64,000 bases of DNA from Chamaelirium japonicum (taxonomy: Eukaryota; Streptophyta; Magnoliopsida; Liliales; Melanthiaceae), in the NCBI GenBank assembly GCA_947650365.1, contig OX393549.1:27991209-28055208 (forward strand). The letters are read 5' to 3'. Position 1 is the first letter of the stretch; every line of letters starts with the position of its first letter. The notes under the pieces are model-generated. The model was not told the origin of the DNA, made no database searches, and saw nothing but the letters and a program-made list of their open reading frames with translations. The translations under genes and the position numbers were made by a program. Shown one piece after another: positions 1-64,000 of this stretch.

Positions 1-70
1 TCGATCCATTCAAATTCATTCGCACGATCCATTCTAATTCATTCGTATGATCCATTCTAATCCATTCGTA

Positions 71-93
71 CGATCCATTCTAATTCATTCGTA
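71..93 (+). repeat. Exemplar 23-bp consensus monomer
   Basis: One standard copy. It begins with CGATCC, has CTAATTC in the middle and ends in CGTA. The join with the next copy makes TCGTACGA, a perfect 8-bp palindrome present once per unit. The unit can be read as GATC, CATTC, TAATT, CATTC, GTAC, so it may have grown from a CATTC pentamer. It carries one GATC, one GTAC and two CpGs. Base content is 6 A, 9 T, 6 C and 2 G. Confidence 0.95.
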
Positions 94-181
94 CGATCCA
101 TTCTAATTCATTCGTATGATCCATTCTAATTCATTCGTACGATCCATTCTAATTCATTCATACAATCCATTCTAATTCATT

Positions 182-209
182 CGCACGAATGTATCCATTC
201 TAATTAATT
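182..209 (+). repeat. Exemplar 28-bp variant monomer
   Basis: This variant has five extra bases between CGA and TCC, giving CGCACGAATGTATCC in place of CGTACGATCC. With the preceding CATT it forms CATTCGCACGAATG, a 14-bp dyad with 6-bp arms and a two-base centre. On the other strand it reads GGATACATTCGTGCG. It recurs throughout both F and R blocks, about once every four to seven units. 28 mod 3 is 1 and 23 mod 3 is 2, so mixing the two changes reading phase. Confidence 0.95.
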
Positions 210-1166
210 CATACGATCCATTCTAATTCATTCGTATGATCCATTCTTATTCATTTGCACGATCCAGTCTAATGGATTCGCACGATCCATTCTAATTCAT
301 TCGCACGAATGTATCCATTCTAATTCATTCGTACGATCCATTCTAATTCATTAATATGATCCATTCTAATTCATTCGTACGATCCATTCTAATTCAAATG
401 CACAAAGGTATCGATTCTAATCCATTCGTAGGATTTATTCTAATCCATTCGTACGATCCATTCTAATTCATTCGTACGATCCATTCTAATTCATTCGCTC
501 GAATGTATCCATTCTAATCCATTCGTAGGATCTATTCTAATTCATTCGTCCGATCCATTCTAATTCATTCGTCCGATCCATTCTAATTCATTCGCACGAA
601 TGTATCCATTCTAATTCATTCGTACGATCCATTCTAATTCATTCGTACGATCCATTCTAATTCATTCGTAAGATCCATTCTAATTCATTTGTACGATCCA
701 TTCTAATTCATTCGCACGATCTATTCTAATTCATTCGCACGAATGTATCCATTCTAGTTCATTCGTACGATCCATTCTAATCATTCGTACGATCCATTCT
801 AATTCATTCGCACGATCCATTCTAATTCATTCGTACGATCAATTCTAATGCATTCGCACGAATGTATCCATTCTAATTCATTCATACGATCCATTCTAAT
901 TCATTCGTACGATCCATTCTAATTCACTCATACGATCCATTCTAATACATTCATACGATCCATTCTAATTCATTTGCACGAATATATCCATTCTAATTCA
1001 CTCGTACGATCCATTCTAATTCCTTCATACGATCTATTCTAATTCATTCATACGATCCATTCTAATTCATTCGTACGATCCATTCTAATTCCTTCGTATG
1101 ATCCATTCTAATTCATTCGTACGATCCATTCTAAGTCATTCTTACAATCTATTCTAATTCATTCGT

Positions 1167-2072
1167 ACGAATGGATACATTCGTGTGAATGAATTAGAAT
1201 GGATCGTACGAATGAGTAAGAATGGCTCGTACGAATGAACTAGAATGGATTGCACGAATGAATTAGAATGGATCGTACGAATGAATTAGAATGGATCGTG
1301 TGAAAGAATTAGAATGGATTGTATGAATGAATTAGAATAGATCGTACGAAGGAATTAGAATGGATCGTACGAAGGAATTAGAATGGATCGTACGAATGAA
1401 TTAGAATGGATCATACGAATGAATTAGAATAGATCGTACGAATGAATTAGAATGGATCGTACGAAGGAATTAGAATGGATCGTACGAATGAATTAGAATG
1501 GATATATTCGTGCAAATGAATTAGAATGGATCGTATGAATGTATTAGAATGGATCGTATGAGTGAATTAGAATGGATCGTACGAATGAATTAGAATGGAT
1601 CGTATGAATGAATTAGAATGGATCGTGCGAAAGAATTAGAATGCATTGTATGAATGAATTAGAATGGATAGTATGAATGAATTAGAATGGATCATGCGAA
1701 TGAATTCGAATGGATCGCATGATCCATTCGAATAGAATGGATCGTATGAATGAATTAGAATGGATCGGGCGAATGAATTAGAATGGATTGTAGGAATGAA
1801 TTAGAATGGATCGTATGAATGAATTAGAATGGATCGTATGAATGAATTAGAATGGATCGTGCGAATGAATTAGAATGGATAGTACGAATGAATTAGAATG
1901 GATCGTACGAATGAATTAGAATGGATCATACGAATGAATTAGAATGGATCATACGAATGAGTAAGAATGGATCGTACGAATGAAATAGAATGGATTGTAC
2001 GAATGAATTAGAATGGATACAATCATGCGAATGAATTAGAATGGATCGGACGATTGAATTAGAATGGATCGT
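1167..2072 (-). repeat. Satellite block 2 (R)
   Basis: It opens at J1. It carries the marker GATATATTCGTGCAAATG near 1500 and the 28-bp dyad 1705-1732. It closes at CGTACG 2070-2075 (J7). Its first 480 bp closely match the starts of blocks 4 and 6. Confidence 0.93.
1705..1732. repeat. 28-bp inverted repeat (one-unit flip)
   Basis: TTCGAATGGATC and GATCCATTCGAA form 12-bp perfect arms around GCAT. One half-unit is flipped inside an R block. The same element recurs at 11595-11622 and 54469-54496, and reversed at 29357-29384. Confidence 0.9.
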
Positions 2073-2772
2073 ACGATTCATTCTTATTCATTCGTACGAT
2101 CCATTCTAATACATTCGTACGATTCATGCTAATTCATTCGCACGATCCATTCTAATTCATTCGTACGATCCATTCTTATTCATTCATACGATCCATTCTA
2201 ATTCATTCGCACAATCCATTCTAATTCATTCGTACAATCCATTCTAATTCATTCGTATGATCCATTCTAACTCATTCGGTGGATCCATTCTAATTCATTC
2301 GTACGATCCATTCTAACTCATTCCCACGATCCATTCTAATTTATTCATACGATCCATTCTAATTCATTCGTACGATCTATTCTAATTCATTCGCACGAAT
2401 GTAACCATTCTAATTCATTCATACGATTCATTCTAATTCATTCGTATGAGCTATTCTAATTCATTCGTACGATACATTCTAATTCATTCGTACGATCCAT
2501 TGTAATTCATTCATACAATCCATTTAGATTCATTCGCACAAATGTATCCATTCAAATTCATTCGTACGATCCAGTCTAATTCATTCGTACGATCCATTCT
2601 AATTCCTTCGTACGATCCATTCTAATTCATTCGTACGATCTATTCTAATTCATTCGTACAATCAATTCTAATTCATTCGTATGATCCATTCTAATTCCTT
2701 CGTACGATCCATTCTAATTCATTCGTATGATCCATTCTAATTCATTCGTACAATCTATTCTAATTCATTCGT
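2073..2772 (+). repeat. Satellite block 3 (F)
   Basis: It runs from J7 to J1 (2766-2779). It holds the rare variants GGTGGATCC (about 2278), CCCACG (2323) and GAGCTATTC (2448), which recur in the same order near 31.0-31.2 kb. Confidence 0.93.
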
Positions 2773-3769
2773 ACGAATGGATACATTCGTGTGAATGAAT
2801 TAGAATGGATCGTACGAATGAGTAAGTAAGTATGGATCGTACGAATGAAATAGAATGGATTGCACAAATGAATTAGAATGGATCGTACGAATGAATTAGA
2901 ATAGATCGTGTGAAAGAATTAGAATGGATTGTATGAATGAATTAGAATGGATCGTACGAATGAATTAGAATGGATCGTACGAAGGAATTAGAATGGATCG
3001 TACGAATGAATTAGAATGGATCGTACGAATGAATTAGAATAGATCGTACGAATGAATTAGAATGGATCGTACGAATGAATTAGAATGGATCGTACGAAGG
3101 AATTAGAATGGATCGTACGAATGAATTAGAATGGATATATTCGTGCAAATGAATTAGAATGGATCGTATGAATGTATTAGAATGGATCGTATGAGTGAAT
3201 TAGAATGGATCGTACGAATGAATTAGAATGGATCGTATGAATGATTTAGAATGGATACATTCGTGTGAATGAATTAGAATGGATCGTATGAATGAATTAG
3301 AATAGATTTTGTGAATGAATTAGAACTGATCGTACGAATGAATTAGAATAGATACATTCGTGCGAATGAATTAGAATGGATTGTATGAATGAATTAGAAT
3401 GGATCGTACGAATGAACTAGAATGGATACATTCGTGCGAATGAATTAGAGTGGATCATACGAATGAATTAGAATGGATCGTACGAATGAATTAGAATGGA
3501 TCGTACGAATGAATTAGAATGGATCGTACGAATAAATTAGAATGGATACATTCATCCGAATGAATTAGAATGGATCATACGAATAAGTAAGAATGGATCG
3601 TACGAATGAAATAGAATAGATTGTACGAATGAATTAGAATGGATCCTACGAATGAATTAGAATTAATCGTGTGAAAGAATTAGAATGGATTGTATGAATG
3701 AATTAGAATGGATCGTATGAATGAATTAGAATGGATCGTACGAACGAATTCGAATGGATCGTGCGAATT
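2773..3769 (-). repeat. Satellite block 4 (R)
   Basis: The left end repeats that of block 2. A local AGTAAGTAAGTATGG stutter lies at about 2820. The GATATATTC marker is near 3126 and the GATTTTGTGAATG marker near 3306. It closes at GAATTAATTC 3765-3774, a J4 variant. Confidence 0.92.
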
Positions 3770-5848
3770 AATTCTAATTCATTCATACAATCCATTCTAA
3801 TTCTTTCACACGATCCATTCTAATTCATTCGTACGTTCCATTCTAATTCATTAGCACGATCCATGCTAATTCATTTGTTCGATCAATTCTAATTCATTAG
3901 CACGATCCATTCTAATTCATTCGTACGATCCATTCTAATTCATTCGCACGATCCATTCTAATTCATTCATAGGATCCATTCTAATTCATTCATACAATCC
4001 ATTCTAATTCATTCGCACGAATGTATCCATTCTAATTCATTCGTACGATCAGTTCTAATTCATTCACAAAATCTATTCTAATTCATTCATACGATCCATT
4101 CTAATTCATTCACACGAATGTATCCATTCTAATTCATTCGTACGATCCATTCTAATTCATTCGTACGATCCATTCTAATTCACTCATACGATCCATTCTA
4201 ATACATTCATACGATCCATTCTAATTCATTTGCACGAATATATCCATTCTAATTCATTCGTACGATCCATTCTAATTCCTTCGTACGATCCATTCTAATT
4301 CATTCGTACGATCTATTCTATTTCATTCGTACGATCCATTCTTACTCATTCGTACGATCCATTCTAATTCATTTATTCGATCCATTCTAATTCATTCGCA
4401 CGAATATATCCATTCTAATTCATTCGTTCGATCAATTCTAATTCATTAGCACGATCCATTCTAATTCATTCGTACGATCCATTCTAATTCATTCGCACGA
4501 TCCATTCTAATTCATTCATAGGATCCATTCTAATTCATTCATACGATCTATTCTAATTCTTTCGCACGAATGTATCCATTCTAATTCATTTGCACGAATG
4601 TATCCATTCTAATTCATTCGTACGATCCATTCTAATTCATTCATACGATCCATTCTAATTCATTCATACGATCTATTCTAATTCATTCATACAATCCATT
4701 CTAATTCTTTCACACGATCCATTCTAATTCATTCGTTCGATCAATTCTAATTCATTAGCACGATCCATTCTAATTCATTCGTACGATGCATTCTAATTCA
4801 TTTGTACGATTCAATTCTAATTCATTCGTACGATCCATTCTAATTCATTCGTATGATCCATTCAAATTAATTCGTATGATCCATTCTAATTCATTCGTAC
4901 GATCCATTTTAATTCATTCATACAATCCATTCTAATTCATTCGCACGATCCATTCTAATTCATTCGTAGGATCCAGTCTAATTCATTCGTACAATCTATT
5001 CTATTTCATTCGTACGATCCATTCTTACTTTTTCGTATGATCCATTCTAATTTATTCGGACGATTGTATCCATTCTAATTTATTCATACGATCCATTCTA
5101 ATTCATTCGTACGATCCATTCTAATTCATTCGTACGATCCATTCTAATTCATTCGTCCGATCCATTCTAATTCATTCGCACGAATGTATCCATTCTAATA
5201 CATTCGTACGATCCATTCTAATTCATTCGTCCGATCCATTCTAATTCATTCGCACGAATGTATCCATTCTAATTCATTCGTACGATCCATTCTAATTCAT
5301 TCGTACGATCCATTCTAATTCATTCGTAAGATCCATTCTAATTCATTCGTACGATCCATTCTAATTCATTCGTAAGATCCATTCTAATTCATTCGCACGA
5401 ATGTATCCATTCTAGTTCATTCGTACGATCCATTCTAATTCATTCGTACGATCCATTCTAATTCATTCGCACGATCCATTCTAATTCATTCGTACGATCA
5501 ATTCTAATTCATTCGCACGAATGTATCCATTCTAATTCATTCATACGATCCATTCTTATTCATTCGTACGATCCATTCTAATTCACTCATACGATCCATT
5601 CTAATACATTTATACGATCCATTCTAATTCATTTGCACAAATATATCCATTCTAATTCATTCGTACGATCCATTCTAATTCCTTCATACGATCCATTCTA
5701 ATTCATTCGTACGATCTATTCTAATTTATTCGTACGATCCATTCTAATTCATTCGTACGAACCATTCTAATTCCTTCGTACAATCCATTCTAATTCATTC
5801 GTACGATCCATTCTAATTCATTCGTACAATCTATTCTAATTCATTCGT
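3770..5848 (+). repeat. Satellite block 5 (F)
   Basis: A 2.1 kb F block. The variant GTTCGATCAATTC followed by TTAGCACGATCC occurs three times (near 3876, 4426 and 4735). A 179-bp module lies at 5326-5504. It ends at J1, 5842-5855. Confidence 0.93.
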
Positions 5849-8113
5849 ACGAATGGATACATTCGTGTGAATGAATTAGAATGGATCGTACGAATGAGTA
5901 AGAATGGATCGTACGAATGAAATAGAATGGATTGCACGAATGAATTAGAATGGATCGTACGAATGAATTAGAATGGATCGTGTGAAAGAATTAGAATGGA
6001 TTGTATGAATGAATTAAAATGGATCGTACGAAGGAATTAGAATGGATCGTACGAAGGAATTAGAATGGATCGTACGAATGAATTAGAATGGATCGTACGA
6101 ATGAATTAGAATAGATCGTACGAATGAATTAGAATGGATCGTACGAAGGAATTAGAATGGATCGTACGAATGAATTAGAATGGATATATTCGTGCAAATG
6201 AATTAGAATGGATCGTATGAATGTATTAGAATGGATCGTATGAGTGAATTAGAATGGATCGTACGAATGAATTAGAATGGATCGTATGAATGAATTAGAA
6301 TGGATACATTCGTGTGAATGAATTAGAATGGATCGTATGAATGAATTAGAATAGATTTTGTGAATGAATAAGAACTGATCGTACGAATGAATTAGAATGG
6401 ATACATTCGTGCGAATGAATTAGAATGGATTGTATGAATGAATTAGAATGGATCGTACGAATGAACTAGAATGGATACATTCGTGCGAATGAATTAGAAT
6501 GGATCGTACGAATGAATTAGAATGGATCTTACGAATGAATTAGAATGGATCGTATGAATTAATTAGAATGGATACATTCGTGCGAATGAATTAGAATGGA
6601 TCGTACGAATGAATTATAATGGATCTTACGAATGAATTAGAATGGATCGTACGAATGAATTAGAATGGATCGTACGAATGAATTAGAATGGATATATTCG
6701 TGCGAATGAATTAGAATGGATCGGACGAATGAATTAGAATGGATCGTACGAATGAATTAGAATGGATCAAATGAATGAATTAGAATCGTTACATTCATGC
6801 GAATGTTTTAGAATGGATCGTACGAATGGATTAGAATGGATCGTACGAATGGATTAGAATGGATACATTCGAGCGAATGAATTAGAATGGATCGTACGAA
6901 TGAATTAGAATGGATCGTACGAATGGATTAGAATGGATCCTACGAATGGATTAGAATGGATACCTTTGCGCATATGAATTAGAATGGATCGTACGAATGA
7001 ATTAGAATGGATCATATTAATGAATTAGAATGGATCGTACGAATGAATTAGAATGGATACATTTCTGCGAATGAATTAGAATGGATCGTGCGAATCAATT
7101 AGATTGGATCGTGCGAATGAATAAGAATAGATCATACGAATGAATTAGAATGGATCGTACGAATTAATTAGAATGGATACATTCGTGCGAATGAATTAGA
7201 ATGGATTGTATGAATGAATTAGAATGGATCGTACGAATGAATTAGAATGGATCATACGAATTAATTAGAATGGATCATACGAATGAATTAGAATGGATCA
7301 TACGAATGAATTAGAATGGATCGTATGAATGAATTAGAATAGATACATTCGTGCGAATGAATTAGAATGGATTGTGCGAATGAATAAGAACAGATCGTGC
7401 GAATGAATTAGAATGGATCGTACGAATGAATTAGAATGGATCGTGCGAATGAATTAGAATGGATCGTACGAATGAATTTGAATGGATACATTTGTGCGAA
7501 TGAATTAGAATGGATCGTACGAATGAATTAGAATGGATCGTATGAATGAATTAGAATGGATCGTACGATTGAATTAGAATGGATCGTGCGAATGAATTAG
7601 AATGGATCGTACGAATGAATTAGAATGGATCGAACGAATGAACTAGAATGGATACATTCGTGCGAATGAATTAGAATAGATCGTACGAATGAATTAGAAT
7701 GGATCGTACGAATGAATTAGAATGGATCTTACGAATGAATTAGAATGGATCGTACGAATGAATTAGAATGGATCGTACGAATGAATTAGAATGGATACAT
7801 TCGTGCGAATGAATTAGAATGGATCGGACGAATGAATTAGAATGGATCGTACGAATGAATTAGAATGGATCGTACGAATGAATTAGAATGGATACATTCG
7901 TCCGAATGAATTAGAATGGATCATACGAATGAGTAAGAATGGATCGTACGAATAAAATAGAATAGATTGTACGAATGAATTTGAATGGATCCAACGAATG
8001 AATTAGAATGGATCGTGTGAAAGAATTAGAATGGATTGTATGAATGAATTAGAATGGATCGTATGAATGAATTAGAATGGATCGTGCGAATGAATTCGAA
8101 TGGATTGTACGAA
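5849..8113 (-). repeat. Satellite block 6 (R)
   Basis: A 2.3 kb R block starting like blocks 2 and 4. It holds the GATTTTGTGAATG marker near 6354, the ACCTTTGCGCATATG marker near 6962 and a CAATTAGATTGG marker near 7095. These link it to the 44-55 kb domain. It closes at GAATTC 8111-8116 (J4). Confidence 0.93.
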
Positions 8114-9910
8114 TTCATTCTAATTCATTCATACAATCCATTCTAATTCTTTCACACGATCCATTCTAATTCATTCGTATGTTCCATTCTAATTCATTAG
8201 CACGATCCATGCTAATCATTCGTTCGATCAATTCTAATTCATTAGCACGATCCATTCTAATTCATTCGTAAGATCCATTCTAATTCATTCGCACGATCTA
8301 TTCTAATTCATTCATAGGATCCATTCTAATTTATTCATACGATCTATTCTAATTCTTTAACACGAATGTATCCATTCTAATTCATTCGCACGAATGTATC
8401 CATTCTAATTCATTCGTACGATCCATTATAATTCATTCGTACGATCCATTCTAATTCATTCGTACGATCCATTCTAATTCATTCATACGATCTATTCTAA
8501 TTCATTCATACAATCCATTCTAATTCTTTCACACGATCCATTCTAATTCATTCGTACGATCCATTCTAATTCATTCGCACAATACATTCTATTTCATTCG
8601 TACGATCCATTCTTACTCATTGGTACGATCCATTCTAATTCATTCGCACGAATGTATCCATTCTAACTCATTCGTACGAATCCATTCTAATTCATTCGTA
8701 CAATCCATACTATTTCATTCGTATGATCCATTCTTACTCATTCGTATGATCCATTCTAATTCATTCACACGAATGTATCCATTCTAAATCATTCGTACGA
8801 TCCATTCTAATTCATTCGTACGATCCATTCTATATGATTCATAAAATCCATTCTATTTCATTAGTACGATCAATTCTAATTCATTAGCACAATCCATTCT
8901 AATTCATTCGTACGATCCATTCAAATTCATTCGCACGATCCATTCTAATTCATTCGTACAATCCATTCTATTTCATTCGTACGATCCATTCTTACTCATA
9001 CGTATGATCCATTCTAATTCATTCGCACGAATGTATCCATTCTAATCCATTCGTACGATCCATTCTAATCCATTCGTACAATCCATTCTAATTCATTCGC
9101 ATGAATGTAACCATTCTAATTCATTCATTTGATCCATTCTAATTCATTCGTACGATCCATTCTAATTCATTCATCCGATCCATTCTAATTCATTCGCACG
9201 AATGTATCCATTCTAAACCATTCATACGATCCATTCTAATTTATTCGTACGATCCATTCTAATTCATTCATAAGATCCATTCTAATTCATTCGTACGATC
9301 CATTCTAATTCATTCGTACGATCCATTCTAATTCATTCGCAAGAATGTATCCATTCTAGTTCATTCGTACGATCCATTCTAATTCATTCGTACGATCCAT
9401 TCTATTTCATTCGCACGATCCATTCTAATTCATTTGTACGATCCATTCTAATTCATTCGCACGAATGTATCCATTCTAATTCATTCGTACATATGATCCA
9501 TTCTAATTCATTCGCACGAATGTATCCATTCTAATTCATTTGTATAATCCATTCTATTTCATTCGTACGATCCATTCTTACTCATTCGTATGATCCATTC
9601 TAATTCATTCGCACGAATGTATCCATTCTAATTCATTCGTACGATACATTCTAATTCATTCGCACGATCCATTCTAATTCATTCGTAAGATCCATTCTAA
9701 TTCATTCATACGATCCATTCTAATTCATTCGTACGATCCATTCTAATTCATTCGCACGAATGTATCCATTCTAGTTCATTCATACGATCCATTCTAATTC
9801 ATTCGTACGATCCATTCTAATTCATTCGCACGATCCATTCTAATTCATTCGTACGATCAATTCTAATTCATTCGCACGAATGTATCCATTCTAATTCATT
9901 CGTACGATCC
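8114..9910 (+). repeat. Satellite block 7 (F)
   Basis: It runs from J4 to the abrupt join GATCC|TGAATTAG at 9910/9911 (J3). A 179-bp module lies at 9685-9863, with a diverged relative just before it (about 9270-9440). An irregular CGTACATATG spacer is at about 9488. Confidence 0.93.
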
Positions 9911-10582
9911 TGAATTAGAATGGATCGTACGAATGAATTAGAATGGATCGTACGAATGAACTAGAATGGATACATTCGTGCGAATGAATTAGAATGGATC
10001 GTATGAATGAATTAGAATGGATCGTACGAATGAATTAGAATGGATCATACGAATGAATTAGAATGGATCATACGAATGAGTAAGAATGGATCGTACGAAT
10101 GAAAGAGAATGGATTGTACGAATGAATTAGAATGGATCGTACGAATGAATTAGAATGGATCAAGTGAAAGAATTAGAATGGATTGTATGAATGAATTAGA
10201 ATGGATCATATGAATGAATTAGAATGGATCGTGCGAATGAATTCGAAAGGATCGTACGAATGAATTAGAATGGATCATACGAATGAATTAGAATGGATAC
10301 ATTCGTGCGAATGAATTAGAATGGATACATTCGTGCGAAAGAATTAGAATAGATCGTATGAATGAATTAGAATGGATCCTATGAATGAATTAGAATGGAT
10401 CGTGCGAATGAATTAGAATGGATCGTACGAATGAATTAGAATCGATCGTGCTAATGAATTAGAATTGACGAACGAATGAATTAGCATGGATCGTGCTAAT
10501 AAATTAGAATGGAACGTACGAATGAATTAGAATGGATCGTGTGAAAGAATTAGAATGGATTGTATGAATGAATTAGAATGAA
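9911..10582 (-). repeat. Satellite block 8 (R)
   Basis: It runs from J3 to J4 (GAATTC 10580-10585). It carries the GTGCTAATG and GAATTAGCATGG variants near 10450-10500. Confidence 0.93.
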
Positions 10583-11235
10583 TTCGTACGATCCATTCGA
10601 ATTCATTCGCACGATCCATTCTAATTCATTCATACCATCCATTCTAATTCATTCATACAATCCATTCTAATTCTTTCACACAATCCATTCTAATTCATTC
10701 GTAGGAACCATTCTAATTCATTCGTACAATCTATTGTATTTCATTCGTACGATCCATTCTTACTCATTCGTATGATCCATTCTAATTCATTCGGACGAAT
10801 GTATCCATTCTAATTTATTCGTACGATCCATTCTAATTCATTCGTACGATCCATTCTAATTCATTCGTACGATCCATTCTTACTCATTCGTATGATCTAT
10901 TCTAATTCATTCGTACGATCCATTCTAATTCATTCGTACGATCCATTCTAATTCATTCGCACAATCTATTCTAATTCATTCGTTCGTCAATTCTAATTCA
11001 TTAGCACGATCCATTCTAATTCATTCGTACGATCCATTCTAATTCATTCGCACGCTCCATTTTAATTCAATCATAGGATCCATTCTAATTCATTCATACG
11101 ATCTATTCTAATTCTTTCGCACGAATGTATCCATTCTAATTCATTCGCACGAATGTATCCATTCTAATTCATTCGTACGATCCATTCTAATTCATTCGTA
11201 CGATCCATTCGAATTCATTCGCACGATCCATTCGT
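10583..11235 (+). repeat. Satellite block 9 (F)
   Basis: It runs from J4 to an unclassified turn on CATTCGTGCGAATG (11229-11242), which is the same dyad found inside 28-bp units. Confidence 0.92.
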
Positions 11236-11939
11236 GCGAATGAATTAGAATGGATTGTATGAATGAATTAGAATGGATATATTCGTGCGAATGAATTAGA
11301 ATGGATCATATGAATGAGTAAAAATGGATCGTACGAATGAAATAGAATGGATTGTACGAATGAATTAGAATGGATCGTACAAATGAATTAGAATGGATCG
11401 TACGAATGAATTAGAATGGATCATACGAATGAGTAAGAATGGATCATACAAATGAAATAGAATGGACTGTACGAATGAATTAGAATGGATCGTACGAATG
11501 AATTAGAATGGATCGTGTGAAAAAATTAGAATGCATTGTATGAATGAATTAGAATGGATCGTATGAATGAATTAGAATGGATCGTGCGAATGAATTCGAA
11601 TGGATCGCATGATCCATTCGAATAGAATGGATCATATGAATAAATTAGAATGGATCGGGCGAATGAATTAGAATGGATTGTAGGAATGAATTAGAATGGA
11701 TCGTATGAATGAATTAGAATGGATCGTATGAATGAATTAGAATGGATCGTGCGAATGAATTAGAATGGATCATACGAATGAATTAGAATGGATCGTACGA
11801 ATGAATTAGAATGGATCATACGAATGAGTAAGAATGGATCGTACGAATGAAATAGAATGGATTGTACGAATGAATTACAATGGATACATTCATGCGAATG
11901 AATTAGAATGGATCGGACGATTGAATTAGAATGGATCGT
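11236..11939 (-). repeat. Satellite block 10 (R)
   Basis: It contains the 28-bp dyad 11595-11622. From there to J7 (CGTACG 11937-11942) it copies 1705-2072, one 23-bp unit shorter. Confidence 0.93.
11595..11622. repeat. 28-bp inverted repeat, second copy
   Basis: Perfect 12-bp arms around GCAT, identical to 1705-1732, and followed by the same GGGCGAATG and GTAGGAATG variants. Confidence 0.9.
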
Positions 11940-13529
11940 ACGATTCATTCTAATTCATTCGTACGATCCATTCTAATACATTCGTACGATTCATGCTAAT
12001 TCATTCGCACGATCCATTCTAATTCATTCGTATGAATGTATCCATTCTAATTCATTCGTACGATCCATTCTAATTCATTAATATGATCCATTCTAATTAA
12101 TTCGTACGATCGATTCTAATTCATTCACACTATCTATTCTAATTCATTCGTACGATCTATTCTAATTCATTCGTATGATCCATTCTAATTTATTCGTTCA
12201 AATATATCCATTCTAATTCATTCGTACGATCCATTCTAATTCATTCGCACGATCCATTTTAATTCATTCGCACGAATGTATCCATTCTAATTCATTTGCA
12301 CGATCCATTCTAATTCATTCCTATGATCTATTCTAATTCATTCGTACGATCCATTCTAATTTTTTCGCTCGAATGTATCCATTCTAAGTCATTGGTACGA
12401 TCCATTTTAATTCGTTCATCTGATCCATTCTAATTCGTTCGTACGATCCATTCTAATTCGTTCGTACAATCCATTCTAATTCATTCGTATGATCCATTCT
12501 AATTCATTCCTACGATCTATTCTAATTCATTCGCTCGAATATATCCATTCTAATTCATTCGTTCGATCCATTCTAATTCATTCGCACGATCCATTCTAAT
12601 TCATTCGTATGATCCATTCTAATCCATTCGTAAGATCCATTCTAATTCATTCGTACGATCCATTCTAATTCATTCGTATGATCCATTCTAATTCATTCGT
12701 ACGATCCATTCTAATTCATTCATACAATCCATTCTAATTCATTCGCACGAATGTATCCATTCTAATTAATTCGTACGATCCATTCTAATTCATTCGTATG
12801 ATCTATTCTTATTCATTCGCACAATCTAGTCTAATTGATTCACACGATCCATTCTAATTCATTCGCACGAATGTATCCATTCTAGTTCATTCGTACGATC
12901 CATTCTAATTCATTAATATAATCCATTCTAATTCATTCGTACTATCCATTCTAATTCATATGCACAAAGGTATCCATTCTAATCCATTTGTAGGATCCAT
13001 TCTAATCCATTCGTACGATCCATTCTAATTCATTCGTACGATCCATTCTAATTCATTCGCTCGAATGTATCCATTCTAATCCATTCGTACGATCCATTCT
13101 AATCCATCCGTACGATCCATTCTAATTCATTCGCATGAATGTAACCATTCTAATTCATTCATCTGATCCATTCAAATTCAATCGTACGATCCATTCTAAT
13201 TCATTCATCCGATCCATTCTAATACATTCGCACGAATGTATCCATTCTAATTCATTCGTACGATCCATTCTAATTCATTCGTACGATCCATTCTAATTCA
13301 TTCGTAAGATCCATTCTAATTCATTCATACGATCCATTCTAATTCATTCATACGATCCATTCTAATTCATTCGCACAAATGTATCCATTCTAGTTTATTC
13401 GTACGATCCATTCTAATTCATTCGTACGATCCATTCTAATTCATTCGCACGATCCATTCTAATTCATTCGTACGATCAATTCTAATTCATTCGCATGAAT
13501 ATATCCATTCTAATTCATTCGTACGATCC
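11940..13529 (+). repeat. Satellite block 11 (F)
   Basis: It starts at J7 and ends at the J3 join (13529/13530). A 179-bp module lies at 13304-13482, just upstream of J3, as in block 7. A local run with CGTTCG at unit starts lies near 12400-12470. Confidence 0.93.
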
Positions 13530-13696
13530 TGAATTAGAATGGATCGTACGAATGAATTAGAATGGATACCTTTGTGCATATGAATTAGAATGGATCGTAC
13601 GAATGAATTAGAATGGATCATATTAATGAATTAGAATGGATCGTACGAATGAATTAGAATGGATACATTCGTGCGAATGAATTAGAATGGATCGTG
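13530..13696 (-). repeat. Satellite block 12 (R, short)
   Basis: About seven units between J3 and J5 (GTGCAC 13694-13699). It carries the ACCTTTGTGCATATG and GATCATATTAATG markers also seen at 36.5, 44.2, 44.9 and 59.6 kb. Confidence 0.92.
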
Positions 13697-14674
13697 CACG
13701 AATGTATCCATTCTAATTCATTCGTACGATCCATTCTAATTCATTAATATGATCCATTCTAATTCATTCGTACGATCCATTCTAATTCATATGCACAAAG
13801 GTATCCATTCTAATCCATTCGTAGGATCCATTCTAATCCATTCGTACGATCCATTCTAATTCGTTCGTACGATCCATTCTAATTCATTCGCTCGAATGTA
13901 TCCTTTCTAATCCATTCGTACGATCCATTCTAATCTATTTGTACGATCCATTCTAAATCATTCACATGAATGTAACCATTCTAATTCATTCATTTGATCC
14001 ATTCTAATTCATTCGTACGATCCATTCTAATTCATTCGTCCGATCCATTCTAATTCATTCGCACGAATGTATCCATTCTAATTCATTCGTACGATCCATT
14101 CTAATTCATTCGTACGATCCATTCTAATTCATTCGTACAATCCATTCTAATTCATTCACACGAATGTATCCATTCTAATTAATTCGTGTGATCCATTCTA
14201 ATTCATTCGTATGATCTATTCTTATTCATTCGCACGATCCAGTCTAATTGATTCGCACGATCCATTCTAATTAATTCATAGGATCCATTCTAATTCATTC
14301 ATACAATCCATTCTAATTCTTTCACACGATCCATTCTAATTCATTCGTACGATCCATTCTAATTCATTCATACAATCCATTCTAATTCATTCGTACGATC
14401 CATTCTAATTCACTCATACGATCCATTCTAATACATTCAAACAATCCATTCTAATTCATTTGCACGAATATATCCATTCTAATTCATTCGTACGATCCAT
14501 TCTAATTCCTTCGTACGATCCATTCTAATTCATTCGTACGATCTATTCTAATTCATTCGTACGATCCATTCTAATTCATTCGTACGATCCATTCTAATTC
14601 CTTCGTACGATCCATTCTAATTCATTCGTAGATCCATTCTAATTCATTCGTACAATCTATTCTAATTCATTCGT
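13697..14674 (+). repeat. Satellite block 13 (F)
   Basis: It runs from J5 to J1 (14668-14681). It starts with the reverse of the ACCTTTGTGCATATG marker (CATATGCACAAAGG near 13790), so blocks 12 and 13 form a partial palindrome. Confidence 0.93.
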
Positions 14675-14969
14675 ACGAATGGATACATTCGTGTGAATGA
14701 ATTAGAATGGATCGTACGAATGAGTAAGAATGGATCGTACGAATGAAATAGAATGGATTGCACGAATGAATTAGAATGGATCGTACGAATGAATTAGAAT
14801 GGATTGTATGAAAGAATTAGAATGGATTGTATGAATGAATTAGAATGGATCGTACGAATGAATTAGAATGGATCGTACGAAGGAATTAGAATGGATCGTA
14901 CGAATGAATTAGAATGGATCGTGCTAATGAATTAGAATTGATCGAACGAATGAATTAGCATGGATCGTG
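14675..14969 (-). repeat. Satellite block 14 (R, short)
   Basis: It runs from J1 to J6 (TGCA 14968-14971, in context TAGCATGGATCG then GTGCATTCG). Confidence 0.92.
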
Positions 14970-15271
14970 CATTCGTACGATCCATTCTAATTCATTCGTA
15001 AGATCCATTCTAATTCATTCGCACGAATGTATCCATTCTAGTTCATTCGTACGACCCATTCTAATTCATTCGTACGATCCATTCTAATTCATTCATACGA
15101 TCTATTCTAATTCATTCATACAATCCATTCTAATTCTTTCACACGATCCATTCTAATTCATTCGTACGATCCATTCTAATTCATTCGCACAATCCATTTT
15201 ATTTCATTCGTACGATCCATTCTTACTCATTCATATGATCCATTCTAATTCATTCGCACGAAAGTATCCAT
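14970..15271 (+). repeat. Satellite block 15 (F, short)
   Basis: It runs from J6 to J2 in reverse form (ATCCATAATGGAT 15266-15278). Confidence 0.92.
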
Positions 15272-15632
15272 AATGGATCATACGAATGAGTAAGAATGGA
15301 TCGTACGAATGAAATAGAATGGATTGTGCGAATGAATTGGAATGGACCGTACGAATGATTTAGAATGGATACATTCGTGCGAATGAATTAGAATGGATCG
15401 GACGAATGAATTAGAATGGATCGTACGAATGAATTAGAATGGATCGTACGAATAAATTAGAATGGATACATTCGTCCGAATGAATTAGAATGGATCATAT
15501 GAATGAGTAAGAATGAATCGTACGAATGAAATAGAATAGATTGTACGAATGAATTAGAATGGATCCTAAGAATGAATTAGAATAGATCGTGTGAAAGAAT
15601 TAGAATGGATTGTATGAATGAATTAGAATGAA
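15272..15632 (-). repeat. Satellite block 16 (R, short)
   Basis: It runs from J2 to J4 (GAATTC 15630-15635). It carries GAGTAAGAATGG and GAAATAGAATGG, the pair that follows J2 elsewhere. Confidence 0.92.
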
Positions 15633-16677
15633 TTCATACGATCCATTCGAATTCATTCCCACGATCCATTCTAATTCATTCATACGATCCATTCTAATTC
15701 ATTCATACAATCCATTCTAATTCTTTCACACGATCCATTCTAATTCATTCGTAGGATCCATTCTAATTCATTCGTACAATCTATTATATTTCATTCGTAC
15801 GATCCATTCTTACTCATTAGTATGATCCATTCTAATTCATTCGGACGAATGTATCCATTCTAATTTATTCGTACGATCCATTCTAATTCATTCGTACGAT
15901 CCATTCTAATTCATTCGTCCGATCCATTCTAATTCATTCGTCCGATCCATTCTAATTCATTCGCACGAATGTATCCATTCTAATTCATTCGTACGATCCA
16001 TTCTAATTCATTCGTACGATCCATTGTAATTCATTCGTAAGATCCATTCTAATTCATTCGTACGATCCATTCTAATTCATTCGTCCGATCTATTCTAATT
16101 CATTCGCACGAATGTATCCATTCTAATTCATTTGTACGATCCATTCTAATTCATTCGTACGATCCATTCTAATTCATTCGTAAGATCCATTCTAATTCAT
16201 TCGTACGATCCATTCTAATTCATTCGTACGATCCATTCTAATTCATTCGCACGAATGTATCTATTCTAGTTCATTCGTATGATCCATTCTAATTCATTCG
16301 TACGATCCATTCTAATTCATTCCCACGATCCATTCTAATTTATTCGTACGATCCATTCTAATTCATTCGTACGATCTATTCTAATTCATTCGCACGAATG
16401 TAACCATTCTAATTCATTCATACGATTCATTCTAATTCATTCGTATGAGCTATTCTAATTCATTCGTACGATCCATTCTAATTCATTCGTACGATCCATT
16501 GTAATTCATTCATACAATCCATTTAGATTCATTCGCACAAATATATCCATTCAAATTCATTCGTACGATCCAGTCTAATTCATTCGTACGATCCATTCTA
16601 ATTCATTTGCACGAATATATCCATTCTAATTCTTTCGTACGATGCATTCTAATTCATTCGTACGATTATCCATTCGT
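15633..16677 (+). repeat. Satellite block 17 (F)
   Basis: It starts at J4. It holds the CCCACG (16322) to GAGCTATTC (16447) module. It ends on a CATTCGTGCGAATG turn (16671-16684) preceded by an irregular GATTATCC. Confidence 0.92.
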
Positions 16678-16701
16678 GCGAATGAATTAGAATGGATCGT
16701 G
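16678..16701 (-). repeat. Single-unit R island
   Basis: Only one unit of R lies between two F blocks. It is bounded by CATTCGTGCGAATG and by GTGCAC 16699-16704 (J5). It looks like a remnant of a longer R block similar to block 12. Confidence 0.9.
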
Positions 16702-17473
16702 CACGAATGTATCCATTCTAATTCATTCGTACGATCCATTCTAATTCATTAATATGATCCATTCTAATTCATTCGTACGATCCATTCTAATTCATATGCA
16801 CAAAGGTATCCATTCTAATCCATTCGTAGGATCCATTCTAATCCATTCGTACGATCCATTCTAATTCATTCGTATGATCCATTCTAATTCATTCGCTCGA
16901 ACGTATCCATTCTAATCCATTCGTACGATCCATTCTAATCCATTCGTACGATCCATTCTAATTCATTCGCATGAATGTAACCATTCTAATTCATTCATTT
17001 GATCCATTCTAATTCATTCGTACGATCCATTCTAATTCATTCGTCCGATCCATTCTAATTCATTCGCACGAATGTATCCATTCTAATTCATTCGTACGAT
17101 CCATTCTAATTCATTAATATGATCCATTCTAATTCATTCGTACGATCCATTCTAATTCATTCGTACGATCCCTTCTAATTCATTCGTAAGATCCATTCTA
17201 ATTCATTCATACGATCTATTCTAATTCATTCGTACGATCCATTCTAATTCATTCGCACGAATGTATCCATTCTAGTTCATTCGTACGATCCATTCTAATT
17301 CATTCGTACGATCCATTCTAATTCATTCGCACGAATGTATCCATTCTAATTAATTCGTACGATCCATTCTAATTCATTAATATGATCCATTCTAATTCAT
17401 TCGTACGATCCATTCTAATTCATATGCACAAAGGTATCCATTCTAATTCATTCGTACGATCCATTCTAATTCA
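16702..17473 (+). repeat. Satellite block 19 (F)
   Basis: It starts at J5 with the CATATGCACAAAGG marker near 16793, as block 13 does. It ends at TTCA|AGATCG 17473/17474, a one-base variant of J3 in reverse form. Confidence 0.92.
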
Positions 17474-18034
17474 AGATCGTACGAATGAATTAGAATGGAT
17501 ACATTCGTGCGAATGAATTAGAATTGATCGTACGAATGAATTAGAATGGATCGTGCGAATGAATTAGAATGGATCGTACGAATGAACTAGAATGGATACA
17601 TTCGTGCGAATGAATTAATATGGATCGTACGAATGAATTAGAATGGATCGTACGAATGAATTAGAATGGATCTTACGAATGAATTAGAATGGATCGTACG
17701 AATGAATTAGAATGGATACATTCGTGCGAATGAATTAGAATGGATCCGACGAATGAATTAGAATGGATCGTACGAATGAATTAGAATGGATCGTACGAAT
17801 GAATTATAATGGATACTTTCGTCCGAATGAATTAGAATGGATCATACGAATGAGTAAGAATGGATCGTACGAATGAAATAGAATAGATTGTACGAATGAA
17901 TTAGAATGGATCCTACGAATGAATTATAATGGATCGTGTGAAAGAATTAGAATGGATTGTATGAATGAATTAGAATGGATCGTATGAATGAATTAGTATG
18001 GATCGTGCGAATGAATCCGAATGGATCGTACGAA
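17474..18034 (-). repeat. Satellite block 20 (R)
   Basis: It runs from J3 (variant) to J4 (GAATTC 18032-18037). Confidence 0.92.
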
Positions 18035-18417
18035 TTCATTCTAATTCATTCATACAATCCATTCTAATTCTTTCACACGATCTATTCTAATTCATTCGTA
18101 GGATTCATTCTTATTCATTCGTACAATCTATTCTATTTCATTCGTACGATCCATTCTTACTCATTCGTATGATCCATTCTAATTCATTCGGAGAAATGTA
18201 TCCATTCTAATTTATTCGTACGATCCATTCTAATTAATTCGTACGATCCATTCTAATTCATTCGTATGATCCATTCTAATTCATTCGTCCGATCCATTCT
18301 AATTCATTCGCACGAATGTATCCAATCTAATTCATTCGTACGGTCCATTCTAATTCATTCGCACAATCCATTCTATTTTATTCGTACGATCCATTCTTAC
18401 TCATTCGTATGATCCAT
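18035..18417 (+). repeat. Satellite block 21 (F)
   Basis: It runs from J4 to J2 (ATCCATTATGGAT 18412-18424). Its last ~85 bp match the end of block 27. Confidence 0.92.
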
Positions 18418-19133
18418 TATGGATACATTCGTGCGAATGAATTAGAATGGATCATACGAATGAGTAAGAATGGATCGTATGAATGAAATTGAATGGATTG
18501 TGCGAATGAATTAGAATGGATCGTACGAATGAATTAGAATGGATCGTGTGAAAGAATTAGAATAGATGGTATGAATGAATTAGAATAGATCGTATGAATG
18601 AATTAGAATGGATCGTACGAATGAATTAGAATAGATCGTACGAATGAACTAGAATGGATACTTTTGTGCAAATGAATTAGAATGGATCGTACGAATGAAT
18701 TAGAATGGATCGTACGAATGAATTAGAATGGATCGTACGAATAAATTAGAATGGATCGTGTGAAAGAATTAGAATGGATGGTATGAATGAATTAGAATAG
18801 ATCGTATGAATGAATTAGAATGGATCGTACGAATGAATTAGAATGGATCGTACGAATGAACTAGAATGGATACTTTTGTGCAAATGAATTAGAATGGATC
18901 GTACGAATGAATTAGAATGGATCGTACGAATGAATTAGAATGGATCGTACGAATAAATTAGAATGGATACATTCGTCCGAATGAATTAGAATGGATCATA
19001 CGAATGAGTAAGAATGGATCGTACGAATGAAATAGAATAGATTGTACGAATGAATTAGAATGGATCCTACTAATGACTTAGAATAGATCGTGTGAAAGAA
19101 TTAGAATGGATTGTATGAATGAATTAGAATGAA
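18418..19133 (-). repeat. Satellite block 22 (R)
   Basis: It runs from J2 to J4 (GAATTC 19131-19136). It contains a recent 212-bp tandem duplication. Confidence 0.92.
18541..18964 (-). repeat. 212-bp tandem duplication inside block 22
   Basis: GATGGTATG occurs at 18565 and 18777, and TACTTTTGTGCAAATG at 18659 and 18871. Both pairs are 212 bp apart. The two halves (about 18541-18752 and 18753-18964) differ at only a few bases, so the duplication is young relative to the array. Neither half can be placed in the matching block 28. Confidence 0.82.
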
Positions 19134-19881
19134 TTCGTACGATCCATTCGAATTCATTCGCACGATCCATTCTAATTCATTCATACGATCCATTCTAATT
19201 CATTCATACAATCCATTCTAATTCTTTCATACGATCCATTCTAATTCATTCGTAGGATCCATTCTAATTCATTCGTACAATCTATTCTATTTCATTCGTA
19301 CGATCCATTCTTACTCATTCGTATGATCCATTCTAATTCATTCGGACGAATGTATCAATTCTAATTTATTCGTACGATCCATTCTAATTCATTCGTACGA
19401 TCCATTCTAATTCATTCGTACGATCCATTCTAATTCATTCGTCCGATCCATTCTAATTTATTCGCACGAATGTATCCATTCTAATTCATTCGTACGATTC
19501 ATTCGCACAATCTATTCTAATTCATTCATACGATCCATTCTAATTCATTCGCACGAATGTATCCATTCTAATTCATTCATATGATCCATTCTACTTCATT
19601 CGAACTATCCATTCTAATTCACTCATACGATCCATTCTAATTCATTCATACGATCCATTCTAATTCATTTGCACGAATATATCCATTCAAATTTATTCGT
19701 ACGATCCATTCTAATTCCTTCGTACGATCCATTCTAATTCCTTCGTACAATACATTCTATTTCATTCGTATGATCCATTCTAATTCCTTCGTACGATCCA
19801 TTCTAATTCCTTCGTATCCATTCTAATTCACTCATACGATCTATTCTAATTCATTCGTACGATCCATTCTAATTCATTCGC
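19134..19881 (+). repeat. Satellite block 23 (F)
   Basis: It starts at J4. It carries the markers CTACTTCATTCG near 19590 and a shortened CTTCGTATCCATTC unit near 19807, both repeated in block 29. It ends on CATTCGCACGAATG 19875-19888. Confidence 0.92.
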
Positions 19882-20213
19882 ACGAATGAATTAGAATGGA
19901 TCGTACGAATGAAATAGAATGGATCGTACGAATGAATTAGAATGGATCATACGAATGAATTAGAATGGATCGTACGAATAAATTAGAATGGATACATTCG
20001 TCCGAATGAATTAGAATGGATCATACGAATGAGTAAGAATGGATCGTACGAATGAAATAGAATAGATTGTACGAATGAATTAGAATGGATTCGTACGAAT
20101 GAATTAGAATGGATACATTCATGCGAATGAATTAGAATGGATCATACCAATGAGTAAGAATGGATCGTACGAATGAAATAGAATGGATCGTGCGAATGAA
20201 TTAGAATGGATCG
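19882..20213 (-). repeat. Satellite block 24 (R, short)
   Basis: It ends at GGATCGCACGAATG (about 20208-20221), a variant of J5 lacking the full GTGCAC. Confidence 0.9.
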
Positions 20214-20338
20214 CACGAATGTATCCATTCTAATTCATTCGTACGATCCATTCTAATTCATTCGTACGATCCATTCTAATTCACTCATACGATCCATTCT
20301 AATACATTCATACGATCCATTCGAATTCATTAGCACGT
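20214..20338 (+). repeat. Satellite block 25 (F, short)
   Basis: About five units. It ends in an unclassified turn at CGTACG 20336-20341. Confidence 0.9.
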
Positions 20339-21488
20339 ACGAATGAATTAGAATGGATCGTACGAATGAATTAGAATAGATCGTACGAATGAATTAGAAT
20401 GGATCGTACGAAGGAATTAGAATGGATCGTACGAATGAATTAGAATGGATATATTCGTGCAAATGAATTAGAATGGATCGTATGAATGTATTAGAATGGA
20501 TCGTATGAGTGAATTAGAATGGATCGTACGAATGAATTAGAATGGATTGTATGAATGAATTAGAATGGATCGTACGAATGAATTAGAATGGATCGTGTGA
20601 AAGAATTAGAATGGATTGTACGAATGAATTAGAATGGATCGTACGAATGAATTAGAGTGGATCATACGAATGAATTAGAATGGATACATTCGTGCGAATG
20701 AATTAGAATGGATCGGACGAATGAATTAGAATAGATCGTACGAATGAATTAGAATGGATCAAATGAATGAATTAGAATGGTTACATTCATGCGAATGAAT
20801 TAGAATGGATCGTACGAATGGATTAGAATGGATCGTACGAATGGATTAGAATGGATACATTCGTGCGAATGAATTAGAATGGATTGTATGAATGAATTAG
20901 AATGGATCGTACGAATGAATTAGAATGGATCGTATGAGTGAATTAGAATGGATACGAAGGAATTAGAATGGATCGTACGAAGGAATTAGAATGGATCATA
21001 CGAATGAAATAGAATGGATCGTACGAAGGAATTAGAATGGATCGTACGAAGGAATTAGAATGGATCGTACGAATGAATTAGAATGGATATATTCGTGCAA
21101 ATGAATTAGAATGGATCGTATGAATGAATTAGAATGGATCGTATGAGTGAATTAGAACGGATGGTACGAATGAAGTAAAATGGATCGTATGAATGAATTA
21201 GAATGGATACATTCGTGCGAATGAATTAGAATGGATCGTATGAATGAATTAGAATTGATTGTGCGAAAGAATTAGAATGGATCGTACGAATGAATTAGAA
21301 TGGAAACATTCGTGCGAATAAATTAGAGTGGATTGTATGAATGAATTAGAATGGATCGTACGAATGAATTAGAATGGATCGTACGAATGAATTAGAATAG
21401 ATTGCGCGAATGAATTAGAATGGATCGTGTGAAAGAAATAGAATGGATACAAATCAATTAGAATGGATCATACGAATGAATTAGAATG
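20339..21488 (-). repeat. Satellite block 26 (R)
   Basis: It carries the GATATATTCGTGCAAATG marker twice (near 20450 and 21085). The right end is an unclassified join, GAATG|ACGATC near 21488. Confidence 0.92.
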
Positions 21489-21657
21489 ACGATCAATTCT
21501 TACTCATTCGTATGATCCATTCTAATTTATTCGCACAAATGTATCCATTCTAATTCATTCGTACGTCTAATTTATTCGTACGGTCCATTCTAATTCATTC
21601 GCACAATCCATTCTATTTCATTCGTACGATCCATTCTTACTCATTCGTATGATCCAT
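21489..21657 (+). repeat. Satellite block 27 (F, short)
   Basis: About seven units. A deleted unit (GTACGTCTAATTT) lies near 21562. It ends at J2, 21652-21664. Confidence 0.92.
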
Positions 21658-22477
21658 TATGGATACATTCGTGCGAATGAATTAGAATGAATCATACGAA
21701 TGAGTAAGAATGGATCATACGAATAAAATAGAATGGATTGTGCGAATGATTTAGAATGGATCGTACGAATGAATTAGAATAGATCGTGTGAAAGAATTAG
21801 AATGGATTGTATGAATGAACTAGAATGGATCGTACGAATGAATTAGAATGGATCATACGAATGAATTAGAATGGATCGTATGAATGAATTAGAATGGATA
21901 CATTCGTGCGAATGAATTAGAATGGATACATTCGTGCGAAAGAATTAGAATAGATCGTATGAATGAATTAGAATGGATCCTATGAATGAATTAGAATGGA
22001 TCGTGCGAATGAATTAGAATGGATCGTACGAATGAATTAGAATGGATCGTGCTAATGAATTAGAATTGATCGAACGAATGAATTAGCATGGATCGTGCTA
22101 ATGAATTAGAATGGAACGTACGAATGAATTAGAATGGATCGTGTGAAAGAATTAGAATGGATTGTATGACGAATGAATTAGTAAGAATGGATCGTACGAA
22201 TGAATAAGAATGGATACATTCGTGCGAATGAATTAGAATGGATCGGACGAATGAATTAGAATGGATCGTACGAATTAATTAGAATGGATCGTACGAATAA
22301 ATTAGAATGGATACATTCGTCCGAATGAATTAGAATAGATCATACGTATGAGTAAGAATGGATCGTACGAATGAAATAGAATAGATTGTACGAATGAATT
22401 AGAATGGATCCTACGAATGAATTAGAATAGATCGTGTGAAAGAATTAGAATGGATTGTATGAATGAATTAGAATGAA
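21658..22477 (-). repeat. Satellite block 28 (R)
   Basis: It runs from J2 to J4 (GAATTC 22475-22480) and partly matches block 22. An irregular GTATGACGAATGAATTAG joint lies near 22163. Confidence 0.92.
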
Positions 22478-23621
22478 TTCGTACGATCCATTCGAATTCA
22501 TTCGCACGATCCATTCTAATTCATTCATACGATCCATTCTAATTCATTCATACAATCCATTCTAATTCTTTCACACGATCCATTCTAATTCATCCGTAGG
22601 ATCCATTCTAATTCATTCGTACAATCTATTCTATTTCATTCGTACGATCCATTCTTACTCATTCGTATGATCCATTCTAATTCATTCGGACGAATGTATC
22701 AATTCTAATTTATTCGTACGATCCATTCTAATTCATTCGTACGATTCATTCTAATTCATTCGTACGATCCATTCTAATTCATTCGTCCGATCCATTCTAA
22801 TTTATTCGCACGAATATATCCATTCTAATTCATTCGTACGATCCATTCGCACAATCTATTCTAATTCATTCATACGATCCATTCTAATTCATTCGCACGA
22901 ATGTATCCATTCTAATTCATTCATACGATCCATTCTACTTCATTCGTACTATCCATACTAATTCACTCATACGATCTATTCTAATTCATTCATACGATGC
23001 ATTCTAATTCATTTGCACGAATATATCCATTCTAATTCATTCGTACGATCCATTCTAATTCCTTCGTACGATCCATTCTAATTCCTTTGTACGATCCATT
23101 CTAATTCCTTCGTACGATCCATTCTATTTCATTCGTATGATCCATTCTAATTCCTTCGTACGATCCATTCTAATTCCTTCGTATCCATTCTAATTCACTC
23201 ATACGATCCATTCTAATTCATTCGTACAATCCATTCTAATTCATTCGCACGAATGTATCCATTCTAGTTCAATTGTACGATCCATTCTAATTCATTCGTA
23301 CGATCCATTCTAATTCATTCGCACGATCCATTCTAATTCATTCGTACGATCCATTCTAATTCATTCATACGATCCATTCTAATTCATTCGTACGATCCAT
23401 TCTAATTCATTCGCACAAATGTATCCATTCTAATTCCTTCGTACGATCCATTCTAATTCATTCATACAATCCATTCTAATTCTTTCACACGATCCATTCT
23501 AATTCATTCGTACGATCCATTCTAATTCATTCGTGCAATCCATTCTATTTCATTCGTACGATCCAATCTTACTCATTCGTACGATCCATTCTAATTCATT
23601 CACACGAATGTATCCATTCGT
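22478..23621 (+). repeat. Satellite block 29 (F)
   Basis: The first ~730 bp copy block 23 marker for marker. The remainder contains CTAGTTCAATTG near 23264. It ends at J1 in reverse form (23615-23628). Confidence 0.93.
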
Positions 23622-25582
23622 ACGAATGAATTAGAATAGATTGTACGAATGAATTAGAATGGATCGTACGAATGAATTAGAATGGATCGTACGAAGGAAT
23701 TAGAATGGATCGTACGAATGAATTAGAATGGATCGTACGAATGAATTAGAATAGATCGTACGAATGAATTAGAATGGATCGTACGAAGGAATTAGAAAGG
23801 ATCGTACGAATGAATTAGAATGGATATATTCGTGCAAATGAATTAGAATGGATCGTATGAATGTATTAGAATGGATCGTATGAGTGAATTAGAATGGATC
23901 GTACGAATGAATTAGAATGGATTGTATGAATGAATTAGAATGGATCGTACGAATGAATTAGAATGGATCGTATGAATGAATTAGAATTGATCGTACGAAT
24001 GAATTAGAATGGATCGTGCGAATGGATTAGAATGGATCGTACGAATGAATTAGAATGGATCGTACGAATGACCTAGAATGGATACATTCGTGCGAATGAA
24101 TTAGAATGGATCATACGAATGAATTAGAATGGATCGTACGAATGAATTAGAATGGATCGTACGAATGGATTAGAATGGATCATACGAATGAATTAGAATG
24201 GATCGTGCGAATGAATTAGAATGGATCGAACGAATGAATTAGAATGGATATATTCAAGCGAATGAATTAGAATAGATCGTAGGAATGAATTAGAGTGGAT
24301 CATACGAATGAATTAGAATGGATCGTACGAACGAATTAGAATGGATCGTGCGAACGAATTAGAATGGATCATATGAACGAATTAGAATGGATCGTACGAA
24401 TGAATTAGAATAGATACATTCGAGTGAATGAATTAGAATGGATCGTACGAATGAATTAGAATAGATCATAGGAATGAATTAGAATGGATCGTGCAAATGA
24501 ATTAGAATGGATACATTCGTGCGAATGAATTAGAATGGATCGTGCGAATGAATTAGAATGGATCGTACGAATGAATTAGAATGGATATATTTGAAGGAAT
24601 AAATTAGAATGGATCATACGAATGAATTAGAATGGATCGTACGAATGAATTAGAATGGATAGTGCGAATGAATTAGAATGGATCGTACGAATGAATTAGA
24701 ATGGATACATTCGTGCGAATGAATTAGAATGGATCATACGAATGAGTAAGAATGGATCGTACGAATGAAATAAAATGGATTATACAAATGAATTAGAATG
24801 GATACATTCGTGCGAATGAATTAGAATGGATCGTATGTACGAATGAATTAGAATGGATACATTCGTGCGAATGAATTAGAATGGATCATACGAATGAATT
24901 AGAATGGATCGTGCGAATGAATTAGAATAGATCGTACGAATGAATTAGAATGGATTGTACGAATGAACTATAATGGATACATTCGTGCGAATGAATTAGA
25001 ATGGATCGTACGAATGAATTAGAATAGATCGTACGAATGAATTATAATGGATCCTACGAATGAATTAGAATGGATCGTACGAATAAATTAGAATGGATCG
25101 TACGAATTGTTTAGAATGGATACATTCGTGCGAATGAATTAGAATGGATTGGACGAATGAATTAGAATGGATCGTACGAATGAATTAGAATGGATATATT
25201 CGTGCAAATGAATTAGAATGGATCATATGAATGTATTAGAATGGATTGTATGAGTGAATTAGAATGGATCGTACGAATGAATTAGAATGGATTGTATGAA
25301 TGAATTAGAATGGATCGTACGAATGAATTAGAATGGATCATACGAATTTATTAGAATGGATCATACGAATGAATTAGAATGGATCGTACGAATGAATTAG
25401 AATGGATCGTACGAATGAATTAGAATGGATACATTCGTGCGAATGAATTAGAATGGATTGTGCGAATGAATTAGAATGGATCGTATGAATGAATTAGAAT
25501 GGATCATATTAATGAATTAGAATGGATCGTACGAATGAATTAGAATGGATACATTCATGCGAATGAATTAGAATGGATCGTG
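23622..25582 (-). repeat. Satellite block 30 (R)
   Basis: A 2.0 kb R block. Markers are GATATATTCGTGCAAATG near 23822 and 25196, and the 27-bp CGTATGTACG unit near 24832. It ends at GTGCAC 25580-25585 (J5). Confidence 0.93.
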
Positions 25583-28316
25583 CACGAATGTATCCATTCT
25601 AATTCATTCGTACGATCCATTCTAATTCATTAATATGATCCATTCTAACTCATTCGTACGATCCATTCTAATTCCTATGCACAAAGGTATCCATTCTAAT
25701 CCATTCATAGGATCCATTCTAATCCATTCGTACGATCCATTCTAATTCATTCGTATGATCCATTCTAATTCATTCGCTCGAATGTATCCTTTCTAATCCA
25801 TTCGTACGATCCATTCTAATCCATTCGTACGATCCATTCTAATTCGTTCGCATGAATGTAACCATTCTAATTCATTCATTTGATCCATTCTAATTCATTC
25901 GTACGATCCATTCTAATTCATTCGTCCGATCCATTCTAATTCATTTGCACGAATGTATCCATTCTAATTCATTCGTACGATCCATTCTAATTCATTCGTA
26001 CGATCCATTCTAATTCTTTCGTAAGATCCATTCTAATTCATTCGTACGATCCATTCTAATTCATTCGTACGATCCGTTCTAATTCATTCGCACGAATGTA
26101 TCCATTCTAGTTCATTCGTACGATCCATTCTAATTCATTCGTACGATCCATTCTAATTCATTCGCACGATCCATTCTAATTCATTCGTACGATCCATTCT
26201 AATTCATTCGCACGAATGTATCCATTCTAATTCATTCGTACGATCCATTCTAATTCATTCGTACGATCCATTCTAATTCATTCGTAAGATCCATTCTAAT
26301 TCATTCGTACGATCCATTCTAATTCATTCGTACGATCCATTCTAATTCATTCGCACGAATGTATCCATTCTAGTTCATTCATACGATCCATTCTAATTCA
26401 TTCGTACGATCTATTCTAATTCATTCGCACGATCCATTCAAATTCATTCGTACGATCAATTCTAATTCATTCGCACGAATGTATCCATTCTAATTCATTC
26501 GTACGATCCATTCTAATTCATTCATACGATCCATTTTAATTCATTCATACAATCCATTCTAATTCTTTCACACGATCCATTCTAATTCATTCGTAGGATC
26601 CATTCTAATTCATTCGTACAATCTATTCTATTTCATTCGTATGATCCATTCTTACTCATTCGTATGATCCATTCTAATTCATTCGCACGAATGTATCCAT
26701 TCTAATTCATTCGTATGAATCCATTCTAATTCATTCGTACAATCCATTCTATTTCATTCGTATGATCCATTCTTACTCATTCGTACGATCCATTCTAATT
26801 CATTCGTAAGATCCATTCTAATTCATTCGTACGATCCATTCTAATTCATTCGCATGATCCATTCTAATTCATTCATACAATCCATTCTAATTCATTCGGT
26901 ACGATCAATTCTAATTCATTCGCTCGAATGTATCCATTCTAATCCATTCGTACGATCCATTCTAATTCATTCGCATGAATGTAACCATTCTAATTCATTC
27001 ATTTGATCCATTCTAATTTATTCGTACGATCCATTCTAATTCATTAGCATGATCCATGCTAATTCATTCATTCGATCAATTCTAATTCATTAGCACGATC
27101 CATTCTAATTCATTCGTACGATCCATTCTAATTCATTCGCACGATCCATTCTAATTCATTCATAGGATCCATTCTAATTCATTCATACGATCTATTCTAA
27201 TTCTTTCGCACGAATGTATTCATTCTAATTCATTCGCACGAATATATACATTCTAATTCATTCGTACGAATCCATTTTAATTCATTCGTACAATCTATTC
27301 TATTTCATTCGTACGATCCATTCTAGTTCATTCGTACGATCCATTCTAATTCATTCGTACGATCCATTCTAATTCATTCGTACGATCCATTCTAATTAAT
27401 TCGTATGATCCATTCTAATTCATTCGTACGATCCATTCTAATTCATTCATACAATCCATTCTAATTCATTCGCACGAATGTATCCATTCTAATTAATTCG
27501 TACGATCCATTCTAATTCATTCGTATGATCCATTCTTATTCATTCGCACGATCTAGTCTAATGGATTCGCACGATTCATTCTAATTCATTCGCACGAATG
27601 TATCCATTATAATTCATTCATACGATCCATTCTAATTCATTCGTACGATCCATTCTAATTCATTCGCACAAAAGTATCCATTCTAATTCATTCGTACGAT
27701 GCATTCTAATTCATTCGTACGATCAATTCTAATTCATTCACAAAATCTATTCTAATTCATTCATACGATCCATTCTAATTCATTCGCACGATCCATTCTA
27801 ATTCATTCGTACGATCCATTCTAATTCTTTCACACGATCCATTCTAATTCATTCGTATGATCCATTCTAATTCATTCGCACGATCCATTCTAATTCATTC
27901 GTACAATCCATTCTAATTCATTCATACGATCCATTCTAATTCATTCGTACGATCCATTCTAATTCATTCGCACAAATGTATCCAATCTAATTTATTCATA
28001 CGATCCATTCTTACTCATTCGTATGATCCATTCTATTTCATTCGTACGATCTATTCTAATTCATTCGTACGATCCATTCTAATTCATTCGTACGATCCAT
28101 TCTAATTCCTTCGTACGATCCATTCTAATTCATTCGTACGATCCATTCTAATTCATTCATACAATCCATTCTAATTCTTTCACACGATCCATTCTAATTC
28201 ATTCGTACGATCCATTCTAATTCATTCGTGCAATCCATTCTATTTCATTCGTACGATCCATTCTTACTCATTCGTACGATCCATTCTAATTCATTCACAC
28301 GAATGTATCCATTCGT
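25583..28316 (+). repeat. Satellite block 31 (F)
   Basis: A 2.7 kb F block. It opens like blocks 13 and 19. A 179-bp module lies at 26284-26462, with a relative about 250 bp upstream. It ends at J1 reverse form (CATTCGTATGAATG 28310-28323, with one CpG transition). Confidence 0.93.
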
Positions 28317-29016
28317 ATGAATGAATTAGAATAGATTGTACGAATGAATTAGAATGGATCGTACGAATGAATTAGAATGGATCGTACGAAGGAATTAGAA
28401 TGGATCGTACGAATGAATTAGAATGGATCGTACGAATGAATTAGAATAGATCGTACGAATGAATTAGAATGGATCGTACGAAGGAATTAGAATGGATCGT
28501 ACGAATGAATTAGACTGGATCGTACGAATGATTTTGAATGGATACATTTGTGCGAATGAATCTAAATGGATTGTATGAATGAATTACAATGGATCGTACG
28601 AATGAATTAGAATGGATCGTACGAATGAATTAGAATAGCTCATACGAATGAATTAGAATGAATCGTATGAATGAATTAGAAAGGTTACATTCGTGCGAAT
28701 GAATTAGAATAGATCGTACGAATGAATTAGAATGGATCGTACGAATAAATTATAATGGATCGTTGGAATGAATTAGAATGGATCGTACGAATGAATTAGA
28801 ATGGATCCACGGAATGAGTTAGAATGGATCATACGAATGAATTAGAATGGATTGTACGAATGAATTAGAATGGATTGTGCGAATGAATTAGAATGGATCG
28901 TATGAATGAATAAGAATGGATCGTACGAATGAATTAGAATGGATCGTGCGAATGAATTAGCATGAATCGTACGAATGTATTAGAATGGATCATACGAATG
29001 AATTAGAATGAATCGT
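28317..29016 (-). repeat. Satellite block 32 (R)
   Basis: It runs from J1 to J7 (CGTACG 29014-29019). The last 503 bp are a diagnostic module. Confidence 0.93.
28511..29013 (-). repeat. 503-bp module, copy 1
   Basis: It begins TAGACTGGATCG, passes GAATCTAAATGG, TTACAATGG, GGAATGAGTTAG and TTAGCATGAATCG, and ends at J7. The same ordered markers occur at 54852-55354 (503 bp) and 63451-63930 (480 bp). Confidence 0.88.
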
Positions 29017-29775
29017 ACGATCCATTCTAATTCAATCGTCCGATCCATTCTAATTCATTCGCATGAATGTATCCATTCTAATTCATTCGTACAATCCATT
29101 CTATTTCATTCGTACGATCCATTCTTACTCATTCGTATGATCCATTCTAATTTATTCGTATGATCCATTCTAATTCATTCGTACGATCCATTCTAATTCA
29201 TTCATACGATCCATTCTAATTCATTCGCACGATCCATTCTAATTCATTCATACGGTCCATTCTAATTCATTCATACGATCCATTCTAATTCATTCCTACA
29301 ATCCATTCTAATTCATTCGCCCGATCCATTCTAATTCATTCATACGATCCATTCTATTCGAATGGATCATGCGATCCATTCGAATTCATTCGCACGATCC
29401 ATTCTAATTCATTCATACGATCCATTCTAATTCATTCAAACAATGCATTCTAATTCTTTCACACGATCCATTCTAATTCATTCGTACGATCCATTCTAAT
29501 TCATTCGTACAATCCATTCTATTTCATTTGTACGATCCATTCTTACTCATTCGTATGATCCATTCTAATTCATTCGTACGATCCATTCTAATTCATTTGT
29601 ACGATCCATTCTAATTCATTCGTACAATCCATTCTATTTCATTCGTACGATCGATTCTCACTCATTCGTATGATCCATTCTAATTCATTCGCATGAATGT
29701 ATCCATTCTAATTCATTCATACAATCCATTCTAATTCATTCCGTACGATCCATTCTAATTCATTCGTACAATCGT
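29017..29775 (+). repeat. Satellite block 33 (F)
   Basis: It contains the reversed 28-bp dyad 29357-29384. It ends at an unclassified CGTACG turn (29773-29778). Confidence 0.92.
29357..29384. repeat. 28-bp inverted repeat, reversed copy
   Basis: TTCGAATGGATC, ATGC, GATCCATTCGAA. This is the exact reverse complement of 1705-1732, and its flank CCATTCTATTCG is the reverse of the flank there. Confidence 0.9.
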
Positions 29776-30198
29776 ACGAATGAATTAGAATGGATCGTAC
29801 GAATGAATTAGAATAGATTGTGCGAATAAATTAGAATGGATCGTACGAATGAATTAGAATGGATCGTACGAATGAATTCGAATGGATCATACAAATGAGA
29901 AAGAATGGATCGTACAAATGAATTAGAATGGATCGTACGAATAATTAGAATGGATCGTACGAATAAATTAGAATGGATACATTCGTCCGAATGAATTAGA
30001 ATGGATCATACGAATGAGTAAGAATGGATCGTACGAATGAAATAGAATAGATTGTGCGAATGAATTAGAATGGATCCTACGAATGAATTAGAATGGATCG
30101 TGTGAAAGAATTAGAATGGATTGTATGAATGAATTAGAATGAATCGTATGAATGAATTAGAATGGATCGTGCGAATGAATTCGAATGGATCGTACGAA
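29776..30198 (-). repeat. Satellite block 34 (R)
   Basis: It ends at GAATTC 30196-30201 (J4). Confidence 0.92.
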
Positions 30199-33100
30199 TT
30201 CATTCTAATTCATTCATACAATCCATTCTAATTCTTTCACACGATCCATTCTAATTCATTTGTACGTTCCATTCTAATTCATTAGCACGATCCATGCTAA
30301 TTCATTCGTTTGATCAATTCTAATTCATTAGCACGATCCATTCTAATTCATTCATACGATCCATTCTAATTCATTCGCACGATCCATTCTAATTCATTTA
30401 TAGGATCCATTCTAATTCATTCATACGATCTATTCTAATTCTTTCACACGAATATATCCATTCTAATTCGTTTGCACGAATGTATTCATTCTAATTCATT
30501 CGTACGATCCATTCTAATTCATTCGCACGATCCATTCTAATTCATTCGTACGATCAATTCTAATTCATTCGCACGAATGTATCCATTCTAATTCATTCGT
30601 ACGATCCATTCTAATTCATTCATAGGATCCATTCTAATTCATTCATACAATCCATTCTAATTCATTCGCACGAATGTATCCATTCTAATTCATTCGTACG
30701 ATCAGTTCTAATTCATTCACAAAATCTATTCTAATTCATTCATACGATCCATTCTAATTCATTCACACGAATGTATCCATTCTAATTCATTCATACGATC
30801 CATTCTAATTCATTCGTACGATCCATTCTAATTCATTCATACGATCCATTCTAATTCATTCATACAATCCATTCTAATTCTTTCACACGATCCATTCTAA
30901 TTCATTCGTAGGATCCATTCTAATTCATTCGCACAATCCATTCTAATTCATTCGTACAATCCATTCTAATTCATTCGTATGATCCATTCTAACTCATTCG
31001 GTGGATCCATTCTAATTCATTCGTACGATCCATTCTAATTCATTCCCACGATCCATTCTAATTTATTCGTACGATCCATTCTAATTCATTCGTACGATCT
31101 ATTCTAATTCACTCGCACGAATGTAACCATTCTAATTCATTCATACGATTCATTCTAATTCATTCGTATGAGCTATTCTAATTCATTCGTACGATCCATT
31201 CTAATTCATTCGTACGATCCATTGTAATTCATTCGTCAGATCCATTCTAATTCATTCGCACGATCCATTCTAATTCATTCGTCCGATCCATTCTAATTCT
31301 AATTCATTCTAATTTCATTCATAGGATCCATTCTTATTCATTCGCATAATCCATTCTAATTCATTCGCACGAATGTATCCATTCTAATTCATTCGTACGA
31401 TCCATTCTAATTCATTCATACGATCCATTCTAATTCATTCGTATGATCCATTCTAATTAATTCGTATGATCCATTCTAATTCATTCGTACGATCCATTCT
31501 AATTCATTCATACAATCCATTCTAATTCATTCGCACGAATGTATCCATTCTAATTCATTCGTACGATCCATTCTAATTCATTCGTATGATCTATTCTTAT
31601 TCATTCGCACGATCCAGTCTAATTGATTCGCACGATCCATTCTAATTCATTCGCACGAATGTATCCATTCTAATTCATTCGTACGATCCATTCTAATTCA
31701 TTAATATGATCCATTCTAATTCATTCGTACGATCCATTCTAATTCATATGCACAAAGGTATCCATTCTAATCCATTCGTAGGATCCATTCTAATCCATTC
31801 GTACGATCCATTCTAATTCATTCGTACGATCCATTCTAATTCATTCGCTCGAATGTATCCATTCTAATCCATTCGTACGATCCATTCTAATCCATTCGTG
31901 CGATCCATTCTAATTCATTCGCATGAATGTAACCATTCTAATTCATTCATTTGATCCATTCCAATTCATTCGTATGATCCATTCTAATTCATTCGTCCGA
32001 TCCATTCTAATTCATTCGCACGAATGGATACATTCTAGTTCATTCGTACGATCCATTCTAATTCATTCATACGATCCATTCTAATTCATTCGTACGATCC
32101 ATTCTAATTCATCCATACAATCCATTCGAATTCATTCGCACGATCCATTCTAATTCACTCATACGATCCATTCTAATACATTCATACGATCCATTCTAAT
32201 TCATTTGCACGAATATATCCATTCTAATTCATTCGTACGATCAATTCTTATTCCTTCGTACGATCCATTCTAATTCATTCGTACGATCCATTCTAATTTA
32301 TTCATACGATCCGTTCTAATTCATTCGTACGATCCATTCTAATTCATTCGCACAAATGTATCGATTCTAATTCATTCGTACGATCCATTCTAATTCATTC
32401 GTACGATCCAGTCTAATTCATTCGTAAGATCCATTCTAATTCATTCGTACGATCCATTCTAATTCATTCGTACAATCCATTCTAGTTCATTCGCGAATGT
32501 ATCCATTCTAATTCATTCGTACGATCCATTCTAATTCATTCGTACGATCCATTCTAATTCATTCGTACGATCCATTCTAATTCATTCATATGATCTATTC
32601 TTATTCATTCATACAATCCATTCTAATTCTTTCACACGATCCATTCTAATTCATTCGTACGATCCATTCTAATTCATTCGTACGATCGATTCTAATTCAT
32701 TCATACAATCCATTCTAATTCATTCGCACGAATATACCCATTCTAATCCATTGGTATGATCCATTCTAATCCATTCGTACGATCCATTCTAATTCATTCG
32801 CATGAATGTAACTATTCTAATTCATTCATTTGATCCATTCTAATTCATTCGTATGATCCATTCTAATTCATTCGTCCGATCCATTCTAATTCATTCGCAC
32901 GAATGTATCCATTCTAATTCATTCGTACGATCCATTCTAATCCATTCTAATTCTTTCACACAATCCATTCTAATTCATTCGTAGGATCCATTCTAATTCA
33001 TTCGTACAATCTATTCTATTTCATTCGTACGATCCATTCTTACTCATTCATATGATCCATTCTAATTCATTCGGACTAGTGTATCCATTCTAATTTATTC

Positions 33101-33475
33101 GTACGATCCATTCTAAATCATTCGTAAGATCCATTCTAATTCATTCGTACGATCCATTCTAATTCATTCGTACGATCCATTCTAATTCATTCGCACGAAT
33201 GTATCCATTCTAGTTCATTCGTACGATCCATTCTAATTCATTCGTACGATCCATTCTAATTCATTCGCACGATCCATTCTAATTCATTCGTACGATCCAT
33301 TCTAATTCATTCATACGATCCATTCTAATTCATTCGTACGATCTATTGTAATTCATTCGTACGATCCATTCTAATTCATTCGTACGATCCATTCTAATTC
33401 CTTCGTACGATCCATTCTAATTCATTCGTACGATCCATTCTAATTCATTCGTACAATCTATTCTAATTCATTCGT
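30199..33475 (+). repeat. Satellite block 35 (F), longest F block
   Basis: 3.3 kb of F. It contains GGTGGATCC (about 31010), CCCACG (31045) and GAGCTATTC (31170), matching block 3. An irregular TCTAATTCTAATTCATTC stutter lies near 31294. It ends at J1, 33469-33482. Confidence 0.93.
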
Positions 33476-34218
33476 ACGAATGGATACATTCGTGTGAATG
33501 AATTAGAATGGATCGTACGAATGAGTAAGAATGGATCGTACGAATGAAATAGAATGGATTGCACGAATGAATTAGAATGGATCGTACGAATGAATTAGAA
33601 TGGATCGTGTGAAAGAATTAGAATGGATTGTACGAATGAATTAGAATGGATCGTACGAAGGAATTCGAATGGATCGTACGAATGAATTAGAATGGATCGT
33701 ACGAATGAATTAGAATAGATCGTACGAATGAATTAGAATGGATCGTACGAATGAATTAAAATGGATCGTGTGAAAGAATTAGAATGGATCGTACGAATGA
33801 ATTAGAATGGATCGTGCAAATGAATTAGAATGGATCGTACGAATGAATTAGAATGGATCAAATGAATGAATTAAAATGGTTACATTCATGCGAATGAATT
33901 AGAATGGATCGTACGAATGGATTAGAATGGATCGTACGAATGGATTAGAATGGATACATTCGAGCGAATGATTTAGAATGGATCGTACGAATGAAATTAG
34001 AATGGATCGTACGAATGAATTAGAATAGATCGTACGAATGAATTAGAATGGATCGTACGAATGAATTAGAATGGATCGTGTGAAAGAATTAGAATGGATC
34101 GTACGAATGAATTAGAATGGATCGTGCGAATGAATTAGAATGGATCATACGAATGAATTAGAATGGATCGTGCTAATGAATTAGAATTGATCGAACGAAT
34201 GAATTAGCATGGATCGTG
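33476..34218 (-). repeat. Satellite block 36 (R)
   Basis: It runs from J1 to J6 (TGCA 34217-34220). A one-base insertion, GAATGAAATTAG, near 33987 recurs near 57560. Confidence 0.92.
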
Positions 34219-34663
34219 CATTCGTACGATCCATTCTAATTCATTCGTACGATCCATTCTAATTCTTTCGTACGATCCATTCTAATTCATTCGGACTATC
34301 CATTCTAATTCATTCGCACGAATGTATCCATTCTAGTTCATTCGTACGATCCATTATAATTCATTCGTACGATCAATTCTAATTCATTCGCACGATCAAT
34401 TCTAATTCATTCGTACGATCCATTCTTATTCATTCGTATGATCCATTCTAATTCATTCGGACGAATGTATCCATTCTAATTTATTCGTACGATCCATTCT
34501 AATTCAATCGTACGATCCATTCTAATTCATTCGTCCGATCCATTCTAATTCATTCGCACGAATGTATCCATTCTAATTCATTCGTACGGTCTATTCTAAT
34601 TCATTCGCACAATCCATTCTATTTCATTCGTACGATCCATTCTTACTCATTCGTATGATCCAT
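34219..34663 (+). repeat. Satellite block 37 (F)
   Basis: It runs from J6 to J2 (34658-34670). Confidence 0.92.
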
Positions 34664-35012
34664 TATGGATACATTCGTGCGAATGAATTAGAATGGATCA
34701 TACGAATGAGTAAGAATGGATCGTACGAATGAAATAGAATGGATTGTGCGAATGAATTAGAATGGATCGTACGAATGAATTAGAATGGATCGTGTGAAAA
34801 AATTAGAATGGATTGTATGAATGAATTAGAATAGATCGTATGAATGAATTAGAATGGATCGTACGAATGAATTAGAATGGATCGTACGAATGAACTTTAA
34901 TGGATACATTCGTGCGAATGAATTAGAATGGATCGAACGAATGAATTAGAATGGATCGTACGAATGAATTAGAATGGATCTTACGAATGAATTAGAATGG
35001 ATCGTACGAATG
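34664..35012 (-). repeat. Satellite block 38 (R)
   Basis: It runs from J2 to J6 in reverse form (TGCA 35011-35014). It matches block 58 in both length (349 bp) and ends. Confidence 0.93.
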
Positions 35013-35445
35013 CACGATCCATGCTAATTCATTCGTTCGATCAATTCTAATTCATTAGCACGATCCATTCTAATTCATTCGTACGATCCATTCTAATTCA
35101 TTCGCACGATCAATTCTAATTCATTCGTACGATCCATTCTAATTCTTTCACACGATCCATTCTAATTCATTCGTACGATCCATTCTAATTCATTCGTACG
35201 ATCTATTCTAATTCATTCGTACGATCCATTCTAATTTATTCGTACGATCCATTCTAATTCCTTCGTACGATCCATTCTAATTCATTCATACAATCCATTC
35301 TAATTCTTTCACACGATCCATTCTAATTCATTCGTACGATCCATTCTAATTCATTCGTGCAATCCATTCTATTTCATTCATACGATCCATTCTTACTCAT
35401 TCGTACGATCCATTCTAATTCATTCACACGAATGTATCCATTCGT
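35013..35445 (+). repeat. Satellite block 39 (F)
   Basis: It runs from J6 to J1 reverse form (35439-35452). Confidence 0.92.
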
Positions 35446-36581
35446 ACGAATGAATTAGAATAGATTGTACGAATGAATTAGAATGGATCGTACGAATGAA
35501 TTAGAATGGATCGTACGAAGGAATTAGAATGGATCGTACGAATGAATTAGAATGGATCGTACGAATGAATTAGAATAGATCGTACGAATGAATTAGAATG
35601 GATCGCACAAAGGAATTAGAATGGATTGTACGAATGAATTAGAATGGATATATTCGTGCAAATGAATTAGAATGGATCGTATGAATGTATTAGAATGGAT
35701 CGTATGAGTGAATTAGAATGGATCGTACGAATGAGAATGGATTGTATGAATGAATTAGAATGGATCGTACGAATGAATTAGAATGGATCGTATGAATGAA
35801 TTAGAATGGATCGTACGAATGAATTAGAATGGATCGTGCGAATGAATTAGAATGGATCGTACGAATGAATTAGAATGGATCGTACGAATAAATTACAATG
35901 GATACATTCGTCCGAATGAATTAGAATGGATCATACGAATGAGTAAGAATGGATCGTACGAATGAAATAGAATAGATTGTACGAATGAATTAGAATGGAT
36001 CCTACGAATGAATTAGAATGGATCGTGTGAAAGAATTAGAATGGATTGTATGAATGAATTAGAATGGATCGTATGAAAGAATCAGAATGGATCGTACGAA
36101 TGAGTTAGAATGGATCGTACGAATGAATTAGAATGGATCTTACGAATGAATTAGAATGGATCGTACGAATGAATTAGAATGGATCGTACGAATGAATTAG
36201 AATGGATACATTCGTGCGAATGAATTAGAATGGATCGGACGAATGAATTAGAATGGATCGTACGATTAAATTAGAATGGATCAAATGAATGTATTAGAAT
36301 GGTTACATTCATGCGAATGAAATAGAATGGATCGTACGAATGGATTAGAATGGATCGTACGAATGGATTAGAATGGATACATTCGAGCGAATGAATTAGA
36401 ATGGATCGTACGAATGAATTAGAATGGATCGTACGAATGGATTAGAATGGATCCTACGAATGGATTAGAATGAATACCTTTGTGCATATGAATTAGAATG
36501 GATCGTACGAATGAATTAGAATGGATCATATTAATGAATTAGAATGGATCGTACGAATGAATTAGAATGGATACATTCGTG
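35446..36581 (-). repeat. Satellite block 40 (R)
   Basis: It runs from J1 to a J5 variant (GTGGAC 36579-36584). A short unit, GAATGAGAATGG, lies near 35728. Confidence 0.92.
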
Positions 36582-38010
36582 GACGATCCATTCTAATTCA
36601 TTCGCACGAATGTATCCATTCTAATTCATTCGTACGATCCATTCTAATTCATTAATATGATCCATTCTATTTCATTCGTACGATCCATTCTTACTCATTC
36701 GTATGATCAATTCTAATTCATTCGCACGAATGTATCCATTCTAAATCATTCGTACGATCCATTCTAATTCATTCGTACGATCCATTCTAAATCATTCATA
36801 CAATCCATTCTATTTCATTCGTACGATCAATTCTAATTCATTAGCACGATCCATTCTAATTCATTCATACGATCCGTTCTAATTCATTCATACGATCCAT
36901 TCTAATTCATTCGTCCGATCCATTCTAATTCATTCGCACGAATGTATCCATTCTAATTCATTCGTACGATCCATTCTAATTCATTCGTACGATCCATTCT
37001 AATTCATTCGTAAGATCCATTCTAATTCATTCGTACGATCCATTCTAATTCATTCGTATGATCCATTCTAATTCATTCAAATGAATGTATCCATTCTAGT
37101 TCATTCGTACGATCCATTCTAATTCATTCGTACGATCCATTCTAATTCATTCGCACGATCCATTCTAATTCATTCGTACGATCCATTCTAATTCATTCAT
37201 ACGATCCATTCTAATTCATTCGTACGATCCATTCGAATTCATTCGCACAAATGTATCCATTCTAATTCATTCGTACGATCCATTCTAATTCATTCGCACG
37301 ATCCATTCTAATTCATTCGTACGATCCATTCTAATTCATTCGCACGATCTGTTCTTATTCATTGATATGATCTATTCTAATTCATTCATACAATCCATTC
37401 TAATTCTTTCTCACAATCCATTCTAATTCATTCGTACGATCCATTCTAATTCATTCGCACAATCCATTCTATTTCATTCGTACGATCCATTCTTACTCAT
37501 TGGTACGATCCATTCTAATTCATTCGCACGAATGTATCCATTCTAATTCATTCGTACGAATCCATTCTATTTCATTCGTACAATCTATTCTATTTCATTC
37601 GTACGATCCATTCTTACTCATTCGTATGATCCATTCTAATTCATTCGGACGAATGTATCCATTCTAATTTATTCGTACGATCTATTCTAATTCATTCGTG
37701 CGATCCATTCAAATTCATTCGTACGATCCATTCTAATTCATTCGTCCGATCTATTCTAATTCATTCGCACGAATGTATCCATTCTAATTCATTCGTACGA
37801 TCCATTCTAATTCATTCGTAAGATCCATTCTAATTCATTCGTACGATCCATTCTAATTCATTCGTACGATCCATTCTAATTCATTCGCACGAATGTATCC
37901 ATTCTAGTTCATTCGTACGATCCATTCTAATTCATTCGTACGATCCATTCTAATTCATTCGCACGATCCATTCTAATTCATTCGCACGATCCATTCTAAT
38001 TCATTCGTAC
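36582..38010 (+). repeat. Satellite block 41 (F)
   Basis: It ends in an unclassified abrupt join, CGTAC|GTTAGAATGG, at 38010/38011. The right side lacks the first part of its unit. Confidence 0.92.
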
Positions 38011-40123
38011 GTTAGAATGGATCGTACGAATGAATTAGAATGGATCGTGTGAAAGAATTAGAATGGATCGTACGAATGAATTAGAATGGATCGTGCGAAT
38101 GAATTAGAATAGATCGTACGAATGAATTAGAATGGATCGTACGAAGGAATTAGAATGGATCGTATGAATGAATTAGAATGGATAAATTCGTGCAAATGAA
38201 TTAGAATGGATCGTATGAATGTATTAGAATGGATCGTATGAGTAAATTAGAATGGATCGTACGAATGAATTAGAATGGATTGTATGAATGAATTAGAATG
38301 GATCGTACGAATGAATTAGAATGGATCATACGAATGAATTAGAATGGATCGTACGAATGAATTAGAATGGATCGTACGAATGAATTAGAATGGATACATT
38401 CGTGCGAATGAATTAGAATGGATTGTGCGAATGAATTAGAATGGATCGTACGAATGAATTAGAATGGATTGTACGAATGAATTTGAATGGATATATTCGT
38501 GCAAATGAATTAGAATGGATCGTATGAATGTATTAGAATGGATCTTATGAGTGAATTAGAATGGATCGTACGAATGAATTAGAATGGATTGTATGAATGA
38601 ATTAGAATTGATCGTACGAATGAATTAGAATGGATCATATGAATTAATTAGAAAGGATCATACAAATGAATTAGAATGGATCGTACGAATGAATTAGAAT
38701 GGATCGTACGAATGAATTAGAATGGATACATTCGTGCGAATGAATTAGAATGGATTGTGCGAATGAATAAGAACAGATCGTGCGAATGAATTAGAATGGA
38801 CCGTACGAATGAATTAAAATGGATCATGCGAATGAATTAGAATTGATCGTACGAATGAATTAGAATGGATGCATTTGTGCGAATGAATTAGAATGGATCG
38901 TACGAATGAATTAGAATGGATCGTATGAATGAAGTAGAATGGATCGTACGAATGAATTAGAATGGATCGTGCGAATGAATTAGAATGGATCGTACGAATG
39001 AATTAGAATGGATCGTGTGAAAGAATTAGAATGGATCGTACGAATGAATTAGAATGGATCGTGCGAATGAATTAGAATGGATCGTACGAATGAATTAGAA
39101 TGGATACATTTGTGCGAATGAATTAGAATGGATCGTATGAATGAATTAGAATGGATCGTACGAATGAATTAGAATGGATCGTGCGAATGAATTAGAATGG
39201 ATCGTACGAATGAATTAGAATGGATCGTAAGAATGAACTAGAATGGATACATTCGTGCGAATGAATTAGAATGGATCGTACGAATGAATTAGAATGGATC
39301 GTACGAATGAATTAGAATGGATCGTGCGAATGAATTAGAATGGATCGTACGAATGAATTAGAATGGATCGTACGAATGAACTAGAATGGATACATTCGTG
39401 CGAATGAATTAGAATGGATCGTACGAATGAATTAGAATGGATCGTACGAATGAATTAGAATGGATCTTACGAATGAATTAGAATGGATCGTACGAATAAA
39501 TTAGAATGGATCGTACGAATGAATTAGAATGGATACATTCGTGCGAATGAATTAGAATGGATCGGACGAATGAATTAGAATGGATTATACGAATGAATTA
39601 GAATGGATCGTATCAATGAATTAGAATGGATCGTACGAATAAATTAGAATGGATATATTCGTCCGAATGAATTAGAATGGATCATACGAACGAGTAAGAA
39701 TGGATCGTACGAATGAAATAAAATATATTGTACGAATGAATTAGAATGGATCCTACGAATGAATTAGAATGGATCGTGTGAAAGAATTAGAATGGATTGT
39801 ATGAATGAATTAGAATGGATCGTATGAAAGAGTTAGAATGGATCGTACGAATGAATTAGAATGGATCGTACGAATAAATTAGAATGGATACATTCATCCG
39901 AATAAATTAGAATGGATCATACGAATGACTAAGAATTGATCGTACGAATGAAATAGAATAGATTGTACGAATGAATTAGAATGGATCATACGAATGAGTA
40001 AGAATGGATCGTACGAATGAAATAGAATAGATTGTACGAATGAATTAGAATGGATCCTACGAATGAATTAGAATAGATCGTGTGAAAGAATTAGAATGGA
40101 TTGTATGAATGAATTAGAATAAA
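38011..40123 (-). repeat. Satellite block 42 (R)
   Basis: 2.1 kb. The ATTCGTGCAAATG marker occurs near 38187 and 38497, giving a ~310-bp local repeat. It ends at AAATTC 40121-40126, a J4 copy with one change. Confidence 0.92.
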
Positions 40124-40750
40124 TTCGTACGATCCATTCGAATTCATTCGCACGATCCATTCTAATTCATTCATACGATCCATTCTAATTCATTCATACA
40201 ATCCATTCTAATTCTTTCACACGATCCATTCTAATTCAGTCGTAGGATCCATTCTAATTCATTCGTACAATCTATTCTATTTCATTCGTACGATCCATTC
40301 TTACTCATTCGTATGATCTATTCTAATTCATTCGGACGAATGTATCCATTCTAATTTATTCGTACGATCCATTCTAAATCATTCGTACGATCCATTCTAA
40401 TTCATTCGTCCGATCCATTCTAATTCATTCGTCCGATCCATTCTAATTCATTCGCACGAATGTATCCATTATAATTCATTCGTACGATCCATTCTAATTC
40501 ATTCGTACAATCCATTCTAATTCATTCGTACGATCCATTCTAATTCATTCGCACGAATGTATCCATTCTAGTTCATTCGTACGATCCATTCTAATTCATT
40601 CGTACGATCCATTCTAATTCATTCGCACGATCCATTCTAATTCATTCGTACGATCCATTCTAATTCATTCGCACAAATGTATCCATTCTAATTCATTCGT
40701 ACGATCCATTCTAATTCATTCGCACGATCCATTCTAATTCATTCGTACGA
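40124..40750 (+). repeat. Satellite block 43 (F)
   Basis: It runs from J4 to an unclassified turn on CGATCG (40748-40753). Confidence 0.92.
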
Positions 40751-41438
40751 TCGAATGAGTGAATTAGAATGCATACGAAGGAATTAGAATGGATCGTACG
40801 AATGAATTAGAATGGATCGTACGAAGGAATTAGAATGGATCGTACGAATGAATTAGAATGGATCGTACGAATGAATTAGAATGGATCGTACGAAGGAATT
40901 AGAATGGATCGTACGAATGAATTAGAATGGATCGTACGAATGAACTAGAATGGATACATTCGTGCGAATGAATTAGAATGGATCGTACGAATGAATTAGA
41001 ATGGATCGTACGAATGAATTAGAATGGATCTTACGAATGAATTAGAATGGATCGTACGAATGAATTAGAATGGATCGTACGAATGAATTAGAATGGATAC
41101 ATTCGTGCGAATGAATTAGAATGGATCGGACGAATGAATTAGAATGGATCGTACGAATGAATTAGAATGGATCGTACGAATGAACTAGAATGGATCGTAC
41201 GAATAAATTAGAATGGATACATTCGTCCGAATGAATTAGAATGGATCATACGAATGAGTAAGAATGGATCGTACAAATGTATTAGAATAGATTGTACGAA
41301 TGAATTAGAATGGATCCTACGAATGAATTAGAATGGATCGTGTGAAAGAATTAGAATGGATTGTATGAATGAATTAGAATGGATCGTATGAATGAATTAG
41401 AATGAATCGTGCGAATGAATTAGAATGGATCGTACGAA
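40751..41438 (-). repeat. Satellite block 44 (R)
   Basis: It ends at GAATTC 41436-41441 (J4). Confidence 0.92.
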
Positions 41439-41775
41439 TTCATTCTAATTCATTCATACAATCCATTCTAATTCTTTCACACGATCTATTCTAATTCATT
41501 CGTAGGATCCATTCTAATTCATTCGTACAATCCATTCTTACTCATTCGTATGATCCATTCTAATTCATTCGGACCAATGTATCCATTCTAATTTATTCGT
41601 ACGATCCATTCTAATTCATTCGTAAGATCCGATCTAATTCATTCGTACGATCCATTCTAATTCATTCGTACGATCCATTCTAATTCATTCGTACAATCCA
41701 TTCTAATTCATTCGTACGATCCATTCTTACTCATTCGTATGATCCATTCTAATTCATTCGCACGAATGTATCCAT
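41439..41775 (+). repeat. Satellite block 45 (F)
   Basis: It runs from J4 to J2 reverse form (ATCCATAATGGAT 41770-41782). Confidence 0.92.
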
Positions 41776-42191
41776 AATGGATCATACGAATGAGTAAGAA
41801 TAGATCGTACGAATGAAATAGAATGGATTGTGCGAATGAATTAGAATGGACCGTACGAATGAATTAGAATGGATACATTCGTGCGAATGAATTAGAATGG
41901 ATCAGATGAATGAATTAGAATGGATCGTACGAATAAATTAGAATGTATCGTACGTATGAATTAGAATGGATCGTACGAATAAATTAGAATGGATACATTC
42001 GTCCGAATGAATTAGAATGGATCATACGAATGAGTAAGAATGGATCGTACGAATGAAATAGAATAGATTGTACGAATGAATTAGAATGGATCCTACGAAT
42101 GAATTAGAATGGATCGTGTGAGTGAATTAGAATGGATTGTATGAATGAATTAGAATGGATCGTGCGAATGAATTCGAATAGATCATACGAA
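41776..42191 (-). repeat. Satellite block 46 (R)
   Basis: It runs from J2 to J4 (GAATTC 42189-42194). Confidence 0.92.
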
Positions 42192-42735
42192 TTCATTCTA
42201 ATTCATTCATACAATCCATTCTAATTCTTTCACACGATCCATTCTAATTCATTCGTACGTTCCATTCTAATTCATTAGTACGATCCATGCTAATTCATTC
42301 GTTCAATCAATTCTAATTCATTAGCACGATCCATTCTAATTCATTCGTACGATCCATTCTAATTCATTCGCATGATCCATTCTAATTCATTCATACAATC
42401 CATTCTAATACTTTCACACGATCCATTCTAATTCTTTCGTAGGATCCATTCTAATTCATTCGTACAATCTATTCTATTTCATTCGTACGATCCATTCTTA
42501 CTCATTCGTATGATCCATTCTAATTCATTCGGACGAATGTATCCATTCTAATTTATTTGTACGATCCATTCTAATTCATTCGTACGATCCATTCTAATTC
42601 ATTCGTCCGATCCATTCTAATTCATTCGCACGAATGTATCCATTCTAATTCATTCGTACGGTCCATTCTAATTCATTCGCACAATCCATTCTATTTCATT
42701 CGCACGATCCATTCTTACTCATTCGTATGATCCAT
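42192..42735 (+). repeat. Satellite block 47 (F)
   Basis: It runs from J4 to J2 (42730-42742). Confidence 0.92.
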
Positions 42736-43625
42736 TATGGATACATTCGTGCGAATGAATTAGAATGGATCATACGAATGAGTAAAAATGGATCGTACGA
42801 ATGAAATAGAATGGATTGTGCGAATGAATTAGAATGGATCGTACGAATGAATTAGAATGGATCGTGTGAAAGAATTAGAATGGATTGTATGAATGAATTA
42901 GAATAGATCGTATGAATGAATTAGAATGGATCGTACGAATGAATTAGAATGGATCGTACGAATGAATTAGAATGGATCGTACGAATGAATTAGAATGGAT
43001 CTTACGAATGAATTAGAATGGATCGTACGAATGAATTAGAATGGATCGTACAAATAAATTAGAATGGATACCCGAATGAATTAGAATGGATCATACGAAT
43101 GAGTAAGAATGGATCGTGCGAATGAATTAGAATGGATCGTAGAATGAATTAGAATGGATACATTTGTGCGAATGAATTAGAATGGATCGTACGAATGAAT
43201 TAGAATGGATCGTATGAATGAATTAGAATGGATCGTACGAATGAATTAGAATGGATCATGCGAATGAATTAGAATGGATCCTATGAATGAATTAGAATAG
43301 ATCGTGTGAATGAATTAGAATGGATGCATTCGTCCGAATGAATTAGAATGGATCATACGAATGAATTAGAATGAATACATTCGTGCGAATGAATTAGAAT
43401 GGATCGTACGAATGAATTTGAATGGATATATTCGTGCAAATGAATTAGAATGGATCGTATGAATGTATTAGAATGGATCGTATGAGTGAATTAGAATGGA
43501 TCGTACGAATGAATTAGAATGGATCGTACGAATGAATTAGAATGGATCATATTAATGAATTAGAATGGATCGTACGAATGAATTAGAATGGATACATTCG
43601 TGCGAATGAATTAGAATGGATCGTG
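42736..43625 (-). repeat. Satellite block 48 (R)
   Basis: It ends at GTGCAC 43623-43628 (J5). A truncated unit, GGATACCCGAATG, lies near 43065. Confidence 0.92.
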
Positions 43626-44211
43626 CACGAATGTATCCATTCTAATTCATTCGTACGATCCATTCTGCACAAAGGTATCCATTCTAATCCATTCGTAGGA
43701 TCCATTCTAATCCATTCGTACGATCCATTCTAATTCATTCGTACGATCCATTCTAATTCATTCGCTCGAATGTATCCATTCTAATCCATTCATACGATCC
43801 ATTCTAATCCATTCGTACGATCCATTCTAATTCATTCGCATGAATGTAACCATTCTAATTCATTCATTTGATCCATTCTAATTCATTCGCACGATCCATT
43901 CTAATTCATTCATCCGATCCATTCTAATTCATTCGCACGAATATATCCATTCTAATTCATTCGTACGATCCATTCTAATTCATTCGTAAGATCCATTCTA
44001 ATTCATTCGTACGATCTATTCTAATTCATTCGTACGATCCATTCTAATTCATTCGCACGAATGTATCCATTCTAGTTCATTCGTACGATCCATTCCAATT
44101 CATTCGTACGATCCATTCTAATTCATTCGCACGAAGAATTCTAATTCATTCGTACGATCAATTCTAATTCTTTCGCACGAATGTATCCATTCTAAATCAT
44201 TCGTACGATCC
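43626..44211 (+). repeat. Satellite block 49 (F)
   Basis: It runs from J5 to J3 (GATCC|TGAATTAG, 44211/44212). A deleted unit with CATTCTGCACAAAGG lies near 43660. Confidence 0.92.
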
Positions 44212-46580
44212 TGAATTAGAATGGATCGTACGAATGAATTAGAATGGATACCTTTGTGCATATGAATTAGAATGGATCGTACGAATGAATTAGAATGGAT
44301 CATATTAATGAATTAGAATGGATCGTACAAATGAATTAGAATGGATACATTCGTGCGAATGAATTAGAATGGATCGAACGAATGAATTAGAATGGATCGT
44401 ACGAATGAACTAGAATGGATACATTCGTGCGAATGAATTAGAATGGATCGTACGAATGAATTAGAATGGATCGTACGAATGAATTAGAATGGATCTTACG
44501 AATGAATTAGAATGGATCGTACGAATGAATTAGAATGGATCATACGAATGAATTAGAATGGATCGTACAAATGAATTAGAATGGATCATATTAATGAATT
44601 AGAATGGATCGTACGAATGAATTGGAATGGATACATTCGTGCGAATAAATTAGAATGGATCGGACGAATGAATTAGAATGGATCGTACGAATGAATTAGA
44701 ATGGATCAAATAAATGAATTAGAATGGTTACATTCATGCGAATGAATTAGAATAGATCGTACGAATGGATTAAAATGGATCGTACGAATGGATTAGAATC
44801 GATACATTCGAGCGAATAAAATAGAATGGATCGTACGAATGAATTAGAATGGATCGTACGAATGGATTAGAATGGATCCTACGAATGGATTAGAATGGAT
44901 ACCTTTGTGCATATGAATTAGAATGGATCGTACGAATGAATTAGATTGGATACATTCGTGCGAATGAATTAGAATGGATCGTGCGAATCAATTAGACTGG
45001 ATCGTGCGAATGAATAAGAATAGATCATACGAATGAATTAGAATGGATACATTCGTGCGAATGAATTAGAATGGATTGTATGAATGAATTAGAATGGATC
45101 GTACGAATGAATTAGAATGGATCATACGAATTAATTAGAATGGATCATACGAATGCATTAGAATGGATCGTACGAATGAATTAGAATGGATCGTACGAAT
45201 GAATTAGAATGGATACATTCGTGTGAATGAATTAGAATGGATCGTATGAATGATTTAGAATAGATTTTGTGAATGAATTAGAACTGATCGTACGAATGAA
45301 TTAGAATGGATACATTCGTGCGAATGAATTAGAATGGATTGTATGAATGAATTAGAATGGATCGTCGAATGAATTAGAATGGATCGTATGAGTGAATTAG
45401 AATGGATACGAAGGAATTAGAATGGATCGTACGAATGAATTAGAATGGATCGTACGAAGGAATTAGAATGGATCGTACGAATGAATTAGAATGGATCGTA
45501 CGAATGAACTAGAATGGATCATACGAATGAATTAGAATGGATCTTACGAATGAATTAGAATGGATCGTACGAATAAATTAGAATGGATCGTACGAATGAA
45601 TTAGAATGGATCGTGCGAATGAATTAGAATGGATCATATTAATGAATTAGAATGGATCGTACGAATGAATTAGAATGGATACATTCGTGCGAATGAATTA
45701 GAATGGATCGTGCAAATCAATTAGACTGGATCGTGCGAATGAATAGGAATAGATCATACGAATGAATTAGAATGGATCGTACGAATTAATTAGAATGGAT
45801 ACATTCGTGCGAATGAATTAGAATGGATTGTATGAATGAATTAGAATGGATCGTACGAATGAATTAGAATGGATCATACGAATTAATTAGAATGGACCAT
45901 ACGAATGAATTAGAATGGATGGTACGAATGAATTAGAATGGATCGTATGAATGAATTAGAATGGATACATTCGTGTGAATGAATTAGAATGGATCGTATG
46001 AATGAATTAGAATAGATTTTGTGAATGAATTAGAACTGATCGTACGAATGAATTAGAATGGATACATTCGTGCGAATGAATTACAATGGATTGTATGAAT
46101 GAATTAGAATGGATCGTTCGAATTAATTAGAATGGATCGTATGAGTGAATTAGAATGGATACGAAGGAATTAGAATGGATCGTACGAATGAATTAGAATG
46201 GATCGTACGAAGGAATTAGAATGGATCGTACGAATGAATTAGAATAGATCGTACGAATGAATTAGAATGGATCGTACGAAGGAATTAGAATGGATCGTAC
46301 GAATGAATTAGAATGGATCGTACGAATGAACTAGAATGGATACATTCGTGCGAATGAATTAGAATGGATCGTACGAATGAATTAGAATGGATCGTACGAA
46401 TAAATTAGAATGGATCGTACGAATGAATTAGAATGGATCTTACGAATGAATTAGAATGGATCGTACGAAAGAATTAGAATGGATCGTATGAATGAATTAG
46501 AGTGGATCGTACGAATGAGTGAGAATGGATCGTACGAATGAATTAGAATGGATCGTACGAATGAAATAGAATGGATTCGC
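44212..46580 (-). repeat. Satellite block 50 (R), start of the 11-kb R domain
   Basis: It carries the AAATAAATG marker at 44708, the CAATTAGACTGG marker near 44990 and 45718, and GATTTTGTGAATG near 45253 and 46016. It ends on ATTCGCACGAAT 46575-46586 (J8). Confidence 0.93.
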
Positions 46581-46635
46581 ACGAATATATCCATTCTAAT
46601 TCATTCGTACGATCCATTCTAATTCACTAGCACGA
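46581..46635 (+). repeat. 55-bp F island, copy 1
   Basis: About two F units enclosed in R. It is bounded by ATTCGCACGAAT (46575-46586) on the left and CGATCG (46633-46638) on the right. Three near-identical copies exist in the 44-55 kb domain. Confidence 0.93.
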
Positions 46636-49600
46636 TCGTACGAATTAATTAGAATGGATCGTGCGAATGAATTAGAATAGATCGTGCGAATGAATTAGAA
46701 TGGATATATTCGTGCAAATGAATTAGAATGGATCGTACGAATGAATTAGAATGGATCGTTTTAGTGAATTAGAATAGATACGAAGGAATTAGAATGGATC
46801 GTACGAAGGAATTAGAATGGATCATACGAATGAAATAGAATGGATCGTACGAAGGAATTAGAATGGATCGTACGAATGAAATAGAATGGATTATGCGAAT
46901 GAATTAGAATGGATCGTACGAATGAATTAGAATGGATACATTCGTGCGAATGAATTAGAATGGATCATACGAATGAGTAAGAATGGATCGTACGAATGAA
47001 ATAGAATGGATTATACAAATGAATTAGAATGGATACATTCGTGCGAATGAATTAGAATGGATCGTATGTACGAATGAATTAGAATAGATACATTCGTCCG
47101 AATGAATTAGAATGGATCATACGAATGAATTAGAATGGATCGCGCGAATGAATTAGAAGGGATCGTACGAATGAATTAGAATGGATCGTACGAATGAACT
47201 AGAATGGATACATTCGTGCATGGATCGTACGAATGAATTAGAATGGATCGTACGAATGAATTAGAATGGATCGTACGAATGAATTAGAATGGATACATTC
47301 GTGCGAATGAATTAGAATGGATACATTCGTGTGAAAGAATTAGAATGGATTGTATGAATGAATTAGAATGGATCGTACAAATGAATTAGAATGGATACAT
47401 TCGTGCGAATGAATTAGAATGGATCGTACGAATAAATTAGAATGGATCGTACGAATGAACTAGAATGGATACATTCGTGCGAATGAATTAGAATGGATCG
47501 TACGATTGAATTAGAATGGATCGTACGAATGAATTAGAATGGATCTTACGAATGAATTAGAATGGATCGTACGAATGAATTAGAATGGATCATACGAATG
47601 AATTAGAATGGATCGTATGAATGAATTAGAATGGATCATATTAATGAATTAGAATGGATCGTACGAATGAATTAGAATGGATACATTCGTGCGAATAAAT
47701 TAGAATGGATCGGACGAATGAATTAGAATGGATTGTACGAATGAATTAGAATGGATCAAATAAATGAATTAGAATGGTTACATTCATGCGAATGAATTAG
47801 AATGGATCGTACGAATGGATTAGAATGGATCGTACGAATGGATTAGAATGGATACATTCGAGCGAATGAAATAGAATGGATCGTACGAATGAATTAGAAT
47901 GGATCGTACGAATAGATTAGAATGGATCCTATGAATGGATTAGAATGGATACCGTTGTGCATGTGAATTAGAATGGATCGTACGAATGAATTAGAATGGA
48001 TCATATTAATGAATTAGAATGGATCGTACGAATGAATTAAAATGGATACATTCGTGCGAATGAATTAGAATGGATCGTGCGAATCAATTAGACTGGATCG
48101 TTCGAATGAATAAGAATAGATCATACGAATGAATTAGAATGGATCGTACGAATTAATTAGAATGGATTGTATGAATGAATTAGAATGGATCGTACGAATG
48201 AATTAGAATGGATCATACGAATTAATTAGAATGGATCATACGAATAAATTAGAATGGATTGTACGAATGAATTAGAATGGATCGTACGAATGAATTAGAA
48301 TGGATACATTCGTGTGAATGAATTAGAATGGATCGTATGAATGAATTAGAATAGATTTTGTGAATGAATTAGAACTGATCATACGAATGAATTAGAATGG
48401 ATACATTCTTGCGAATGAATTAGAATGGATTGTATGAATGAATTAGAATGGATCGTTCGAATGAATTAGAATGGATCGTATGAGTAAATTAGAATGGATA
48501 CGATGGAATTAGAATGGATCGTACGAATGAATTAGAATGGATCGAACGAAGGAAATAGAATGGATCATACGAATGAATTAGAATGGATCGTACGAATGAA
48601 TTAGAATGGATCGTACGAATGAATTAGAATGGATCTTACGAATGAATTAGAATGGATCGTACGAATAAATTAGAATGGATCGTACGAATGAATTAGAATG
48701 GATCGTGCGAATGAATTAGAATGGATCATGTTAATGAATTAGAATGGATCGTACGAATGAATTAGAATGGATACATTCGTGCGAATGAATTAGAATGGAT
48801 CGTGTGAATCAATTAGACTGGATCGTGCGAATGAATAAGAATAGATCATACGAATGAATTAGAATGGATCGTACGAATGAATTAGAATGGATCTTACGAA
48901 TGAATTAGAATGGATCGTACGAATAAATTAGAATGGATCGTACGAATGAATTAGAATGGATCGTGCGAATGAATTAGAATGGATCGTGCGAATCAATTAG
49001 ACTGGATCGTCCGAATGAATAAGAATAGATCATACGAATGAATTAGAATGGATCGTACGAATTAATTAGAATGGATACATTCGTGCGAATGAATTAGAAT
49101 GGATTGTATGAATGAATTAGAATGGATCGTACGAATGAATTAGAATGGATCGTACGAATTAATTAGAATGGATCATACGAATGAATTAGAATGGATCGTA
49201 CGAATGAATTAGAATGGATCGTACGAATGAATTATAATGGATACATTCGTGTGAATGAATTAGAATGGATCGTATGAATGAATTAGAATAGATTTTGTGA
49301 ATGAATTAGAACTGATCGTACGAATGAATTAGAATGGATACATTCGTGCGAATGAATTAGAATGGATTGTATGAATGAATTAGAATGGATCGTTCGAATG
49401 AATTAGAATAGATCGTATGAGTGAATTAGAATGGATACGAAGGAATTAGAATGGATCGTACGAATGAATTAGAATGGATCGTGTGAAGGAATTAGAATGG
49501 ATCGTGCGAATGAATTAGAATAGATCATACGAATGAATTAGAATGGATCGTACGAATGAATTAGAATGGATCTTACGAATGAATTAGAATGGATCGTACG

Positions 49601-50512
49601 AATAAATTAGAATGGATCGTACGAATGAATTAGAATGGATCGTGCGAATGAATTAGAATGGATCGTGCGAATCAATTAGACTGGATCGTGCGAATGAATA
49701 AGAATAGATCATACGAATGAATTAGAATGGATCGTACGAATTAATTAGAATGGATATATTCGTGCGAATGAATTAGAATGGATTGTATGAATGAATTAGA
49801 ATGGATCATACGAATGAATTAGATCGGATCATACGAATTAATTAGAATGGATCATACGAATGAATTAGAATGGATCGTACGAATGAATTAGAATGGATAC
49901 ATTCGTGTGAATGAATTAGAATGGATCGTATGAATGAATTAGAATAGATTTTGTGAATGAATTAGAACTGATCGTACGAATGAATTAGAATGGATACATT
50001 CGTGCGAATGAATTAGAATGGATTGTATGAATGAATTAGAATGGATCGTTCGAATGAATTAGAATGGATCGTATGAGTGAATTAGAATGGATACGATGGA
50101 ATTAGAATGGATCGTACGAATGAATTAGAATGGATCGTATGAAGGAATTAGAATGGATCGTACGAATGAATTAGAATGGATCGTACGAATGAATTAGAAT
50201 AGATCGTACGAATGAATTAGAATGGATCGTCTGAAGGAATTAGAATGGATTATACGAATGAATTAGAATGGATCGTACGAATGAACTAGAATGGATACAT
50301 TCGTGCGAATGAATTAGAATGGATTGTACGAATGAATTAGAATGGATCTTACGAATGAATTAGAATGGATCGTACGAATGAATTAGAATGGATCGTACGA
50401 ATGAATTAGAATGGATCGTATGAATGAATTAGAATGGATCGTACGAATGAGTGAGTATGGATCGTACGAATGAATTAGAATGGATCGTACGAATGAAATA
50501 GAATGGATTCGC
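46636..50512 (-). repeat. Satellite block 52 (R), longest single-direction block
   Basis: 3.9 kb. It holds the 27-bp CGTATGTACG unit near 47062, the 12-bp-deleted GTGCATGGATCG joint near 47217, AAATAAATG at 47758, and repeated CAATTAGACTGG and GATTTTGTGAATG markers. Confidence 0.93.
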
Positions 50513-50567
50513 ACGAATGTATCCATTCTAATTCATTCGTACGATCCATTCTAATTCACTAGCACGA
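50513..50567 (+). repeat. 55-bp F island, copy 2
   Basis: The same two boundaries as copy 1, at 50507-50518 and 50565-50570. It starts 3,932 bp after copy 1. Confidence 0.93.
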
Positions 50568-53560
50568 TCGTACGAATTAATTAGAATGGATCGTGCGAAT
50601 GAAATAGAATGGATATATTCGTGCAAATGAATTAGAATGGATCGTACGAATGAATTAGAATGGATCGTACGAATGAATTAGAATGGATCATACGAATGAA
50701 ATAGAATGGATCGTACGAATGAAATAGAATGGATTGTGCGAATGAATTAGAATGGATCGTACGAATGAATTAGAATGGATACATTCGTGCGAATGAATTA
50801 GAATGGATCATACGAATGAGTTAGAATGGATCGTACGAATGAAATAGAATGGATTATACAAATGAATTAGAATGGATACATTCCTGCGAATGAATTAGAA
50901 TGGATCGTATGTACGAATGAATTAGAATGGATACATTCGTGCGAATGAATTAGAATGGATCGTACGAATGAATTAGAATGGATCGTGCGAATGAATTAGA
51001 ATGGATCGTACGAATGAATTAGAATGGATCGTACGAATGAACTAGAATGGATACATTCGTGCATGGATCGTACGAATGAATTAGAATGGATCGTACGAAT
51101 GAATTAGAATGGATACATTCGTGCGAATGAATTAGAATGGATACATTTGTGCGAAAGAATTAGAACGGATTGTATGAATGAATTAGAATAGATCGTACAA
51201 ATGAATTAGAATGGATATATTCATGCGAATGAATTAGAATGGATCGTACGAATGAATTAGAATGGATCGTAAGAATGAACTAGAATGGATACATTCGTGC
51301 GAATAAATTAGAATGGATCGTACGAATGAATTAGAATGGATCGTACGAATGAATTAGAATGGATCTTACGAATGAATTAGAATGGATCGTACGTATGAAT
51401 TAGAATGGATCATACGAATGAATTAGAATGGATCGTACGAATGAATTAGAATGGATCATATTAATGAATTAGAATGGATCGTACGAATGAATTAGAATGG
51501 ATACATTCGTGCGAATAAATTAGAATGGATCGGACGAATGAATTAGAATGGATCGTACGAATGAATTAGAATAGATCAAATAAATGAATTAGAATGGTTA
51601 CATTCATGCGAATGAATTAGATGGATCGTACGAATGGATTAGAATGGATCGTACGAATGGATTAGAATGGATACATTCGAGCGGATAAAATAGAATGGAT
51701 CGTACGAATGAATTAGAATGGATACATTCGTGCGAATGAATTAGAATGGATCTTGCGAATCAATTAGACTGGATCGTCCGAATGAATAAGAATTGATCAT
51801 ACGAATGAATTAGAATGGATCGTACGAATTAATTAGAATGGATACATTCGTGCGAATGAATTAAAATGGATTGTAGGAATGAATTAGAATGGATCGTACG
51901 AATGAATTAGAATGGATCATACGAATTAATTAGAATGGATCATACGAATGAATTAGAATGGATCGTTCGAATGAATTAGAATGGATCGTACGAATGAATT
52001 AGAATGGATACATTCGTGTGAATGAATTAGAATGGATCGTATGAATGAATTAGAATAGATTTTGTGAATGAATTAGAACTGATCGTACGAATGAATTAGA
52101 ATGGATACATTCGTGCGAATGAATTAGAATAGATTGTATGAATTAATTAGAATGGATCATTCGAATGAATTAGAATGGATCGTATGAGTGAATTAGAATG
52201 GATACGAAGGAATTAGAATGGATCGTACGAATGAATTAGAATGGATCGTACGAATGAATTAGAATGGATCGTACGAATGAATTAGAATGGATCTTACGAA
52301 TGAATTAGAATGGATCGTACGAATAAATTAGAATGGATCGTACGAATAAATTAGAATGGATCGTGCGAATGAATTAGAATGGATCATATTAATGAATTAG
52401 AATGGATCGTACGAATGAATTAGAATGGATACATTCGTGCGAATGAATTAGAATTGATCGTGCGAATCAATTAGACTGGATCGTGCGAATGAATAAGAAT
52501 AGATCATACGAATGAATTAGAATGGATCGTACGAATGAATTAGAATGGATCTTACGAATGAATTAGAATGGATCGTACGAATAAATTAGAATGGATCGTA
52601 CGAATGAATTAGAATGGATCGTGCGAATGAATTAGAATGGATCGTGCGAATCAATTAGACTGGATCGTGCGAATGAATAAGAATAGATCATACGAATGAA
52701 TTAGAATGGATCGTACGAATTAATTAGAATGGATAAATTCGTGCGAATGAATTAGAATGGATTGTATGAATGAATTAGAATGGATCGTACGAATGAATTA
52801 GAATGGATCATACGAATTAATTAGAATGGATCATAGGAATGAATTAGAATGGATCGTACGAATGAATTAGAATGGATCGTACGAATGAATTAGAATGGAT
52901 ACATTCATGTGAATGAATTAGAATGGATCGTATGAATGAATTAGAATAGATTTTGTGAATGAATTAGAACTGATCGTATGAATGAATTAGAATGGATACA
53001 TTCGTGCGAATGAATTAGAATGGATTGTATGAATGAACTAGAATGGATCGTTCGAATGAATTAGAATGGATCGTATGAGTGAATTAGAATGGATACAAAG
53101 GAATTAGAATGGATCGTACGAATGAATTAGAATGGATCGTACGAAGGAATTAGAATGGATCGTACGAATGAATTAGAATGGATCGTACGAATGAATTAGA
53201 ATAGATCGTACGAATGAATTAGAATGGATCGTACGAAGGAATTAGAATGGATGGTACGAATGAATTAGAATGGATCGTACGAATGAACTAGAATGGATAC
53301 ATTCGTGCGAATGAATTAGAATGGATCGTACGAATGAATTAGAATGGGTCGTACGAATGAATTAGAATGGATCGTACGGATGAATTAGAATGGATCTTAC
53401 GAATGAATCAGAATGGATCGTACGAATGAATTAGAATGGATCGTACGAATGAATTAGAATGGATCGTATGAATGAATTAAAATGGATCGTACGAATGAGT
53501 GAGAATGGATCGTACGAATGAATTAGAATGGATTGTACGAATGAAATAGAATGGATTCGC
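50568..53560 (-). repeat. Satellite block 54 (R)
   Basis: It repeats the marker order of block 52: CGTATGTACG near 50905, GTGCATGGATCG near 51060, AAATAAATG at 51578, then the CAATTAGACTGG and GATTTTG cycles. Confidence 0.93.
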
Positions 53561-53615
53561 ACGAATGCATCCATTCTAATTCATTCGTACGATCCATTCT
53601 AATTCACTAGCACGA
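53561..53615 (+). repeat. 55-bp F island, copy 3
   Basis: Boundaries 53555-53566 and 53613-53618. It starts 3,048 bp after copy 2. Confidence 0.93.
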
Positions 53616-54468
53616 TCGTACGAATTAATTAGAATGGATCGTGCGAATGAATTAGAATAGATCGTGCGAATGAATTAGAATGGATATATTCGTGCAAATG
53701 AATTAAAATGGATCGTACGAATGAATTAGAATGGATCGTTTTAGTGAATTAGAATGGATACGAAGGAATTAGAATGGATCGTACGAAGGAATTAGAATGG
53801 ATCATACGAATGAAATAGAATCGATCGTTCGAAGGAATTAGAATGGATCGTACGAATGAGTAAGAATAGATCGTACGAATGAAATAGAATGGATTGTGCG
53901 AATGAATTAGAATGGATCGTACGAATGAATTAGAATGGATACATTCGTGCTAATGAATTAGAATGGATCATACGAATGAGTAAGAATGGATCGTACGAAT
54001 GAAATAGAATGGATTATACAAATGAATTAGAATGGATACATTCGTGCGAATGAATTAGATTGGATCGTATGTACGAATGAATTAGAATGGATACATTCGT
54101 GCGAATGAATTAGAATGGATCGTACGAATGAATTAGAATGGATCGTGCGAATGAATTAGAATGGATCGTACGAATGAATTAGAATGGATATATTCGTGCA
54201 TGGATCGTACGATTGAATTAGAATAGATCGTACGAATGAATTAGAATGGATCGTACGAATGAATTAGAATGGATACATTCGTGCGAATGAATTAGAATGG
54301 ATACATTCATGCGAAAGAATTAGAATGGATTGTATGAATGAATTAGAATGGATCGTATGAATGATATAGAATGGATCGTGCGAATGAATTCGAATGGATC
54401 GTACGAATGAACTAGAATGGATACATTTGTGCGAATGAATTAGAACTAGAATGGATCGTGCGAATGAA

Positions 54469-54496
54469 TTCGAATGGATCGCATGATCCATTGGAA
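54469..54496. repeat. 28-bp inverted repeat, third copy
   Basis: As 1705-1732 but with one arm mismatch (CATTGGAA). Confidence 0.88.
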
Positions 54497-54851
54497 TAGA
54501 ATGGATCGTATGAATGAATTAGAATGGATCGGGCGAATGAATTAGAATGGATTGTAGGAATGAATTAGAATGGATCGTATGAATGAATTAGAATGGATCG
54601 TATGAATGAATTAGAATGGATCGTACGAATGAATTAGAATGGATCGTACGAATGAAATAGAATGGATATTACGAATGAATTAGAATGGATACATTCGTGT
54701 AAATGAATTAGAATGGATCGTACGAATGAATTAGAATGGATCGTACAAATGAATTAGAATGGATCGTACGAATGAATTAGAATGCATCGTACGAAAGAAT
54801 TAGAATGGATATATTCGTGGGAATGAATTAGAATGGATCGTACGAATGAAT

Positions 54852-55354
54852 TAGACTGGATCGTACGAATGAATTTGAATGGATACATTTGTGCGAATGA
54901 ATCTAAATGGATTGTATGAATGAATTACAATGGATCGTTCGAATGAATTAGAATGGATCGTACGAATGAATTAGAATAACTCATACGAATGAATTAGAAT
55001 GAATCGTATGAATGAATTAGAATGGTTACATTCGTGCGAATGAATTAGAATAAATCGTAAGAATGAATTAGAATGGATCAAACGAATAAATTAGAATGGA
55101 TCGTGGGAATGAATTAGAATGGATCGTACGAATAAATTAGAATGGATCAACCGAATGAGTTAGAATGGATCATACGAATGAATTAGAATGGATTGTTTGA
55201 ATGAATTAGAATGGATTGTGCGAATGAATTAGAATGGATCGTATGAATGAATAAGAATGGATCGTACGAATGAATTAGAATGGATCGTGCGAATAAATTA
55301 GCATGAATCGTACGAATGTATTAGAATGGATCGTACGAATGAATTAGAATGAAT
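54852..55354 (-). repeat. 503-bp module, copy 2
   Basis: The same start, inner markers, end and length as 28511-29013. Confidence 0.88.
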
Positions 55355-55357
55355 CGT

Positions 55358-56173
55358 ACGATCCATGCTAATTCATTCGTACGATCCATTCTAATTCATT
55401 CGCACGAATGTATCCATTCTAGTTCATTCGTACGATCCATTCTAGTTCATTCGTACGATCCATTCTAATTCATTCGTACGATCCATTCTAATTCATTCGT
55501 ATGATCCATTCTAATTAATTCGTATGATCCATTCTAATTCATTCGTACGATCCATTCTAATTCATTCATACAATCCATTCTAATTCATTCGCACGAATGT
55601 ATCCATTCTAATTAATTCGTACGATCCATTCTAATTCATTCGTATGATCCATTCTTATTCATTCGCACGATCCAGTCTAATGGATTCGCACGATCCATTC
55701 TAATTCATTCGCACGAATGTATCCATTCTAATTCATTCATACGATCCATTCTAACTCATTAATATGATCCATTCTAATTCATTCGCACGATCCATTCTAA
55801 TTCATTCATACGATCCATTCTAATTCATTCGTACGATCCATTCTAATTCATTCGCACGATCCATTCTAATTCATTCGTACAATCTATTCTATTTCATTCG
55901 TACGATCCATTCTTACTCATTCGTTTGATCCATTATAATTAATTCGGACGAATGTATCCATTCTAATTTATTCGTACGATCCATTCTAATTCATTCGTAC
56001 GATCCATTCTAATTCATTCGTACGATCCATTCTAATTCATTCGTCCGGTCCATTCTAATTCATTCGCACGAATGTATCCATTCTAATTCATTCGTACGGT
56101 CCATTCTAATTCATTCGCACAATCCATTCTATTTCATTCGTACGATCCATTCCTACTCATTCGTATGATCCAT
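55358..56173 (+). repeat. Satellite block 57 (F)
   Basis: It runs from J7 to J2 (ATCCATTACGGAT 56168-56180, one change). Confidence 0.92.
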
Positions 56174-56522
56174 TACGGATACATTCGTGCGAATGAATTA
56201 GAATGGATCATACGAATGAGTAAGAATGGATCGCACGAATTAAATAGAATGGATTGTGCGAATGAATTAGAATGGATCGTACGAATGAATTAGAATGGAT
56301 CGTGTGAAAGAATTAGAATGGATTGTACGAATGAATTAGAATAGATCGTATGAATGAATTAGAATGGATCGTACGAATGAATTAGAATGGATCGTACGAA
56401 TGAACTAGAATGGATACATTCATGCGAATGAATTAGAATGGATCGTACGAATGAATTAGAATGGATCGTACGAATGAATTAGAATGTATCTTACGAATGA
56501 ATTAGAATGGATCGTACGAATG
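56174..56522 (-). repeat. Satellite block 58 (R)
   Basis: It runs from J2 to J6 reverse form (TGCA 56521-56524). It has the same 349-bp length as block 38 and is followed by the same F sequence, so it is a long-range duplicate 21.5 kb away. Confidence 0.93.
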
Positions 56523-57114
56523 CACGATCCATGCTAATTCATTCGTTCGATCAATTCTAATTCATTCGCACGATCCATTCTAATTTATTCGTACGATCCA
56601 TTCTAATTCATTCGCACGATCCATTCTAATTCATTCATACGATCCATTCTTATTCTTTCACACGATCCATTCTAATTCATTCGTACGATCCATTCTAATT
56701 CATTCGTACGATCTATTCTAGTTCATTCGTACGATCCATTCTAATTTCATTCGAACGATCCATTCTAATTCATTCGCTCGAATGTATCCATTCTAATCCA
56801 TTCGTACGATCCATTCTAATTCATTCACATGAATGTAACCATTCTAATTCATTCATTTGATCCATTCTAATTCATTTGTACGATCCATTCTAATTCATTC
56901 GTCCGATCCATTCTAATTCATTCGCACGAATGTATCCATTCTAATCCATTCGTAAGATCCATTCTAATTCATTCGTACGATCCATTCTAATTCATTCGTA
57001 CGATCAATTCTAATTCATTATTATGATCCATTCTAATTCATTCGTACTATCCATTCTAATTCATATGCACAAAGGTATCCATTCTAATTCATTCTTACGA
57101 TCCATTCTAATTCA
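56523..57114 (+). repeat. Satellite block 59 (F)
   Basis: It runs from J6 to J3 reverse form (TTCA|GGATCG 57114/57115). Confidence 0.92.
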
Positions 57115-57865
57115 GGATCGTACGAATGAATTAGAATGGATACATTCGTGCGAATGAAATAGAATTGATCGTACGAATGAATTAGAATGGATCGTGCGAA
57201 TGAATTAGAATGGATCGTACGAATTAATTAGAATGGATCGTACGAATGAATTAGAATGGATCGTACGGATGAATTAGAATGGATCTTACGAATGCATTAG
57301 AATGGATTGTACGAATGAATTAGAATGGATCGTACGAATGAATTAGAATGGATACATTCGTGCGAATGAATTAGAATGGATCGGATGAATGAATTAGAAT
57401 GGATCGTACGAATGAATTAGAATGGATCAAATGAATGAATTAGAATGGTTACATTCATGCGAATGAATTAGAATGGATCGTACGAATGGATTAGAATGGA
57501 TCGTACGAATGGATTAGAATGGATACATTCGAGCGAATGAATTAGAATGGATCGTACGAATGAAATTAGAATGGATCGTACGAATGAATTAGAATAGATC
57601 GTACGAATGAATTAGAATGGATCGTACGAATGAATAAGAATGGATCGTACGAATAAATTAGAATGGATACATTCGTCCGAATGAATTAGAATGGATCATA
57701 CGAATGAGTAAGAATGGATCGTACGAATGAAATAGAATAGATTATACGAATGAATTAGAATGGATCCTACGAATGAATTAGAATGGATCGTGTGAAAGAA
57801 TTAGAATGGATCGAATGAATGAATTAGAATGGATCATGCGAATGAATTCGAATGGATCATACGAA
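57115..57865 (-). repeat. Satellite block 60 (R)
   Basis: It runs from J3 to J4 (GAATTC 57863-57868). Confidence 0.92.
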
Positions 57866-58195
57866 TTCATTCTAATTCATTCATACAATACATTCTAATT
57901 CTTTCACACGATCCATTCTAATTCATTCGTACGTTCCATTCTAATTCATTAGCACGATCCATGCTAATTCATTCGTTCGATCAATTCTAATTCATTAGCA
58001 CGATCCATTCTAATTCATTCGTACGATCCATTCTAATTCATTCGTAAGATCCATTTTAATTCATTCGTACGATCCATTCTAATTCATTCGTACGATCCAT
58101 TCTAATTCATTCGCACGATCCATTCTAATTCATTCGTACGATCAATTCTAATTCATTCGCACGAATGTATCCATTCTAATTCATTCGTACGATCC
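57866..58195 (+). repeat. Satellite block 61 (F)
   Basis: It runs from J4 to J3 (GATCC|TGAATTAG, 58195/58196), with GATCAATTC about 55 bp before J3 as in blocks 7 and 11. Confidence 0.92.
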
Positions 58196-58776
58196 TGAAT
58201 TAGAATGGATCATACGAATGAATTAGAATGGATCGTACGAATGAACTAGAATGGATACATTCGTGCGAATGAATTAGAATGGATCGTACGAATGAATTAG
58301 AATGGATCGTACGAATGAATTAGAATGGATCGTACGAACGAATTAGAATGGATCATACGAATGAATTAGAATAGATCATACGAATGAGTAAGAATGGATC
58401 GTACGAATGAAATAGAATGGATTGTGCGAATGAATTAGAATGGATCGTACGAATGAATTAGAATGGATCGTACGAATGAATTAGAATGGATACATTCGTG
58501 CGAATGAATTAGAATGGATACATTCGTGCAAAAGAATTAGAATAGATCGTATGAATGAATTAGAATGGATCCTATGAATGAATTAGAATGGATCGTGCGA
58601 ATGAATTAGAATGGATCGTACGAATGAATTAGAATGGATCGTGCTAATGAATTAGAATTGATCGAACGAATGAATTAGCATGGATCGTGCTAATGAATTA
58701 GAATGGAACGTACGAATGAATTAGAATGGATCGTGTGAAAGAATTAGAATGGATTGTATGAATGAATTAGAATGAA
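58196..58776 (-). repeat. Satellite block 62 (R)
   Basis: It runs from J3 to J4 (GAATTC 58774-58779), matching block 8 in ends and in its GTGCTAATG variants. Confidence 0.92.
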
Positions 58777-59135
58777 TTCGTACGATCCATTCGAATTCAT
58801 TCGCACGATCCATTCTAATTCATTCATACGATCCATTCTAATTCATTCATACAATCCATTCTAATTCTTTCACACGATCCATTCTTACTCATTCGTATGA
58901 TCCATTCTAATTCATTCGGACGAATGTATCCATTCTAATTTATTCGTACGATCCATTCTAATTCATTCGTACGATCCATTCTAATTCATTCGTACGATCC
59001 ATTCTTACTCATTCGTATGATCCATTCTAATTCATTCGTACGATCCATTCTAATTCATTCGTACGATCCATTCTAATTCATTCGCACAATCTATTCTAAT
59101 TCATTTGTACGATCCATTCTAATTCATTTGTACGA
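58777..59135 (+). repeat. Satellite block 63 (F)
   Basis: It runs from J4 to an unclassified CGATCG turn (59133-59138). Confidence 0.92.
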
Positions 59136-59723
59136 TCGTACGAATGAATTAGAATGGATCGTACGGAATGAATTAGAATGGATTGTATGAATGAATTAGA
59201 ATGGATACATTCGTGCGAATGAATTAGAAAGGATCATACGAATGAGTAAGAATGGATCGTACGAATGAAATAGAATGGATCGTACGAATGAATTAGAATG
59301 GATCGTACAAATGAATTAGAATGGATCGTACGAATGAATTAGAATGGATATATTCGTGCGAATGAATTAGAATAGATCGGACGAATGAATTAGAATGGAT
59401 CATACGAATGAATTAGAATGGATCAAATGAATGAATTAGAATGGTTACATTCATGCGAATGAATTAGAATGGATCGTACGAATGGATTAGAATGGATCGT
59501 ACGAATAGATTAGAATGGATACATTCGAGCGAATGAATTAAAATGGATCGTACGAATGAATTAGAATGGATCGTACGAATGGATTAGAATGGATCCTACG
59601 AATGGATTAGAATGGATACCTTTGTGCATATGAATTAGAATGGATCGTACGAATGAATTAGAATGGATCATATTAATGAATTAGAATGGATCGTACGAAT
59701 GAATTAGAATGGATACATTCGTG
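59136..59723 (-). repeat. Satellite block 64 (R)
   Basis: It ends at J5 in reverse form (GTGCAC 59721-59726). A one-base insertion, CGTACGGAATG, lies near 59161. Confidence 0.92.
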
Positions 59724-59844
59724 CACGATCCATTCTAATTCATTCGCACGAATGTATCCATTCTAATTCATTCGTACGATCCATTCTAATTCATATGCAC
59801 AAAGGTATCCATTCTAATTCATTCGTACGATCCATTCTAATTCA
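59724..59844 (+). repeat. Satellite block 65 (F, short)
   Basis: About five units between J5 and J3 reverse form (59844/59845). Confidence 0.92.
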
Positions 59845-61429
59845 GGATCGTACGAATGAATTAGAATTGATACATTCGTGCGAATGAATTAGAATTGATC
59901 GTACGAATAAATTAGAATGGATCGTGCGAATGAATTAGAATGGATCGTACGAATGAATTAGAATGGATCGTACGAATGAATTAGAATGGATACATTCGTG
60001 CGAATGAATTAGAATGGATCGTACGAATGAATTAGAATGGATCGTACGAATGAATTAGAATGGATCTTACGAATGAATTAGAATGGATCGTACGAATGAA
60101 TTAGAATGGATCGTACGAATGAATTAGAATGGATACATTCGTGCGAATGAATTAGAATGGATCGGACGAATGAATTAGAATGGATCGTACGAATGAATTA
60201 GAATGGATCAAATGAATGAATTAGAATGGTTACATTCATGCGAATGAATTAGAATGGATCGTACGAATGGATTAGAATGGATCGTACGAATGGATTAGAA
60301 TGGATACATTCGACCGAATGAATTAGAATGGATCGTACGAATGAATTAGAATGGATCGTACGAATGGATTAGAATGGATCCTACGAATTGATTAGAATGG
60401 ATACCTTTGTGCATATGAATTAGAATGGATCGTATGAATGAATTAGAATGAATCATATTAATGAATTAGAATGGATCGTACGAATGAATTAGAATGGATA
60501 CATTCGTCCGAATGAATTAGAATGGATCGTGCGAATCAATTAGACTGGATCGTGCGAATGAATAAGAATAGATCATACGAATGAATTAGAATGGATCGTA
60601 CGAATGAATTAGAATGGATCATACGAATTAATTAGAATGGATCGTACGAATGGATTAGAATGGATCGTGCGAATGAATTAGATTGGATCGTACGAAGGAA
60701 TTAGAATGGAAACATTTGTGCGAATGAATTAGAATGGATCGTACGAATGAATTAGAATGGATCGTATGAATGAATTAGAATGGATCGTACGAATGAATTA
60801 GAATGGATCGTGCGAATGAATTAGAATGGATCGTACGAATGAATTAGAATGGATCGTACGAATGAATTAGAATGGATCTTACGAATGAATTAGAATGGAT
60901 CGTACGAATGAATAAGAATAGATCGTACGAATGAATTAGAATGGATACATTCGTGCGAATGAATTAGAATGGATCATACGAATGAATTAGAATGGATCGT
61001 ACGAATGAATTAGAATGGATCTTACGAATGAATTAAAATGGATCGTACGAATGAATTAGAATCGATCGTACGAATGAATTAGAATGAATACATTCGTGCG
61101 AATGAATTAGAATGGATCGGACGAATGAATTAGAATGGATCGTACGAATGAATTAGAATGGATCGTACGAATGAATTAGAATGGATCGTACGAATAAATT
61201 AGAATGGATACATTCGTCCGAATGAATTAGAATGGATCATACGAATGAGTAAGAATGGATCGTACGAATGAAATAGAATAGATTGTACGAATGAATTAGA
61301 ATGGATCCTACGAATGAATTAGAATGGATCGTGTGATAGAATTAGAATGGATTGTATCAATGAATTAGAATGGATCGTATGAATGAATTAGAATGGATCG
61401 TGCGAATGAATTCGAATGGATCGTACGAA
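59845..61429 (-). repeat. Satellite block 66 (R)
   Basis: 1.6 kb. It carries CAATTAGACTGG near 60537 and ACCTTTGTGCATATG near 60402. It ends at GAATTC 61427-61432 (J4). Confidence 0.93.
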
Positions 61430-61775
61430 TTCATTCTAATTCATTCATACAATCCATTCTAATTCTTTCACACGATCCATTCTAATTCATTCGTAGGATC
61501 CATTCTAATTCATTCGTACAATCTATTCTATTTCATTCGTACGATCCATTCTTACTCATTCGTATGATCCATTCTAATTTATTCGGACGAATGTATCCAT
61601 TCTAATTTATTCGTACGATCCATTCTAATTCATTCGTACGATCCATTCTTACTCATTCGTACGACCCATTCTAATTCCTTCGTACGATCCATTCTAATTC
61701 TTTCGTACGATCCATTCTAATTCATTCGCACGATCCATTTTTATTCTTTCATACAATCCATTCTAATTCTTTCGT
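61430..61775 (+). repeat. Satellite block 67 (F)
   Basis: It starts at J4 and ends at an unclassified TTCGTGCGAA turn (61771-61780). Confidence 0.92.
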
Positions 61776-62652
61776 GCGAATGAATTAGAATGGATACCTT
61801 TGTGCATATGAATTAGAATGGATCGTACGAATGAATTAGAATGGATCATATTAATGAATTAGAATGGATCGTACGAATGAATTAGATTGGATACATTCGT
61901 GCGAATGAATTAGAATGGATCGTGCGAATCAATTAGACTGGATCATGCGAATGAATAAGAATAGATCATACGAATGAATTAGAATGGATCGTACGAATTA
62001 ATTAGAATGGATACATTCGTGCGAATGAATTAGAATGGATTGTATGAAGGAATTAGAATGGATCGTACGAATGAATTAGAATGGATCATACGAATTAATT
62101 AGAATGGATCATACGAATGAATTAGAATTGATCGTACGAATGAATTAGAATGGATCGTACGAATGAATTAGAATGGATCATGCGAATGAATTAGAATGGA
62201 TCGTACGAATGAATTTGAATGGATACATTTGCGCGAATGAATTAGAATGGATCGTACGAATGAATTAGAATGGATCGTATGAATGAATTAGAATGGATAG
62301 TACGAATGAATTAGAATGGATCGTACGAATGAATTAGAATGGATCGTGTGAAATAATTAGAATGGATCGTACGAATAAATTAGAATGGATCGTGCGAATG
62401 AATTAGAATGGATCGAACGAATGAATTAGAATGGATACATTTGTGCGAATGAATTAGAATGGATCGTACGAATGAATTAGAAAGGATCGTATGAATGAAT
62501 TAGAATGGATCGTACGAATGAATTAGAATGGATCGTGCGAATGAATTAGCATGGATCGTACGAATGAATTAGAATGGATCGTACGAATGAACTAGAATGG
62601 ACACAATCGTGCGAATGAATTAGAATGGATCGTACGAATGAGTTAGAATGGA
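61776..62652 (-). repeat. Satellite block 68 (R)
   Basis: It ends at GGATCC 62650-62655, the only turn seen on that palindrome. Confidence 0.92.
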
Positions 62653-62901
62653 TCCATTCGAATTCATTCGCACGATCCATTCTAATTGATTCATACGATC
62701 CATTCTAATTCATTCGTACGATCCATTCTAATTCATTCACACAAATATATCCATTCTAATTCATTCGTACGATCCATTCTAATTCATTCGCACGATCCAT
62801 TCTAATTCATTCGTGCAATCCATTCTATTTCATTCGTACGATCCTTTCTTATTCATTCGTACGATCCATTCTAATTCATTCACACGAATGTATCCATTCG
62901 T
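62653..62901 (+). repeat. Satellite block 69 (F, short)
   Basis: It ends at J1 reverse form (62895-62908). Confidence 0.92.
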
Positions 62902-63933
62902 ACGAATGAATTAGACTAGATTGTACGAATGAATTAGAATGGATCGTACGAATGAATTAGAATGGATCGTATGAAGGAATTAGAATGGATCGTACGAATG
63001 AATTAGAATGGATCGTACGAATGAATTAGAATAGATCGTACGAATGAATTAGAATGGATCGTACGAAGGAATTAGAATGGATCGTACGAATGAATTAGAA
63101 TGGATATATTCGTGCAAATGAATTAGAATGGATCGTATGAATGTATTAGAATGGATCGTATGAGTGAATTAGAATGGATGGTATGAATGAATTAGAATGG
63201 ATCATACGAATTAATTAGAATGGATCATACGAATGAATTAGAATGGATCGTACGAATGAAGTAGAATGGATCGTACGAATGAATTAGAATGGATCATACG
63301 AATGAATTAGAATGGATCATACGAATGAGTAAGAATGGATCGTACGAATGAAATAGAATGGATTGTACGAATGAATTAGAATGGATACAATCGTGCGAAT
63401 GAATTAGAATGGATCGTACGAATGAATTAGAATGGATCGTACGAATGAATTAGACTGGATCGTACGAATGAATTTGAATGGATATATTTGTGCGAATGAA
63501 TCTAAATGGATTGTATGAATGAATTACAATGGATCGTACGAATGAATTAGAATGGATCGTATGAATGAATTAGAATGAATCGTATGAATGAATTAGAATG
63601 GTTACATTCGTGCGAATGAATTAGAATAGATCGTACGAATGAATTAGAATGGATCGTACGAAAAAATTAGAATGGATCATGGGAATGAATTAGAATGGAT
63701 CGTACGAATGAATTAGAATGGATCCACCGAATGAGTTAGAATGGATCATACGAATGAATTAGAATGGATTGTACGAATGAATTAGAATGGATTGTGCGAA
63801 TAAATTAGAATGGATCGTATGAATGAATAAGAATGGATCGTACGAATGAATTAGAATGGATCGTGCGAATGAATTAGCATGAATCGTACGAATGTATTAG
63901 AATGGATCGTACGAATGAATTAGAATGAATCGT
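62902..63933 (-). repeat. Satellite block 70 (R)
   Basis: It runs from J1 to J7 (63931-63936). It resembles block 32 in both ends and order, and contains the third 503-type module. Confidence 0.93.
63451..63930 (-). repeat. 503-bp module, copy 3 (480 bp)
   Basis: The same ordered markers as 28511-29013 and 54852-55354 but 23 bp shorter, that is, one monomer missing near 63560-63580. Confidence 0.87.
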
Positions 63934-64000
63934 ACGATCCATTCTAATTCATTCGTACGATCCATTCTAATTCATTCGCACGAATGTATCCATTCTAGTT
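63934..64000 (+). repeat. Satellite block 71 (F), cut by the window end
   Basis: About three units after J7. The array continues past the window. Confidence 0.92.

Follow-up and report, generated by a model that had tools for sequence, protein, structure and literature searches.

Most of the orientation switches in the satellite array analysed here are best explained as copies of inversion junctions that belong to a limited catalogue. Across the window, a stretch of 64,000 bp, monomer orientation flips about every 0.9 kb. Genome-wide, each of the junctions counted is found hundreds to thousands of times, so the process is not local and the window samples a wider pool; the recurrence of several of them by the thousand, in both directions, suggests that many centromere blocks exchange DNA. 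We consider it likely that a limited set of breakpoints arose, and that the blocks bearing these junctions underwent amplification, flipping and exchange from one centromere unit to another, ectopic recombination being the probable route.

The array occupies the whole window (positions 1 to 64,000) with no non-satellite island, and consists of 23-bp (Chio1-like) and 28-bp (Chio2-like) monomers in 71 same-orientation runs, with a tandem period of 23. The F unit of the 23-bp monomer is GAATGAATTAGAATGGATCGTAC, from which the 28-bp monomer differs by an ACATT insertion plus an A to G change; by inspection, the 28-bp form ...GGATACATTCGTGC, as against ...GGATCGTAC, can be read within the window. 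Chio1 and Chio2 of the holocentric Chionographis japonica are described as 23- and 28-bp monomers that lie a 5-bp indel and one substitution apart (PMC10264360), and the window fits this centromere satellite, the match being to the published monomer description rather than to consensus letters. The likeness extends to an 8-bp dyad, to a share of about 16% of the genome and to mixed runs, as far as the published text goes (PMC10264360); we infer that the dyad of that paper is TCGTACGA, which is identical when read in either orientation. By proportion, with 56 exact dimers in the window and 198,248 in the genome as a whole, the satellite would amount to about 227 Mb of the genome searched (1,518,659,071 bases in 3,253 contigs). 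The published assembly, of about 1.52 Gb and 12 chromosomes, comprises 1,526,137,861 bases in 3,786 contigs; CENH3 coincides with its Chio arrays, and forward and reverse runs are mixed in them, as an 'individual mixture' per unit (PMC10264360). The window sequence had no match in prokaryote and viral collections. An rbcL search pointed to a land plant and no further, its nearest match among solved structures being rice (chain 1wdd). CUS-TR24 of Cuscuta europaea was ruled out as the identity of the repeat, its monomer being 389 bp long (PMC8091179).

Seventy orientation switches were obtained at switch penalties of 15, 20 and 30, while 68 were obtained at 40 and 62 at 60. The sequence-only reading had reported 70 switches between 1160 and 63936, 59 of them in eight breakpoint classes, J1 to J8; both counts were reproduced, with the outermost switch points at 1169 and 63928. 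The class sizes that it gave were also recovered (J1 9, J2 7, J3 7, J4 14, J5 7, J6 4, J7 5, J8 6), with J4/J7 and J5/J8a, which automatic clustering fuses into groups of 19 and 10, separated by eye from the junction sequences, the earlier sizes being known. As had been claimed, J1 to J7 each occur in both orientations. The R>F classes are J1 (1169 to 62898; 5/4), forward at 1169, 2775, 5851, 14677 and 33478 and reverse at 23618, 28313, 35442 and 62898; J2 (9911 to 59845; 4/3), forward at 9911, 13530, 44212 and 58196 and reverse at 17474, 57115 and 59845; and J3 (15272 to 56185; 2/5), forward at 15272 and 41776 and reverse at 18419, 21659, 34665, 42737 and 56185. Among the F>R classes, J4 (3771 to 61429; 8/6) lies forward at 3771, 8113, 18034, 30198, 41438, 42191, 57865 and 61429 and reverse at 10581, 15631, 19132, 22476, 40120 and 58775; J5 (13705 to 59713; 5/2) forward at 13705, 16710, 20222, 25591 and 43634 and reverse at 36571 and 59713; J6 (14968 to 56522; 2/2) forward at 14968 and 34217 and reverse at 35012 and 56522; and J7 (2069 to 63928; 2/3) forward at 2069 and 11936 and reverse at 29011, 55352 and 63928. 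J8 consists of three short flipped inserts of 45-46 bp (46589 to 53614), bounded by 46589/46634, 50520/50566 and 53568/53614, and its orientation split in the window is 3/0. Eleven junctions fall outside these classes (11232, 16674, 19878, 20336, 21489, 29770, 38012, 40749, 59134, 61772 and 62651).

This degree of sharing is far from that of random joins. Of the 70 junctions, 62 fall in clusters of at least three, and there are 14 clusters overall; in 60 random sets, each of 70 F/R joins drawn from this array, the corresponding values were a mean of 24.6 (maximum 34) and a mean of 43 clusters (minimum 36). The clustering against this null supports the earlier claim that breakpoints arose few times. 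As a test of that claim, the earlier reading asked whether flanks within a class are closer than random units. At 35-150 bp, where a phase-matched null has a median of 0.69 and a 95th percentile of 0.835, this holds for 11 of 18 class sides, with medians of 0.86-0.93 (those of J7 excluding pairs whose flank passes the window edge), but not for the other seven: J2 right (0.64), J4 right (0.70), J5 left (0.66) and right (0.56), J6 right (0.77), J8a right (0.76) and J8b right (0.66). At 300-500 bp, 16 of the 18 sides are at background and only J8a left (0.81) and J8b left (0.82) exceed the 95th percentile of 0.80, which indicates that few large blocks are intact and that exchange tracts may be short. 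In the seven two-way classes, opposite-orientation copies are about as similar as same-orientation copies (J1 medians 0.933 and 0.933). Foldback, a palindromic inverted duplication, was rejected as the main origin, since the two arms of one junction show no more symmetry than arms taken from different ones (median 0.673 versus 0.667). One kind of perfect foldback junction was observed at about ten places.

Junctions are also copied together. A 190-bp block spanning J2 and J5, both forward (13520 to 13709, plus strand), is found 1,394 times genome-wide with up to 3 mismatches, 681 forward and 713 reverse; the flanks of J5 do not exceed the null, yet this block occurs in both orientations within a 124-kb stretch. 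On a larger scale, a cassette at 14677 to 15631 (plus strand) carries J1, J6 and J3 forward and J4 reverse at successive spacings of 291, 304 and 359 bp, and its flipped counterpart at 34665 to 35442 (minus strand) carries J3, J6 and J1 reverse at 347 and 430 bp; the latter, extended by 60 bp on each side, is 98.6% identical to 14617-15332 over ungapped columns, with 188 gap columns. A 2.4-kb block with two junctions (1317 to 3771, plus strand) has an inverted partner at 27327 to 29773 (minus strand), 94.7% identical over ungapped columns. In addition, positions 1 to 13529 (plus strand) form the right part of a direct tandem duplication of 14.1 kb; most of its left copy precedes the window, and the identity is 98.0% over ungapped columns, with 259 gap columns.

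The intervals between junctions (n = 179) recur to the base, with 19 exact pairs in the same orientation, partly due to local tandem duplications, and 3 in opposite orientation; permutation gave means of 0.26 and 0.07 and maxima of 3 and 2, respectively. Among the 100 exact places listed per class, an incomplete set, 21 J3-J4 pairs are closer together than 600 bp; their start spacing is exactly 375 in eight pairs, 352 in three and 329 in one, values that differ by 23-bp steps, and two of the eight 375 spacings are mirrored and lie 7-8 Mb from the other six. No J3-J4 spacing was repeated more than twice in 500 shifted controls. Base-exact intervals and the 190-bp block thus bear out the proposal that junctions were copied inside larger blocks, and the mirrored intervals, together with the equal similarity of opposite-orientation copies, that blocks were themselves inverted. 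Self-BLAST of the 124-kb stretch returned 445 blocks, 236 direct and 209 inverted; these counts were rejected as support because the aligner extends until orientation changes, 97% of block ends being at a switch in one copy only and 88% of blocks being junction-free, and only blocks holding junctions were taken as evidence.

Genome-wide counts, which cover four of the nine J cores and one unclassed junction, gave 7160/7449 for the J1 core (total 14,609; 1549/1513 for an exact J1 100-mer), 5577/5589 for J3 (11,166), 10729/10794 for J4 (21,523) and 8437/8478 for the F>R core of J8a (16,915). All four cores are near 1:1 in orientation, and the one-way occurrence of J8a is confined to the window. 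Unlike these totals, the lists of places are incomplete, and the mostly forward places listed for J1, J4 and J8a do not count as evidence of local one-way amplification: in C1:1.38-2.75 Mb the places listed for the J1 44-mer core are all forward, whereas reverse J1 100-mers, each containing that 44-mer, are present there. The unclassed junction at 38012, single in the C1 sample, has 253/233 copies on many chromosomes. Among the 100 exact places listed for the J2-J5 block, 66 are on C1-C9, C11 and C12, that is, 11 of the 12 chromosome-sized contigs, and these 66 form 27 clusters, each separated from the next by more than 3 Mb; both orientations are present in 12 of the clusters. The places listed for J1, J3 and J4 are in distant units of C1 only, and those for J8a are on C1 and C2. 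In an 8-kb sample of C2, three of nine junctions match the C1 sample (core score at least 0.82), two of them by choice of a J8 place; the pool is therefore not fully mixed. The eight classes are accordingly real within the window but form a local subset rather than the whole repertoire.

These observations fit a process in four steps. Through rare breaks an F run would become joined to an R run, in some cases possibly at the dyad TCGTACGA. Blocks with one to many junctions would then be duplicated, as seen here in tandem copies of up to about 14 kb. The simplest means of flipping would be homologous exchange between runs of opposite orientation, which would account for the flipped copies and would turn a block without a new switch or breakpoint. 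Finally, blocks may pass between units and chromosomes through ectopic recombination or gene conversion, and such passage would spread the same junctions over many chromosomes, with an orientation ratio of about 1:1. Gain or loss of units by unequal exchange may cause the 23-bp steps in J3-J4 spacing.

A different vehicle for the spread, possible though rather doubtful, is extrachromosomal circles of Chio that are reinserted in random orientation and carry junctions to many units. The 1:1 orientation and the sharing of multi-junction blocks would follow from it, tandem blocks exist, and eccDNA has been proposed (PMC10264360); however, ectopic exchange explains the same data. That the same monomer phases, for example at the dyad, break and rejoin repeatedly, yielding junctions that are alike without common descent, we regard as improbable. 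The junctions J7, 19878 and 61772 and, by inspection, three of the C2 sample are at the dyad; at J7 the crossover is at TCGTACGA with one substitution beside it, again by inspection, and its automatic microhomology score is 0. Over 19 representatives (the nine J cores and ten of the 11 unclassed junctions, 59134 left out), mean predicted microhomology is 2.26 bp versus 0.77 bp for random phases, a suggestive difference that switch placement may favour, and seven of 18 flank sides are without clear excess. Repeated breakage is nevertheless at odds with the flank variants that copies have in common on the other sides, with the exact spacings and with the 190-bp two-junction block. Two made-up F/R joins with other phases proved very rare, with 12 and 22 genome-wide matches; as they had been chosen for their absence from the sample, these numbers speak for the rarity of such types and not of an average phase combination.

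Local inversions independent in each unit would agree with the published 'individual mixture' per unit (PMC10264360) and with the six C2-sample junctions without a match in the C1 sample, but are very improbable given the J2-J5 block and 38012 on many chromosomes and, among the places listed, J8a on C1 and C2 and J1, J3 and J4 in C1 units that lie far apart. At most a minority of the window's junctions can be local. HiFi reads are usually far longer than 0.9 kb. Although repeats are hard to assemble, an assembly artefact is scarcely credible, as one switch follows another at about 0.9 kb, the flanks of recurring switches have diverged, and the alternation of orientation is reported in two papers, though both on one assembly (PMC10264360, PMC12722358).

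Higher-order repeats are multi-monomer blocks copied as units. Multi-monomer blocks are likewise repeated here and resemble one another more than single monomers do (for flanks, on 11 of 18 sides), but the regular head-to-tail periodicity of higher-order repeats is absent from the 124-kb stretch, where, by inspection, the recurrence of blocks is irregular, either orientation is found and tandem runs are local only. Human alpha satellite shares the copying of multi-monomer blocks as units, but is described with one inversion in all live centromeres (PMC9549924), whereas here a switch occurs every 0.9 kb, inside the copied blocks. Chama of Chamaelirium luteum, in the sister genus, has TTCGTACGA in common with the window's repeat unit but is described as a 60-bp monomer in consistently oriented arrays (PMC12722358). 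The arrays of CUS-TR24 undergo segmental duplication and inversion, as here, but are interrupted by simple repeats and LINEs (PMC8091179), unlike this window.

The mixture of orientations in Chio is already published, in a text that reports it without a junction catalogue, sharing between units or inverted multi-junction blocks (PMC10264360); what is new is the scale, with four cores at 11,166-21,523 copies each and near 1:1. Shared junction classes were not found in the text of the literature searched. The manner in which centromere units spread over entire chromosomes was called unknown in 2025 (PMC12722358), the candidates named in 2023 being interlocus gene conversion, inversions and eccDNA (PMC10264360). 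It is about as likely as not that all the centromere units, roughly 100 on 12 chromosomes, recombine as a single orientation-blind pool, in which junction-bearing blocks pass between units and chromosomes in either orientation, and do so often enough to hold common junctions at about 1:1. A 23-bp monomer holds little ancestry information; an inversion junction with its flanks carries it. If the units do form such a pool, junctions would be heritable barcodes with which the spread of the holocentromere could be traced unit by unit. A junction catalogue, by giving many markers per unit, would make inter-unit exchange, tract length and orientation indifference measurable from the existing assembly.

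The window (C1:27991209-28055208 of the 1.52-Gb assembly G000, in which intact plant-type rbcL and cox1 are present) is filled from end to end by a 23-bp satellite and its 28-bp variant, with no non-satellite island within the 64 kb. An exact dimer occurs 99,407 times in forward and 98,841 times in reverse orientation genome-wide, and 23 and 33 times in the window. Because the monomer lengths, the difference between the two forms (5 bp plus one base), the TTCGTACGA motif and the abundance agree with the accessible portions of the published descriptions (PMC10264360, PMC12722358), the satellite is a strong fit to Chio1/Chio2, the centromere repeat of holocentric Chionographis japonica, the name not being a letter-by-letter match. 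The same portions already report that forward and reverse runs are mixed in Chio arrays. Non-satellite islands inside or beside arrays were seen directly right of the window (L021:1-1306, C1 from about 28055209) and in two other sampled stretches (L019:4507-5149; several stretches of L031 before position 3700), and their reading frames are short or low in complexity. Matches to rbcL or cox1 with identical scores were also observed on many separate smaller contigs, which are probably organelle genome fragments remaining in the assembly.

Orientation switches were called by Viterbi decomposition with circular unit models for forward and reverse, and 70 were found in the window at penalties of 15-30, 68 at 40 and 62 at 60. 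The sequence-only reading had placed 59 of the 70 in eight breakpoint classes (J1-J8), seven of them (J1-J7) in both orientations; when the junction sequences were listed and their cores compared in both orientations, the eight classes were recovered at the sizes claimed and all seven were seen in both orientations. Clustering alone joined J4 with J7 and J5 with J8a (a J8 core), and these were separated by eye on the listed sequences with the claimed sizes known. Junction types are fewer than random joins give: 62 of 70 junctions fell in clusters of at least three, against a mean of 24.6 and a maximum of 34 per 70 in 60 sets of 35 + 35 random forward/reverse joins from the same array. Clustering also returned an additional small class of reverse-to-forward (R>F) junctions near the palindrome ATTCGTACGATCGTACGAAT (29770, 59134 and the right ends of J8 inserts), partly counted under J8 in the earlier reading.

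The accompanying test, whether flanks within a class resemble each other more than random units do, came out positive for 11 of the 18 class sides at 35-150 bp (medians 0.86-0.93; phase-matched null median 0.69, 95th percentile 0.835; between-class median 0.66) and negative for seven, namely J2 right (0.64), J4 right (0.70), J5 left (0.66), J5 right (0.56), J6 right (0.77), J8a right (0.76) and J8b right (0.66). Some of these low medians are likely due to a neighbouring junction in some copies; J5 and J2, for example, lie 175 bp apart. At 300-500 bp from the junction, 16 of 18 sides were under the null 95th percentile.

That breakpoints were copied inside larger cassettes is borne out by recurring intervals and two-junction blocks. 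Among 179 neighbour intervals between 185 usable junctions (from a contiguous 124-kb stretch and five remote 10-kb pieces, all on C1), pairs with equal class pair and exact length numbered 19 in the same and 3 in opposite orientation, with label-permutation means of 0.26 and 0.07 (maxima 3 and 2). At 50 bp tolerance there were 44 and 24 pairs (permutation 6.0 and 4.2, maxima 20 and 12), and local tandem duplications of ~4.8 and ~14 kb account for part of the same-orientation pairs. The cassettes were themselves inverted, as also claimed: copies occur in both orientations, and within the window a J1-J6-J3 block at 14677-15272 is mirrored at 34665-35442 (188 gap columns; the ungapped ones are 98.6% identical), and a 2.4-kb block at 1317-3771 is inverted at 27327-29773. 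In each of the seven both-orientation classes, being flipped makes little difference to how similar copies are, which suggests that flipping keeps pace with copying. Of the 21 close J3-J4 pairs among the places listed, 12 have a spacing of 375, 352 or 329, in 23-bp steps, and two of the eight pairs with a spacing of 375 are mirror images. By inspection, J1 places at C1:2.50-2.58 and 2.67-2.75 Mb recur with shifts of ~164-170 kb, in several cases 169,966 bases, and a spacing of 1,706 bases is repeated up to 2.84 Mb; these recurrences suggest large direct duplications within one centromere unit.

Four of the nine separate J1-J8 cores were counted genome-wide (44-48 bases, at most 2 mismatches), giving 7160+7449 copies for J1, 5577+5589 for J3, 10729+10794 for J4 and 8437+8478 for J8a. 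Two made-up junctions, picked from phase combinations absent from the C1 sample, gave 4+8 and 12+10 matches, the second at 12 places, and reversed patterns gave 0 matches genome-wide for all ten patterns. An exact 100-base J1 has 1549+1513 copies, and a 190-base J2+J5 block has 681+713 (at most 3 mismatches). Junctions are common to several chromosomes: the 100 places listed for the J2-J5 block, all exact, comprise 66 on C1-C9, C11 and C12 and 34 on smaller contigs, with no exact copy on C10 among them; C1-C12 would, from their size, be the 12 chromosomes. Both orientations of this block occur in 12 of 27 clusters among the places listed, which do not cover a region fully and seem biased to the forward strand, and within-unit orientation was taken for this block only. 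The junction at 38012, sole member of its class in the sample, has 253+233 copies, on many chromosomes among the places listed; those listed for J1, J3 and J4 are on C1 and those for J8a on C1 and C2. An 8-kb piece of C2, picked for its J8, holds nine junctions, of which three match the C1 sample (core score at least 0.82), two of them being J8, so the catalogue extends beyond eight classes and its mixing is uneven.

Blocks would flip by exchange between oppositely oriented runs, with no switch added, and would spread by ectopic recombination. Inversion in a uniform run would create two new junctions each time, so the limited catalogue fits the exchange route better. Foldback as the main origin is not supported. 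For some junctions, microhomology may have been supplied by the dyad, an 8-bp sequence in the monomer that reads alike both ways. One R>F junction, palindromic perfectly or nearly so around a CATTTAATG centre, was seen at about ten places (C2:120829737, C2:120852461, C6:76445256, C6:76450356, C9:24759459, C10:72518293 and four on C12), as rare foldback-like events.

For Chionographis japonica, the accessible text of one paper suggests that spread could go by interlocus gene conversion, by inversions or by circles (PMC10264360), and that of another calls the mechanism unknown (PMC12722358); the accessible literature on these satellites holds no mention that we found of shared junction classes. 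Human live alpha-satellite arrays differ, since a figure legend counts just one inversion across all of them (PMC9549924), as does the sister genus, where the available text describes arrays of the Chama satellite of Chamaelirium luteum as consistently oriented (PMC12722358). The finding is one of a centromere satellite with a higher-order organisation whose copied blocks hold inversion junctions and are present in both orientations.
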